A stretch of DNA of 64,000 bases from Asterochloris sp. CNOR1 (Eukaryota; Chlorophyta; Trebouxiophyceae; Trebouxiales; Trebouxiaceae), in NCBI GenBank assembly GCA_963969365.1, contig OZ017754.1, forward strand, positions 310,001 to 374,000, given 5' to 3'. Below are positions 1 through 64,000 of the stretch, piece after piece. Both the position numbers and the translations under genes were made by a program. The notes beneath the pieces are model-generated. The model saw only the letters and a program-made list of their open reading frames with translations, was not told the origin of the DNA and did not search any database. The first letter of the stretch is position 1. Every line of letters begins with the position of its first letter.

Positions 1-45
1 GCAATGTCCAGAATTCAGCGACCCTTTGTATGACACCTGCTCCAG

Positions 46-3000
46 CAGGACATCGCATCACAGCTCAACATGCAGGCTCCAGACAGACTGGATCTGGCTG
101 CCAGATTCAGTTCCTCCCTGACTGTGCAGGACCTGCTTCATGAGGTGGACGCAGCCCGTGTGACAGCCTGGGATGCCGGCACCAGGCGGGCCGCCCTGGC
201 TCATGAGGCTGGCCTGGCCGAGGAGCAAGCTGCCGTGGCCAAGCGCCGCATCCCAGAGTTGGAGGCAGAGAAGAAGGCGGCTGCAGCTGCAAGGGTGAGC
301 TGTCCTGGACTGCCTGTGCACAAGCACATGCTGCAGAAGGCACAGTTGTAGGCTGCAGCAGCCGTCAGGGTGAGCTCTTCTTGCGGCCAGGACAAAAGGG
401 AAGAGGCGTACCAGTTGGTTATGATGCTTACGGGCCTGGAGGCAGGTGACAAGACTGCTGCAGCCGCTGTCAGAAGCCTGCACAAGCATATGTGGTCGTG
501 GCAAGAAGTTGACAGTGCATCAACTGACTGATGCGAGTGCCCTGACAACATCTCTCATCCCTGTAGGACTTCAAGGGGGCTGCCAGGCTGTCAGCTGAAG
601 CCAAGGCCTTGGCTGCTGATGCTGAGGCGGCGCTGCAAAAGGCGCACAAGCTCCGTCAGCAGGTAGGCACTGCACCATGCAGGCAGGGGAAGCAAGTCTT
701 GGTGAAAACCTAGTCTGGCCACAGAGTTGCAGCCTCACCCTATTATGACGTTTCTAAGAAGCATTGGGGAGTAGCATGCTGGGCTTCTCCTGCAAGCTTT
801 ACACCTGCAGGCATCTGTGGCTGTCTTGAAGTCTGGGGCCTCTTCATGAGAGATTCCTGCGGGGGCCAGGGAGTGGTTGTTGGCTATCAAATCATGTGTG
901 TAAAGGCAATGTCGCTTGTTTTGTCATTGACAGGTAATACTTAGCCCTGATGGTGTGGAAGAGGCTAGGGCCTGCATGGCAGACCTGATGAGGCCAGTGT
1001 GCACCTTGCTGGCTGTGAAATTCTGTCATCTCAATGGTGCCTGTCGTGCAGAATGCAAAGCTTGAGGCTGCAAGCTTGCAAAGCTGTCAGATGTATTGAA
1101 AATTTGTCCAAGTGGCATCAGGTCAACAACTTGACCCAACTGATGCTGCAACTTTGGGTGGCACAGGCTAAGGCTGCATGCCAATCCTGCCACTGATCTG
1201 CTTGTTTGAAAAGCCAAGCCGAGTGACTGCGCACTGCAGGCCACTTAGCCTGAGGTTGCAGGTTTTGCTTGCTTATTGAGGCCATGTCCGCCTTGCAGGC
1301 TCCAATGGCCTTGTTATAATCCAGCAGCTTGCCCTGCAGGTGGCAGAGGCTGAGGCTGAGGAGCAGGAGAGGGCAGCTCAATTGGCAGAGCAGGCCAACA
1401 CTGTGGCTGCTGTCACACGGGATGCAGCCTTGGCACGATGGCGCCGCCTTAAGGTGGGGCAAGGTTGGAAGTATACAGGACACGGGGGCATTGATGCTGT
1501 GCACGCTGCTGCCAGGGAAGCAGCCATAGCACAGTGGCGGCCCCGTTTCAAATTTGAAGCTAAAGTGCCAACCCTTTTTGCTGCGCAGACCCTACTTGCA
1601 CAAGAGGCCTGAGCTATTGCATAGAAGGAGACAAGCATGCACAGCTGCACTTCACTGTACCTTCTCAACGTTCACCCAACAGTCCACTCCTCGATCACCT
1701 GCAGGTGGGCGCCGAGGATGTGCGGCAGCAGCTGGAGGCTGCTGTGTCGGCTGAGAAGTTTGATGAGGCAGATGCCCTGCAAGAGGAACTGACAGCGACA
1801 GCAGCAGAGGCGGACACTCTGGCTGCAGAGCATGGCTTCACATCATCCGACATGCATGATCTGCAATCCCTGCTGACCCCAACTACGCCCAAATCAGCCA
1901 GGTATGTGACCCATGTCTCAGCTTGGTGCATCTCCTGACATTGATGTTCTCCAGATGCCTTGTGCGCTGAGTGACTCCTGTTACGCCCGAGTCCACGGCA
2001 GCTGAGCTGCTCTACATGAGTGATTTGCACCCAGTTGCAGCGTCTCAACATGCCTGGCTGCACACGTGTGCGCAAGCTGCCGCCTCCGCCTCGCTCAGAC
2101 TGGAGTTGGCAGCTTGCTGTGACTTGTATGCGTGCCAGCCTGACTGATCATTGCTGTGCTTTGTGGTGCGCTGGCAAGGTGCTCTGCCCAGGTGCCTGGT
2201 CAGTTATCGCGCATGCTGCGCTAAGGTGCGCTTGCGAGCACTTGCCAACATACATTGCAGGGGGCGGCAAGCATATGCGAGCAGCACACTCAACTTGGAA
2301 GAGTCTGCATGTCCTTGCTCAGCGAAGCGAGGCTGCTGGTGAAGTGCCTTCCAGCAACAATGGCAAGCATTCAGACACTGCCCAGCTCTTATGATAGTCC
2401 CTGCAGGTCCCTGGACGCAACTGAGCAGGTCCCAGATGCAGACCAGGAGGAGGGGAAGGGGAGTGCTCACTCAGATAGTTCTGCCACCAGCGACAGGGAG
2501 GCTCGGGAGGCGGAGCAGATAGCTCAGGAGCTGCAGGTGGGTTATTAGCACAAGACTGCTTTACCATGAAACGCCCGAGTCTGCATCCTCGGCTGTGAGA
2601 TGTGCTCAAGCACGTGTGGCCACAGGACAGCTGCCATCCTTGATCTTGGCACTGTGCCAGCGTTGAACTTGGGAGCCCGCCAGGTGGCTGCACTTGCTCG
2701 TTGCCATGCATCATGCTGGCATCTGCAGTGTAGTGTTGCACTCAGGCAGCAGCACAGGCCGACAGCCCGGCGTCACTGATCTCAAAGCAGCCTGCACCAA
2801 GCAGGCACTGACCGGGTCACTGCTGGTGCTGCTTGCAGAATCAGACGGACCACTGTCTCATGCTGAGCCTGCAGACCCTCTGGCTCCCTTTGCTGCAGCC
2901 CTAAGCCCTAAGCCCTAAACCTTGAACTAACCCCGCATGCCTGCCTGTCACGTAGTGCTGTGCTTCCCCTGCAGGAGCAGGCAGTAGCTGTCATGCAGGA

Positions 3001-6000
3001 GCAGGTACAGCTGAAGCAGGCAAGCAAAGACATTGCCTGAAGGGCTCCCAGACTTGCTTGCAGGGAGACGTGCACCAGCTTCTGGAGCTCAGCGGGAGGC
3101 GGCAGCTTCCCGTCTCATGCCTTATGTGCTAAACATCACTGCGTCCCAGCCATGACAGGCTGCCTGAGAGACTGACGTGCTGTTTGCAGGACCAGGCAGA
3201 TCAGGCAGAGGACGCCATGCAGGAGCGGGCACAGCAGGCTTGCTTGCAGAACGGGGATGGGGAGGGCAGTGAGGATGGCGCAGCCAGCGAGGTGCAACTG
3301 AGACTGAATGAGCATGGCAACTGCTTCACTGCCTTCATAGGGGAGCTGTGTTGGGCTGTGATGGTTGCTGCAGCCCTGCTTGGTGTCATGCCAACTTGAC
3401 CCCTCCTCCTGGGTGTGAAGAGGTGCTCAGACGGCTAGGGGGCAGCACGCTGTGCGGAGCACGCCTCCTTGCTGCACAGGCTGCCAGCCCAGGCACCCTT
3501 TATGTCGCTCCGCTGGCAGGGCAGGGCGTGCCACAGCAGCATTCGCTGCAGCTGAATGTACCCTTGTTGCTCGACACAGACTGCTGCAATCAGGCTACTT
3601 GCCCGCAGGGGGCAAGGCTTTAGGGTTTAGGGTTTAGGGGGCACACTGTCACACCAGCCACACCCACTGCAACATGATCTTGCCTCGCTGGCGCACCTTC
3701 AAGCTCTCCCTGCAGAGCCTGTCTCTCAGCAGGTCTGCTGCAGGGCAGCGTCCACTTTCTGCAGAGGTCATTGTATGGGCCCAGCCAGTCCCTCACTCTC
3801 TCGGCTGCATCTGCATCATGGGGTCGCCCACGGCCACTTAAGCGCAGGCAAAGCCTGCACTGGGCCAGTGTTCAGGGCAGGTTCCTCTGCAAGATCACAC
3901 TGTGGGGCGGTGCCTTACCCACCCCAGCGCAGGCAATGCAAGCAGCACCAGGAGCACCGGCAACATACCCCTCTGCCTACCTCCCCTGCAGGGTGGAGGC
4001 TCCCATGGCCACTCCAGCGCAGGCAATGCCAGTAGCATCCGCAGCGCCAGTCACGCTGCCACGGACGGCAGCCGCAGCGTGGCCGCCTTCTCGCGCAGCG
4101 CCTTCCGCGACTACCGCATCCCCGAAGGGGACGGCGATGACGCCCACAGTGTCAGGTGAGCTCGGCTGCCTTGCCAAGCAGCTGATACCGCAAGCCAACC
4201 CTCACAAGCAGACCCGAGGGTCACTTGCTAGCCTTGAGGTGCAGTGCTGGAGGCGTCCCAGAGGGGGACAGCAATGATGCACACAGCGTCAGGCATGGTG
4301 TGGCAGCGTTTTGCAAAGTGGCTGGGTCACACTGCGGGCTGAGCTTTTTATGGAGTAGCCGGGCTGCAGTCAAGTAGGGAGGCCCACAGCGTGGCTAGAT
4401 TCTTGCACATCTTACCAGACGAGTCTGGGCAGCTGTCACAGGTTGCCAACATTTGGCTCAGTTTCCAGCAATCACCTTGTCCTTGAGCGACAGCAATAGT
4501 GTCCACAGTGGTGGCAGGGCACGGCTGCTGAGTTCTGTTTGGTTGTGCAAGCCTGCCCAAAGCTGCAAGCCTTGACCTCTCAATGCCCTGCAGGTCTGTG
4601 AGCAGCGTCATCTCCGCATCTCATGCCGCCACCCACGACAGCAAGAGCCACCGCACCTCCAGCACTGTCCTAGAGATGGACTTCAGCATTCCAGACGACA
4701 CCTCCAGCCTCAGATCTGTGGGCAGCACACGCTCAGCAGGCACGCCACCACTCGCATGTCACACCTGCTGGGCCCTTGTAGGATTGCTTGACTGCATACT
4801 GCTTGACAATCTGCTGATGCCTGTGCACCAGGCATCCATGCGCCTTCTCAGAATCAAAACTGTGACCTGTATCCCATGCCGCCAGCAGCTATCTCCTGCA
4901 CTGCTGGCACGAGCATGACTCAAAGAGTTGCTGACCTCTGCAAGACCTCTTGAGTGCCACGAAGGATCTTGCGGCGTGAGCCTGACATTGCCAACCGTAG
5001 CAGCATCAGTGAGCACAGTGCTGGGCCTGATGCAGGCACTGCTGCAAGGCTGCTGCCCATTACAAACATTGCCACCACTGATACGCCCAGGACTGCGTTC
5101 CATGCAGGCACTGCTGGTACGGGGGTGACGCTACCCTCCTCCATCTCCGGGCAGGCACGTGGGGCGGCCAGGGGCGCTGGGCCAGGCATGCACCCAGGGC
5201 TGCTGTCGACCTCCCCCCGGGGAGCGCTGCTGGCAGGGGCGCGATCAGGGTCCTTTGGAACAGGTGGGACATAACACTGGGGTGCTCAGCTGATGCTCAG
5301 CAGGTCTACTCTGAGCGAGTCATTCTTGAGGGCTGCTCCCAGGTGCCTACAACATCATAGCTGACCATGAGCCCGCGCACATCACAATGTGCTGCTTACC
5401 TGTGCCTGCAGCACCAGGATCTCAAGATTGCCACATCCTCATGCACATCACCACACCCTGGCTTCCTGCAAAAGCAGTTTTCCATCAAGAGGAATGGCCG
5501 AGGGTGCTGCCAACAGGGGAGGCTGCAAGCCAGCAGGGGGAGGCAGAATCCCAAGTGTGGCCCCCAGGTCACTTGCAGTAGCCAACACCCCACAAACATC
5601 AGACCACGCTAGCCCTCTGTACCTGCAGGGTCAGTGTCAGGGTCGATGGCAGCGGCAGAGGATGCGGGCTTGCTCGAGACCGCAAGCCAGCAGGGGGAGG
5701 CGGGCCCTCAGATGCAGCGCGAGGCAGGGCCCCACTTCCATGCCAGGCACCCTGGCCGCAGGATGATGGAGGCTCGCAAACGCAGCTTTGATGCTCTCAG
5801 CGAGGCAAGCTGCATGGTGGTGCTGCAGTGGGGTGGCAAGGGCTGTTTGACGCCCTGGGCAAGCAACAGCAACAGCTCATGGCAAGCCAACAACTTCAGT
5901 TTACGAGCTTGCAGTCGCAATTTGATGCACACAGCAAGGCAACGAGATTGACGTGCAGGCAGCTTGCATTCTGGCGGACCAGTCCACGTCAGGGGCTGTG

Positions 6001-6858
6001 CTCTGCCCTGGTGATGTATACCTGCAGGCGCAGCATGGCTGCTCTCGACAAGGCAGGATGATGTTGATGCTGCACTTGGGTGTGCTGACTGCAAGCTGTT
6101 GTGAGGAAGCTGCGCCTAGATCAGCTTTCCTTCAAATACACTCCGAAAAGCAGTCACCAGCTAAGTGTGCAACCTGCTGATAGTGCTTCTGCCCCCTGTG
6201 CAGATGTTCTGCTGGCCTGAATTACAGTCCAATAGCAGGCTGGTGACATCAATGTAACAACGTTCATTATCCCCAAACACATCCGGCATTGACTTTTATC
6301 TTGCAGGTCAGCGAGGCAGAGAGTGAAAACACTGTCGCGGGGGCAGCTGGTGCTTACACTGTAGACAGCAACAGCACAGCGGCACCCCGAGACCTGCCAG
6401 CTCAACATCAGGAGGCCTCGCAAGCACACGGTGAGCACATGTGCTGCTGCTGTTTCGACAACAAGCCCACAGCGCTGGCTCATTGCAGACGGGACAAAAG
6501 GCAGTGCCGTCTCAGTGATGCGCAGGCTGCTTACGTTTCCAATGAGCTCTGCAATCCTGCTGTCCACTGCACAGGCTTAGAGGAAAGGGCTTCTGGCAGC
6601 GTGGATGACCAACAGACTACTGAGGGCCGTGCACAATCGGCCAACATGCATGACGCGCGGCACAGAAGTGCTGCTGAGACGCACAGCGCGGCAGGCACTG
6701 CGACAGATGCTGGCAGTACACAGCAGAACAGCTTGAACTCCGATGATGTACTCGATGACCTGGCTGGGGAGGATGATGCTGCAGAGCTAGCAGAGCCAGA
6801 CAAGCAGCACGATCCCCCTCCAAGTGACATGTTTGCTGGCCTGTCTCTCTCAGGCTGA
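46..6858 (+). CDS. Coiled-coil protein with UVR-like motifs (5' end outside window)
   Basis: Not a family I recognise. Twelve exons were inferred: 46-294, 567-662, 1340-1453, 1705-1901, 2407-2536, 3190-3291, 3992-4155, 4594-4757 (3' end doubtful), 5108-5263, 5629-5804, 6307-6430 and 6575-6858. They give an open frame of about 651 residues ending in TGA. The frame is open leftwards to an acceptor-like AG at position 45, so an upstream exon probably lies outside the window. The N-terminal half is charged, Ala/Glu-rich coiled coil. It contains two UVR-like helical pieces, RDFKGAARLSAEAKAL near residue 83 and EKFDEADALQEEL in the 1705 exon. The middle is Ser/Gly/Ala-rich. The C-terminus is acidic and ends DMFAGLSLSG, like the short linear tails of trafficking adaptors, but that is only a resemblance. 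The 5804 donor is either GC or a GT a few bases later. Confidence 0.6.
2899..2919. repeat. Interstitial telomere-type repeat, CCCTAAR x3
   Basis: Three consecutive 7-base units, two CCCTAAG and one CCCTAAA, lie in an intron of the leftmost gene. The motif is the plant/trebouxiophyte telomere unit in C-strand orientation. A G-strand counterpart lies about 700 bases downstream at 3619-3639. Confidence 0.7.
3619..3639. repeat. Interstitial telomere-type repeat, TTTAGGG x3
   Basis: Three perfect TTTAGGG units in the next intron of the same gene, opposite in orientation to the CCCTAAR tract at 2899-2919. The two tracts flank the 3190-3291 exon. Confidence 0.8.
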
Positions 6859-7438
6859 CTGAAAATAAATTAGGTGGCTCAATATGTCTGCCAACCAATG
6901 TAGACACGCTAATGACTACATGCCATGCTCCGATATGCCTCAACAATGCTTTGATTGGCCATGAAGGCACTGAACGCATGTGCTGGGTGATGGTCCTTTT
7001 CCAAGCAAACAGTGTGCCATAATCATTCATACTGAAGATTTCACACCTGCTGGACCAGATGAGAAAAAATGGGACCAGGAATATGCTGGATGGACACAGG
7101 CGCCTTGCTCTGATCAGCCCCTTTCATGTCAGTTGGCCAGAGGCGAAACATCAGTTGTGCTTACCAACAGTTGCCATGTACAAATTGGGGCACATCTCAT
7201 TGCAAACAATACCAAGCAGAGGCCAAACATGTCTGTAAGGGCAGCTGCCCTGCTTCCTCTGTCTCCATCCCTTCAGATGACCATTCGCCGCCACAGGTGG
7301 CTGTTACACGATCAGCCTGCCCAAACCAGCCAGCGCTGACGAACGACAGCTCTGGCAACCAGCAGGCCGCGGCTTCGGCCTGCTCTTCAGCACTAAGGTG
7401 CTGCCTTATTGGCCTGGACTTGTGCCTGGCACGTCGCC
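6859..7438. other. Intergenic spacer, no gene seen
   Basis: This spacer lies between two convergent genes that end at 6858 (+) and 7439 (-). Open frames here have no splice context or recognisable composition. I see no RNA gene or repeat. Confidence 0.5.
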
Positions 7439-8351
7439 TTACTCCACCGCATAGATGTCTGGCAGGTTGCCTCCCATGCTGTCCCGCAGTGCAGCCTCCA
7501 GCATGCTCTTGAAATCTTGGGGCCCTTTAGCTAACTTGGCGAGGTTCGGCAGCCCTCCCTCCCCAGCCTGTGGAGGGCTGCTGCCTGCTATCTCCCCAGA
7601 GAGGCCGCTGCCTTGAAATGTCAGGTCTGTGCCTGTGTCTGTCTGCTGCGCCTTGCTCTGCAAGCGGGCTGGACTCTGCAGCACCAGCAAATCAAGTTCA
7701 GTGTGACTGCTCCAACAATAACAGGACCTGCCTGTCATGTGCTGTCCCTGGCCCCCTGAGAAGCCACCACATCCCGCACATAACCTGGGCATACATCAAT
7801 GCAGCACCCTGGAGACACCCCCTGCAGAGCAGTCACCTCAGAGGGTGAGGTGGGCCCTTGCAGAGCCTCAATAGAGGCCTGCAGAGCATCTGCCGGGGGC
7901 GCAGGTGAGGCAGGCTGCTGCCTTTCCTCTACATGTGGCGAGCCATCCCCACGCTGGTCCTCCTGAGCGCTGGCAGGCTGCTGCTCAGCCAGGCTGGGGT
8001 CAAGGATGCTGCCCAGTCCAGCTGTGTGGTCCTGCAGGTAGGCTGCTGAGCCAAAGATGTGTGGCAATGGCGCACTGGCCCGGGGCTTGGGTTCCAGCAG
8101 AGATTCTGCAGCCAATCGCAGGGCTTCTGCATACTTTGGGCGCACAACCTGCAGGGGGAGAAAGGGTCTGGCTGCATTGGGGGCATGTTCTCTGGAAACA
8201 TGGCCACGCCATGGCGACTTGCCACCTTGATAAAGGCGTCTGGAGTGAGCTTGCTGGGAGACCTGCTGACAGATCTGCCCCTGATGCCCTGGGTGAACTG
8301 GTAAGGACTTGCAGCATCCTGCAGCAGGTCAGAGTCCAGCCAGTTTGCCAT
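7439..8351 (-). CDS. Unrecognised 224-residue protein, three exons
   Basis: Three minus-strand exons, 8351-8226, 8148-7837 and 7675-7439, join in phase 0 to 225 codons ending in TAA. The donors are GTGGCA and GTGACT and both acceptors are CTGCAG. The N-terminus begins MANWLDSD and then has a basic Ser/Arg stretch. The middle contains an amphipathic helix (KYAEALRLA), followed by a low-complexity Gln/Pro/Ala region. The C-terminus (DFKSMLEAALRDSMGG) also looks helical. I see no signal peptide, membrane segment or enzyme motif and do not recognise the family. The start lies 104 bases from the RWD gene start on the other strand, so the two probably share a promoter. The splice model rests on signals and phase only. 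Confidence 0.5.
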
Positions 8352-8455
8352 GCAAGAATTTTGTTTCCAGGTCAAACATTTTTTCAAAACTCTTAGGCTA
8401 GGTTCGGGGCTGATTGTCGAGCTCGCCACAATCTCTAATAACACCAAACTGCACA

Positions 8456-11400
8456 ATGACAGACTATGCAGGAGAGCAGGAGATGGAGATCCAAGCCATG
8501 GAGTCCATTTTAGGAGATGACTGGACAGGTGCAGGCTCTCTGATGCCTCTGTCACTCATTCAAGGCCCTCCCAATGTTGCTGTGAATGAAGCCTGCTCCC
8601 TATGCACCTGCACTGTCTGAGATCTGCTGGCTGCTGCAGTGGTGGATGGACCCAGCCCCTCAGGCTGGCCAGACAGCGCAACTTGCTGGCGTGTGCCAAT
8701 CTTAGCTGCTGAGGAACACGCAGAGGCTGGCCCTACTCCAGGCAAGCGACACAAGGCTTCAGCAGGCATGAACAGGACAGTTGCAGCACGTGCTTTGCTC
8801 GTCCCCTGATGGAAGAGGCCACCTTGCTGGGTGACAGAGGGCTATGGCTGTCAGTGACGACAGGGGACAGCAATGGAACCTGCCGTGGTCAAACAGATAT
8901 TCTGCACGGGCTGGGCTCGCGCATGTATGATGTATCAATTGAGACGCTGGAGCGACGTGCTGGGAAGTTGCTTGGGAGGAGGCCCAAAAGGTCGCCGGCC
9001 TGGCTCATGGCAATCTACTTGACAGTCCACTTCTCAGGCTAAGGCATTGAGACAGTATGCCCCGTCAGGTTAAGGCACTGAGACAGTGTCTTGTTCATGC
9101 AGCCTGCTGCGACCTACTCCTGGCTCACACGGCGTCCTACCCTGACGAGGCGCCGTTGGTGAAGATCAGCAAGTGAGTACACCGTCCTGCAGCCCAGCCT
9201 TGAGCCCTGACTCCCGCTCACATGCATGAGTCCTCCAGAAACCTAGATGTATCACCAACCAGCCTGCATGCCATTGCGTGGGTTTTGAGCAGTGTCAGCA
9301 GGTGCTGCTTTGCCAAGATGACCTTGGGGCCCTGCCAAGTTGCTTTCAAATCCCCAGCTGTCCAATCACACCAGGCTGTGCAGCGGGGCATGCACAGCTG
9401 GCTGAGCACCAACACCAATGCGCCGCCATCGCTTTGTTCCTGCCCTGTCCCACCCTGACAGGGCCTCAGCAGCTAGGTCATGCACAACCGCCTGATCGCT
9501 GCACTCTGCGTACCAGCAGCCCCTGACTTCCCTTCGCCTGCTGCAGCATTCAGGATCTGAGCAACCAGGAGGGATTAGGGCCTGCTTTCTACCTGCCAAA
9601 TAGCTTTTACCACTGCTTGAATTCAGGGTCTAAGCAGACCTGGATGGAGTGGGCCTGCTCTCTATCAGCTAATGGGTCCTGCCTGTGCCTAATAACCCCT
9701 GCTCTCTGGCCAGCTGCAGCGTTCAGGGCCCCAGCAGCTTGGTCATGCACAGCCATCTGAGCACTGCCCTGCCGTGCACCAACTGCCCTCCACCTCTCGT
9801 CCCCTGCCGCAGCATGCTCCACAACCCAGAGATTGACAGCCAGCTGTGCTCTTGAAGCACATCTTTCAAGCAAGCCCCAACACCCTTTGTGTTCTGCTGC
9901 AGCGTTCAGGGCCTCAGCAACCAGGAGGTGGCAGCTCTGCAGAGCCTCATACAGGAGCAAATAGAAGCCAACCTTGGCATGGCCATGCTGTACACCCTCG
10001 TCAGCGCAGCACAGGAGTGGATGCGGGACAAGGTGAGGGGCTTCTGCTGCAAATGCCATGAGCACTGCTTGATGCTGTACACCATTGTTGGAGCACCAAA
10101 GAAACAGATTGGGGAACAATGTGAGGATGGTGGACTAGGGGTTGTGAGGAGAGTGCAGCAGCTGTCGAGCGCTGCTCAACGCCTCAAACCATCATCAGCG
10201 CAGCACATTGGATGCGGCGCAACGTGGGAAGTGGCCCAACGTGGGAAGGTGCATGGCGCTGTCTGGCACCTGTGTAGCTGTTCCTCAGGCCAGATGCAAC
10301 GGCACGCCGTATGCAGGAGCAGGTATTGGATCAACTACACCTCGCACAGATCAAGGAGTGTGTGCCGTCACACCTATGTCTGCAGAGCCCTCAGTCGCAT
10401 TGATGAACAAAGTGCAGTCTTGTGACAGAGCATGAGGAGTGCAGGCCTGTGAGAGGGCTTGAAGGTTGGAGCCTTATGACAGAGCCTGTGCTTCTCCTGC
10501 CTGGCCTCTGGCATCAGCTCAACCGTGGTTTAGCTGTCAAGTAGCAGGCTGGCGCTTCAGCAATCCATCACTGATCCCAACAAGCAATGCAACCCAACCC
10601 CATGGCAGGAGGCGTCTCTGTAAATGGTTATCATGTCTGACCCTCAGACATGATTAATATGTCTGAGGGCTGGCAGTTCAGCAGAGAACCTGGCACCCAT
10701 CCCTTGCAAAAGGTGCCATGCTTCAAAAGTTAGAACTCCAGCAGACCTGTCAATTGCCTTTGAAGAGGTCAAAGAGCAGGCGCTTTGGCAACGCTTATGC
10801 TTGCCCTTATGGGCCTGACCCAAGTCACCCTTGTTTGCTCTGCTGCAGGCCGGTGCTTCAACAGAGCCCATCGTTGACCCCAAGCAAAGCAGCACAGCCA
10901 TTCTGTAGCATGCCTCAATGATCACAAGTGCCTTCCTGCAGGCTGGTGCTTCATCAAGGTCCCATCACTGCCACCCCAAGGAAGGCAAAGGGCAGGCGCC
11001 CATGCAGCAACTGTGCTTGCCCTCTTTGGCGCTGACCCGAGTCACCCTTGTTGGCGCTGCAGCAGGCGTCTCTGACGGCAAGGCCCATGCCTGCTGGGTG
11101 GCGCTGCATCAGAGCCCCTCACTGACCGCAAGCAGCAGAGCAGCGCAGCCACGCTGTAGCAGGCGTCACTGAGAAGGGGTCCCATGCCTGCAGGTGGGCG
11201 CTTCATCAGAGCCCGTCATCGACCCCGAAGAGGCCAAGAGGAGGGCAGTGGAGGCAGAGGAGGCCCGGCTCGCAGCCCAGAGGGCACATGGGACAATGGT
11301 CACCCAGGAGACCTTTGTCGAGTGGAGGCACTGGTTTGACAAGGAGCAGGCGGCAGAGGCCGGGTGAGTGTCTCTGCTCTCTGGTTAAAGCAGGTGGCTG

Positions 11401-12987
11401 AGTGGGGCCTGAATGCTGACAGGTCAGCAGCAGAATTTCAAGTGTGCTGCTTTGCAGCGCCTTGGTGCTGACGGGTCAGCAGCAGAGAATAGTGTGCTGC
11501 TCTGCCCACTGGCAGCTTGGTTACCTGGCAAGCGCCGAAGGTAACGCTTACGCAGGAGACCTTTGCAGAGCTGCAGCAGTGCTTTGGGGTGCAGCACATG
11601 GCAGCAGCAGGGGCAGTGTGCAGGCAAGCAATTTAAGAGCAGACCGTGACTTTGTGTGCTTTTAACACCAGAGCTTCACAAAGCAGCATTGGCAAACCCA
11701 CACCCTGCGTTGATCTTCTACTTGTGCAGGCCTCACCAACCACGTGCCACGCTGTGCAGCCTGGGGGGTCATTGTCCATCTTGTGCACGTGTGAGCAGCC
11801 AAGCACTTCCTCTCTCAGCATGGTAACACAAGCAGACCTCATTGTGAAGAGCATCATATGTGCTGACTGACTGCAGGCATGGGGAGGTGCTGGCTGGGAA
11901 GGATAAGGGGGACAGGGGGCCCTCTGGAAAGCAGTTCTTCATGACACAGGAGGCTGCAGGTCGCATTGAGGTGAGCAGTCAGCAGCTTGCCTGTGAACAG
12001 CTTTTGGCTGGCAGGTACATGCGAGGTGGGGCGGGGGCCAGTCCTCTGTGTCACAGGAGGCTGCATGACCCATCGAGGTGAGCAGCTGGCCTGTGGAGAG
12101 GTCTTGGCCAACAAGTACACATAGGACACAGGTCTTGACGTCACAAGAGGCTGCAAGTTGCATTATGGTGATCAGCTCAGGTGCAGGGCAGCTGCAGCAC
12201 TTGGCAATTCCAGCTTTGTCCCGTCTATGCGCAATTAGTGGCTGACACCCACCATGTCACCTACCACTGGCTACTGCACCTGCCCTCACCAGCTACATCA
12301 AACATGGCTGCAGCTACCTTTCTCGTGGCTAAGCAGTCGCTTTCTCTGTCTACTGCTATGTTGCTCCTGCAGATCAAGGGTGTGCAGCAGGAGGCAGCAG
12401 AACTACTGCAAGCCATTGCAAGTCAGCAGGCAGGGGGCAATGTCTCAGCCAAACCAGCAGCTGCATGTCACACCTTTGGCCGACTGCTGGCTGAGCATGA
12501 GCCATGTTCTCTGCAGGAGGAGGACATAGACGACGGAGATGCCACAGACTATGAGGATGACGCTTCAGCTAATGGCGTCTCAGGCGCTGTGTCAATACGT
12601 GCCACGGAAGATCCTCAAGGTGGGTCACGACTGCGCATCTGCTGCAGCCTTGTGACAGGTGCACTTGCTCTGGGTGATGTGGCTGGCAAAGGCTGGGCAG
12701 ATCAAGGGTGACAAGCATCCTGACCATGGGTCATGCTTGCAGCAGCAGCATGCAGCGCAGGGAGCACCTGGAGATCAGAAACCGCCTAGCATCCTCATTG
12801 CTAGTCACGCTGACTGAGCACTATAATTTTGAGCTGGACGACCCCATGAAATTTCCAATGCACAGCTGATGATGCTGTCCTCAAGCTGTCATAGGTGCCT
12901 GCTGAGCTGATGTTGATCTCTGCTGCAGAGGAGAGCGATGAGGACGACGATGTCTTGGATGACTTTTTGGCAACCAAGGGACAATGA
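8456..12987 (+). CDS. RWDD1: RWD domain-containing protein (RWDD1/DFRP2 type)
   Basis: Eight exons (8456-8528, 8640-8741, 9103-9172, 9903-10032, 11194-11363, 11877-11970, 12517-12619, 12929-12987) sum to 267 codons, giving 266 residues; plant and animal relatives are about 245-250. The start MTDYAGEQEMEIQAMESIL is the typical RWD opening. The YPDEAPL motif follows in exon 3, and exon 4 encodes NLGMAMLYTLVSAAQEWM, the signature helix of this family. Exons 5-6 hold the ETFVEWRHWF and GKQFF blocks, and the C-terminus is acidic as in relatives. Family members bind DRG2-type GTPases and associate with translation. Exon 2 is the least certain and would use a GC donor (8742). A longer form of exon 7 starting near 12373 is also open. 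Introns 3, 4 and 6 contain degenerate copies of adjoining exon edges. Confidence 0.88.
9541..9902 (+). repeat. Decayed tandem copies of the exon 4 acceptor edge (RWD gene)
   Basis: The real exon 4 begins after the CAG ending at 9902 with a GTTCAGGGCCTCAGCA-type sequence. Similar stretches preceded by a gcagc- or gaatt-type sequence occur at about 9541-9590, 9618-9665 and 9712-9765. Each is in the same orientation and similarity fades after 25-45 bases. A weaker remnant is visible near 9462. They look like successive local duplications of the intron-exon junction. Confidence 0.7.
10541..11193 (+). repeat. Decayed copies of the exon 5 acceptor edge (RWD gene)
   Basis: The real junction at 11193/11194 reads GCAG then GTGGGCGCTTCATCAGAG. 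Related blocks, each an acceptor-like segment followed by GCTTCA.CA.AG.CC.ATC, occur at about 10541-10590, 10841-10890, 10934-10980 and 11098-11140. Orientation is constant and the copies stay inside the intron. Confidence 0.7.
11945..12172 (+). repeat. Three copies of the exon 6 donor edge (RWD gene)
   Basis: The exon 6 end (ACACAGGAGGCTGCAGG, then GAG and a GTGAGCAG donor) is repeated near 12049-12085 and, more decayed, near 12139-12172. Spacing is about 90-100 bases. The first copy still carries GAGGTGAGCAG, so it could be recognised as a donor. Confidence 0.8.
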
Positions 12988-13117
12988 ATCCAGCCCCTGA
13001 TGCAATACCCCCTCCCTTCCCTGCTCTGTTATCTAGCATGCAAGCTAACTCCCTCTCTACTTGTCAATGCAAGTCACAGTTAGTGGTGGTCTCAGGCTTC
13101 AACAGCAAGGGTGGCTT

Positions 13118-16100
13118 TCATGCTGCAGACTTGTCAGGCCTGTGGGCTGCAATGGTGTCATCAAACGCCGGGCCGTTGGGGCTTGTGCTGCAGCTGCCGG
13201 CCATCTCTGCCCCCTTGCTGGGTTGAGAGGGTGCAATGGTGTCGTCTGGAGCTGGTGCTGGGCTGCTGGGACGCGTGCTGCCTCTGCTGGCCACCACGCT
13301 CTTGCTGCGTCCATGCTGCATATCCAGCTCCCTAAGCTCCAGTACAGGCCTGCGGGCAGGCCATAGGCTTCAGACGTGAGCCCTACGTGAAAGGCCAAGG
13401 GGTCAGAAAAGCCCACAAAGAGGAGTTTTCTTACTGGGCGCCAGCGGATGCCTGCAGGCGGGTAGGTCATGGCAAACTGTCCGTCTTGAGACCTCACTGC
13501 ACTTGCCTGGCTAGTGCCGCAGCCTGGGCCCCCTCTCCATGAACAGCTGGCTCTTGGTGCTGCATGGATCTCTCCATGCTGCCAGCCGGGCTCACGCTGG
13601 CTCTGGCCCCATGCCCTGCTGGCTCCCTGCCATCAGGCTGCGGCTGCAGGGCGCCAGCAGCTGCAGCGCTGGCCGCCTGGGCTGCAGGCTCTGAGGGGTG
13701 GGCTGCCTCTTCCATGCTGGGCAGCATGAGCTCGCTGTACTTCTGCAGGAGGCGCATCGAGTGGGCTTCCAGGGCCCCTGCAGACCATGTGTGTGTTTCA
13801 AGGCAGTGGATACAGGAGCAGAGGACTCTCACTTGCTGCATTGCGCGTCCCTTTCAGAATGCATCATGAAGGGGGGTGCAGCCCCAGCTGCATGCATCGC
13901 CCATCGCGTCTGCCAGCTGACGGGAACTTCTCTGGAGGGCACTGCAGATCTGTGTGCCTGGGAGTGCAGCCTCTCGTGCACAGGAACTCACTCAAGGCAG
14001 CCTCCAAGTTTTCCGGGGTGATGATCCCTGGTGGGCTCCCTGGTAGCAGCCGTGGTGATGTCTGCGGGTAGGCAGCCCATCTTCAGAAGATTCTCCAGGA
14101 AGGGAGCAATGGCAGACGCTGCCAAAGCAGAGCAGCTGTGCCAGGACCCTACATGGCGCCTGAATGACTGCCCAGAGTTGACATGACTCCATGACAGAGG
14201 CCTCACACATACACTTTTGTACCCCTCCCTCTTACTGACAGGGCATGTCAGCTGCACCCAGTGCGTGATGCACAACCACACCAGCCCCCATTACTCGCCA
14301 GAATAGCCCATCAGTGTGTGCGCATGGTATCCATCACGTTGCCCAGCACAGCAACATTGAGACCAGGCCACTGGCAGCAGGTGTCCCAAATAGTGCCCCA
14401 CAGCACAGCTACTGGTATCGACTTTTTGACATTGGAGACACCTGAACCGGTCAGCCCAGGCCCTGAACTGCCCCTCGGCCTAAGCACACTGTTGGACAAT
14501 GTTGACCAACCTGATTTAGGTCAGCAGCTCACTGGGCTGCACACCCTAGAGCGTGCATGGTTCTGGCCAGGCGCCCCAACAAGTCCTGCAGCTGTGTCTG
14601 CAAGCTGATGCGCCATCTGGCAGACCACCCGAATGCATGTACTTTTGGTACCTATCAGCAGCTCATGGCATGGCATAGCATCGTTCCCGCCATAGGTCTC
14701 CATGGGAGTCAACCTGCCGTTTGACAGTTCCACCCGAAGCATGCGCTTTGGTGGACTCATCAGCAGCTCACTGGGATGGTGCAGCCCAGGGCGTGCATGA
14801 CGCTGGCAAGGTCTCCCATCAGGCCCTGCAGCTGCCCCTGCGACTCCGCACACTTGCTGTGCCAGCGCTCGGCGCGCTGGTGAGCCTCGGTGACCTGCCT
14901 GCCCAGCTGCGTGCTCAGCACCTTCAGGCCTTCATCTGCACGCACGTTCCTCTCCCTGCAGGAACCTTGAATGTTGCGATTGGTTGCTGTTGCTTGGTTG
15001 CTCAGTGAAAGTTCACCCACTGTCAGGCAGGATTGAGCAGATCACAGCAATGGCTCTGCCAGGAAGAGCTGGCAGCCACGTCCTGTGTCCAGATAGGTAG
15101 ATGTTGGGATACTGGCTTGCCTAAGGTGGTGGGTAGCTGTGCATGCTGATAAGGTTGCAGTGTGCAGTGGCAGGCTTTAGCAAACCGATGCCAGCACTGT
15201 GCATGCCCTTTTACAGAGAGCCTGCCACAGCAATAGCGATGCACAGCTCAGCTGCATTTCATCTCAATTCCGGGGTCCACCCATGCTCTCCTGCAAGCCT
15301 TTGCACCCTGTTCCAGCATGTACATGCAGGAGTGACTGCAGCTCAAGCCTTTGCACACATTTAGCACTGCAGTGAAGTGCCTGATGAGTCACCTGAGGGC
15401 TGCGATGCGCATCCAGCAAACCCACACAGGCTGCACAGCCCACCTGAGAGCTGCAATGCGAGTGTGCGCCTGCATGATCCCCTCATGTAGGGCTGCCGCT
15501 TGCTGGCCCAGGCTGGCCACATAGCTGAACAGTGCAAAGTTGACGTCCTCAGCATCAATGAACTGCTGCACCAGCTGCCCCAGGTCATCGATTCCAGCCA
15601 CCTGCTGCATGCTGGCAAAGTGCTCGGCTGCCTGGCGCTCCTGCAGAATAGAGGAGGGCTGCCCTGTGAGGGCTTAGGCTTGGTATGCCCCCCAAGTGCT
15701 TCATTTGAGTGCTATACTGCCTGATGACTCTTTGGCTCTGGTACTTGGAGCGGCTACGGTCATGAACTGGGGTGGCAAAGGAGGGGGCGGCCCTATGAGC
15801 ATCATTGCCAGCCATGCACTCTGCACAGCCAAATGTCAACCCACAGGTTGAGCCAGTGGGCTGCCACAGCTGAGAGGCTACTGCAACACCCTGTACAGCT
15901 GGCCAACTTGAGACTCACAGCAGCAAAGGCCTATCCAGGTCTGTTTGATTTGAGCAGATAGGGTCGCAGGCCATGCAGCTGAAAGTCACACTACCCCGCC
16001 TGCAGAAGCACTACCAGTTATCGGAGCAGTCAGGTCACATGGTCTGCCAGAAAGGGTGCCCTGTCTGCAGCACCAGACTGTACTGTTCACCATGTTGCGC

Positions 16101-19100
16101 ACTCAAGTTGGTGAGCTCCCAGTCTAGGGCACATCTTGGGCCAAAGAGAATAAGACTGCATCATGCACATGATGCACCCTGTGCTCGTTCTTGCTCGCAT
16201 GATCAGAGTGCGCACCATGTTGGGCGTCCAGGTCACACGATTGCGTGCCAGGGAGCTCATGCTGCGCCGCAGGGGGCTTCCGGGGAGCTGCTGAGCCACC
16301 TGGCGCCTCAGCTGCCTCAGCTTTGCATCGGCCTCCAGCAGCTGCCGCAACTCTGTCATCTGCCCCTCGAAGGCCACCTGCAGCAGCGTGCATGTGTGCA
16401 GCTCTGGCGCCATACAAGCAGACATCTCTGCATCCGCCGTCAGCAGCGAGAGCAAGCCTTTCTGCGGCGTCGCCCACCACGGCACAACAGCAGCATGTCA
16501 CATGTGCCTGTGTAAGTTTGCAACAGGCGTTCTAGCGGTGCTGGCGCAGCTTGCCTGAGTCCATGAGCCCTTTGTGCCCGGTGGTGCTGCCGCTCAGCCT
16601 GTGCTAGCCGTTGCCACTCTCACCTCACTGTGCTTGCAGAGAGGCTGCCGCAGCCTGCACCTGCCTCTGTGCCTGCCCATCGGCTCGTGTCCTATGAGCA
16701 TGGCATGCGGTCTGTTACGGCGGCCTCACTTCGTGCTGCCTCACCTGCTCAGCATCCCCCTGTGCCTGCAGGGATGCCACCTCAGCCTGCGCTTGCCCAT
16801 GCGCAGCCTCTGCTGCGCTGGCTGCCTCCTGCAGCGCAGCGGCCTGCTCCCGCGCAGCCGCCAGCTGCCCCTCCAAGCGACTGTATATGCCGTCGAAGAC
16901 GCTCTGCTGCCGCCTGCAGAGAGGTGCACCGTGCAACCATTGCTGCTGGAGTGTCAGCTGCTTGTGGCAAAGCCCATGAACCCCCTTGAACATATACTGC
17001 TGACCCTAAAGGGGGTATGTTGTGGGGTCACTCTGTAGCATGAACGGCGGAAATTGAGGGCGGCTGGGTGGGGTAGGTGGCCACCAAACATGCTCTGCAG
17101 GTTTGGTTTGCAGGTTGCGGGTGTGGGTGCTCTGCTTTGTGACCCATGTCAGCCATACCAGCAAGAGTGGTGCCACAGCCCATTCCGTTCCTGTCAGACC
17201 AGACCCGATCATTGCATCAGGTCACACGGAGTATGCCGGGTTCACCCAGCAGCAAAGTCTGTGCAATCATGCTGCTGAACTGCCAGAAACGCTGTATCTG
17301 CCCCTCTGTTGCGCAGCTGTCAAGGCTCATGTCTCTCTGGCTGAAGCCTTCTCCTGGGCCAACATCCCGCCCTGAGGCCGCTGTGCCCTGGCGGTCATTG
17401 CATTTGCAGCATCTTGTTAACCAGTCCTGTGCCCCACTTACAAACCCCCATGATAACATGAAGGACAATCAAGCTCTGTCTTGGCCACTCAGCCTTGAGG
17501 GACTGTCATGCTGTGTTCTTGTTTTTCAGCAACCAAACTGCTGCACTGCTGCTCCTGCTGAAGTGTCCCCTGCCAGCTGCTGGGTCAGGCATTTGTGCTT
17601 GCCAGGCCCCAGTCTCACAACACAGATCAAGCAACCTACAAAGCTAAGCTCCTACCTGAGCTCAGCAGTCTCCTCAGCCAGCTGCCGGCCTTGAGCGATG
17701 GTACTGTTCAGCTTCCGCTTGGCCACGTCCACTCGAGTGGTCAGCTGCTCCTGCTGCAAGGCCCCCTTACGGCTGCTGTTGCGGGCGCCGTTGATCCCTC
17801 CCATGCTGGCACGAACCACCTTTGCCTGCAGTGATGGACCTAGACTACTGCGGCATGAAGCATGGCAGGAGGGCTTATGGATGTCGCAGGCCGACACGAT
17901 CCCCCAGCGCCTGCATGGCGCAGTGGTGGAGCTGCCATGGCATCTGGAGCGCACAGGACCTGGCAGTCTGGGAGGAGCAGGCTCTGGTGGTGTGAATCTG
18001 TTGCGCAGCACCGCATCACAGAGGCACACAAGCATGCAGAGGCTCTGCAGGAGTGTTTGCCCCTTGACAGGGCGGCTGTGCTGGGGCAGCTGACCGGTCT
18101 GGGTGACAGTATTGCCATTGGCTGTTCTGCTGTACAAGCATGCAGCAGCTGCGGCATGCTGGCCAAGAAAAATTGCCGCAAGAATTGTGGGGCAGGCCAG
18201 CGGGCTGGCAGCAGATTTGGTGCACATGGTCGGCAAGTCAGCCCAAGCACAGTTGGGCCGCCTGGGGTCACCAAGGTCAGGGCAGTCAGCACTTGTTCAC
18301 GGCAAGGTACAGCCTGGTGTCAGCTCGCAGCTCCTGGCTGCATCAACGCCGGCTCACAGCGCGCACCTTCCCCTGGCAATCAGCGCTCTGCTGCTTCAGC
18401 GCGGCAATGTGCTCCTTCTCCGTCTCAATCTGCATGCCACACCCCAGAGGGCTTTACGGCCCTCCGCTGCTTTGAGCGATGCACGCGACATTACATGCCA
18501 GGCAACAGGCAGATCAGAAAACGTGACAGCAGGGCCAGCGCATTGCGTCGGTCACAGGTGTCACAGCAGCTGGAGACTGTGACCAATGCCACTGTGCAGG
18601 CAGGATTCTGCAGCTGTTGTGGAGTGGCATTGGAGACAACTTCTGCCGGAGCACCTGCATTTTTCATGCAGCAGTCAACCCCTCCCCACCTGGTGCTGGA
18701 AGCTGTCTACGAGGTCTGTCAGCTGCGCCAGCCTGTGCTGCTGGGTGCCGGTGGGCATTGCATGCTCTGTCTGCAGCAGTAGCAGCACACAAGAGCCCAG
18801 CTGAATGGGTTCTGGTGTCAGGAACGATGAGATGACCAAGGCAAGCAAGCCTAGGCAAGCATGCTGCCTGGTACTGCTGCTTTGTGCAGCTCAAGCTCAG
18901 AGCAGCACCCAGCACCAGCTTCGTTGTGCTGCTGTGAGACCATTCATGCATGAATGCCGCAGCTGCTTGGTGCTGCCTGGAGTGCACCAAGCCTCCCTGC
19001 ATTGGCTGGAGACTTCTCGGGGGTGCACGTAGCAGCCACACAGGGCTGCTAGGATACCAAGCCAGCACAACCCAGCAAGCACAAGGCTGACCTGCGCTTC

Positions 19101-19304
19101 TTTGCTGAGGCGATCCTTCATCGTCTGATTCTCCACCTTCAGCTGCTGAATGATGGCCCGCTGCTGCTGCATGGTGCGGCCAGTCTCCTCTGTATAAGCT
19201 TTCTTAGCATTGTCTATCATCTTCAGCTGTTTCTGGATCTCTAGGATGGTGGAGTCCATTGAAGCAGCTCCACAGGCTGGCGCCCTGGGCCAAGCAACCT
19301 CCAT
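13118..19304 (-). CDS. ODA1: Outer dynein arm docking complex subunit, ODA1/DC2 (ODAD1/CCDC114) type
   Basis: Eleven minus-strand exons were inferred: 19304-19092, 18770-18690, 18429-18367, 17825-17656, 16913-16745, 16377-16237 (end uncertain), 15640-15444, 14955-14772, 14061-13992, 13777-13507 (GC donor; a GT donor at 13498 also fits the phase) and 13349-13118. They total 597 codons, and the Chlamydomonas protein is of similar size. The protein is almost entirely coiled coil. Family landmarks occur in order: a MGGIN block, the FDGIYSRLEGQL helix, and GIDDLGQLVQQFIDAEDVNFA, which matches the docking-protein signature around 'FIxAEDxNFxLFxYV'. A GIITPENLEAAL/KYSELML region follows, then a low-complexity Ser/Pro/Ala tail. 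This subunit attaches outer-arm dynein to axonemal doublets. A second in-frame ATG at 19259 is possible. The gene lies 445 bases head to head with a roadblock dynein light chain. Confidence 0.85.
14521..14610 (-). repeat. Copy of the docking-protein exon 8 donor edge inside the following intron
   Basis: On the plus strand the real exon end at 14761-14850 contains CAGCAGCTCACTGGGATGG and GGCCCTGCAGCTG. A clearly related segment (CAGCAGCTCACTGGGCTG, then ...GTCCTGCAGCTG) lies at 14521-14610. Same orientation, about 240 bases away, on the intron side. Confidence 0.75.
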
Positions 19305-19748
19305 CCAGGCTTTGCCCTGTTGCTTCGGAGGCTAGACCTGTGCAGATTGCACTGTGTGCTGACAGGCACTGGCTGCCCAGGTTACCCCTTGCTGAGTCTG
19401 CACAGGCAGTTCTGCGTCAGCCCAGAAGCAGACCTACGGCAGTTCGACAGCTTTGACCCAGCCTGCGAGGGAAAATCCAGGGAAACACAGGTCGTCAGGG
19501 AGAACCTCGAAGCGCAGCAATTCCTTTCAGAAGAGTCCTGCGAGTGATCATCCTTAAGCGGAAACGGCACACTCATCAGGTGAGCTGCAGACAATGTCGC
19601 CATGCGATGCAGCAGTAGCAAAAGCAGTGGAGACATCTTGCAGGCAGGACTGAAGCCTGGGTGCATTGCGCTTTCTGGTAGTAGACAGTCTGTTCCAGTG
19701 TCAATGCCACAGAACAGCACTTGAATAGAAGAACATCAGCAGGCAACA

Positions 19749-20363
19749 ATGTCTACATCGCAAGAACAGCAAAGCCTGGTTTCTGCAAACCAGCTGCCTT
19801 CTCCCCTTGTGCAGACCATGGGAGATATCACTGTTGTCGAGGAGACGCTGAAGCGAATCAGCTCACACAAGGGAGTTTTGGGAGTCATCATCATCAGCGG
19901 GGATGGCATCCCAATCAGGTGAGCTGCATGCCCAGCTACAGCAGTACAGCCAATGCAGCAGGTGCACACATAGCAGAGGACAGTGCAGTGGTCTATCTGC
20001 ATGCTGTGCAGCCAGTGTGGTACACTGTCTTGCCCAGGATAGCAACACTGCAGAACACAGCAGCAACTGCCGCAATGCCAGGTCAGCAGCAGTGATGCAA
20101 AGCGCAGCATCAGCTACTCAGTCGGTCCTGCCCCCTACAGGAGCACCTTTGAAAACAATGTAGCAGTGCAGTATGCAGCCCTGGTGTCACACTTCACCAG
20201 CAAGGCTCGGAGTGCAGTCAAGATTGTCAGCAAAAACGACCCTGATAATGAGCTGCAATTCATCAGGATTCGCTCCAAGAAACATGAGATCATGATTGCC
20301 CCAGACTTTGACAAGGCACACGACTACCAGCTCATTGTTGTGCAGAATCCCTCTACAGACTGA
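19749..20363 (+). CDS. DYNLRB: Dynein light chain, roadblock/LC7 family
   Basis: Two exons, 19749-19918 and 20141-20363, are separated by a clean GT-AG intron with phase 2. They give 130 residues ending in TGA. From residue 28 the protein follows the roadblock family closely: [27 protein letters not shown], then [28 protein letters not shown] and a final VVQNPSTD. The family fold is a small alpha/beta domain that dimerises on dynein intermediate chains. About 27 residues precede the usual start. An in-frame ATG at 19819 could be the true initiator, which would restore the normal length near 105. The neighbouring docking-protein gene on the other strand supports a flagellar role, although LC7 proteins also serve cytoplasmic dynein. 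Confidence 0.95.
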
Positions 20364-20944
20364 AGATGTGGCTCTACATCCTCGTGCTAGGACTGCACCG
20401 CCATGACTTCTGCTGCTTCTGACAGGCTGTTCGCCAACATGCTGCTGTCCATGTCATGCGTGCCCCTTCTTGATTGATCAAATGCACAGCAGTAAAAACT
20501 GCAGCACCCCTCACTGCCACCCGGAATGCTCAGAGGACATGGACGAGCCATTCATGCAGCTGTGTTGCGGAGCTACAAGCTCTGAGGCCCCAGGGCGGCA
20601 GCCACCAATGCTGGGTGCCTGGGCAGCGTGGATACTTCATTTTGTTTTTGGAAGGGAAGCTATCTTGAAGACCTTCCTGGTGTTAGTGCCGGCTGAGGCC
20701 GGCACAGATATGGGGTTAGGGTTGCGCGGTCCCCATGTCAGTGGGAAGCCGTGTCGGTGCATGCACACAGCCCCAGCGGAGGAGTGCGTATCATGACCAC
20801 TCTTTTCTGGTATGAAGTACTAACGCCAACGACATGCCAAGCTGAAGTATGGGCGGAGTGTCAGGCCATGCCAGAACAACCCAAGGTGCCTGGCATTGAA
20901 TAGGCTGCATGTGCAGCAAGATTTTTAATCAAAGGCTGGAGGGG

Positions 20945-23900
20945 TCAGACAGCCTGCTTCAGAAAGATGCGCTGCACTGCAGTCATATACTGACTCATGT
21001 AGGTGTCCCATGTAAGAGGGTCGAGGGACATGGGCAGGTGCTGCCGCTCCTCAGCTGCCATTGCAGCTTGCAGGCGCGAGAGGTTGTGGGTGTCAAAAGT
21101 CAGATTGAAGTCCAGGAGTGGGGTGTTGTAGCGCTGCCAGGCCTGCAGGAATGGGCACAGCCGGTCTGAGTCCAGCTTGGTGTCTTGTGCTGCTTGAGGG
21201 GTGCAGTGGCATTGCCAGGCCAGCAGCCACATCACAGAACTGGGACAGCAAGCACACGATTTGCCAAATCAGAGATCTGCAGCCAGCTTTTCCAGGTGTC
21301 TGCCCTGTACAATTGCAATCGTGCCCCAATGTGGTGCCTTGCTCACCCTTCAGGCATCACACAACGACAAGCCGCCAAGCTGCTGCAGGGATACGTTGCA
21401 CTGCATTGACATGCAATGCAGCTCAGCAAAGCAACACCCGGCTTCCAGCGGTTGAGCTGCTAGTCAGTAATCTTACAACTGCTTGCAACAAACATCAGCT
21501 GACCAGAAAAGACCTACCTGCCAGCCATTGTAGAGACGAGCAGCCAGTTTGCCACGCCCTGCAGCGCGCAAGGCGCATGCCAATCCAGTGAATTTGGCCT
21601 CTGCCAGCGCAGTGCGCAGTCTGAACAGGGCAGGGTCTGTCACAATGTTGGCTCCCTGATAACGCGGGTAGGCTCCCAGCAGCACCCTGAAGGGGGGTGG
21701 GTGCTGCGTGAAGTGCTGCTGTATCAGCTGGAAGAATCGACCTGTTGTCAGCGGCCACTGGGCGGAAGTGCAGGCATGCACGACCAGGGGTGGCTGTACC
21801 TGCCTGCTGCTGCGAGCCTGCAGCCAAGGGACCAGAAGTGCGGAGTGCGCCAGGTGACTTTGCAGCGATGCAGGCATGTGCATTCAGAGCTCATTGCTGC
21901 GTGAGTCTGCAGCAATGGAGCCGAACTGAGGAAAGACGTTTTGTGCTGGGCAGATGGCAGCAGGAAAGCCACACGAGACAGGTGCAGACGCCAGATATGC
22001 TGGGCGGCTAGCAGATGCTGTGCAGGGGTGCAGGCATATCTGGGGGCTGTAAAGCCTGCCTGCTGCTGTAAGCCTGCGACCAAAGAAGAGGGGCAAATAT
22101 ATCAGGTTCAGGCGGACGCTGGACAGCGGTGCAGAAAGGACGCCTGTGCGCTTCTGCTACCATGAGCCTGCAGCTTGCTCTAAGAGCAGCTGCTGAGCAT
22201 TGTATCAGTACAGGATCTCTGGGAACTGGTAGGCCTGCACAGCAGGGAAGGTCTGACTCCTCCAGCAGGGCAAAGGTGAGATGATGTAGTGTCAACCAAG
22301 AGGCGACCATGCCTGTCAGGCCCTGGCTGTGCTGTTTACCAAGGCCTGACAGATGGGGCCAGGAGCCTGCCTTGAGCAAGTCAGCGGACTGAGCTGACTG
22401 CACCTGCCAGGCACTACCTATATAAGGTGGCCTCACCTGCTGGGATGTCACTGCAGCAGATGCCAGGATGGCAGAAGCCACCACGTCTGCTGGGACCAGT
22501 GCAAAAGTGTTGGCAGGCTGATGGCAGGTCCACGCAGCGATGCCTGCAGACAGAACAAGCTGTTTCTTGTGATTTGGAGCAGTCGAGCTGCACATCGCAG
22601 TGCAGCCTATTGACCAATTTTGTGAGTTTTGTGTTTCAGGCCATACCCCAATCTCAGAGGCCTTAAGGTGCAGCCAAACTGCAGGGAAGCCTGCTGACTA
22701 GGCGCCCCCAGCGGCACTGGACAGCCCAAAGACAGACAACCACACACCCATGTACAGGCCCCAGCACAGCCACGACAATGCCCCATCCGACCTGACATGG
22801 CATGCAGCCCACCACGGGCTGCCCGGAGGCCATGGCAAGCGCAGTGCCTTTGGCCTTTGCTGATGCGACGCAGACAGGGCAGTAAGCACAGTGGCTGCTG
22901 AATCAGACTATGCCAGCATGCAGTTCACCACAGCCCACCTGAAGCAATAGCAAGTGCAGCCCCTGTGGCTCCCGCAGCATTGCCTGAGAACCCTGGGTAG
23001 GGTTCCCCCATCAAGCCTCCAATGATGGAGGGGCGCACCACAGCCACTGGTAGGCTGTGGCTGTGGTGCTGCAGGACCATGCGCTCTGCGAGGCTCTTGG
23101 AGAGGCAGTAGGTGTTGGGAAAGCGCCAGTCCCGCAGCAGCTCTGTGGCCTGCAGTCACGAGCCTCAGCCACAGTTGCTTTGCTTCTGGCGCCAGCATTT
23201 GCTGTTTGCATCAGCTCCAGACAGTGGCCTGTTGCGCTGCTGCACTGCTGCCATACGAACACAGCATGGGCAGAAATGGTGCATGCAGATCAGTAGAGTA
23301 GTTGCCGCAACTGCTGCACACATCTAGCGTCAACATGACGGTGCTTACCTGGTGCTGAGCTGCCTCCGCAGGCAGGCGAGCCAGAGATGCTGCCAGCTCA
23401 TCAGGGGATGCACCCGGCAGCTCCGGTGCCTCAGCATGCTTGGCCTGAGACCCAGCCTGCCCGTCAAGGGGGTACACATGCTCCAGGACTCTGCTGCCTT
23501 TTGCAAGATTGCCATTGACAAATGCTGTAGAGACATGGACAAAGGCCTGCAGGTGCTTGAAGGTGCCTGCTACCTTCAAGAGCTCCTGCGTGGCCTGCAA
23601 CACATGGGATGCCATTGAGCACAGGCACTGAGCCAGTGGTATGCTGGTACTGTTTTCCTGAGGCAAATGGCTGCTTATGCCCCCTGGACGAAGGCATGAG
23701 CTCCGCATTGCCCTTGTGCAAGCCTGGGCGCCATGTATTGCAGCCCAGCCTGAATAACGCTGCATGTGCCTCTGTTGTGACCCGCATGTAAGCAAAGCTG
23801 CAGCAGTGTCCCCCAAGCAGCTCTCGTCATGATGCTCACTGAGTGCTGGGTGTGGAGCAGGACGCATGCACCCAAAGCCACTGCAGCTTTGGCTGTCGGT

Positions 23901-25458
23901 GCAGATGCCGTTACCATTGCAAAGGAAAGATATTCACCCAGTAGTTGTGGGCCAAGGCAGCATGGATGTGGTCGTCAAAGCTGATGCTGGCAGCTGCATG
24001 GATCACGACGTTGACCTCTGATGCCAGACGCTGCTGGTCCTGGGGACTCAGGCCAAAATTGGGCTGGACCATATCACCATCCAGGGCCAGAACCTTCTCC
24101 ACATGACTGCCAAGTGCACTTTCAGTGTGAGTCTGTGTCTGGGGCAGTCCCTGCCTGAGGTAAGCACCGAGGTCTGGGGCTTCATTCTGAGCAAACTGCC
24201 TACTGAGCGGGGGTCTCTGATGGGTGCTGTTGGGAGGTAAGGTTGAAGGGATTGGGAGTAGCTTGCTGACTGAGGGACACTGGGGCAGTGCTGGCTGAAG
24301 TGAGGCCTCCTCAAGGTGTGGGCTCCCCTGCTTGCGCAGCAGGGCGAAGATCGGGCTGGCCAGCAGCAGATGGCGCAGGCGGACCTGGACTGGCTGACTG
24401 TGTTTGGGCCGGATAATCACATAGACACGTGCCACGTCGGGGCAGACCCTGCAGGCGCAGGGCAGGCAGCCTCAGGCCATGATGCATCTGGCTAGTGTGA
24501 TGCACAAAGAGCACTCCTCAACTGGAGTGGGCAGACCTTGCAGGCGGACAAGCAGCTCCAGGCCTGCGTGGTGCACAGCAAGGCCCGCAGGCACAGCTCA
24601 GTCAGCTGGAGCACGTCCAGGGCGGCCAGATTCCCGGCTTATGTTGCTGTCCAGGCTGAGGGGGAAAGGGGGGTGGGGGAGAGAGCAGGTGTGTCAGGCC
24701 ACAAGTTTGCACTGCAGGGGTGCTGCCATCAAGAGAGGGAGGCGCAGACGTGACGACCAGCTCACTGATGTAAACTGTGCTGAGCACTGCCCTAGCTGCA
24801 AACTGATTCACTGTGCTCCTGCCTGGTCATGACAGAGAGGCCGAGCCCAGAGCTGAGGCTTGTCTACCTGGCATGAGGATCTCACCTGAGCAGTTGTTCC
24901 AGGACGACGCTGCCAACAAAGCCTGTGGCGCCTGTGAGCAGCACTGTCTTGCCCCGAAACGCCTGCGTCACGGAATATGGCGCCAAGGCCTGATCAGCAG
25001 CTGCTGGTGCCTCTGAGGTGGCTGGCTCGTTGCTGCCTCTGGCATGGGCCAGGGGCACATGAGCCAGTAGCTGCACCTGCAGCAAGGGCTTGCACCTGGC
25101 TGGTTGCTGTGGAGTCGTGCCTGCTGCTGATCATGTCGGAACCACCTGTGCTTTGCAGTCCGTGAGTAGGGGCTACAGGCTGCAAGCATCTTTAGTGCTA
25201 GGCTGAGCCAGTGCCAAATGCATCAAGCAGCTCTACTGTGTGACACATGTTGTTGAAAGGCTCAGGTGTTCAAGTGCTAAGTGCAGCTGAGCTTACCCAG
25301 ATCATGGCTACTATCAGGGGGCCGACTTCAGGTGCTGGCCTGCCGCCTTCATCCCATGCCTTGACAGGACGCACACCCCCTCCGCCTCCGCTTCCTCCAC
25401 TGACACCATTCCCTGCTGCTCCCCGCCTCAACTCTGCTAGCTGTTTGCCTCTGATCAT
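20945..25458 (-). CDS. FAR: Fatty acyl-CoA reductase (alcohol-forming)
   Basis: Eight minus-strand exons (25458-25327, 25076-24886, 24448-23938, 23594-23349, 23149-22939, 22543-22437, 21799-21518, 21175-20945) total 637 codons. The Rossmann signature TGATGFVG is at residues 92-99 and the active-site YxxxK appears as YCLSK at 374-378. [10 protein letters not shown] and VVRPSIIGG are also typical of the family. The last exon carries the C-terminal 'FAR_C' region ending near [13 protein letters not shown]. The enzyme reduces long-chain acyl-CoA or acyl-ACP to fatty alcohol with NADPH for wax or ether lipids. Exon 3 carries an unusual insertion of about 70 residues between the cofactor-binding half and [10 protein letters not shown]. 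The first exon, Gly-rich and possibly a targeting sequence, rests on phase and a weak donor. The last acceptor is also uncertain. Confidence 0.88.
21767..22092 (-). repeat. Copies of the reductase exon 7 acceptor edge
   Basis: The real junction region 21767-21845 (plus strand GTGCAGGCATGCACGACC ... CTGCCTGCTGCTGCGAGCC) is echoed at about 22020-22092. There GTGCAGGCATATCTGGGGG and GCCTGCCTGCTGCTGTAAGCC recur in the same order. A weaker copy begins near 21868. Confidence 0.75.
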
Positions 25459-26676
25459 GGATCTGCCGGATAATAGTGCATTTGATTGTTGGGAGGGCCA
25501 CAGGCGCCGTGGTCGGCCACTTGGAGATAGCAAATTGGCAGCACATTGCCGCATGCAGCCGCTGTGCATGCATGCAATCTGGTGGGCATTCGAGTTGAAT
25601 TTGATCATCTAAATCCTAGACTCTGGGTGCAGCAACTGTTTTGTGGTGTGGCGCTTGATCCATCAAGCTACTCCTGCTGCTCTTCCCATGAGGCTGGCAG
25701 CTGAAGATGCAACAACGAACTGCTCCATGCACCCAACTCTGTCAGGGCCATTGCCTGCCGGGACGCCGGACAAATCAGGGCCCTTTGGTTCACCCACACC
25801 GTACAGCCTCAGGCCAGCAGCATCATACAGCACAGCATGAATTTTGGCGCTGCGCGGCAGCAGCGTCTGCGTCATCTGCAGCTCAGCCGGCGAGTCTGCA
25901 CCTATTGCCTCACATTGAACGTCAGCAAGCACCACCGTCTGACTCAGCAGTATGGGACAATGCTGTCAGAGCTTCAAAGCCCAAGGCCATGTGCTGCTTA
26001 ATGCAGGAGCAGGACCCCGTGCAGGCTGCCCTAGACAATGCTAACAGGGCTGCCACCACAGCTCATGCGGATCTGGACAGGATTCCTCACCTGCGCAGTG
26101 CTCGCTACAACCCCTCAGTGAGTGCATGGCAGGGTGCAGGGTACCCTGCATGGAAGCCGTTGTACCCTGCAGTCCTCACTTCAAGCAGTGCGGTCGCTCT
26201 CTATAAGGAACATACCAGAGCCAGCAAGCACAGAGGCCAGCACTGAAGGCAGTCCAGAGGCAACCTTTGGTGCTTTTGGGGACGATCTGCACAGCCACTG
26301 GTCCTCTGCCCCATGCCTCTTGCGCCAGAATCCCTCTTGGCAATGCACACAATCACATCTGCAGCTCACCAGCAAGCCCTGCAGAGGCTTACGCAGTCGC
26401 AAAGATATGACTGCACGCCTCAGCAGCTCCCAGTCCTGTGCCTGGCCTTGGTGTTCTTGTGCGGGCGAGCTTGACAGCTGCAGCCTGGCAAGCAACACAT
26501 GAGCCAGGCCACGTCCTATGTGTATGCAGAGGAAAGAGGCTGCTGCAAGTGCTCAGCTACCGCAGGGGAGGCCTTCCCACCACAGCGCCTTTGCTGACAG
26601 CACCACGTGTCCTCTTCTGCAGCTCGCCAGCCTGCCTTTGAAGGCATGAAGGCTGGCACGGCCCAGACCCGCAGTT
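25459..26676. other. Spacer between divergent genes with unassigned coding-like stretches
   Basis: No gene could be assigned. Minus-strand frames 25935-25663 (containing IGADSPAELQMTQTLLPRSA) and 26489-26181 (containing QDWELLRRAVISLRLRKPL) have protein-like composition. They could be 5' exons of the reductase gene or a separate minus-strand gene. A plus-strand stretch at about 26000-26110, ending before a GTGAGT, is another candidate. None shows a recognisable domain. Confidence 0.35.
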
Positions 26677-29600
26677 ATGCCTGTGCGCATCAGCAAATGG
26701 ACGAGCCCAGCTGCTGCAAGACTTGCCGCTGCGCTGGTCTCCTTGGGGGTTTGCTTGTTTGCCAGCTGTTTCCAACAGCAATGCAGTGAGAGGGCCATGA
26801 TGGGTCTGCTTGCAGAGGGACAAGCTGCTGAAAGGCCTGGGCCAAGCGGTGCTGTACCTCAGCGGCTTTGCAGCTGTCTATGCGGCGCACATGGCTGGGC
26901 GCCGAGCGCAGGTAGCTGCCGGCGTGGGGGCCGCGCTGTTCATGGGCGTCTACGGCGTCTTCAAGAAGTCGCTTTCCGGCTCAGGTGCAAGCCTTGACAG
27001 CTTGCAGCGCGGCAGGCAGCTGCTTTGACTGCAGCTTGGCATGCACTTTGAGCTGTGACCCATCAGGATTTACTTGGCTGGGCAGCAGCTGAAGTTCCTG
27101 GACTGTTCCCGCTGGCCACTCCTGCGTCTGCTTGGCACCACGTGCAGCCCAACGCTTCATGAAGCAGGTGCAACTAAACACATAGAGTAAGGGTCAGGCC
27201 GCCGTTTGCGGCAGGAAGCGTTGACACAGAGCGCATGTGGCACTTCCTGCGCTTGGAGATAACCCTGCTGACTTTTCCTGCCTCACAAGATGTGAGTGGC
27301 CTCTGCAGGTGCCATGGCAGCTGTGGCAGTCGGAGCCGGCTGCATGTGTCCCAGCCTGCGCCTGGGCATGACCCTGCTGGCCTTCTTTGGGTCCTCCTCG
27401 CGCTTGACCTCGTTCAAGGAGGAGCTCAAGGACTTCGATGATCAGCACAGGCAGGGAGGGCAGCGCGACTGGCAGCAGGTGCGTAGCTGCTTTATATGAC
27501 TCAGGGCCTTGGTGTCAGTGGTGTAGAGAAGTGGAAGAAGGAATGCCTGGCAGCAAGTGTGTGCCACTGCTATTGTGTCCATGTTGCAGCTGTCAAGACA
27601 GCATTAAAGGCATGGTGGGTACCTTGGTTTATGCTGTATACAGTATGGCAGTCAACTTAGGACCTGCAGGCCATGGCGTGCTGCCCGCAATGTAGCAGTC
27701 AACTCAGGGCATGTAGTGCTCAGTATTGCAGTCAGATGAGAGCCTGCAAGCTGCTGTAAGCTGTGCAGCCCAGAGGGCCTAGTGTGGGACCCACTCTGGG
27801 CATAGCAACTGATGTGGGGAATTAGGCTGTGGGGCACCAGGGGGCCTGGCCGTAGCACTGCTGCAGCGGTGGGCTCAGGGTGCAGGTGGCGGACTTGGTG
27901 CACAGATGCCCCTGCAAAGGGGCGTCATGCTGTGTTCAGCAGCCAACTTGGGCCTTGCAGGCTGGGGGCATGATGTATGGCCCAGGGGGGCGCCAGGTTG
28001 AGGCGCAGGGACTGCGCAGGGTGTACATCACCAACGGAGCCTCCCAGCCCAGCCAGCATGCCCTGCTGTGGCAAGCCTGCACCAAAGTCAGGGATGCAAT
28101 TGTGTTGGGTTGTCTGCAGAGGCTGCTGTGCATTGCACTGCCCCATGCTTGCTATTGCGCACAGCTGGTTGCATGTGGTGCAATTGTCTCTGCCAGCCAC
28201 AAGCAGGCTTATCGCGTGCCCTGACCACCTGCACAATGCAGCTGGTCTGCCACAGGAGCATTGCTGCATGCTGGCGCTGAGTAGCTTTCCCTGCTGACCT
28301 TGCTCTCACGCCCTTCCCAGCACTGTCTGGCATGTGCTCCCCAAACACTGCCCCGCATGCATATCGAGTCAACACATGTGGCTGCCTATAATGCTCTACA
28401 ACACACGCCAACTACAGCACCCCCACTCTGTCAGACATCAGCACATCCTAGGCCGCCGCGCATTGCGCTGCCAGGCAGCTCACACTGTTCAGCCGCCCTG
28501 CAGGTCCTGTGCAACGGCGGGGTCCCCCTTGCGCTGGCGCTGTGCTACGCTGCGCTGACGGGGGGCGCAGATGTGCCCCTGAGGGCAGCAGCCTGGAGGG
28601 GCACCACAGCTGTGCTGGGCGCTTTCCTGGGGTACATGTGCTGCTGCTGTGGGGACACCTGGGCTTCTGAGCTGGGGCAGGTCAGCAGCCAGCGCCCTTG
28701 GCTGATCACGACTGGGCGTCCTATCCGCAAGGTGGGCCAACTGCTTCCTGCCTGTGACCTTTGCTGGAGGGGCAGCTGGCTGCATACGTACTGCCATGGA
28801 CACTTGCCCCACATGTGTGCATCCGTGTAAAGGCTGTTGCTGCTGTGATGCCTCTGGCTGATCACATGGGGCACCCCGTACACAAGAAAAACCTGGTGCC
28901 TGAAATGCTTTGGAGTGGGCGCCTGGGCCTGATACTGGCGCCTGCCATCCTGTGGGATCTTGTTCTGTGCATGCAGTGGCAGCTGCTGCTCCCACGGCGC
29001 CTACTAAAGGGCGCCCTGGCAGCTCATGCCCAGCTGTGTACAAGGCCCCTTGGTTGACCAGGCTGACATGCTTGACTTTTCCACCTGTAGGGTGTCAATG
29101 GCGGCGTGACCGCTGCTGGACTCCTAGCCAGGTGACATTGCCATTCCGCTCAACAGTACCCTCGTGTGGTGCTGTTGCATGTTGCTGAGACAGCAACTGC
29201 TGACCAGTGGCTATTTTTACATTGATGTGTGCCATGACTGATGCTGTTGAAAGGCTGGTGTAGCCCCTGCAGTGGGAGCCAAACCTGTGCGACACTGCTG
29301 TGTCCAAAATCGTGCTGAGCTCCACCTGATTGGCAGTGTATTGCCAAGGCTGTGCCTGCAAATGCAGTGTGGCTGGCGGCCTTTTCATAGGTCTTGTCTT
29401 CTGGAGTGTGGCTGTGGTTGCACCGACGCTGTACCGCGTGCCAGGCATGCAGGAGCCTGCCATCGGCCAGTGGCCCCTGGTGTTCCTTGGTGAGCAGCAC
29501 CAGCAGGGGCTCAATGTGCTTGTGGCTCTTCAGCTGAGGTACCCTCTGCTCCTGGCACTCTGACTCAACAAAATCTTCGGCCCTGCTATCTGCAGGAGCC

Positions 29601-29888
29601 TTGGCCGGGCTGGTAGGCTCGCTCATAGACTCCTGTCTGGGAGCCACCCTACAATTTTCAGGTGAGGTGAAGTGTGAGATGGCACAAGGTTGCTGCCTGT
29701 GACTCCTGACAACTTCTGGTCTTCTGGCAGGTCATAATGAGGAAACAGGCAAGTTGACAAGCAGGCCAGGAGAGAACGTGTTACACATCACTGGGAGGCC
29801 CATCTTGACCAATAATGGAGTGAACCTTGTTTCTGCCTCGCTCACTGCCTTGTTGACAGCAGCCACAGTCCTGCACCTCTGGCCGTGA
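26677..29888 (+). CDS. DUF92 integral membrane protein, TMEM19/PGR family
   Basis: Eight exons: 26677-26748, 26816-26984, 27309-27478, 28504-28731, 29091-29131, 29368-29489, 29596-29661 and 29731-29888. They give 342 codons ending in TGA. Family blocks appear in order: GVFKKSLSGSGAMAAVAVGA, SSRLTSFKEELK, GGQRDWQQVLCNGGVPLALA, CGDTWASELGQ, LITTGRPIRKGVNGGVTAAG, GSLIDSCLGATLQFSG and TGRPILTNNGVNLVSA. Several hydrophobic segments indicate a polytopic membrane protein. The 'GDTWASE' and 'GVNGGVT' forms match TMEM19 and plant PGR. The phytyl-phosphate kinase branch (VTE6) has 'SDTxSSE' and 'GTEGA' instead. The molecular function of this branch is not settled. The first exon, with ATG at 26677 and a GTTTGC donor, is the weakest part. 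Confidence 0.88.
27590..27985 (+). repeat. Degenerate tandem repeat in a DUF92-gene intron
   Basis: A unit resembling 'GCAGTCAACTTAGGRCCTGCAGG' recurs near 27647-27670, 27697-27712, 27725-27750 and 27938-27962 within the intron between exons 3 and 4. Copies are in the same orientation at irregular spacing. I could not match them to an exon edge. Confidence 0.5.
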
Positions 29889-30335
29889 ATTCATGTTGCC
29901 AATGAAGACCCCTGCCCCGCTTGGACTCAAAAAAGAGCATAGTCAATGCTGCAAGACTCCAGAAGAGCTGCTCTAGTATAATCTGCATGACCTGTAGCGC
30001 TATATGATAGCAAGCATGACATTTTTGCTGGTCATCTGTCTTGCTTCTGCTGAGGGCGAGTTTGCTCAGAAGGCACATACGCAGTGCAAAGGTAGGGAGG
30101 AAGCGCAGCTGCAGCTGTGGTTCAGCGTTCCATAGGAGGTCCCAGACCCGCAGGTCAGCTTGCTGATTGGCAAGGCACGCCTTTTTGCTCACTCTGCTGT
30201 GTTGTGTGCCTTAACTCCCTCAAATTGGCTGGCTGCAGTTGCATTCTGATCATCGAGGCAGCTAGGAGCAGCTAGTACAGCACTGAATGTGTCCCAGTGC
30301 TCTGCCTGCAGACCCTCTCTCGCCCGAGCTTCCCA

Positions 30336-30455
30336 ATGGTGCTCACCAGGAGCTCAACAAAGAAGGACTCAGCAAGGCAGCCAGAGGAGTCCAGCAGCAG
30401 GCCAACTAAACGGCCAAAGCTTGAGGACACGGCAGCTTTCTCTCAAGGGGATCAC
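30336..30455 (+). CDS. Orphan first exon of an unidentified nuclear-type protein
   Basis: ATG at 30336 opens 40 codons and stops at a good GTGAGC donor (30456). The peptide is Ser/Lys/Arg-rich (MVLTRSSTKKDS...), contains a likely nuclear localisation signal (RPTKRPKLED) and ends FSQGDH. I cannot identify a following exon before the translocator gene starts at 31301. A long frame at 30661-31263 is open but has no recognisable domain. This could be a short gene, an abandoned gene start, or chance. Confidence 0.3.
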
Positions 30456-31300
30456 GTGAGCACTGACAGGCTCGCTGTGCATGGTTTGGATTTCAATTGG
30501 CAGGGTTGGCTGCTGTCAAGTGCAGAGTTGCTGCATGCTAGTTGGCTGTCTGTTTTGTCTGGACCAGACAACTCTTGGCTGCTGCAATGGCAGCTGTTGT
30601 CACTTTCACTGAAATAAAGGGTCCATTGCAGAACCCTGAGTAAATGGGGTACGGCCCAGCTTGACTGACAAAGCAACACTCAAGTGGTTCAAGGAGGAAT
30701 GCGCATGGATTTGGGCACAGTTTCCAGAGCCACACTGCAAGCAGGCCTTGTCTGGCTCGCAGCCAGCAAAACTACTGTCTGCAGTTGATCACGCTCATTG
30801 CTGCATTGGGCAAACCCTTTGGGTTGAACTGAGTGCAGCAACGAGCCAGATCAATCCATCCCTGGACAAACCAGGCTCACTCAGCGGCTGGCAGGCCAGA
30901 CAAGTGTCAACCGACGAGACGACTTCACAGGGCCGCAGTAGCCAGGCAGATCGGGCCACCTACAATTTGAAGATGTTGTCCACAAAGTGCACAGCACAGG
31001 CTTTACCTGTGATGCATGCTTTCCCTAACCATATTTTTGGATCTGTTGCGCTTGGGATGCCCTGCAGCACCCCGTTCAAGCATGTTTCGGAAATTCCAGC
31101 AACTAGCTCTGCTAGCACAGGTTCTGAATTTCTTGCCGTCAGCAGCGCCGCTCTTGAGCAGCACCCAGAGAGCAGATTTTATGGCAAGTGTTGCTTGCAG
31201 CATCAACATGCACTTCAGAGAATGAATTTACTCGTGCTTAATGTCAGATGGGTCCAGACCTAGTCTGTCAAGTGAGGCGCACACCCAGAATTGCTGCGCC

Positions 31301-34300
31301 ATGGCGCTCAGCATGACAGCTGGGATCGTGCGGAAGCCCTGCATCGAAAGTCAAATTCACGGCGCCCTATCTTCATCCGTTAGGGGGTCCCACCAGAGCT
31401 TCCTCAGGTCTCTCTTTGAGCCTGCCTCTACCGGAAAGCAGTGCCGGCTCAAATGGAAGCATGCCAACAGTTGACCTTCATGCTTGCAGAACAGAGCCAT
31501 GCCTGCAGCAGAGACATACATGCAGGCTCAAATCGCACAGGTCTTGGCAGGGGAGCGCCAGCAAGCCTCGGCAGGCAATCCGTGCGAAGGTGGGCATTGC
31601 TTTATGCGTCCATCCTGGCAATAATCTCCGATTTGCCTGGTTGAACCCCATGTAGCAGATTTTTTATGGCGATTGCTACAGGCAGGCGCTGGTGGTGCAG
31701 CTGTGGCATCAGCTGAGTCCCCCCCAGCACAGCCAACATGGCCGGTGAGCAGGCAGCTGGCAGCCAAAGTGTACACAGTTGCTACCGATCACCTCTCAAT
31801 GCTGACACCGCTGCCGGCACGCACTGGTGGTGCAACTGTGGAGTCACAATGCCCTTCAGGCTGTCTCTGACTGCAGGGAGCAAAGCCGGTGCCAGCACTG
31901 CTCTCCATTGGTGTCGGGCTGGCCCTCAGATTCTTGGTGCCTGTACCCGAGGGCATCACCATGCAGGCCTGGACGCTGCTGTCCATCTTTGCTTCCACCA
32001 TTGCAGGTCAGCCCCTTGCAGCACCTGTGCGCTACGCCATGATCACATTGCAGATCTGCAGCATCACGTGTAGCACAGCTTGCTGCGCCGTTGGCTGGCG
32101 GCTCCACCTGCTGGCTGGCAGGGCTGGAGGTCTTGTGCAGCACCAGGAGTGTGGCTGCCACAGACACTTGCACCAGTCATACTGCTTGCGTGGCCACACT
32201 GGCCTTGTGCCTTGGTCGTGGGGTGCGACCCCGCCGTGCAACGCTGCCATGCAGCATGCTGGCAGCCGACTCCTGTGGGGCCTTTGAGAATGTTCCACCT
32301 GGCACCTCCTCTGACTTGCAAGCTGTTCTTCTGATGTTTGCCTGCAACGCTGAGGGAATGTCAAGAATCGAGGTCACTTGTCTGCTAGCACATGGACACT
32401 GTATATGGCACTGCCTTGCAGATGTGTGGCTGATCCCTCAGCTGGGGCTTCCTATGCAGGGCTGTCATGCTGCTGACCTAACATCTCCCCCTGAGACATA
32501 GTGTCTCTAGTCATGAGCCAATCAATCAGACACAGTGTTGCCACGCAGGGCTGGTTTTAGAGCCCCTGCCGGTGGGAGCCTGGGCCTTCCTCAGCGTGAC
32601 AGCCACACTGCTGACGCGCACACTCTCCTTTGAGCAGGCCTTCACAGCTTTCAAGAACGACGTGATCTGGCTCATCGTGGTCTCTTTTTTCTTTGCCAAG
32701 GTGTGAACACCACTGCTTGGGTTGCATCCAGGTGTGGCCTGGAACTGCCAGTTGCATGATGTGTCTCATCTGTGAGAGTCTGCTCTGGTGTGTGCTTAGC
32801 TATCCCCTGACCTTTGCCCCTGCTCCACCTCACAGGGCTTCCAGAAGACTGGCCTGGGCGAGCGGGTGGCCACGCTTTTTGTGCGTGCTTTTGGCAAGAG
32901 CACCCTGGGCCTGGCCTATGGCCTGGGCTTTGCTGAGGCCCTCATTGCGCCCGCCATGCCCTCCACCACAGCCAGGGCTGGCGGCATCTTCATGCCCATC
33001 ATGGACTCCCTCAGCAAGAATGCCGGCAGCGAGCCAGGTGGGGCACGGTGGGTCTGGCAGCCCAATGCCAAGGCCATTGCAGAAACTGCCAGCATTCTGG
33101 GCTGTGTGGCCTTCTTGGCCTGCAGTCAGTCTACACCACACCATGCCAACAAAAGGCCGTCCAGGCACCGTTTCCAGCTTGCTGAGATGCATAACCCCTT
33201 GAAGACCCTGCTAAGCCTGTCTCAGCAGGCAACTTTTCAGTCTGGTGATGCTGCTGCCTCTTTGAACATCCCTCCAGCCACCAAAGCGGGCTTCCTGCTG
33301 AAAGCCTAGCTGCTGGGGGCCCTGCTTGGTTGTTTTCATTGCAGCTACACCCTCAGTCAAGAAGAAGCTGGGCATTTTCCCTGGTTCAGCCCAGATGCTG
33401 AGGGGCCTGACCCAAAGTGTTCTTGCCGCTGCCTGCAGGCACTCCCTCAGCCAACAAGCTGGGCAAATTCCTGGTGCAGGCCCAGATGCAGGGCTCTGTC
33501 CACTCCTCAGCCATGTTCCTCACGGCCGCTGCCCAGAACCTGCTGTGCCTGAAGCTGGCCACGGAGCTTGGGGTGGTCATCCCAGGGCCTTGGGTTACCT
33601 GGTTCAAGGCAGCTGTGGTGCCAGCACTGTGTGGGCTGCTGGTGACACCCTTCCTCATGTACAAGGTGAGAGATGCGGGTGGGGCTGGTTGTGTACTGGC
33701 GGAGGTGCACAGAGCATCAGCTGGGCTAATTGTGAGTGTGAAACGGGTCGTGATTCGAGTCAGCAACAAAGATCTCCTGCAGCACTTCATCGGCTGGATT
33801 GGCAACGCAGGCCCTTGCGCCAAGTTTCAGGGCATGCCCAGGCCAGTCAGTTGTGCAAGTGCTCGTCTCTGCTGCTCTAATCTCGTTTGCAGAGTTCTCC
33901 CCCCAGGATGAGGGGTACCCCTGAAACATGTAAAAGATGCAGCCAAGCAACAGCCTAAGACTTTGGCTGTTCAGATGACACCCCTGACCTCATCAATCCA
34001 CAAGCCCTCACGCCCACCTTTCAATGGCCTTGAAGCCCTCACGTCCTCTCCTCAACAGCCTTGAAAGAGTTCCTTTCCCTGCTGCAGATCTCTCCCCCTG
34101 AGATCAAGGACACCCCTGAGGCCCCCAAGGAGGCGGCCAGGCGCTTGGATAAGATGGGGGGCATGACTCGTGATGAGAAGATCATGCTGGGGACCATGGG
34201 ACTGGCTGTCGTGCTGTGGGTGCTGGGGGACGCCATTGGGGTCAGCTCGGTGGTGGCGGCCATGCTGGGTGAGTGCCTGTTCATAGAGCCCTCGCGCACA

Positions 34301-36656
34301 TCCCTATTTGTGGAGGCCTCTGTGTCGAGGCTGGTGTTGTGAGAGGCCAGCCTGACATGCTCTGTGTGCTCAGAGGGCACTGCAAATGTGCAGTCTTCGT
34401 TGCGATCACGCTGGTCAATGTATGGGTGGTTCTGTGCCTGATAGAGACAAGATTTGTACAGGCAGGCTTGAGTTGAGGGCCCTGGCTGCTGTCTGTGGGG
34501 GCTGGCAGATGCCATGGGAGTGGCAGCGATGGTGAGTGAACACATCATGCCGCCAAGTGAGTACGCATGTCGCTGCTACGCAGCACCACTACCAGAAGTG
34601 CAGAGCCAGGCGGTCATGCTTTGGCAGCTTGGGGAGACTTGCTGTGCATCATGGGTCTGGCTGTGGCACTGTGGGTGCTGGGGGCGTCAGCAGGCCGTGG
34701 CATTCATGATGGGTGGTGGCTGATATATGGCTTCTGGGCAGCAAGTCTGAGGGGCCACTGCCTCTGTGCTGAACCCACCTACACCAACTGCGGCCACACC
34801 AATGTCTGACTCGCACTTCTGCTTAAGCAGTGTGTCAGCAGTCATCGCCCGGGAGCTGCGCCAATGTGAAGCTTTTACACACCAGACAGCATGTGGAGCT
34901 TGTCTACTGCTTCCCTGAGGACCAGCTCAGGAAAGACTTGTGCTGCGTGGCTTCACATCTGCGCACAAAGCTCTGCTGATCTGCTGTATGGGACGGCGCA
35001 GCCCTGCCTCAGAGATTGAGCTTCATGTGATTGATTGACTGCCCTCCTGCAGGTCTCTCTGTGCTGCTCGCCACTGGTGTCCTCAACTGGAAGGACTGCC
35101 TGACCTACACACCCGCATGGGACACACTGTTCTGGTTCGCAGTCCTGGTGGGCATGTCAGGTGAGCCTGCATGGGTCAGCAAGTGAGGCCGATGTCCCAT
35201 GTAGTCTGGGCAGTTTCCATGCAGCCTGTGATGTCCAGCCTGCCACCCCTTACTGCACAGCTGTTGAGGTAGTTCATCTGACTGCCAACACATCCTGCTC
35301 GCTGCTCTGCACCTGGCTGGTTACCAGCAGCTGCAACAGTCCTCCAGCTGGCTGGCTCAAAGGTTGCACTGCATGTGCTGCAGCTGCTGCCACAGCATGC
35401 AGCTGAGGAGACACGTGCTGCATTGCCGGCTGCCCATGCAGAGTGCTCCAGATGCAAAGAGCTGTGCACAACACAACAGCCTATGACTTTCAGCTTTCCC
35501 GCTTATGCTGGCCGCCCAGCCCCTGCTCTGCATGATGCTATCACACACAAGCCGTGCACCACTCAGCAGCCCATGATACCCAGCTCCTGCCTGCTCATGC
35601 TGGCCATGCAGCTCCTGCTTCAGCTGGTGGTCTCAGTGCACCCAGCTGTGCACAACACAACAGCCTGTGACTTCCGGACATCCCCTGTTCATGCTGGTCA
35701 GGCAGATCAGGCTCCACCGATTGCTATCAAACACCAAGCTGTGCACCGCTCAGCACCCCATGACGTCCAGAGTTCCCCGCTCATGCCGGCCTTGTAGCCC
35801 CCAGCAGTAATGGTGGCCCAGCTGGTTGCCTGTCATGTCATGCAGGCCAGCTCAACTCCCTGGGCGTAATCAAGTACTTCTCGACAGTTGTCTCCAACAA
35901 GCTGCTGGCCATGAGCCTGGGCTGGAAGGCGGTGTTTGGTCTCCTCAATGTGGTGTACTTTGCCCTGCACTACATGTTTGCCTCTCAGACGGCGCATGTG
36001 GGAGCTCTGTATGCAGCATTCCTCTCCATGATGCTCACGGCAGGTGGGTGCTAGGTTTGCTCGCGTGTCTGACTGAAGCTGCAAGCCCTTCGGGTTGGCC
36101 CTGCACAACATGAATGCCCGCTGACCCATACGCATAGGGATGCTGGGCACCATATTGCTTCCTGAGATGCCGATGTTGGCTGGTGTGGTGCCCTCATTCA
36201 ATCCAGTCATTGCTACCACACCTCCCAGATCTGCAGTGCTGGGCATGCACTGGTGCCCAAGGTCTGCAACATGAAAGCTCCAAGGGCGACCGCCATTCTT
36301 CTGCACGTCCAGTGCAGCTGCATGTCGACCAGCTGCCCAACACGCTTAAGCAGCCCTGCAACAGTGGGGAGCGTGGAGTTGGCATTGCGGGATGACTGTC
36401 AATGTGTGTGCCAAGGCGTGCAACTGACTGGACTGCAGGAGTCCCTGGCGTGCTGGCAGCCCTCTCCCTAGCCTACATTAGCAACCTGTTTGGCAGCATC
36501 ACTCACTACGGCTCTGGCCAGGGCGCAGTGTACTATGGAGCAGGATACCTCAGCCTGAAGGAGGTCTTCAGTGTGGGCGCCCTTATGGCCGTGGTCAACC
36601 TGCTCATCTGGGGCGTGGTGGGCGGCCTGTGGTGGAAGGTCATTGGCCTGTATTAA
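31301..36656 (+). CDS. DIT1: Plastid 2-oxoglutarate/malate (dicarboxylate) translocator
   Basis: Eleven exons (31301-31407, 31526-31589, 31682-31744, 31877-32006, 32549-32700, 32836-33037, 33439-33665, 34088-34268, 35053-35160, 35846-36043, 36439-36656) join in frame to 550 codons, TAA stop. The protein is the size of plant DiT1/DiT2. The first three exons encode a Ser/Arg-rich transit peptide (MALSMTAGIVRK...RQAIRAKA). Family-specific blocks follow: PVPEGITMQAWTLLSIFAST, SEQ-type FTAFKNDVIWLIVVSFFFAK, GFQKTGLGERVA, ALIAPAMPSTTARAGGIF, SSAMFLTAAAQNLLCLKL and ITHYGSGQGAVYYGAGY. About twelve membrane helices are expected. Homologues in the plastid inner envelope exchange malate for 2-oxoglutarate or glutamate, linking carbon to ammonia assimilation. 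Every exon junction is supported by conservation on both sides. Introns 1, 6, 8 and 9 carry degenerate copies of exon edges. Confidence 0.97.
33346..33510 (+). repeat. Exon 7 start duplicated in the preceding intron (translocator)
   Basis: The real exon 7 begins at 33439 with GCACTCCCTCAGCCAACAAG and then AGCTGGGC...CAGGCCCAGATGC. A copy at 33346-33405 reads GCTACACCCTCAGTCAAGAA and then AGCTGGGC...CAGCCCAGATGC, preceded by its own TTGCAG. The copy ends 30-35 bases before the true acceptor. Confidence 0.85.
34640..34700 (+). repeat. Exon 8 3' part duplicated in the following intron (translocator)
   Basis: Exon 8 contains ATGGGACTGGCTGTCGTG followed by CTGTGGGTGCTGGGGGACGC at 34196-34238. The intron holds ATGGGTCTGGCTGTGGCA followed by CTGTGGGTGCTGGGGGCGTC at about 34650-34690. 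Same orientation, about 450 bases downstream. Confidence 0.85.
35461..35800 (+). repeat. Four-unit tandem array, period about 92-96 bases
   Basis: Units start near 35461, 35553, 35645 and 35741. Each opens with a GCYGTGCACMRC-type sequence, then CAGCCYATGA, and ends with a CTCATGCTGGCC-type segment. Units 1 and 3, and units 2 and 4, are the closest pairs. The unit end resembles the acceptor region of the next exon (35830-35860), so the array may derive from that junction. Confidence 0.8.
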
Positions 36657-37061
36657 CCAGCTCAGGTTGCTGACTCTGTTGCCCTCTTGGGACCCTGTGG
36701 GTCCAGTCAGAGGCAACCGCTTTGACCACCCTGCTAGCTTGCCTCTGAAACTTCTTTCTGCCTCATTGAAGGCATCACCAAAGCAGCTTGTGCCCCAGCG
36801 GCCCTCATCCTGAACTCTGCTTGAGAGGCCGCATTGAGAGCTATAGCAGAATGACAGTCTCATGCGTTTCAGTCAAAGAGGACCAATTGCAACCACAGAA
36901 ATGAATTGAGTTCAACTGAAAACAAGCTCTACAGGGAGGCCATGCCTATGAAATGATCAGCAGGCACACAGCGCCACAAGAGGTGGCCCTAGCTAATGCC
37001 AGGAGGAGAATCGCACAAAGAATACTGAGAAGAAGTCACAATGTGTAGCTTTGGTCTCTGC
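36657..37061. other. Intergenic spacer between convergent genes
   Basis: About 400 bases between the translocator stop (36656) and the CFEM-like gene stop (37062). It should hold both 3' UTRs. I see no gene, repeat or RNA structure in it. Confidence 0.5.
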
Positions 37062-37886
37062 TCAGGCCAGCAGGCGCCTGGAAGTGCTGGATGCAGAGGG
37101 CAGTGGTGCCGATGCAGGGGCAAGCCCTGCTGAGGGTCCAGGAGCAGGTGCCGGTGCAGCTGCTGTCAGGCCCAGTGCAGCCCTGACTGCGGGTGGGTAA
37201 CGACTGGAGACGTCCACTCCAGCGGAGGCGCACAGCTGTCCTGCTGCCTGGGCAACTTGGACCTGTAGGGCAGTCAATGAGCTGTCAACAACCTTGACAG
37301 CTGCATATACACATGGAAGCTGTGACCAATAGCTGTCCTCTTGACAGGTGTGTTTGCTCAACACCTGGCCTCCCACTGCATGGGCTTGCTACCGTGGGCA
37401 GGGTGCCTGCACCTCACCTGTTGCGGCAGGGTGCAAGTGGTCGTGGCGCAGCCAGTCACGCTGTTCAGAAAAGTCGAGCTGGTGCACAGACACCTGCAGC
37501 ACAGCAAGGGACTGTCAGCGAAGAGTCACAACGAAGAGAGGATGATTTACTATTTGAAGGGAGCTACCTAGCTCCTCAAGAGAGGCATGCAGGGAGTGTA
37601 GCAGGGCTCTTACCCAATGGAACCAGACAGATCAGCAATGTTGCATCCCGAGGAGCTCAGTGCACTAAGCCCACAGTTGGTGGCGCACTGCAGATGGGCA
37701 GAGGAGGGATTGTCAGCTCACACGGAGGCACACAGCAGTCCTGAGGTTGACAGATCATGCCCCCCTTGAGCATTGGTCTGGGAAGGGTCTCACCTGTGGC
37801 AGGCCGCTGAGAGCAGCCAAGTTCTGGGCTGAGGCACTGATGAGTCCAGCCAGAGCAATGGCGAGATAGGCCAGGCGTCCGAACAT
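37062..37886 (-). CDS. Small secreted protein with CFEM-like eight-cysteine domain
   Basis: Four minus-strand exons (37886-37794, 37687-37614, 37493-37418, 37262-37062) give 148 codons, TGA stop. Residues 1-20 (MFGRLAYLAIALAGLISASA) form a clear signal peptide. Eight cysteines follow at about 32, 36, 46, 57, 59, 71, 76 and 92. The CxxxC, then C, CxC, C-x4-C and final C order is that of fungal CFEM domains, including CLCTSSTFLNSVTGC and an Asp (51) before the CxC. The remainder is Ala/Pro/Ser-rich with an RRLLA end and no obvious GPI-type hydrophobic tail. Fungal CFEM proteins are cell-surface and often bind haem. Function here is unknown. The cysteine frame appears only when the four exons are joined, which supports the model. 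Confidence 0.8.
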
Positions 37887-38190
37887 GATTGCTGAGTGTG
37901 GGACTGTAATGGTCTGTGATTACAGGATCAAGCGCAGCGGTGACTAGGAATGCTTTGTGCGAAACGGTTGTTTGGCCAATGGTAAACGCCAGCTGGCGGA
38001 TTCTGTAAACATGACTCACAAAAGTCCATGTCACATGCAGGCCTTGTGCACAAGCCTCTTGACACTAGGCTGCAGACATGTCTGAGGTCTGAGCTGTAGA
38101 TGTCCAGGATGCCAGCAGAGCCAGCTCAGTACCAGATGAGTCAATCAATCTGGGAGCTGTGCAGCCCTTGACACAAGCTGCTCTCAGCTT

Positions 38191-40809
38191 TCAGCGAAAG
38201 GAGTCAGTGTACAGCTTGTGGTACATGCCATGCAAGCGCTCTCCCACATCTGGCGCATCTCGCAGAAAGTACCAGTTGAACGCGATCCAGAAGTGGATAC
38301 AGGTTGCCCTGAAGTTGCCCCAGGCTGCCAGCCGCCGCCCACTTGTCTGCGAGGCCGGGCTCCAAATCATTCTGATCTTGCCTCGCTGCTGCCTGCTCTT
38401 CATGGGCTGCACGGCGAGGGCCTGCCGCCGCCTAGCCGCTGGGAAGGCAGGCACCTGAGCAGCCTGGGCTGCTGGCAGAGCTGCGGCGCTGGCGGGGCCA
38501 GCCATGTGCAGCTTGATGATCAGGTCGACGTCCTCCATGATGGGCAGGTCGTCTCTGAAGCCGCTCACAGACCGCCAGTCCACCGCTCGGCAGAAGAGCG
38601 TCTGGTCGCCAAAGAGGCACTTGATGCCCCTGCAACGGCGATCAAAGCGTCAGAGGTTTGCTCAGGGATCTCGGAGGGTGCCTGTTCTGGCACATGCCTC
38701 TGCAGCAGCCACGTCAGTGGTATTGATCACTCACAGACTGCCAGTCTGCCAGGCAGAGTCCCTGAAGAGGGACCTGATGCCCCTGCATAGGCACTGGAAA
38801 GCTTGCCCATGACAGGTCGCCCCAGTCTTGGCAATTGCAGCCATCACGGCGATGCTGCAGTGGGCACAGGGCGCTGCATGGCTGACGCAGTTTGCTGTGG
38901 GGCAACAGCTGGCTCCAGACAGCAGCATGCTTCAAGCTTGGCACCACTGCTCACAAGTGCATCAGGCAGGCTGGTGTGGATCAAGCAGACCAGCGCTGCA
39001 GCCAACAGCGGCATGCAGGAGCAAGCACCACCTCATGCCAGGCAATCCCCTCACCCCAAAGCACTGAAGCAGACATGGCATGCAGGAGCAAACACCACCT
39101 GAAACCATGCAATCCACCCTCCAGATGCAGTCAATGAGGCCTACAAGTGGCACTGTGCTTTCTTTCACTCTGCCTGCAGCAAAGGCCCTCTGGTGGCCCT
39201 CTTGTGGCTTCTGAACATGAAGCAGCGGCTTTCACAACTCACCTGAGGAACCCCAGAGGCCGCACAAGGGCAGCCACATAGTAGGTCTTGATAAACTGGT
39301 GGAACGTGAAGAAATTCATTCTGCGGCCTCCTGAACGGATGACGGTGCGGAATCCCCCCAGCACGGTGCGGGGCTCTTTGAGCACTGCCCGCATGGCTGC
39401 CACTGCCTGACCGGGGGGAGAGGTGTCTGCGTGCACAAAGCAGAGGATGTCACCTGCATAGGCAAAGCAAGACAGTCCAATCAGTCACTCATGGCTGCAG
39501 CTGCCTGCTGCGGCGTTGAGGCATACGCGTGCCAAAAGCAGAGGACATCATCTGCATAGCAGGGCAGCACAGCTTGGGACGCTGACTAGGGTCTGCCCAG
39601 TGGCTGGCCAGACGCAGTGGCTCCTGTGCAAAACGTCTCAAGGTCCCATTTGACAGGAGAACAGGCAGCAGCACAAAGCAGGCAGCTCATGCAGGCCACA
39701 GATTGGCGTCACACAGCATTGGGGATCTGAGCAGCTTTCTGGAACTGCAGCATGGGAATGGGGAGTAGCATTCAGCCCTGTTCAAGGACTGGCTTAAGGC
39801 TTTCGTCAGCCCAATTTGTAGAGCAGACCTGCCTGTGGCCGCATGCGCGCCTGCATTCATCTGGCGAGCCCTGCCCCTGCCGGCCGTGATTACCTGGTCC
39901 GCATGCTGCGCCGCAATGGCAGCTGTCCTGCAGCAGGGAGACATGAGCTGCACTCAGGGTTGCTGCCCCAGGATTGCTGCCTTGCCCCGCTCAGGGTTGC
40001 TGGCAAGGGCGACTTTCCTCACATGCAACAGCAGCTGTCCAGTGGCAGACACGATGCTGCAGCCTGCAAGACAGCAAGCCATGCTGCTGGGGCCAGTTCG
40101 CACCTGTCCTCGCTGGCACCATCTGACACGATGATCTCATGAGGAGCTGGGTGCATCCCCCGCAGGTGCTGCAGTGTGGCGGCGATGCGTGCCTCCTCGT
40201 TCAGAGTCTGCGCTGCACCAAGCAGCCAAGCTGGCGTCAGTGGGGCTCCCAATGCTGCTGTTTCAGCAATGCTGCCTGGTTGCAAACGTCAGGGGCACCT
40301 TTGCTGGCAAATACGCCAGATGCAGGGCGGTGCCTGCCTGAAAAGCCAAGCTGCTGTTGATGGGGCCTTGAAGGCAGCAGCATGCAGTCAATGAGTTTGG
40401 CTGGCATCCAATTGGCCTGCATCAGCAGCAGCGTGCAGCTTACCAGGCTGGCATCACAGGACACAGCGCAAGGGCGACGTGCCATATCGAGTCTTGTGCG
40501 CTAGTCACATTGCCACTGACACAAGCTGGAACACGATGAGCAACAGCCTCATCTGCTGACAGGCCTCAGGCAGATGAAGCTGTATGTGCACCTGTCAAGG
40601 GGCCGTGCGACACATGCCCCAGGAGCATCATTGGCAAGCCACACCTCCCAGCTGCGGGCAACGCAACAACAGAGACCCACCGGCACAATGATAGAGACAG
40701 CAGGTCCCTGCTCATGCTGCCCCAGGGTTGTTGCAAACAGGTAGGCGTCAAAGACAGCCTTCAGCACGGCGCTGAGGACAGCAAAGGCGGCCTGCATCCA
40801 GGCTAGCAT
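38191..40809 (-). CDS. Family 2 glycosyltransferase, TIGR04283-like
   Basis: Five minus-strand exons (40809-40681, 40207-40104, 39927-39833, 39453-39243, 38629-38191) sum to 326 codons. Joined blocks read SIIVPTLNEEARIAATLQHL, IIVSDGASEDRTAAIA, GRGRARQMNAGAHAATGDI and LCFVHADTSPP (the DxD-like nucleotide-sugar site). RTVLGGFR, GDQTLFCRA and LPIMEDVDLIIKL follow. These are the landmarks of the small GT-A enzymes annotated TIGR04283 in bacteria. The N-terminal hydrophobic stretch (AAFAVLSAVLKAVFDAYLF) may anchor it to a membrane. A basic, Ala/Gln-rich insertion of about 45 residues splits the C-terminal part. Donor and acceptor substrates are unknown. The intron after 39833 starts with GC rather than GT, because the only nearby GT would create a stop. 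Confidence 0.88.
38563..38800 (-). repeat. Exon 5 acceptor edge and a copy upstream of it (glycosyltransferase)
   Basis: Plus-strand coordinates 38563-38640 (real exon edge: CACAGACCGCCAGTCCACC ... TTGATGCCCCTGCA) are echoed at about 38733-38795. That copy reads CACAGACTGCCAGTCTGCC ... CTGATGCCCCTGCA. The copy lies in the intron, 160 bases from the source. Confidence 0.8.
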
Positions 40810-41410
40810 GGGGCTGGTACAAGGGCCTGACGCTCGCTGAGTCGTTGCTTTGAGAAGATGGGACCTGCCCTGGCATCTTGATCTGAGCGTCAGGCCAGCT
40901 GGTGCTGCTGCAGATGCCAAGCAGGCAGGGTGGGGAGGGCAGGCAGCAATGCTGCAGCGGCAATCTCGCACGGCGCAGCTACAGGCACAACATCCGCAGA
41001 AGCATCAGAGCTTGCCCATTCCCAAATCTCGCATGCGCAGCTACATGCAGAGTATCGGCAGAAGCATCGGAGCGCACCCATCCCCACAAGCTGATGCTGA
41101 AGAGGCGACCGCGGCCTTCATCGCTGCTTCCTGTGAGCGTCCCATTGGGAGGTGCTGGAGGTCCCCCACTGCCATTGCCATCAGCAGCAGCATGCAGCGC
41201 GCATCGTCTGTGCCTGGGCTGGGGCAACAGCTGACGCTGGAGCCTGCAGTGCCTCACCCTGCCCAAGCACCATGTGGAGCTGCCATGCCGATTATTGACA
41301 GCCACTGAGGGACTGTGAGGCTGGCCAAGGCTGGACTTGGGCATGGCAGAATCTTGTTGTCCATGTAAAAGAAAGCGAGGTACACCAAGGTGCGAGAACA
41401 GATCAGCAGC

Positions 41411-44124
41411 ATGTATGCCCGCCCTACTTCCCACGCTGAGGCCCTGGGGCCAGGTTGTGCAGGGCCCACCTTGGCTCTGCCATACCCCACAGAACAGTCT
41501 GCGGGGCCATCATCACTGACACCATCTTGTGGGGCAGCTCCCTTCACGGTTGATCCATCAGCTGTGGCCTCTGCTAATGCTGGCAATGAGCCACGCAAGC
41601 ACACACAGTGAGCTTGTGGGAAGGCTATCTCAAAGCAATGCCATCTGTACCCAGCATTAAGGCAAAGTTCTTCTGCACTGGAGCGATGCGTGATGCTTCC
41701 CTGCAGCCAACTTCTGCATGACACCTGCCATCAAAGAAGAAGTTGTTGACAAAGTAGCAAGTCATGTCCTGTGCCATGCAGGTCCCCATACGTCACAGGA
41801 ACCTCAGTGCTGGCAGTCACGTACAAGGATGGAGTGCTGGTGGCCAGTGACACGCTTGGTGAGCTGCTCAACTGGACTGTTCCATCCGGGGAGCCAGTGC
41901 AAGAAATGCCTTCACGCCAGCGCATGCACACCACAGCCAGGCCTCCACAGAGCACAGTAGCTTACCTTGCTAGCTCTCACTTTCAAATCTGCCATGCTGA
42001 CTCGCTGCCTTCTTTGTAAGCAAGTCCTTTGAGAGCCTGTCTGTCCGCCACACAAGCACACCAACCTCTCAGCCGGCTCCTGCTGGTCACTAAGAGTCCA
42101 GCAGGAACCAGAAGTGCCCCTGTTTTGATCAACCTTAGGGTGTCTGCAGGCTCCTACGGCTCCACCAAGCGCTACAAGTCCTTCGAGCGCCTGCGCAAGG
42201 TGAATTCGCGGACCGTCATTGGCGCAGGGGGGGAGCTGTCGGACTTCCAGTACATCATGACTCTGCTGGACGAGCTGGCCACGGAGGACTTCCTGAGCGA
42301 CGACGGGATCGAGCTGTCGCCGCGGGAGGTGTTTGCCTACCTGACGCGGGTACTATATAACAGGCGCAACAAGTGAGCGGGGACTGCTAGCTGGGTGCAT
42401 CCCCTGAAGGGATGCAGGCATGCTGGGTCAGTCAGGGCTCAAGCTGTAGCTGCCTGAGGTGTTTGCCCACCTAACATGAGTATTGTGTGGAGCAGGCCCA
42501 CAAGTGAGGGCTTGCCACCTGCACAAGCTGGAAATTCGTGTGCCTGAGGTTTGGGAACTCATCCCTGCCTTGAAAGCAGTTGGCCCAACTTGAGGGCGTC
42601 AAAAGGAGCAGTGGCTGCAACTGCAGGCTTATCACACATAGGCTGGGCTGTAGGCGGAGACTTTGGGCCCTCTCCCTCCCCTGCCGCTGCTGTTGGCAGC
42701 TTGGACAAGCAGCTTTTGCCACAGGCTGGTTGGGTGCTGAAGGCTGCTTCCTCTGAAACGTCAACTAACAACGGTTGCGGGCAGAAGTGGGCAAATATGT
42801 TGTTGGCATGCACTGCACTCAGTAAGGCTCAAGGGCAGCAAAAGCCCCTCATCTTAGGGACCCAATGAATATGCATGAGAAGGTGTGAGGCGCATGGCCT
42901 AGGTCTGCTGTCTCCACGATGTTGAGAAAGCTGGGTGGTCTGCGGTCTGCAGCAATGGCGGCATCCTACCTGGCTGCAGGTTTGACCCCCTATGGAACAG
43001 CCTGGTGGTCTGTGGGCTGCAGCCTGAGGCCGACAGCAGCCAGAAACCATTCATTGGCTTTGTGGGCATGATTGGTACCCACTACGAGGATGTGAATGTG
43101 GCCACCGGTGAGCAGCTTGTGCAGAAGCAGACAGAAGGGCCCTGCCCAGCACATGTGCTGCAGTGCAGGCGCTGCATGCTGCACCTCCAGCTACAGCAAG
43201 CACAGCCATGCTGCCCTGCCTTTTGACAAGCTGCATTGCTGGGAGTTAGTCTCTATTTGATGCATGGCACCGACATCAGTGTGTTCATGCTGACCTGTTC
43301 AGTGCCCCTTTAGCCTGCATGCTGCCTGACATCAGCAGCAGTGGCGTCATAGCTCCTCTCTGTGTTGCCTGGTCATGTGGTGGCCTCTCTTGCTTGACAT
43401 TTGATCCGGCTGCACCTGCTGCAGTTCACTTTGGTGCACCAGCACACACTGGCACCCTTGCTAGGCTGCACACACTGCCAGCTGGAGGCAGCAGCTCTGT
43501 TGTGTTAAATGGTGCAACAACATGACAGTCAAGCGGAGCTTATTGGCTTGCAGGGTTTGGGAACCAGCTGGCGAGGCCCCTCTTCAGGGAGAAGCATCGC
43601 CCTGACATGAGTGAGGAGGAGGCCGCAAATTTGATCAAGGAGGCGCTGCGGGTGAGTACAAGTCTCGATTGATCATGTTGAGCAGACCTGTAATAGGTCA
43701 GTCAAAGTGCACTGTCTCGCAAAGTCTGGTCGAGTGGGGTACCTGGCTGAGCCCCTGTTGATTTGCCCAAAGCCCTGTGCATGCATCTTGGTTGGCCTGC
43801 TGCCAAACTGGCATGACGTGGCTGAGCTGCTTGCCTCCGTGCTAGGAGATTGCTCTGTGGTGCAGGTGTGCTACTACAGAGACAAGCAGAGCATCAACAA
43901 GTTCCAGATGGCCTCTGTGAAGGCAGCAGATGGTGGCAGCAGAGTCACCATCTCTGAGCCATTTGCCCTGGACACAAAGTGGGACTACAAGGTAGGTGGT
44001 TTCAACTGCTATGATCTGGGGCATTGACTGATTTGATATGGTTTCCTGTCCTCACAACATTACTGACGTCTTTTCCTTGCAGGCCTTCATCGACCCCTCA
44101 GCAAATGCAACTGGCACTTGGTAA
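41411..44124 (+). CDS. PBG1: 20S proteasome subunit beta type-4 (PSMB4/PBG1)
   Basis: Seven exons (41411-41607, 41782-41858, 42150-42372, 42980-43107, 43554-43651, 43866-43991, 44083-44124) give 297 codons, TAA stop. After a poorly conserved N-terminal region come TQSPYVTGTSVLAVTYKDG and LGSYGSTKRYKSF. DFQYIMTLLDEL, LTRVLYNRRNKFDPLWNSLV, GFVGMIGTHYEDVNVATG, VCYYRDKQSINKFQMA and TNWD-like TKWDYK follow. As in all beta-4 (beta-7 in yeast numbering) subunits the processed N-terminal Thr catalytic centre is absent. The role is structural, in the beta ring of the cytosolic and nuclear proteasome. The first-exon ATG is the first in-frame one. The tail end lies only 82 bases from the convergent isomerase gene. 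Confidence 0.96.
42455..42512 (+). repeat. Copy of the proteasome exon 3 donor edge in the next intron
   Basis: The exon end (GAGGTGTTTGCCTACCTGAC ... GCGCAACAAGTGAG, 42327-42378) recurs at about 42456-42510. There it reads GAGGTGTTTGCCCACCTAAC ... GGCCCACAAGTGAG. The donor motif AAGTGAG is preserved in the copy. Confidence 0.85.
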
Positions 44125-44205
44125 AGCAGCGCTCAGTGTAGCAATAATGAAATGAACTGGCAAAGCTCAATTGGGAAGAAGCTGGCAACACAGGCTGCGC
44201 TACAT

Positions 44206-46501
44206 TCAAACTGCAGCAGGCTCCCTCTTGATCATCCCTGTCTTGCGAGCATACTCAAAGATGCCTCCTGCATCAACCACTGGACCAGCCTGCAGGGGAT
44301 GAATTATTGTTTGCTGCCCATTCATGATGACAGCAGTGCACAGCCAATAAGACTCTGCAAGGCCTGCAGAGGCGTACCTCGCCAATGGGCTTTAAGGGGT
44401 ACGTTTTGCCTGACGCAATGTCGGTGATGATGCTATTGTCCAGGTCCACCTCAAGTTCCTGGCCTGCAGCAGGCAAGTCTCCTCATGCCGCCGGTGCAAT
44501 GCCTTCCAAAAAGGCGTAATTGTTCCCATACTGCAAAGAGAATAGCAGCCTTTTCTAACAGTTGCTGCTGCTGAAAGGCAGCTGCATGGGCAGTGAGAGG
44601 AAGATTCAGGAATGCAGGACGGTATATGTGCACATGCGCCAAGGCAATGGCAGCTAAGCCCACCTGTCTTGAAGGTGTCGCACAGGCGCTCAGGGGTCTC
44701 AACAGGGTAGATCTCTCCCCTGCAGCCCACCAGACAGCCAAGTTCAACAGAAACAGAGTAAGCCACTCCCAACAGTAATGATGAAAGCCCAGCCATGAAG
44801 CAAGTGATACATGCATTCTTTCAGAGTTGCAAACATGAGGCTGAGGAGGCTCTCAGAGCAGCCAAGTTCACGCACTCCTGTCCAGTGCTCATATCTGAAA
44901 ATGCACTGGACTCACGTGGACACGCAATTCCTGAAGAAAATGCGAGCATAGGACTCTGCCACGACCATCTTTGCCCCTGCAGACAGTTCGTAGCACTTGT
45001 ACAGCACCTCCATGTGGCACAAAGGCCACCTGTGCAGCTGCAAGACAGACTAATATAAAAGGGTCTGGGTGGCCAGCACAGGTCAGTCTATGTAAAGAGG
45101 ACAGGATGAACATGCACACCTCCTGCACATGGGCGTGTGCTCCCAATAGGGGCTGCATTGCCAGGGAAGAGTGCATTCTGGGCTGCTGCCCCCGTGCCTC
45201 AAGCACTGCCGCACAGAGGACATACACCTGCTGCTCCCATACACACTGGTGCATGCTCCCAGGGGAAACCGAAAGCCACTACAGACCAGTGATTGAATGG
45301 ATATGCTGTTGCCCCCTTGCACTGCTCAAAAGGGCATGCACATCTGCTGCTCCCGCACTCACAGGCTCGCATTTGACGCAGCGGCGGCAGCCGCCAAGAG
45401 ATTGTGTGTGCAGGAGTACTGCGCCCTTCCCCATGCACTGCTGAACAGGGCGTGCCCCCCTGCTACTTAGGCACATGAGCACATGCTCCCAGCAAGCCCT
45501 GCAGCCACCATGCAACAGTGTATGCATGGCTGCTGGCTTTCTCCCTCCTGCACTATTGAAGGGAGCATGCCCACTAGCTGCTCCCCAGGTGCATGCTGCG
45601 GCTGGAGCCGCATCTAACACAAACAAGCGCATGCAGCTTCCCCCACCATGCACATCTGCTGCGCTTGGTGCACTGCTGAACAACCATGCCTACCTGCAGC
45701 TCCCATGCAAACAGGTGCGTGCTCCCGGGAGGAGCCACAGCCAAAATTGTCGCCTCCGATCACAATGGGGTACTGTGACTTCGTTTCTCCCTCCTGGATG
45801 TACCTATGACACCAACAAGTCTATTGGTTGAGCAGCTGGAAAGATCGCTGTACAGGCACCCTTTGCAGCCAGGGCCAGCAAGTGTTCTCCCTGCTGGAGC
45901 TCAGCACTGATCTATTTCAACAGCTACTGCAGGTGAGTCACAGAGGCAGGCCAAAGAAAGCTGACCGACATGAGAGTCAGGCATCTCACTCTGTCATGCT
46001 CACCTCTCAGGATATAGCTCTGTTGGCAGCCCTATGAGGGCATAGCTGCCCAGCTTCTCATACTCATCCCTCTGCACAGCAGCTTGAATGCTTCAGGCAC
46101 CATCAGCTGTTGCCTCGCATTGGCAGTCAGCAGTGGTGGGGCAGCACAGACACAGCCCCACACCCTGGTCAGCAGTTGGGAAGCACCACATGCAGAGCCC
46201 CACACCTTGGATGGCACCAGCGTGAGGTACTCTGCCGGGATGATCTGGTCAGTGTCAATGTTCTGCAGCAGGGCATCAGGTGTGAGGCCACAGGGCGGTG
46301 CAGGGGAGCTTTCACTGCACTGCACAGACTCACGTCTTTTGTAACATAACATTTGCCTCTGACAACACGTGCTGCGCCAGCTGCTTGCACCAGAAGCCTT
46401 TGTGTTGCCCTCCTGCGTGAGCGAGCTGGATCTGCTGCCAAACATGGTGGACTTCTCAAGTTCTTGCTGCACACTCCCTTCTGACCAAGTGAGAACGTCA
46501 T
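44206..46501 (-). CDS. LEUD: 3-isopropylmalate dehydratase (isomerase) small subunit, plastid
   Basis: Eight minus-strand exons (46501-46334, 46262-46206, 46071-46004, 45803-45694, 44976-44916, 44719-44664, 44463-44378, 44289-44206) total 230 codons. Residues 1 to about 42 look like a transit peptide (Ser/Arg-rich, ending RATQRLLVQAAGA). The mature part follows plant LeuD: CYVTKDNIDTDQIIPAEYLT, EYEKLGSYALIGLP, IGGDNFGCGSSREHAPV (the substrate-binding GCGSSREH loop), MVVAESYARIFFRNCV, GEIYPVE and AGPVVDAGGIFEYARK. It pairs with the iron-sulphur large subunit to interconvert 2- and 3-isopropylmalate in leucine synthesis. In plants the related small subunits also serve glucosinolate chain extension, which is not expected in algae. 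Intron 4 holds a striking array of copies of the adjoining exon edge. Confidence 0.96.
45116..45735 (-). repeat. Six-member array of the isomerase exon 4 donor edge (five decayed, one real)
   Basis: The real junction, on the plus strand near 45685-45735, reads ACCTGCAGCTCCCATGCAAA, then CAGGTGCGTGCTCCCGGGAG and GAGCCACAGCC. Related segments containing CTGCTGCTCCC-type and GTGCATGCTCCCAG-type motifs occur near 45116-45165, 45221-45285, 45330-45395, 45445-45520 and 45570-45630, with a period of roughly 110 bases. All share the orientation of the source and lie in the intron 3' of it. Confidence 0.8.
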
Positions 46502-47049
46502 GTGCACGATCACAAGTCAGCAGCGCAGAAGCCAGATCATCACGTTGGGGAAAAGGCTGCAAACCTAAAGAACAATATGTCACACCTTGCAACACAAGCT
46601 GTCCCAGAGCTTGCCCCAATGTTTGTGCAAGGCCACTGAGCTTCAGGCTAAGAGTCCTGTGCATCGTGGTCTGCAGCGTCTTCAAACAGCTACCTAGCTG
46701 ATGTAACTTGGTGCTGATCTTTCTTGGACTCAACGCGGCCGAAAACAGTGCTGTGCATGAAGCTCCAAAGGCTGAATACAGCAGCAGCAGCAGCCACCTC
46801 ACAGACAGGATTGCAGAAGGGGTTTCGTGTTGCAATTTGTGCATGTTGCCGGCAGCAGGGGCGCTGCATGCCATGTTGGCTTTGTCCTGCAGACATCATG
46901 GCAGCTTGGGTTTGTGGGCATTGCTGTTGGAGCCGCAGCCATCTAGCTGGCAGCCAGGCTGCCACTTTGCCGCCGATCTGCCACCACTCTGCCATTCTGC
47001 CAGACCACCAGGGCGCATGGTCATCTTTTAAAAACGGCCTTCTAAGCTT
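46502..47049. other. Intergenic spacer, upstream of the isomerase gene
   Basis: About 550 bases between the isomerase start (46501, -) and the F-box gene stop (47050, -). Frames here are open in several registers but lack splice context or recognisable motifs. Confidence 0.45.
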
Positions 47050-48095
47050 TCATTCAGAATCTGTATCATCATCATGCACAACAGCAATGTTTTCAGGTAG
47101 TGCAACAGCAGGCACACATCTGTGAACGTTGCATAGGACGAGCTTAGTGACACTAGGTGGCAGCGAGAGCAGGGTGTCGGGGCGCAGCCGACGCTCTGTG
47201 TGGCTCTCTTTCCACACATTGAAACAGGCCAGCACAATGGTTCTGAGCTGGGCCAAAGAAGCCAGAGTGGCAAGCTGTTCATGTGGGGCAGACATGCCTG
47301 CACTGCCCACAGAGAGGCGAACTTCTGCAAGGAGTGGCGTCGAATACGCGAGGCCAAGATCTTGGGGACCTGGACTTGGGGGCCTTGTGTGTGTGTGTGC
47401 CTCCTGCTGCCATGACGAGTGATAAGTGCCAACAAGTGAAAGCACTCGCAAAGCAGTTAAACGTGGCAGCTGCCCTCCTGTCAGGTTGAGATGTGCCCAG
47501 TCAAGATGCAGCTCAGTCAGGGCTGTCAGATGTCTCAGGTCTGGAGGCGACATTCTGCTGCCCCTGGCAGCAACGTGTAAGGCATGGAGAGAGCTGGGGA
47601 GTATGGCACAGAACTTCTCAAAATCCCACTGCTGGCACTGGGCTGCCCACATGCCTGCAAAACGCAAAGCGCATGCTTCACTCGGTCTTGCAGAACATGT
47701 CAGGCATCAGCTGTGCCTCCCACCTCTAAAGGGTTGAATGAAGAGTCTTGTAGCCTCCCCCAAACTAGCTTGAGCCGCTGCAGCATTGTTAGGCGACCAC
47801 AGATGAAGGCGAGGAGCATGACGCTGGCTTTGGCATCCTGAGGGCTGGTACAGATGTACTGCATGTGTATGTCCCTGACAGCTGCCATTTGAGCATGATT
47901 CAGCTGGATCAGCCAATGAAGGTCGTCATGGTGCAAATCCAGGACAGACATAGCAGCCTTTGTCTTGCCATTCCTCCACGCCTTGCACACATAGGCGCAT
48001 GCTGACAACTAGCGAGGGTGGTCAAGGGCATTGAACACAGAGACCAGCAACTCCTCTGGTAACTTTGTCCAGGAGGGGTCCCCAGCCTGCAACAT
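47050..48095 (-). pseudogene. F-box/leucine-rich-repeat gene with an in-frame TAG
   Basis: ATG at 48095 opens an F-box: SWTKLPEELLVSVFNALDHP, an Arg, then TAG (48011-48009), then LSACAYVCKAWRNGKTKAAM. Frame and F-box consensus run straight through the TAG, which occupies a position where Gln (CAG) would fit. The exon continues to a donor near 47724. A second exon from about 47642 to 47050 encodes leucine-rich repeats (LPSSLHALHVA, LTALTELHLDWAHLNLTGGQ, LTALRVLSLVG, LASLAQLRTIVLACF) and ends in an acidic DDDTDSE, TGA. F-box/LRR proteins are substrate receptors of SCF ubiquitin ligases. Either the gene is a recent nonsense allele, translation starts downstream without a full F-box, or the base is an error. 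Everything else about it looks intact. Confidence 0.6.
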
Positions 48096-48492
48096 GCTGT
48101 TGCTGTCGGAATAGTAGGCTATACTTTTCGTCAGCAGCCAAAGCTGTCAGGGAAACGGAAAGCACCCACCTGCATGGCCAAGGAGTTGGATCAGCTCTTT
48201 GTGAGGACCGCCAAGGTTGCCAGCTTGCTCCCTGGAAGTCAGTGCCACTGGCATTTCATCAGCCTGCAGACATGACGCCAGATGCAGCACCATTAGACTC
48301 TCTGCAGTACAAGGTGCAGGGGTGGCTTTTGCTCTTCATGACCTGTAAAGCCTATCTGGTGGCCAAGACATCGAAGTTTGCATTAGGCAGACTTGGGTAC
48401 CGCCTGCTCTGCCTGGTGATTGTGGGTGCTCAAACAGTCACCAGCTCGCAAAGTAGTTTGCCATCAAGCAGAGCCTGACGGCTGAGTCCCAT

Positions 48493-51400
48493 ATGCCCAA
48501 GCTCAGCAAGAGACGCAGCAGCAAGCAGCCGCCAAAGGAGGGCAGAGGGGCCAAACGCAAGAGGCCTGCAGGAGAGGAGGCAGAGGAAACACGCAATGAG
48601 TTTTTTGCAGACAGCGATGCTGAGGCAGGAGGCAGTGATGCAGAGGTGGCAGAGGCAGATGTGCAGGAAAATGCTGCTGAGAAGCGGCTCAGATTGGGTG
48701 AGGCCTGGTGCTGAGTGATTTGTAGGTGGCCGACAAGCACTTTGCTGCTCTGCTGGGTGGCAACATGCTTTCTGCACCCTAGCCGCCCGGTGCACCTGGT
48801 TGTGCAATTGGCCTGATGTAATCTTTGTCTCACAGATCAGAACGACGAGCTGTTTTGAAGCCGGCATTCGATGTGATACAGCGTGCGCTCCTGGCCACTA
48901 GCATGCTGAACACTGCCTGTGTGTATCCTGTAGCCAAGGGCTACCTCCAGCAGATGAAGCTTCTACAGCAGCAGGAGGGCGGCGCGGCTGGTGAGTCTTG
49001 CCTTGCAACTTATGGTAACAGCACTCAAAGGAGCAGCATACCTGGAAGACATATTAAAGATGTCAGTTCTTGAATGTTGCAATGAGGAAGCAGCTGCTGC
49101 CCACTAGTTGACGCCTGTGGTCGGGTAGCAGCGTTGCAGGGCTGACCTGCTGCTGCATTGGTTCCAGATTTGTCAAAAACCCCTGCATCTGCCAGCGTGC
49201 AGGGTTCTGGCTCTGCATCACATGGCCTTTGACATGCCTATGTGTGGACCTCTAAGGGCAGTAAAGCTGCTGCATGCCTGCCTGCAGATGAAGAGGTGCT
49301 TTGTGTCCACCCCACAATCATACTGAATGGTCTGACCAGCTGATTCATGCAGATGAGGAGGATGGGGAGGGAGCTCATGATGCTCTGGGGCAGCGCCTGA
49401 AACAGAATGCTATGGAGGTCGGTGCCTGAACTGCTTTGCGAAAGCAGCTGGGGTGCACAAATGATTGCATTACACATGAAAGTGTTGTGACCCCTTTTAC
49501 ACATGGGGTGAAAGCAGCTTTAGCAGTGCAGGGTGACAATCTTTTGCAGCTGCGTTGTGCAACAGTGCCGGTGCTGGGCTGCTTACAGCAACCTTGCTTG
49601 TGTATGTGTGCCTGTTTGGCCCACTTGCCTGCTGGCCGTCACTGAAGTGAGTTTGTGGCCCTGCAGGCCGCGGGATATGTGCAGCGCCACATTGCTGGCA
49701 GCCTGCGCCTACCCAAGCTGCTGCCCGTGTCTCAATACAACTCCAGCAGGGCAGGCAGGCTCTTCAAGTGCCACAGGTGAAACATCTGCTTCTAGCAGGC
49801 CATGCTGCAATAATGATCATCCTGGGTTAGGCAAGGCTGTGACTGCAATGACATGCTGTCAGTTTGAGGTGCAGAGGCCTGGCCTTGGTGTGTGTGTGTG
49901 CACAAGACAAGACTGTGACCCTGCCCATTGAGGCAGCCATGAGATTGCGTGACAACCTGGTGCCATGCAATGCCGCTCAAATCTGCCGACACCTGCTGTG
50001 CAGCAGGCTGCCAGTCACCGCACTGGCCCTTAGCAGTGACGATGCTGTTGCTTTCTCAGTCAGCAAGGACGGCAGCATCTGCAGACTGGATGTTGAAACT
50101 GAGCACAGGTGAGCAGTGCATGAAGGGAGAGCCACACAAAGGTCAGCAGCTGTGTCTGCGTTACTGAATTTGCTTATGGCATTGTGCAAAAGAAGGGAGA
50201 CGTTGCTGGTCATGGCAGCAGCTGCAGACTGGACATAGCAACCATATACAGGTGCAACATAAGGGGATTGCAACAAAGTGAGCACACTCCTTGTAAAACG
50301 CAGCAGCAGAGTGCTACCTGTGTCTCTGGCCACACTTTTTGAGCCTGTGTCTCACAGGGGAGGACTAGCCGTCGCTGGCTGCTGCACACTGTATCTGCAT
50401 CTCCTGTAGACCTGCGTGAGGAATTGGGTATTGGCTACCTCTCTACTGTCACTGTTCCGTTGGTACTGCACTGATGCTGTTGGGCATGCAAGCAAGCCTC
50501 CACCTTGCAAGGCTGCTGTTCTTGGTGTTGCTCAGCATAAATCACTGGCCCTGCTGAAGATCACTGGCCCTGCAGGTCCATGCTGCCCCCTCCTACTGGT
50601 AATGTGAGCCAGGCAGAGGCAAGCGCTGGCAGAGCGGAGTGGGTGGCCCCCAAGGCACGCTCAGTGTCTGACAGGTCATTCTTGACCGCAGCCCTCTCAT
50701 CAGATAGCAGGTGGGGATCAGGGCCAATCTGCTTAGGCGTGGGCGTGCCTGCGCCAGCAGCAGCCTGTCCGGGCTGCTGTGCCCCTGTCCTGTGGAGCAG
50801 CTCTTTGTCCTTCATGACTTGCCACAGCCCTTCGCTGTAATGGGGGCCACGGTGTGTCTTGCCTTTGCGTGCCAAGTCTCAATATTGATGCAAGATTTGC
50901 CTTTTGCTCAGGCACCTAGCACCAGATCAGCACTGTGTAAAGCCCCCACCTGGTCTGGCATCATCAGCGTCACCAGGGCCTGCTGCAGGTACCTTGCTCT
51001 TGGAGGGGCTGACCACAAGATCTACATCTGGGACACGCGCTCGCAGAGCTATGTGAAGGCCCTCACAGGACGCAACTCCCACAGGGACATCATCACCGGC
51101 CTGGCCTTCAGGGAGAACACTCACGAGCTGTTCACCTGCTCCTTTGACCGCACGGTCAAGCTGTGGAGCCTGGACGAGATGGCCTATGTGGACACCCTGT
51201 TTGGGCACCAGGCAGAAGTGAGAGAAGGACACTTCTCTCGGCCCCCTCTGCCAGTCGACTTCCAGCAGGACTGTCCAGATCATGGGCTGCCCAGCCTGCT
51301 TGTGAAATTTGCCGGCCTTGAGGGAGCAGCAACAGGCCCTGTCAGGTTTTACTTCCTGCCATTTGCCTGTGAAGCTGCTGTTGCTGTAGGAGTGGCATCC

Positions 51401-53264
51401 CAGCTGGCAGGCCATACCTCTGACTTCATCTCCCCTGCTTGCTGCCTGCAGGTGCTTTCCATTGATGTGGGTCGCCAGGAGCGAGCAGTCACCACCGGTC
51501 AGGACCACACATGCAGGTGAGCCACTGCTGAGGTCACACGCGTCCTCTGCAGGGCCTGCCGCCACTGCTGCGGCCATCTTGTGCAAAGCTGTCCTGCTTA
51601 CAGGCTGGGCACTTGTCTCAGTATGACCTCCTTCTGCAGCACCAACCTCAAGATGGGGTTTTGCCGCCGTCCTCCACTGCCAACTGCTTCCTGCCAGTAG
51701 CCTAAGCTGCATTTCATACCATTGCGCCTGCTTGTAACAATGGACTACCAACCCTGCAGGGTTTGGAAAGTGCCAGAGGAGTCACAGCTTGTCTTCCGGT
51801 CCCATGGTATGGCGCTGGACTGCTGCAAGTACATCACAGGTGATGCAGCTTGCGCGACTGTCAGGCACGTCTGGTCTGGGGAGGCGTCCTCTGCTGTGCT
51901 GTGAGTCTTGAAGATGGTTTGCATGGGGGAATGTCCTGCCGCCCAGCAGGCACAAGAGTCCAACAGGCTTTAGATCAGGCGCAAGACTCCAGCTGTGAAT
52001 CAGGATGCCATTTGCCTTCTCAAGCATGGCATACACGGCACAATTACAGAGCAGGGCTGTCTGAGCTGAATTAGAAATCTCTACTTTGCTGGCCAACAGG
52101 CACAGAGTGGGTGACAGGGGCCTCAGATGGCTCCTTGGCAGTGTGGAGCCAAACGAAGAAAAGGCCCACATCGGTGCTCCGCAGAGCCCATGCCTTCCCG
52201 GTGCCAGGACCCCTACCAGGCAAGTGCCGTTAACAGCTCCCTGGTCGCTGACTATTGGGCGGCTTCATTGATTGACCCATCTTCTCTTTGCGCATCTGTG
52301 CTCTGCAGAGCTCGTCCCTATGCAGAGTCCTATGGAGTCTGCAATTCAGAATGCTGGTATGTTTTGGATTTCAGGGATGCCATAGCCTAGCTGTGCAGTG
52401 CAATTGATGGACTGGTGCATCCCAGGGTTCATGCCGGCCCAGGGTTGCTGGCAGGGACATGTTGATGTCTGGGGTGAAACTTGCTGAGGCAATGGCCTTG
52501 CAGCTCCAGTGCTCTACTGAGGCCTGGTGCAGTGCTGATCTGCTTGGCTGCCTGCAGGTCCCAGCCATGCAAATGGTGGTGCTGCCAATGGGACAGCAGC
52601 CCCTGCGGATGCTGGCGCCATCCAGGCAGCAGCAGCCGCGCCTCAACAGAACCCCCTGGGCGCCGGCAGTGTTGGCGGGGACACCGTCGGCTGGGTGTCG
52701 GCTGTGGCCAGCTGCAAGGGGACTGACCTGGTGGTGAGGGGACATGTCCCATGTGCATGTGCTTGCTGGCCCTGTCACTGGCTCTACTGGTCACATCACC
52801 TTTCTAGGTTTGCGCACACTCACTCTGTGGCCATGTGCCTCACTTGAAAAAGCGTGCATGCTACCAGCAGCAGAACCTGGAAACCAAGGGCTGCCCCTGG
52901 TGTGTCAGAAATGCATGTAGGCACCCTGCTGCAGACTTCCTGCTGTCTCCCAAAGAAGAGTCCCTGCTGACAGGAAGGGCCTGTGATGTTGCTCTTGCAG
53001 GCCAGCGGGGCGGGAGACGGCGTCATCCGCCTGTGGCAGGTTGCAGAGGGCAAGCACGGCAAGACTTTAGAACCTCTGGGCGGGCTGCCGGCTCGTGGCT
53101 TCACCAATGCCCTTCAGATAGCAAGATCGGGTCGCTTCCTGCTAGCAGGCATGGGGCAGGAGCCCAGGCTGGGCAGATGGGCCAGGGACAGAACTGCAAA
53201 GAACGGCATTCTGCTGCACAGACTTGAAATAGATGACTCCAATACCATGAATGGCACCCATTGA
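48493..53264 (+). CDS. RRP9: U3 snoRNP protein RRP9/U3-55K, WD40 repeats
   Basis: Twelve exons (48493-48697, 48934-48990, 49353-49417, 49667-49776, 49875-50108, 50576-50710, 50989-51217, 51452-51516, 51760-51839, 52100-52219, 52558-52733, 53001-53264) total 580 codons, TGA stop. The N-terminus is basic (MPKLSKRRSSKQPPKEGRG) then acidic, with EKRLRLAKGYLQQMKLL matching the family linker. WD repeats follow: LALSSDDAVAFSVSKDG, AALSSDSRYLALGGADHKIY, FTCSFDRTVKLWS, GQDHTCRVWKV and TGASDGSLAVWSQTKKRP. The last blade, GDGVIRLWQVAEG, is followed by LAGMGQEPRLGRW, diagnostic for RRP9. It binds the U3 box B/C motif and acts in 18S rRNA processing in the nucleolus. Intron 10 begins GCAAGT (GC-AG). The 5' end of exon 5 is the least certain boundary. 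A Gly/Ala-rich loop in exon 11 is an algal insertion. Confidence 0.95.
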
Positions 53265-53425
53265 ATTTGCTGCATAAAACATCAGTTAGCCGTAACTCCT
53301 CCTGGCCTGGTTCCATCAGGCCATCACTTATTCTGATGGCCCAAATGAATTAGGGTTGCAAAGAAGGCGAGTGCATAAGGCGTTGTTGAACGGTGTGTGT
53401 GGCCCGCCAGCCTGCTCTGCTTACC

Positions 53426-56400
53426 ATGTCTTCTCTGTACATGCAGCAGCGACCCCTGGTCCTTCATTGCTGCCTCACACCTCCCATATGGCCTCAATTG
53501 CCGATCAGGAGAGCATGCGCTCCCAGACTCCAGAAGCAATTACGCAAGGGAGGCAAGCGCTCCCTGGAAGTCTCAGCCCAGGCTGTGGCCATCGAGGATG
53601 CCACCACCATAAATGCCCAAGCTCCTCAGATCAAGGACAGCAAGAAAAAAGTGCAGGATCTCAGCCCTGAGGTGGCCAAGGACTTGTACAGAGACATGTT
53701 TCTTGGCCGCGAGTTTGAGGAGATGTGCGCCCAGATGTATTACAGGGGAAAGATGTTTGGCTTTGTCCACCTCTACTCTGGCCAGGAAGCAGTCTCCACT
53801 GGTGAGTTGTGTGCAGCTTTAAGCACAGTAGTCTCAGGGTGCTGCATGGTGGGATTGCATGGCTGGCATCTGCTGTCAAGCAAATAGGTCCACAGCAGAT
53901 AGCTGGTGAGGCCCACGCAGCTGACAAAGCAGCACTGTCAATTGCTGCTGCGCTGCGCACATGCTTGCAGTTTGCTCTGCTCAATGAAGACATGCCCAAG
54001 TCGCACCGCATCGAGCTTGATGTTGCCCTGTTCATTATGGTGCAAACTCCTGCATAGTTATCTGCTGTGGCCCCTGAGACGTGCGGTGACCTGCCAGCCA
54101 GTATCGCAGAGCAGCTGCCACTGCAAGCTGCTCAACGAACCTGACTTTCTCGACGCTGCCGGGCTGCCTGGCAGCAAGTATAGCTTTGTCTTTCAAGCGT
54201 GACACAGGGCTTGCAGTGGGCCTCAGAGCATGGTGATATATTTGAGCTTGCTCTGTCCTTCTGTGCAGGTGAGATGTGGGGCCCAGGACAACACAGCAGG
54301 CTGCTTTTTGACATTAAACTGTGTTTCATCTGTGCAGGCGTGATTAGGGCCCTCAGAAAGGATGACTACATCACATCCACATACCGCGATCATGTGCACG
54401 CTCTGAGCAAGGGCGTCCCAGCCAGGAACATCATGGCTGAGCTGTTTGGCAAGAAGACCGGCATCTGCCGCGGGCAGGGCGGCTCCATGCACATGTTCAG
54501 CCGCGAGCACAACCTGGTGGGTGGGGCCGTGGTGGCTGTGTGTCTGCTGTGCGCATGCTCAGCCGCCAGCACGACCTTGTGTGCCCGTGATGGCTCTACA
54601 TTTCTTTTTGCTGCCTTGCACATCGTGCCGCCTGCTCACAACAGTGCAGCTGTCATGTTAGACGCTGTGCAGACCTGTCTACAGGGCTTCTCAGCTGTTG
54701 CCTGGAAGCCTGACCCCTCAGCCGGCCTGGCTGCGCAGGACTGCTTCAGAACTGTACCCTCCTCTGCCTGCAGCTAGGCGGCTTTGCCTTCATTGGGGAG
54801 GGTATCCCTGTTGGGCTTGGTGCAGCCTTTAAGACCAAGTACATGAAGGTGAGCCTGCTGTGCAGACCAGCGTGAGCTGTTGGGTGTCAGCGGCAGTTGT
54901 GGCAAGCCAGCCTCCTCCTGAAGCTGAACCCAAATCTGCCCGGTCATTGCACAAGCAAGAACAGTCCTACCCTGACCTGTCAAGCAGCAGTACTCCCCAG
55001 GCTGGTAAAGTGAACTGCAGCCAGCCTGTGTTGCCCAGATCAAGACATTGTCAACCTGCACTGCAGGATGCAGTGGGAGATGAGACCGCTGACCAGGTTT
55101 CCGTCAACTTCTTTGGCGATGGCACCTGCAACATGGGTGAGGCCTGTCAGTACCGCATGCCTGACCTAGCCCCAGCCACGCAGCCGATGTTGTGGCCCCC
55201 GGTCTGCGATTTGCCGGCGGCACCTCATCTCCGCCTCCAGGCTAGTAGGTCAATGGTGCACGGGGTGTTCTGTCTGGCACCTCAGTGATGTGATTGCAGC
55301 CCCTGGCTGTGCCTGCCTGCAGGCCACTCGACTGCCTGCCTGCCACTGTCCAAGATCAGGCCAGCCACATGCCTCTCATCAACTGTTCATGTCTGCGCTG
55401 CAGGCCAGTTCTACGAGTGCATGAACATGGCCTCCCTGTACAAGCTGCCCTGCATCTTTGTGGTGGAGAACAACAAGTGGGCCATCGGCATGGACCACCA
55501 CCGCGCCACGGCCCGCACCGAGGGGGACAACCTGCCCTTCATCTACAAGAAGGGCCCGGCCTTTGGCATGCCTGGCGTGCTGGTGGATGGCATGGACGTG
55601 AGAAAGGTGAGGCTGCTGGCTGCGCTGGTCTTTGGTATTCTGACAGGGGGCCGATGCATGCAGCTGCCTGCTTCACTGCATGATGGTCCACCTTTGGCAT
55701 GCACAGTTCACTGCATAGAGGTCATGTAGGTCAGGATGCTCCCCTGACCAACTCTCCTGGGTTGCGTGGCTGGGGAATGCTCCAGTGGCTTAGATAGCCT
55801 TAGTTTACAGGACAGCTTGCAGCTCATGCACTGCTTGGTGGCCTGCCATCGCATCCCTTCCTTCTGGTCAACAGTTGGATGTCAGAAAGATGAGGTTGCT
55901 GGCTCTGTTCTGGGGGCCTGAGGGGCTGGTGCATGCAGCTGCTGCCTCCCTGCATGCTGACCTGCTTTGTGACTGCCCAGGCGTGTGTATCTGGCACACA
56001 GTGTGGCGATGAATGCAGAGCAGGCAAGCTGTTGGGTCACAGGGTCTTGGTTCCCAGTGGCTGTAGCAGTGTGCTGTTTGTCAGCAGGGCTTCCACGCGG
56101 CCCAAGGAATTGCAGAGCAGTGCTGATGTTTCAAATCTTGTGCCATCCTTGCCCAGTTGGCGGACCTTTCAGCCTGGCACTGAAGATCCTCTTGCTGCCT
56201 CAGGTTCGTGCAGTGGCAGAGGAAGCCATTGCACGGGCACGTCGGGGGGAGGGCCCAACTTTGATTGAGGCTGAGACATACCGCTTCCGTGGGCACTCCC
56301 TGGCCGACCCTGATGAGATGCGTGAGAAGGCAGAGAAGGAGTATTGGCAGGTGGGCTGTTCAACGCCAGCCCTTGAGGGCTGCAGCAGGTGTGCCTGGCG

Positions 56401-57343
56401 CTGTGCACGGCTTGGGAGTACACCATGAGAATGGTGAAGAGGCATGTGCACAGGCTTGAGTGGCTGGGCATCTGCTGAGAAGGAGATGCTGGCCAGCTGC
56501 TCTGCAGATTTCATGGCACCAAATTGCTCGAGAACGGCAGGGACAGGGTTGAGGCTGTGGGCCGCCAGCCACCTCTGCAGGTGCTGAGCTGGATGGCTGG
56601 CATTGAGAGGACCTTTGGCCAGCCTTCATGGACTTTGCTGCGCAGCTTCAAGCAGAAGCAGGAACCCCTGCTGATCTTGGCCTCTTGTCTCCAAACCAGC
56701 CTCCAAGGTCTGTTGTGCCCTGCAGAAACGGGATCCCCTGCCAACCTTCAAGAAGTACATCTTGGATGCTAAGCTGGCCAGCGAGGCTGATGTCAAGGAC
56801 ATCGAGAAGCAGGTCATTGCCGAGGTGGAGGAGTCTGTCAAGTTTGCAGACGAGTCGCCCAAGCCGGTGAGATTACAGCTTTGGTGCCTGCTTGCCTGCT
56901 CATGCCCATCAATTTCTGTACTGGGCCATCATTGAGGAAGAGCTTGCAGACACAACCTCAAGCCAGTGAGCTTGTAGGGGTGCCTCTGTGCGCACTCAGG
57001 TGTCTGGGTGTTGCCTGGCTGCCCTGTGGGTGGTGAGGGCAATGGTTGGGACCTCCCCGTCTTTGATTTCCAGCACCTCTTTCATCCTGGTGACCTTCAA
57101 GCGTCTCTGAACTCCGCATAACACATGTGCTGACAGACCTGCGTTCATGCTACCCCTCTATCTTCGTGTGCACTGCAGCTGCAGCCTGGCTGGGGGCTCA
57201 TGTTTCTCTGTGACCTGGTGCAGGAGAAGGGGCAGCTGCTGGAGAATGTGTTTGCCGACCCCAAGGGCTTTGGGATTTCCCCAGATGGCAAGTATCGTTT
57301 TGAGCAGCCGGGCTTCAGCTCTGGCACAGCAGCAGTATCCTGA
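53426..57343 (+). CDS. PDHA: Plastid pyruvate dehydrogenase E1 component, alpha subunit
   Basis: Eight exons (53426-53801, 54338-54516, 54774-54848, 55067-55136, 55404-55606, 56204-56350, 56726-56866, 57224-57343) total 437 codons, TGA stop, the size of the plant plastid enzyme. About 65 N-terminal residues form a transit peptide ([17 protein letters not shown]... rich in Arg/Lys/Gln). Then come [51 protein letters not shown] and GGSMHMF. The thiamine diphosphate motif runs from GDGTCNMG (227-234) to ENNKW (255-259). The C-terminus matches the cyanobacterial/plastid type ([17 protein letters not shown]). With E1-beta it decarboxylates pyruvate and supplies acetyl-CoA for plastid fatty-acid synthesis. 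Three introns contain copies of neighbouring exon edges. Confidence 0.97.
55590..55985 (+). repeat. Duplication of the PDH exon 5 donor region within intron 5
   Basis: Exon end and donor (GGACGTGAGAAAGGTGAGGC, then TGCTGGCTGCGCTGGTCTTT ... GATGCATGCAGCTGC, 55594-55668) recur at about 55875-55945. There they read GGATGTCAGAAAGATGAGGT, then TGCTGGCTCTGTTCTGG ... GGTGCATGCAGCTGC. Unit length is about 280 bases. The copy's donor GT is now AT. Confidence 0.85.
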
Positions 57344-57707
57344 GGCCCCACCTTCAGGAAGCCCCCTGTACACCAGACTGAGAGGACTTGCAATGAGAGC
57401 ATACAAAGCTTCCAAACCCAGAATGGGTGCAGTGTGCACTGGGTACCACCGCCTTGACATGAGATGGCACTTGATGCCCTGTTGTCCCCCAAAGACCATT
57501 CTTTCGCCATGAGTTGTGTGCAATCATATTTGAGAGCACCCATCACAGTACACTTGAAGAGAGCTGGGGTCGCCAGCAGGCTGTGGGAACTTTGTGTTAC
57601 ACATTTGTCTATATCTTCTCACGGACAATTCAATGGGGGGCAACGAATGTACAGGAGCTTGCGTTCAATCCTTTGTTCAATGTACAGCGCTGACACGCTT
57701 ATGCGCA

Positions 57708-60162
57708 TCACTCAGCATCTGAGACGTGGCCCTCAGCGTCAAACTCCTGGAGGCTGGCTGCAATGGCCCGGGCCGTTGCCTCATCCATGGGGGCCTTGCC
57801 CTTGTCATCCTTGGGGGTCACATCCACCCAGGCATCCTCCTGCAATCAGAGAGCAACAACACTTCAGCATAGGACTGCCTAATTTGGGCAGCAGAACGGG
57901 CTATGACCACTAGTGCAATAGCAGAGCACAGCTGCTCCCATGTGCCAGGCAGCAGCCTCTTGCTGTGCTGCAGCCTGCCACGGTGCAAGCAGAAGCTTGT
58001 GCGATGGAACATGCATCTCGATTGGCAGAGGACCCAGGTCTGGAGGAAATGCTCAGCAGTGCAGCACATACCCACCAAAGCATATACAGCGGCCTGCCGC
58101 AGGCAGAGCTCAGCTGGGCAGCACAATCCTGCCAGGAGCATGCACAAACCAACAGGCCACCCAAATCACAGATGAGGCAACCAAGGAGATCACCTCGTGG
58201 TCCTCCTCCATTGGTGCCGCCTCCTTGTCGGTGGAGAGCCGGGGAGCAGCTTCATCAGGCTTGGTGGGGGCGCTGGCGTCAATGGTTGGGGCAGGGATGT
58301 TGTCGTCGCCCAGGATGGGAATGGTTGTCAGCTCTGGCTTGGCAATCTTGGGCAGGGAGACTGCAGGCAGCATGTGAGTGGGCGGGGTGGTGGGTGTGGG
58401 CAAGATGGGGAAGCAGAATGCCTTTGTAAAAGCACATGCAGAGACGCAGCAGCTGCAGGATGAGGAAGGCATGGCTTGAAACAGATGGACGGCAGGCAGG
58501 TCAGGACTGTGCACGTGAGGCTCTGGCTATGTGCAATCCAGGCAGAACGTACAGCAGGCTGGCCAGGACTGCACACATGAGGTACCGGCCAAGTGCAACT
58601 CAGGCAGAACGGACAACAGGCAGGCTAAGCCTGCACACATAAGGTACTGGCCATGTGCAATCCATGCAAAAGGGACGACAGGCTGGCCAGGCCTGCGCAC
58701 ATGAGGCACTGGCTAGATGTAGTCCAGGCAGTGGCATGAGCTGCTGGCCAGGGGGTGGTCACCTGTCAGCTCCCCATTGTCAAGTTTGGCAGAAATGCCC
58801 TCGACGGCGACGTCCTCTGGCAGCCTGAACTCCCTGCGGAACTGCTCATGCCTGCGCTCCTGCAGAATGGTCTCTGTGGAGGAGGCGGCGGGGTCGACTG
58901 GGTAGCTGCCTGAGATGATCAGCAGGCCGCTCTCATTGTCCAGCTGGGCTGCCAAGTTGTTGCGGGGCAGGCCTGGCACCTCTGCAAGCGTGAAGGGAGC
59001 AGCTTCAGGGGAGATTTGCAGATCTTTCGACAAATGTGTGATGCAAAGAAGGTATGGGACAGCAATGCGTGTCTGAGAAGCTTCTGGAGCAGGCCGATAA
59101 GAAACCAGATGATGCACGAGCCACAGCCTGATTGCAGCCAAAGGGCAGCCCCACACTGCGCAGAGCAGCAACATGCAACTGCCTCCCAAGGGTCCCCAGG
59201 CAAAACAACAACAGTACCACTCATGCACAGGGCAAAGGGTTGGGTGGCACCATCACTACACAGCACTGCATGGCCAGGCCATGAGGCAGTGCACACACCT
59301 GCAAAGATAAGGTAGCTCTCCTGCGCCTCTGCCACCTCGATGCGGACGCTGCCCTCCCCCTGGTGCTGCCTCAGCAGGTGCAGCCCTGAGGGGCTCGCAG
59401 AGCCATGCCTTCCACAGTGCCCCCAGGGGCCGCCTCCATGCCTGCCATGGTGGTGCCCACCAGGGCCTGCGTGACGGCCTGGGCTGTGGCTGTGGCGGTG
59501 GCGGCGCCCATGGTGGTCAGAGCCCGAGTGCGAGCCTGGGCTGTGGTGGCGCTTCTCGTGGTGGTGGTCAGAGCCTGAGTGTGGGCCTGGGCTGTGGTGG
59601 GGCCTCTTGTGGTGGTGGTCAGGGCCTGAGTGCGGGCCTGGGCTGTGGTAGCGGCTGGGTGAGCCGTGCCTGGGCCCATCGTGAGGGGGTGGGCCGTGCC
59701 TGGGCCAGCCATGATGGGGGCCCATCGGGTGCTGGCCAAAGCGGAGGCCTGCGAAGAAGCCAGGGCCAAAGCCTGGTGGCCCATGACCGCGCCTGCAGCA
59801 GGGAGGGGGGTTTGGGGTGAGTAGGGACTCAGACCTGCCTACAGGAAGCTGTCAGAAGCTGTAAAATGCAGCAGCTCTTGTTGCTGTACAAAGCAGCGCT
59901 CAATGCTGTACAATGAGGCAGTAGGCTTGCAGTGGGCACGCAGTGGCGCTGGTGACATTTGTGCAGGCAGTTGTGCTTGAGAGCAAACACAGCATGGCAT
60001 GTGCTGGGCACACAGCTCAGCAACTCACCCCTGGTGCCTGCCCCTGCCTACCCTGCAGCCTCCACGAGCGCTGGGGCCACACCGCGCGGGCCCATGGTCT
60101 GAGTCTTCGAACATGTTCTCAAACATGTCTTCAAAGATGAACGGTGGCATGTTCAGCATCAT
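57708..60162 (-). CDS. Small heat-shock protein (HSP20 domain) with His-rich repeat N-terminus
   Basis: Five minus-strand exons (60162-60083, 59792-59299, 58981-58763, 58360-58182, 57839-57708) total 368 codons, TGA stop. An acidic/aromatic start (PPFIFEDMFENMFEDSDH) leads into about 120 residues dominated by His, Gly, Pro and Ser. Units there resemble HHSPGPHSGSDHHHE. The alpha-crystallin domain follows: VRIEVAEAQESYLIFAEVPG, LPRNNLAAQLDNESGLLIIS, RREFRLPEDVAVEGISAKLD and NGELTVSLPKI, the end of the classic HSP20 beta-sandwich. The tail is Pro/Ala/Glu-rich and acidic. The chaperone role is inferred from the domain. The His-rich arm could bind metal or drive assembly. The exon 1 donor (GTGTGG at 60082) was chosen by phase. 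Confidence 0.88.
58493..58740 (-). repeat. Four-unit tandem repeat, period about 62 bases, in an HSP20-gene intron
   Basis: Units start near 58493, 58556, 58618 and 58679. Each contains a CAGGCTGGCCAGGMCTG-type sequence, then GCACACATGAGGYACTGGC and a TGYARTCCAGGCAG-type end. The array abuts the exon 3 donor region, whose plus-strand sequence GCTGGCCAGGGGGTGGTCAC resembles the unit start. Confidence 0.9.
59430..59720 (-). repeat. In-frame coding repeat of the HSP20 His-rich arm
   Basis: About five imperfect units of 45-51 bases encode HHSPGPHSGSDHHH-like peptides. Unit length is a multiple of three, so the repeat can expand or contract without shifting the frame. Confidence 0.8.
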
Positions 60163-60366
60163 GTTGTCTGTGTTAAATCGATCTGTGCAAAAGATCATTT
60201 TTCTGGAAGCTATTTGACCCCAGCATCTGACCTAATCGTTTTGCAGAATGCTTTACTCATCTTCTACAAGATTCTAGTAGATTCAACTAGTTAGGCTGCC
60301 CCAGCCTGGGTGTTGAGCACTGAGTATCATACACAGACTTGACAGCAGATCAATTTAGGTGGCGAC

Positions 60367-62243
60367 ATGCAGGGTGGTCTGGAGAACTGGGTGTGCACCA
60401 CATGCGGCGTTCAGTTTACAGAATCTCGCCCAGAAAATTCTCCCTCCTGCTGCCCAATCTGTGTTGATGAGAGACAGTACATTGGAGCTGAAGGTGCGCT
60501 GCATGTGTCAGACAAGCGTTTGCTGCCATGGTGTACAGCTCACATGCACAGGTGGCTGTGCAGGCCAGAAATGGACGACCAGGCAGCGCTTGATACAGGA
60601 AGGCCACAGGAACCCCGTCAAGCAGCTGCAGGATGGGCTGTGGCAGGTGCTTGAGGACCAACCTGCTTGAAAGGGAGCCGCAGGGCCCAAATGTGCCATG
60701 CATATGTCACTTGTCTGCAGTGCGGTGCAGATCGGACCCACACAGCCAAAGGTGGGCATCGGACAGCGGGCGCTGCTCATCAAGGTGCGCCTGCGCAGCT
60801 GGATCCATGTGGCAGGCTCAGCACAACACAGGCAGCATCCGGCCAAGCGGCCCTGCCCGCACCAACTACAGGGCATGCCTAGGCCAGTGAGCTGTGGGTT
60901 TGTGGCGAATCGACCTGTGGGCAGCAGGATCAAGCGGCAAAAGCAGCGCAGCTTAGGCGCCTGTGCTGTGCTGCTCTGCCCGCATCGGATCGGCAACATC
61001 CAAGCTCGTGACAATGAACTGCGGGACAGCGACGCCTCGGCATGTGGCACCTGGACCTGTCAGCCGTGTAAGGCAGCAGGGCTCTCACTGGAAACCGTGA
61101 CCTGCAGACCCCTGATGGCAACGTGCTGTGGGACTGTCTAAGCCACCTGGACAAGGAGACTCTGCATCAGATCAAGGCCCTGGGAGGCTTGAAAGCCATA
61201 GCAATCAGTCACCCACACTTCTACGACTCTTGCCTAGACTGGGCCGAAGCGTTCAACTGCCACGTGAGGCTCTCAGCTGAACGCTTGCACCAGTGCACAC
61301 CTGACACTGCTACCTTCTTGCGGTCCAGGAGGTGACGACTGCCTCTGTCTGTCACTGCAGCAGTTGTGTGCATGCTGTTGGTGGTGGATGTCTGCCTGCA
61401 GAGTACAGCATCTCTGCATGCGCCCAACACATGCACAGCCAGCACAAGAGCATGTAGCACAGTGAGGGAAGCTAGCAGCCAGTTCAGCAACCTCAAGCTG
61501 TCTGCTGCTTGCAAAATGAGTCCTGGAATCTTGTGCTACCATGCCACTACTCTGGATCGCTGGGGGCAAGGTCAACTGCAAGCGCACCCCTTGCAGGTGA
61601 TTGTCCATGAGGCTGACAGACAGTGGCTGATGCGGGAGGACACCGACAAGCGGGTTAGATGGTTCTCCGGCGAGTCCACAGCAGTCACGTCCACAGCCAC
61701 CATGCACTGCCTGGGCGGACACTTCAGGGGTAGCAGCATCCTGCATGTGCAGGGGCAGGCCCCTGGCAGCAGCTTCATCTGCACAGGCGACACCATCATG
61801 GTGAGGCAGATCTGCCATTGTGATTGCAGCAGACTACTCTTCTGTTGCGTCACCCGCCAGGGGAATGTCAGCCACAGGTCTGCTGCGCCACATGTGCGCA
61901 GGCGTCACCTGCGCGGCAATTGCTGCAGCCAACCTTACTGATGCATACTGGGCTGGTCATTGTTGTACACTGAAGCTCAGCATGCTGCTGCCTGTAGGTC
62001 ACGCCGGACAAGATGTGTTCCTTCATGTGGAGCTATCCAAATCTTCTCCCCCTGCCAAGCAGTGAGGTGGAGCGCATTGCAGACCGCGTCAAGCCTCTGC
62101 AGTTTGACAAGGTCTTCGGCATCATGCCCCCCATGGAGATCCCTGTAGATGGTTCTGAGGTGGTGCAGCGGTCTGCCCGGCGGTACATTGCCGCTCTGTC
62201 CGGCGAGTACCACCAGCATGACCCAAAGCCAGTTCAATGTTGA
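60367..62243 (+). CDS. Metallo-beta-lactamase-fold protein with N-terminal zinc ribbon (plant type)
   Basis: Six exons (60367-60493, 60564-60646, 60731-60784, 61108-61263, 61597-61800, 61998-62243) give 290 codons, TGA stop. The start MQGGLENWVCTTCGVQF with CCPICVDERQYIG makes a CxxC...CxxC zinc ribbon. GQRALLIKTPDGNVLWDCLS, GGLKAIAISHPHFYDSCLDW, EADRQWLM, LGGHFRGSSILH, FICTGDTIM and FMWSYPNLLPLP follow. The order matches the uncharacterised plant family seen in Arabidopsis At1g25375-like proteins. The canonical HxHxDH zinc motif is reduced to HPH, so classic hydrolase chemistry is doubtful. No targeting peptide is evident. Substrate is unknown. The gene is convergent with the PhzF-like gene, 187 bases apart. 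Confidence 0.88.
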
Positions 62244-62429
62244 GGAGGCATGCTTGACACTAGTGCGGTCCTGCTTAACACAGCAGTCAAAACTGTTCAG
62301 GTGGTCTATGAGGGAGTCATCTTTGTGAGCCTTGCGCAGGGCCGACAAGACCACCATACTGCTGTGGTCAAAGTGGCCATGAGGTCCTTGCGCAAGATTT
62401 GGGGTAGGAAGCATGGGTGAAAAGGTTGG

Positions 62430-63618
62430 TCAAGCGCCAACACTAAGGCTACCGGAAAGCATGATCACAGCTTGGCCCAACACCTGAACTTTGCCTTCGC
62501 CCTCTAGCACTTTGACATTCAGCTCGCCCCCACGAGGGCTGCACTGTCTGGCTCTGAACTCGAGCCTGCTTGGCATCTTGGAGGCCCAGTAGGCTGCAAG
62601 GACAGAGTGTGCCGACCCAGTCACCGGATCTTCTGCAATTCCCATCCAAGGAGCAAAGACCCTGGAGTAGAAATCGTGGGTCTGGCCATCACCTGAAGGG
62701 CATCCAGCCCGTCTGGGGCACTTTGCCGACCAGTGCATGCAATGTGGGCTCCATTGCAAAGATGGGCAGGCATCACAGGCCTTGTGAAGAACCCACGCAC
62801 AAGCCACAATTCTCAGACAAAGCGCAGATGGGGGCAGTTGGGGTGGAGGGGCAACTACCTGCACATGTGAGGATGATCTGGTTAACATCGCCCTCAGTGT
62901 GGAGCTTCAGCAGGGACTGAGGGTCAGGGGTTGGCAGCGCCTCCAGCTGTTGCTGGGAACAGTCCACTGCCATGAGCAGGTACCTCACGGTCTTGTTGTA
63001 CAGCACCTCCCTTACGGGAAGCTTGCCAGCAACTGCCTGCAGCAGCAGGACAATCACACTGCAATGTTGGTGCAGGCAGAGCAAGGCTGTGGTTTGTCGG
63101 ACTGCGGCAGCCACAGCAAGCAGCCATCTGGCACATGCTGCTGGTCAGGCGATGGGGAGCAGTGCGAGCTCTGAGCTCTCCTGAAGCATGCACTGCAGCT
63201 GTAGGGAGGTCGCATGAACTCCGCTGCTTTGCAGGCCGAGGATTCTGTCTGAGTTCACACTGAAGGCGCAGTGTAGGGCTGCGGCCAACTCCAGCACTCC
63301 ATTTGGACAGCAGAGGCAGCTGACCTGCTGGAGGGTGGGCACGGCAGGCAACCACAAGGCGCCGCCTTTTCGCCAGTTTGGCCACTTCACAAAGTTCCAT
63401 CACTGATGTGGCATGCTCTGCCTCCTTCCCAGAGGGCAAGCGAACAGAAAAGGCTGTTGGTGTGCAGGTCCTGACCTCTGGGAGCCCTGACACGCCTGGC
63501 AGCTTGTCGGTGGGTGCCAGCAGGGGAAGCTGCATGGCATAGCCTTCTGCAGTGCGCTCCACCGTCAGCGTCCTACTCTTTGTGTCAAAATGGACTTTGG
63601 GGGAGGCATTGCCAGTCT
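62430..63618 (-). CDS. PhzF family epimerase/isomerase-like protein (5' end not found)
   Basis: Four minus-strand exons were placed: 63618-63476, 63288-63220, 63036-62859 and 62692-62430 (TGA). The C-terminal half is diagnostic for the PhzF fold: THDFYSRVFAPWMGIAEDPV, TGSAHSVLAAYWASK, RARQCSPRGGELNVKV and LGQAVIMLSG. The first visible exon encodes VHFDTKSRTLTVERTAEGYA, the usual beta strand after the first catalytic lobe. Roughly 100 N-terminal residues, including the catalytic Glu region, should precede it but I could not place them in 63619-64000. They are probably beyond the window. PhzF-like proteins in eukaryotes are mostly of unknown substrate. The 69-base second exon has a weak acceptor and is tentative. 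Confidence 0.82.
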
Positions 63619-64000
63619 CTGCATCAAGGGCAGATGCAGATGAGGGATGACATGGGTGGCAGCAGCTGCTGGCTGATCAGCAGGAGCATTGCCAGTTTGT
63701 GCGTGCAGTTCAGCCGCAAGTCAGCGGGGACAGCGCAAGTCAACAGCATTCTGTTGGAAAAAGGCCACAGCTGGGCAGAGCATACTCTGCAGAGCAGACG
63801 CAACTGAAGACAAGGAAGGCCCAGGGTACCTCTCAAGACTGGTTGATTGCAGCTGGTGCAGATGCAGATGGCGATGGGGCAGATGTGTCAGCAGCATGGT
63901 GCTGATGTTCTGTTGAAACCATCACTTGCCCTGAGCATGCAGGTCGTATTCAGAGGGGGGCTTAAGAGGCCAACACTACTGCTGACCGACCAAGATGCCT
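63619..64000. other. Right-edge sequence, probably a PhzF-gene intron
   Basis: No exon recognised. A segment at 63682-63707 (GGAGCATTGCCAGTTTGTGC) echoes the acceptor edge at 63602-63621 (GGAGGCATTGCCAGTCTCTG). Confidence 0.45.

Follow-up and report, generated by a model that had tools for sequence, protein, structure and literature searches.

Introns in the nuclear DNA of Asterochloris sp. CNOR1 contain partly decayed copies of the exon edges beside them (echoes), and short, random tandem duplication followed by decay explains these echoes with a probability of roughly three in four. The sample consisted of 254 kb of nuclear DNA, namely a 64-kb window (the whole stretch of 64,000 nucleotides analyzed here) and 19 loci of 10 kb each; a separate 40 kb was held out. 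Pairs of copies were scored +1/-1, with main cut-offs of score ≥20 and spacing ≤600 bp. The copies were direct only and local: 160 direct and 0 inverted pairs were detected in the 254 kb, and 33 and 0 in the hold-out sample, which bears out the same-orientation copies described in the initial annotation. At ≥30 bits and spacing ≤500 bp, 162 direct pairs and 1 inverted pair were counted in the window and 19 loci (five shortest-spacing bins added up). Copies of score ≥18 formed 119 clusters in the 254 kb, and 18 of the 20 nuclear sequences held at least one pair of score ≥20, in line with the genome-wide spread initially suggested. The echoes are real and genome-wide, and their first description was partly confirmed, at its core. 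The individual echoes and arrays in the window were as follows.

3811-3855 and 3919-3958, forward strand: echoes of the head of exon 3992-4155, matching 3986-4030 and 4009-4048; scores 25 (77.8%) and 26 (82.5%), best inverted score nearby 12.
9459-9549/9724-9815 and 9548-9599/9621-9672, forward strand: decayed intron array; scores 44 and 23.
9538-9572 and 9702-9736, forward strand: copies of the acceptor and head of exon 9903-10032 (region to 9928); scores 27 and 23.
10843-10956/11091-11208 and 11055-11127/11152-11224, forward strand: multi-copy region ahead of exon 11194-11363; scores 46 and 41, labels giving exon bases in both copies.
12039-12085 and 12129-12175, forward strand: donor echo, copies of exon end 11932-11970 plus donor; scores 29 and 27.
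22800-22854, reverse strand: donor-side echo of exon edge 22916-22969; score 21 (72.7%), in a presumed acyl-CoA-reductase-like gene (region 22800-22969).
33340-33398, forward strand: acceptor echo of exon 33439-33665 (region to 33489) in a DASS/2-oxoglutarate-malate translocator gene; score 20.
34640-34684, forward strand: copy, in the next intron, of exon stretch 34185-34229; score 31 (84.4%), the match ending before the junction.
38758-38792, reverse strand: copy of exon head 38605-38629 plus acceptor; score 21 (80%).
39490-39559, reverse strand: copy of exon head 39392-39453 plus acceptor in a glycosyltransferase gene; score 34 (74.3%), spacing 98.
42435-42508, forward strand: copy of exon tail 42305-42372 plus donor in a proteasome beta-subunit gene; score 28.
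54550-54581, forward strand: copy of exon tail 54488-54516 plus donor in a pyruvate dehydrogenase E1 alpha gene; score 22 (84.4%).
55876-55980, forward strand: copy of exon tail, donor, and ~100 intron bases at 55593-55706; score 27 (71%), similarity reaching well into the intron.
59450..59706, reverse strand: in-frame exonic tandem array with spacings of 51, 108, and 159.

The initial annotation had named 20 places in the window. At 16 of these, a direct pair of score ≥20 was found within 70 bases; two were marginal (15444, score 16; 56726, score 15), and at 31526 (score 11) and 49353 (score 12) no direct pair exceeded background. The best inverted scores at the 20 places were 9-14. An exon-to-intron character did not hold throughout: among the 16 places, both members of the best pair include exon at 3190, 14772, and 38629, in the last case because the gene finder called the echo a 48-nt exon (38735-38782), and the best pairs at 21799 and 45694 are intron-intron. 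The figure of at least twelve affected genes was also too high, since 9 of the 13 predicted genes in the window carry an exon-to-intron pair and 11 carry any direct pair.

We compared exon edges with their adjacent introns and with controls. After exons of <25 nt were merged, there were 506 introns (1012 junctions), 328 of them long enough for this test. At score ≥18, the adjacent intron was matched in 36 of 656 tests. Far ends of those exons gave 0 of 442, the inverted and shuffled controls 0 of 656 each, and unrelated introns 2 of 6498. The hold-out sample gave 8/64 for adjacent introns, 0/34 for far ends, 0/64 for inverted sequence, and 0/1512 for other introns. The controls proposed with the initial annotation as possible refutations therefore left the echoes standing. 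The copies are junction-facing: in the 78 exon-intron pairs (41 on the donor side, 37 on the acceptor side), the exon part crossed the junction facing the copy in 55 and left it uncrossed in 23, whereas the far junction was crossed in 4, a difference expected of a contiguous unit. Among 18 such hold-out pairs, 9 cross the facing junction, 2 end there, and 7 do not reach it; the far junction is crossed in 1. The observation that whole exons are not copied was overstated, with exceptions at L014 8708-9326 and L020 105-1040 and in the 4 pairs that cross the far junction.

In the proposed mechanism, nuclear stretches of ~50-250 bp would be doubled head to tail at many genic places. A unit made of exon tail and intron head, or of intron tail and exon head, would leave the old mRNA restored if the outermost donor and acceptor were used, so that the inner copy would turn intronic and decay into an echo. 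Units within introns would give intron-only repeats, and exonic units would be kept only when in frame. Junctions would be conspicuous since conservation preserves the exon partner, whereas in intron pairs both sides decay. The mutation itself was probably end-joining or slippage.

Spacing lay between 50 and 250 bp in 146 of 185 pairs of score ≥19. At L007 1751-1822/1823-1894, a 72-bp tandem copy, 100% identical and exactly adjacent, was found inside an intron. Identity of the observed pairs was 77%, with a median length/spacing ratio of 0.38 in exon-intron and 0.54 in intron-intron pairs, and among 127 pairs of score ≥22 the matched length exceeded 0.9 of the spacing in 23, the others being shorter, like simulated old copies. 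Adjacency is thus not visible in most pairs, and a tandem origin needs indels and old age. With hits of score ≥15 masked, introns still had an 18-28% excess of direct 8-mers at 50-200 bp, compared with 0.92-1.07 for inverted ones. A frame filter was evident within exons, where spacings were multiples of 3 in 7 of 7 same-exon pairs, several of them from the 59450-59706 array; other pairs were unconstrained. Outer splice sites are probably the ones used, and comparison with homologues supports those predicted at 42372, 54516, 55606, and 33439. Residues 124-178 of the proteasome beta subunit, after the exon ending at 42372, lack an equivalent in the solved homologue 7qve_u. In 1ni4_A, there is no extra segment at the 54516 junction (homologue 2 residues shorter), and the protein is contiguous over the 55606 junction.

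We next consider the sequence beyond the matches, with permuted partners as the control; nearby sequence was unsuitable because of the copies it contains, and with it the sign was reversed. In 40-base windows, similarity persisted on the intron side (z 5.54, n = 68; excess 0.92), compared with z 1.05 (n = 69; excess 0.20) on the exon-interior side. With windows of 60 bases the exon side was less clean (z 2.24), and 50 bases out the signal on the intron side had vanished (z 0.13). Ungapped identity outside the match was at background on both sides. Simulated tandem copies with t of 0.22-0.30 and an indel ratio of 0.15-0.3 gave an identity of 73-78%, a length/spacing ratio of 0.27-0.52, and an intron-side excess of 0.85-1.5; the predicted exon-side excess was 0.64-1.33, so the observed exon-side ends (0.20) are sharper. 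No single simulation setting fits every measure. Copies born diverged were rejected as a candidate, as their intron parts should match like their exon parts and seem not to. RIP-like hypermutation of new copies was also rejected, the exon-to-echo spectrum being ordinary (394 transitions versus 382 transversions); changes fell on 110 of 265 CpG positions versus 364 of 1799 elsewhere.

Events might instead start at the borders themselves, through splicing-coupled damage (R-loops, lariats) or AG/GT microhomology, a reading that we consider unlikely but worth weighing. At score ≥19, 72 junction-intron pairs were observed versus ~37 in random shifts of the same pairs (donor 43 versus 18.5, acceptor 29 versus 18.8), exon-interior-to-intron pairs were depleted (23 versus 36.2), and uniform-age simulations, which also miss the length ratio, predicted a class ratio of 0.97-1.24 versus the observed 1.95. 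However, fitted old ages overshoot this ratio (2.5-3.3). When simulated with these ages, junction copies make up a share as large as that observed or larger, since in pairs with exon sequence only one of the two sides decays, and junction targeting is therefore not needed. Nor are copies confined to exon edges, as first described: 40 of the 160 pairs lie wholly in introns and resemble the others in spacing and identity. Donor and acceptor sides are nearly even, no enrichment of CTGCAG or CAGGT was seen at 72 exon-side ends, where none of seven breakpoint motifs tried stood out, and the sole perfect copy sits inside an intron.

Non-tandem copying, in which template switching pastes a short segment nearby, appears improbable. 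It would suit the shortness of visible copies relative to their spacing, the background ungapped identity at both ends, and the exon-side ends being sharper than simulated tandem duplication gives. However, the copies occur in direct orientation only, segments placed at random would show no preference between near and far junctions, which are crossed in 55 and 4 of 78 pairs, and the perfect case is exactly adjacent.

We also consider it very improbable that echoes are decoy sites or alternative exons under selection. Echo sites have good median consensus scores (donor 3.86, acceptor 7.24, versus ~0 and -2.6 at random intronic GT and AG), although these are biased upward because matches were chosen for similarity. 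No purging of echo splice sites was seen, with the donor dinucleotide retained in 22 of 28 GT cases and AG in 20 of 26, counts that likewise come from matches selected for similarity. One echo, at 33340-33398, is treated as coding in P0001, a model of the public Asterochloris protein set, whose insert maps there; the initially suggested seeding of cryptic sites may hold in part. However, the insert is lacking in all six relatives aligned, and the annotated echo exon requires a 22-nt intron for frame (read by eye). Furthermore, echo offsets are out of frame (14 of 55 are multiples of 3), and the codon-position bias of exon-echo differences is weak (0.211, 0.218, and 0.274) and explainable by synonymous exon change. 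This is a warning to annotators, as the echo annotated as coding in P0001 has an intact splice site. A composition artefact of TGCAG-rich sequence has practically no probability left: the acceptor consensus CTGCAG/G is strong and common, but the four edge controls and the hold-out sample speak against chance.

Random tandem duplication with decay also bears on intron length. The initial proposal that duplication across exon-intron borders lengthens introns was supported, echo-bearing introns having a median of 404 versus 273.5 bases without echo. Its description as a continuing mode was mostly wrong: 2 of 118 pairs had ≥90% identity, versus 30-38 predicted at a constant rate. Uniform-age simulations read with identity-matched weights fail on both length and class ratios, which counts against a simple steady-rate model. 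The rate was probably much higher in the past than recently, and lengthening by duplication would lie mostly in the past, but the perfect 72-bp copy shows that the process is not extinct. Tentatively, and against the odds as we judge them, the Asterochloris lineage may once have gone through a burst of short tandem duplication at a rate that, relative to point mutation, stood one to two orders of magnitude above the recent one. Such a burst would have supplied much of today's intron length before almost ceasing, and introns would then record, as a dated fossil layer, a repair or replication habit that has since changed. Since one member of a junction copy is conserved exon, old events remain legible, and intron growth can be dated against the exon, an approach that could extend to any intron-rich genome. 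Intron length in transposon-poor genomes needs a source, and part of it is traceable here to short tandem duplications.

Intron-wide copies of adjacent exon edges had no description among the literature matches listed, which leave absence unproven. Partial within-gene duplications are reportedly common in eukaryotes at exon scale; unlike these, the present copies are mostly sub-exon pieces left in introns. In a potato-type case, a tandem duplication spanning an intron-exon boundary includes the splice signals, and an 83-bp tandem duplication within an intron of the same gene leaves gene structure unchanged. The likeness is a unit spanning exon edge and splice site (facing junction crossed in 55/78 pairs here, 9/18 in the hold-out sample), whereas that case is one young gene with RNA-seq and phylogeny and ours comprises 119 clusters of old, decayed copies in 254 kb, mostly with the look of intron lengthening. 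AGGT tandem duplication of the Rogers type, described as a source of introns, is the same mutation class (PMC3443670). Its signature, in which the donor and acceptor of one intron align in register, is not a general feature here: at score ≥12 it occurred in 2 of 541 introns versus 0.3 expected (candidate L008 9476-9571), so that the intron gain by AG/GT duplication raised in the initial annotation is barely visible. Introners are elements copied into many genes (PMC9860276). They share with echoes a mass origin of intron sequence but, unlike them, an echo matches its own neighbour exon, exon edges having matched unrelated introns in 2 of 6498 tests.

The initial annotation had described introns throughout the window as holding junction echoes, i.e., decayed direct copies of the adjoining exon edge together with its splice site. 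In a self-comparison at a spacing of at most 500 bp and at least 30 bits, 162 direct pairs and one inverted pair were found, and milder scoring (score of at least 20, spacing <600) gave 160 direct and no inverted pairs. As a separate observation, L021, a stretch with 39.6% GC from a contig of 215 kb (the published plastid genome is of similar size, 217.5 kb), had only one direct and one inverted near repeat. Exon edges, with three splice-site bases left off, were matched to introns in the 328 of 506 introns whose neighbors were long enough. At a score of at least 18, the adjacent edge matched its own intron in 36 of 656 tests, whereas the far end of the same exon (0/442), inverted sequences (0/656), and shuffled sequences (0/656) gave no matches and unrelated introns gave two in 6,498; the echoes thus stood out against the orientation, shuffling, and non-adjacent-exon controls suggested for them. 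At a score of at least 16, an echo was present in 48 of 328 introns (background, 0.0025 per test). Four hold-out loci, excluded from HMM training, gave 33 direct and no inverted pairs, and adjacent edges matched in 8/64 tests (far end, 0/34; inverted, 0/64; other introns, 0/1,512). Sixteen of the 20 places originally listed had a pair scoring at least 20, and four fell below. These results indicate that the echoes exist but do not extend to every intron, clear cases being found in roughly a tenth of the tested introns.

Gene structures were predicted over 254 kb (the window plus 19 nuclear loci) with a small gene-finding HMM self-trained on the same sequence; the source assembly of the window comprises 56.4 Mb in 21 contigs. 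The HMM yielded 44 genes, 618 exons, and 572 introns, with the consensus CAG|GTGAGC at donors and CTGCAG|G at acceptors, and many exon borders coincided with those of the initial annotation. The acceptor was very strong over all predicted introns (T 94%, G 94%, and C 96% at the middle positions), and ~7% of predicted introns had GC donors. Pfam matches were obtained for all six window proteins tried (of 13 predicted; two of the six were trimmed), and two predicted window proteins were also set against solved homologues. The best match of a predicted 547-aa window protein was P0001 of the eukprot set jgi/Astpho2, which we take to be Asterochloris, with 514 of 516 aligned residues identical outside two gap blocks of 24 and 31 columns. 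Errors of the HMM included added small exons, some being echoes (e.g., 38735–38782), residues 124–178 of the proteasome model, which had no counterpart in the solved homologue, and a translocator model with 31 residues that P0001 lacks. In later label-based tests, exons <25 nt were treated as intron, giving 1,012 junctions and 506 introns. Base composition, intron density, and size agreed with the values published for Asterochloris glomerata (56 Mb, 56–62% GC, 9 introns per gene; PMC6652019). The lichen alga Asterochloris, or a relative very near to it, is thus the probable source.

The 160 pairs comprised 78 exon-intron, 40 intron-intron, 32 exon-exon, and 10 other pairs, and spacing was 50–250 bp in 146 of the 185 pairs scoring at least 19. 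The exon part of exon-intron pairs crossed the junction facing the copy in 55 of 78 cases and the far junction in 4 (hold-out, 9/18 and 1/18), with donor-side and acceptor-side pairs near parity (41 vs 37). In 40-base windows past the match, local scores on the intron side averaged 7.40, compared with 6.48 when partners were permuted (z = 5.54, n = 68); toward the exon interior, the corresponding means were 6.67 and 6.47 (z = 1.05, n = 69), with z rising to 2.24 in 60-base windows. Intron-side similarity was gone (z = 0.13) when the window began 50 bases out. Ungapped identity dropped immediately to background on both sides, which means that the intron part of the copies must have been disrupted by indels. 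Spacing was divisible by three in all seven single-exon pairs, several of which come from common arrays (window 59450–59706; nuclear locus L013, 9597–9837), and in 24/78 exon-intron and 9/40 intron-intron pairs, which follow no frame rule. The array at 59450–59706 is exonic, tandem, and in frame, advancing in 51-bp steps; the gene that contains it presumably resembles small heat-shock proteins in its C-terminal part.

The geometry of the pairs fits random short head-to-tail duplication under selection. Random short stretches would be duplicated head-to-tail and the outcomes filtered by selection; where a unit spans an exon edge, its copy would join the intron, provided that the outermost splice sites are used. 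At all four junctions checked (42372, proteasome beta-subunit; 54516 and 55606, pyruvate dehydrogenase E1 alpha; 33439, DASS/2-oxoglutarate-malate translocator), homologous proteins ran on across the intron without the echo. In simulations, random tandem duplications were placed in the predicted genes and then allowed to decay neutrally, with constraint on exons and power-law indels. At t of 0.22–0.30 substitutions/site and an indel ratio of 0.15–0.3, simulated identity was 73–78% (observed, 77%), length/spacing 0.27–0.52 (0.38), intron-side excess 0.85–1.5 (0.92), and exon-side excess 0.64–1.33 (0.20); no single setting matched every measure. The exon-side ends, sharper in real than in simulated pairs, would allow for a dispersed-copy element in the origin of the echoes, but the preference for the facing over the far junction (55 vs 4) speaks against it. 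Duplication targeted to junctions is not needed: although random shifting of the observed pairs gave an apparent twofold excess at junctions, an age-fitted random model gave an exon-intron/intron-intron ratio of 2.5–3.3, exceeding the observed 1.95. Under random duplication, exon copies look privileged because their comparison partner is conserved and because an exon-containing tandem unit with an intronic copy must include the junction.

Individual copies and tracts in the window and in sampled 10-kb nuclear loci (L007, L008, and L014) were as follows.
L007, 1751–1822 and 1823–1894: 72-bp copies, 100% identical and exactly adjacent, within a predicted intron; the freshest duplication event seen, with no shared bases found by eye at the copy borders.
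L014, 8708–9326: about four copies of one exon and its acceptor, one pair being 89.7% identical across 145 columns; a fairly young exon-scale duplication.
L008, 9463–9596: a 96-nt predicted intron (9476–9571) with donor and acceptor in register in two copies.
Window, 2899–2919 and 3619–3639: interstitial telomere-like tracts (CCCTAAR x3, TTTAGGG x3) in opposite orientation in different introns of one predicted gene, the sole pattern matches in 294 kb; possibly scars of break repair.

Under the AGGT model, the donor region is expected to be in register with the acceptor region of its own intron. With an exon cutoff of 12 nt instead of 25 nt, this was found in 2 of 541 introns against 0.3 expected (score of at least 12), and the L008 intron is a fair candidate for one born by tandem duplication. 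Tandem duplication is thus upheld as a means of intron lengthening but not as a main route of intron gain. Echo splice sites retained high consensus scores, and a 24-residue insert in P0001 corresponds to the translated echo of 33340–33398, making this echo coding in the public protein set. The insert was lacking in all six relatives aligned (two Trebouxia, Myrmecia, Coccomyxa, Chlorella, and Arabidopsis, chosen out of at least 120 listed). Kept in frame, the public model would demand a 22-nt intron downstream of the insert (by eye), and the insert is therefore taken as an annotation error caused by the echo.

The continuing lengthening proposed initially, taken as a constant rate, did not agree with the ages of the pairs. 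Only 2 of 118 exon-intron and intron-intron pairs were at least 90% identical, against 30–38 predicted, and simulations rejected a constant rate by 77–91 log-likelihood units, a difference overstated because one array can contribute several dependent pairs. A single hold-out pair of 33, a 23-bp match, exceeded 90% identity. Fitted events per 0.05 substitutions/site numbered ~1 in the youngest bin and 77–223 at 0.15–0.20, varying with the indel ratio, and older bins were poorly determined, shifting from fit to fit. Since copy loss over time cannot make young copies scarce, either duplications would formerly have been more frequent relative to substitutions or the decay model is wrong in some way; this reading draws on 294 kb, or roughly 0.5% of the assembly. 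With all matches scoring at least 15 masked, direct 8-mers at 50–200 bp in introns kept an 18–28% excess and inverted 8-mers stood at 0.92–1.07. Older, unreadable copies probably remain in the introns.

Junction-crossing tandem duplications are already known, case by case. PMC4974935 describes one that created an intron in potato RdRp and a separate 83-bp tandem duplication within an intron, and PMC3443670 presents tandem duplication as a supported intron-gain route. Among the matches listed in our literature searches, none concerned a genome with decayed short tandem duplications throughout its introns generally. The density of echoes was measured in Asterochloris DNA, and other eukaryotes may have a similar one. 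Set against the single cases among these matches, what would be new is the general spread of decayed short tandem duplications in introns.
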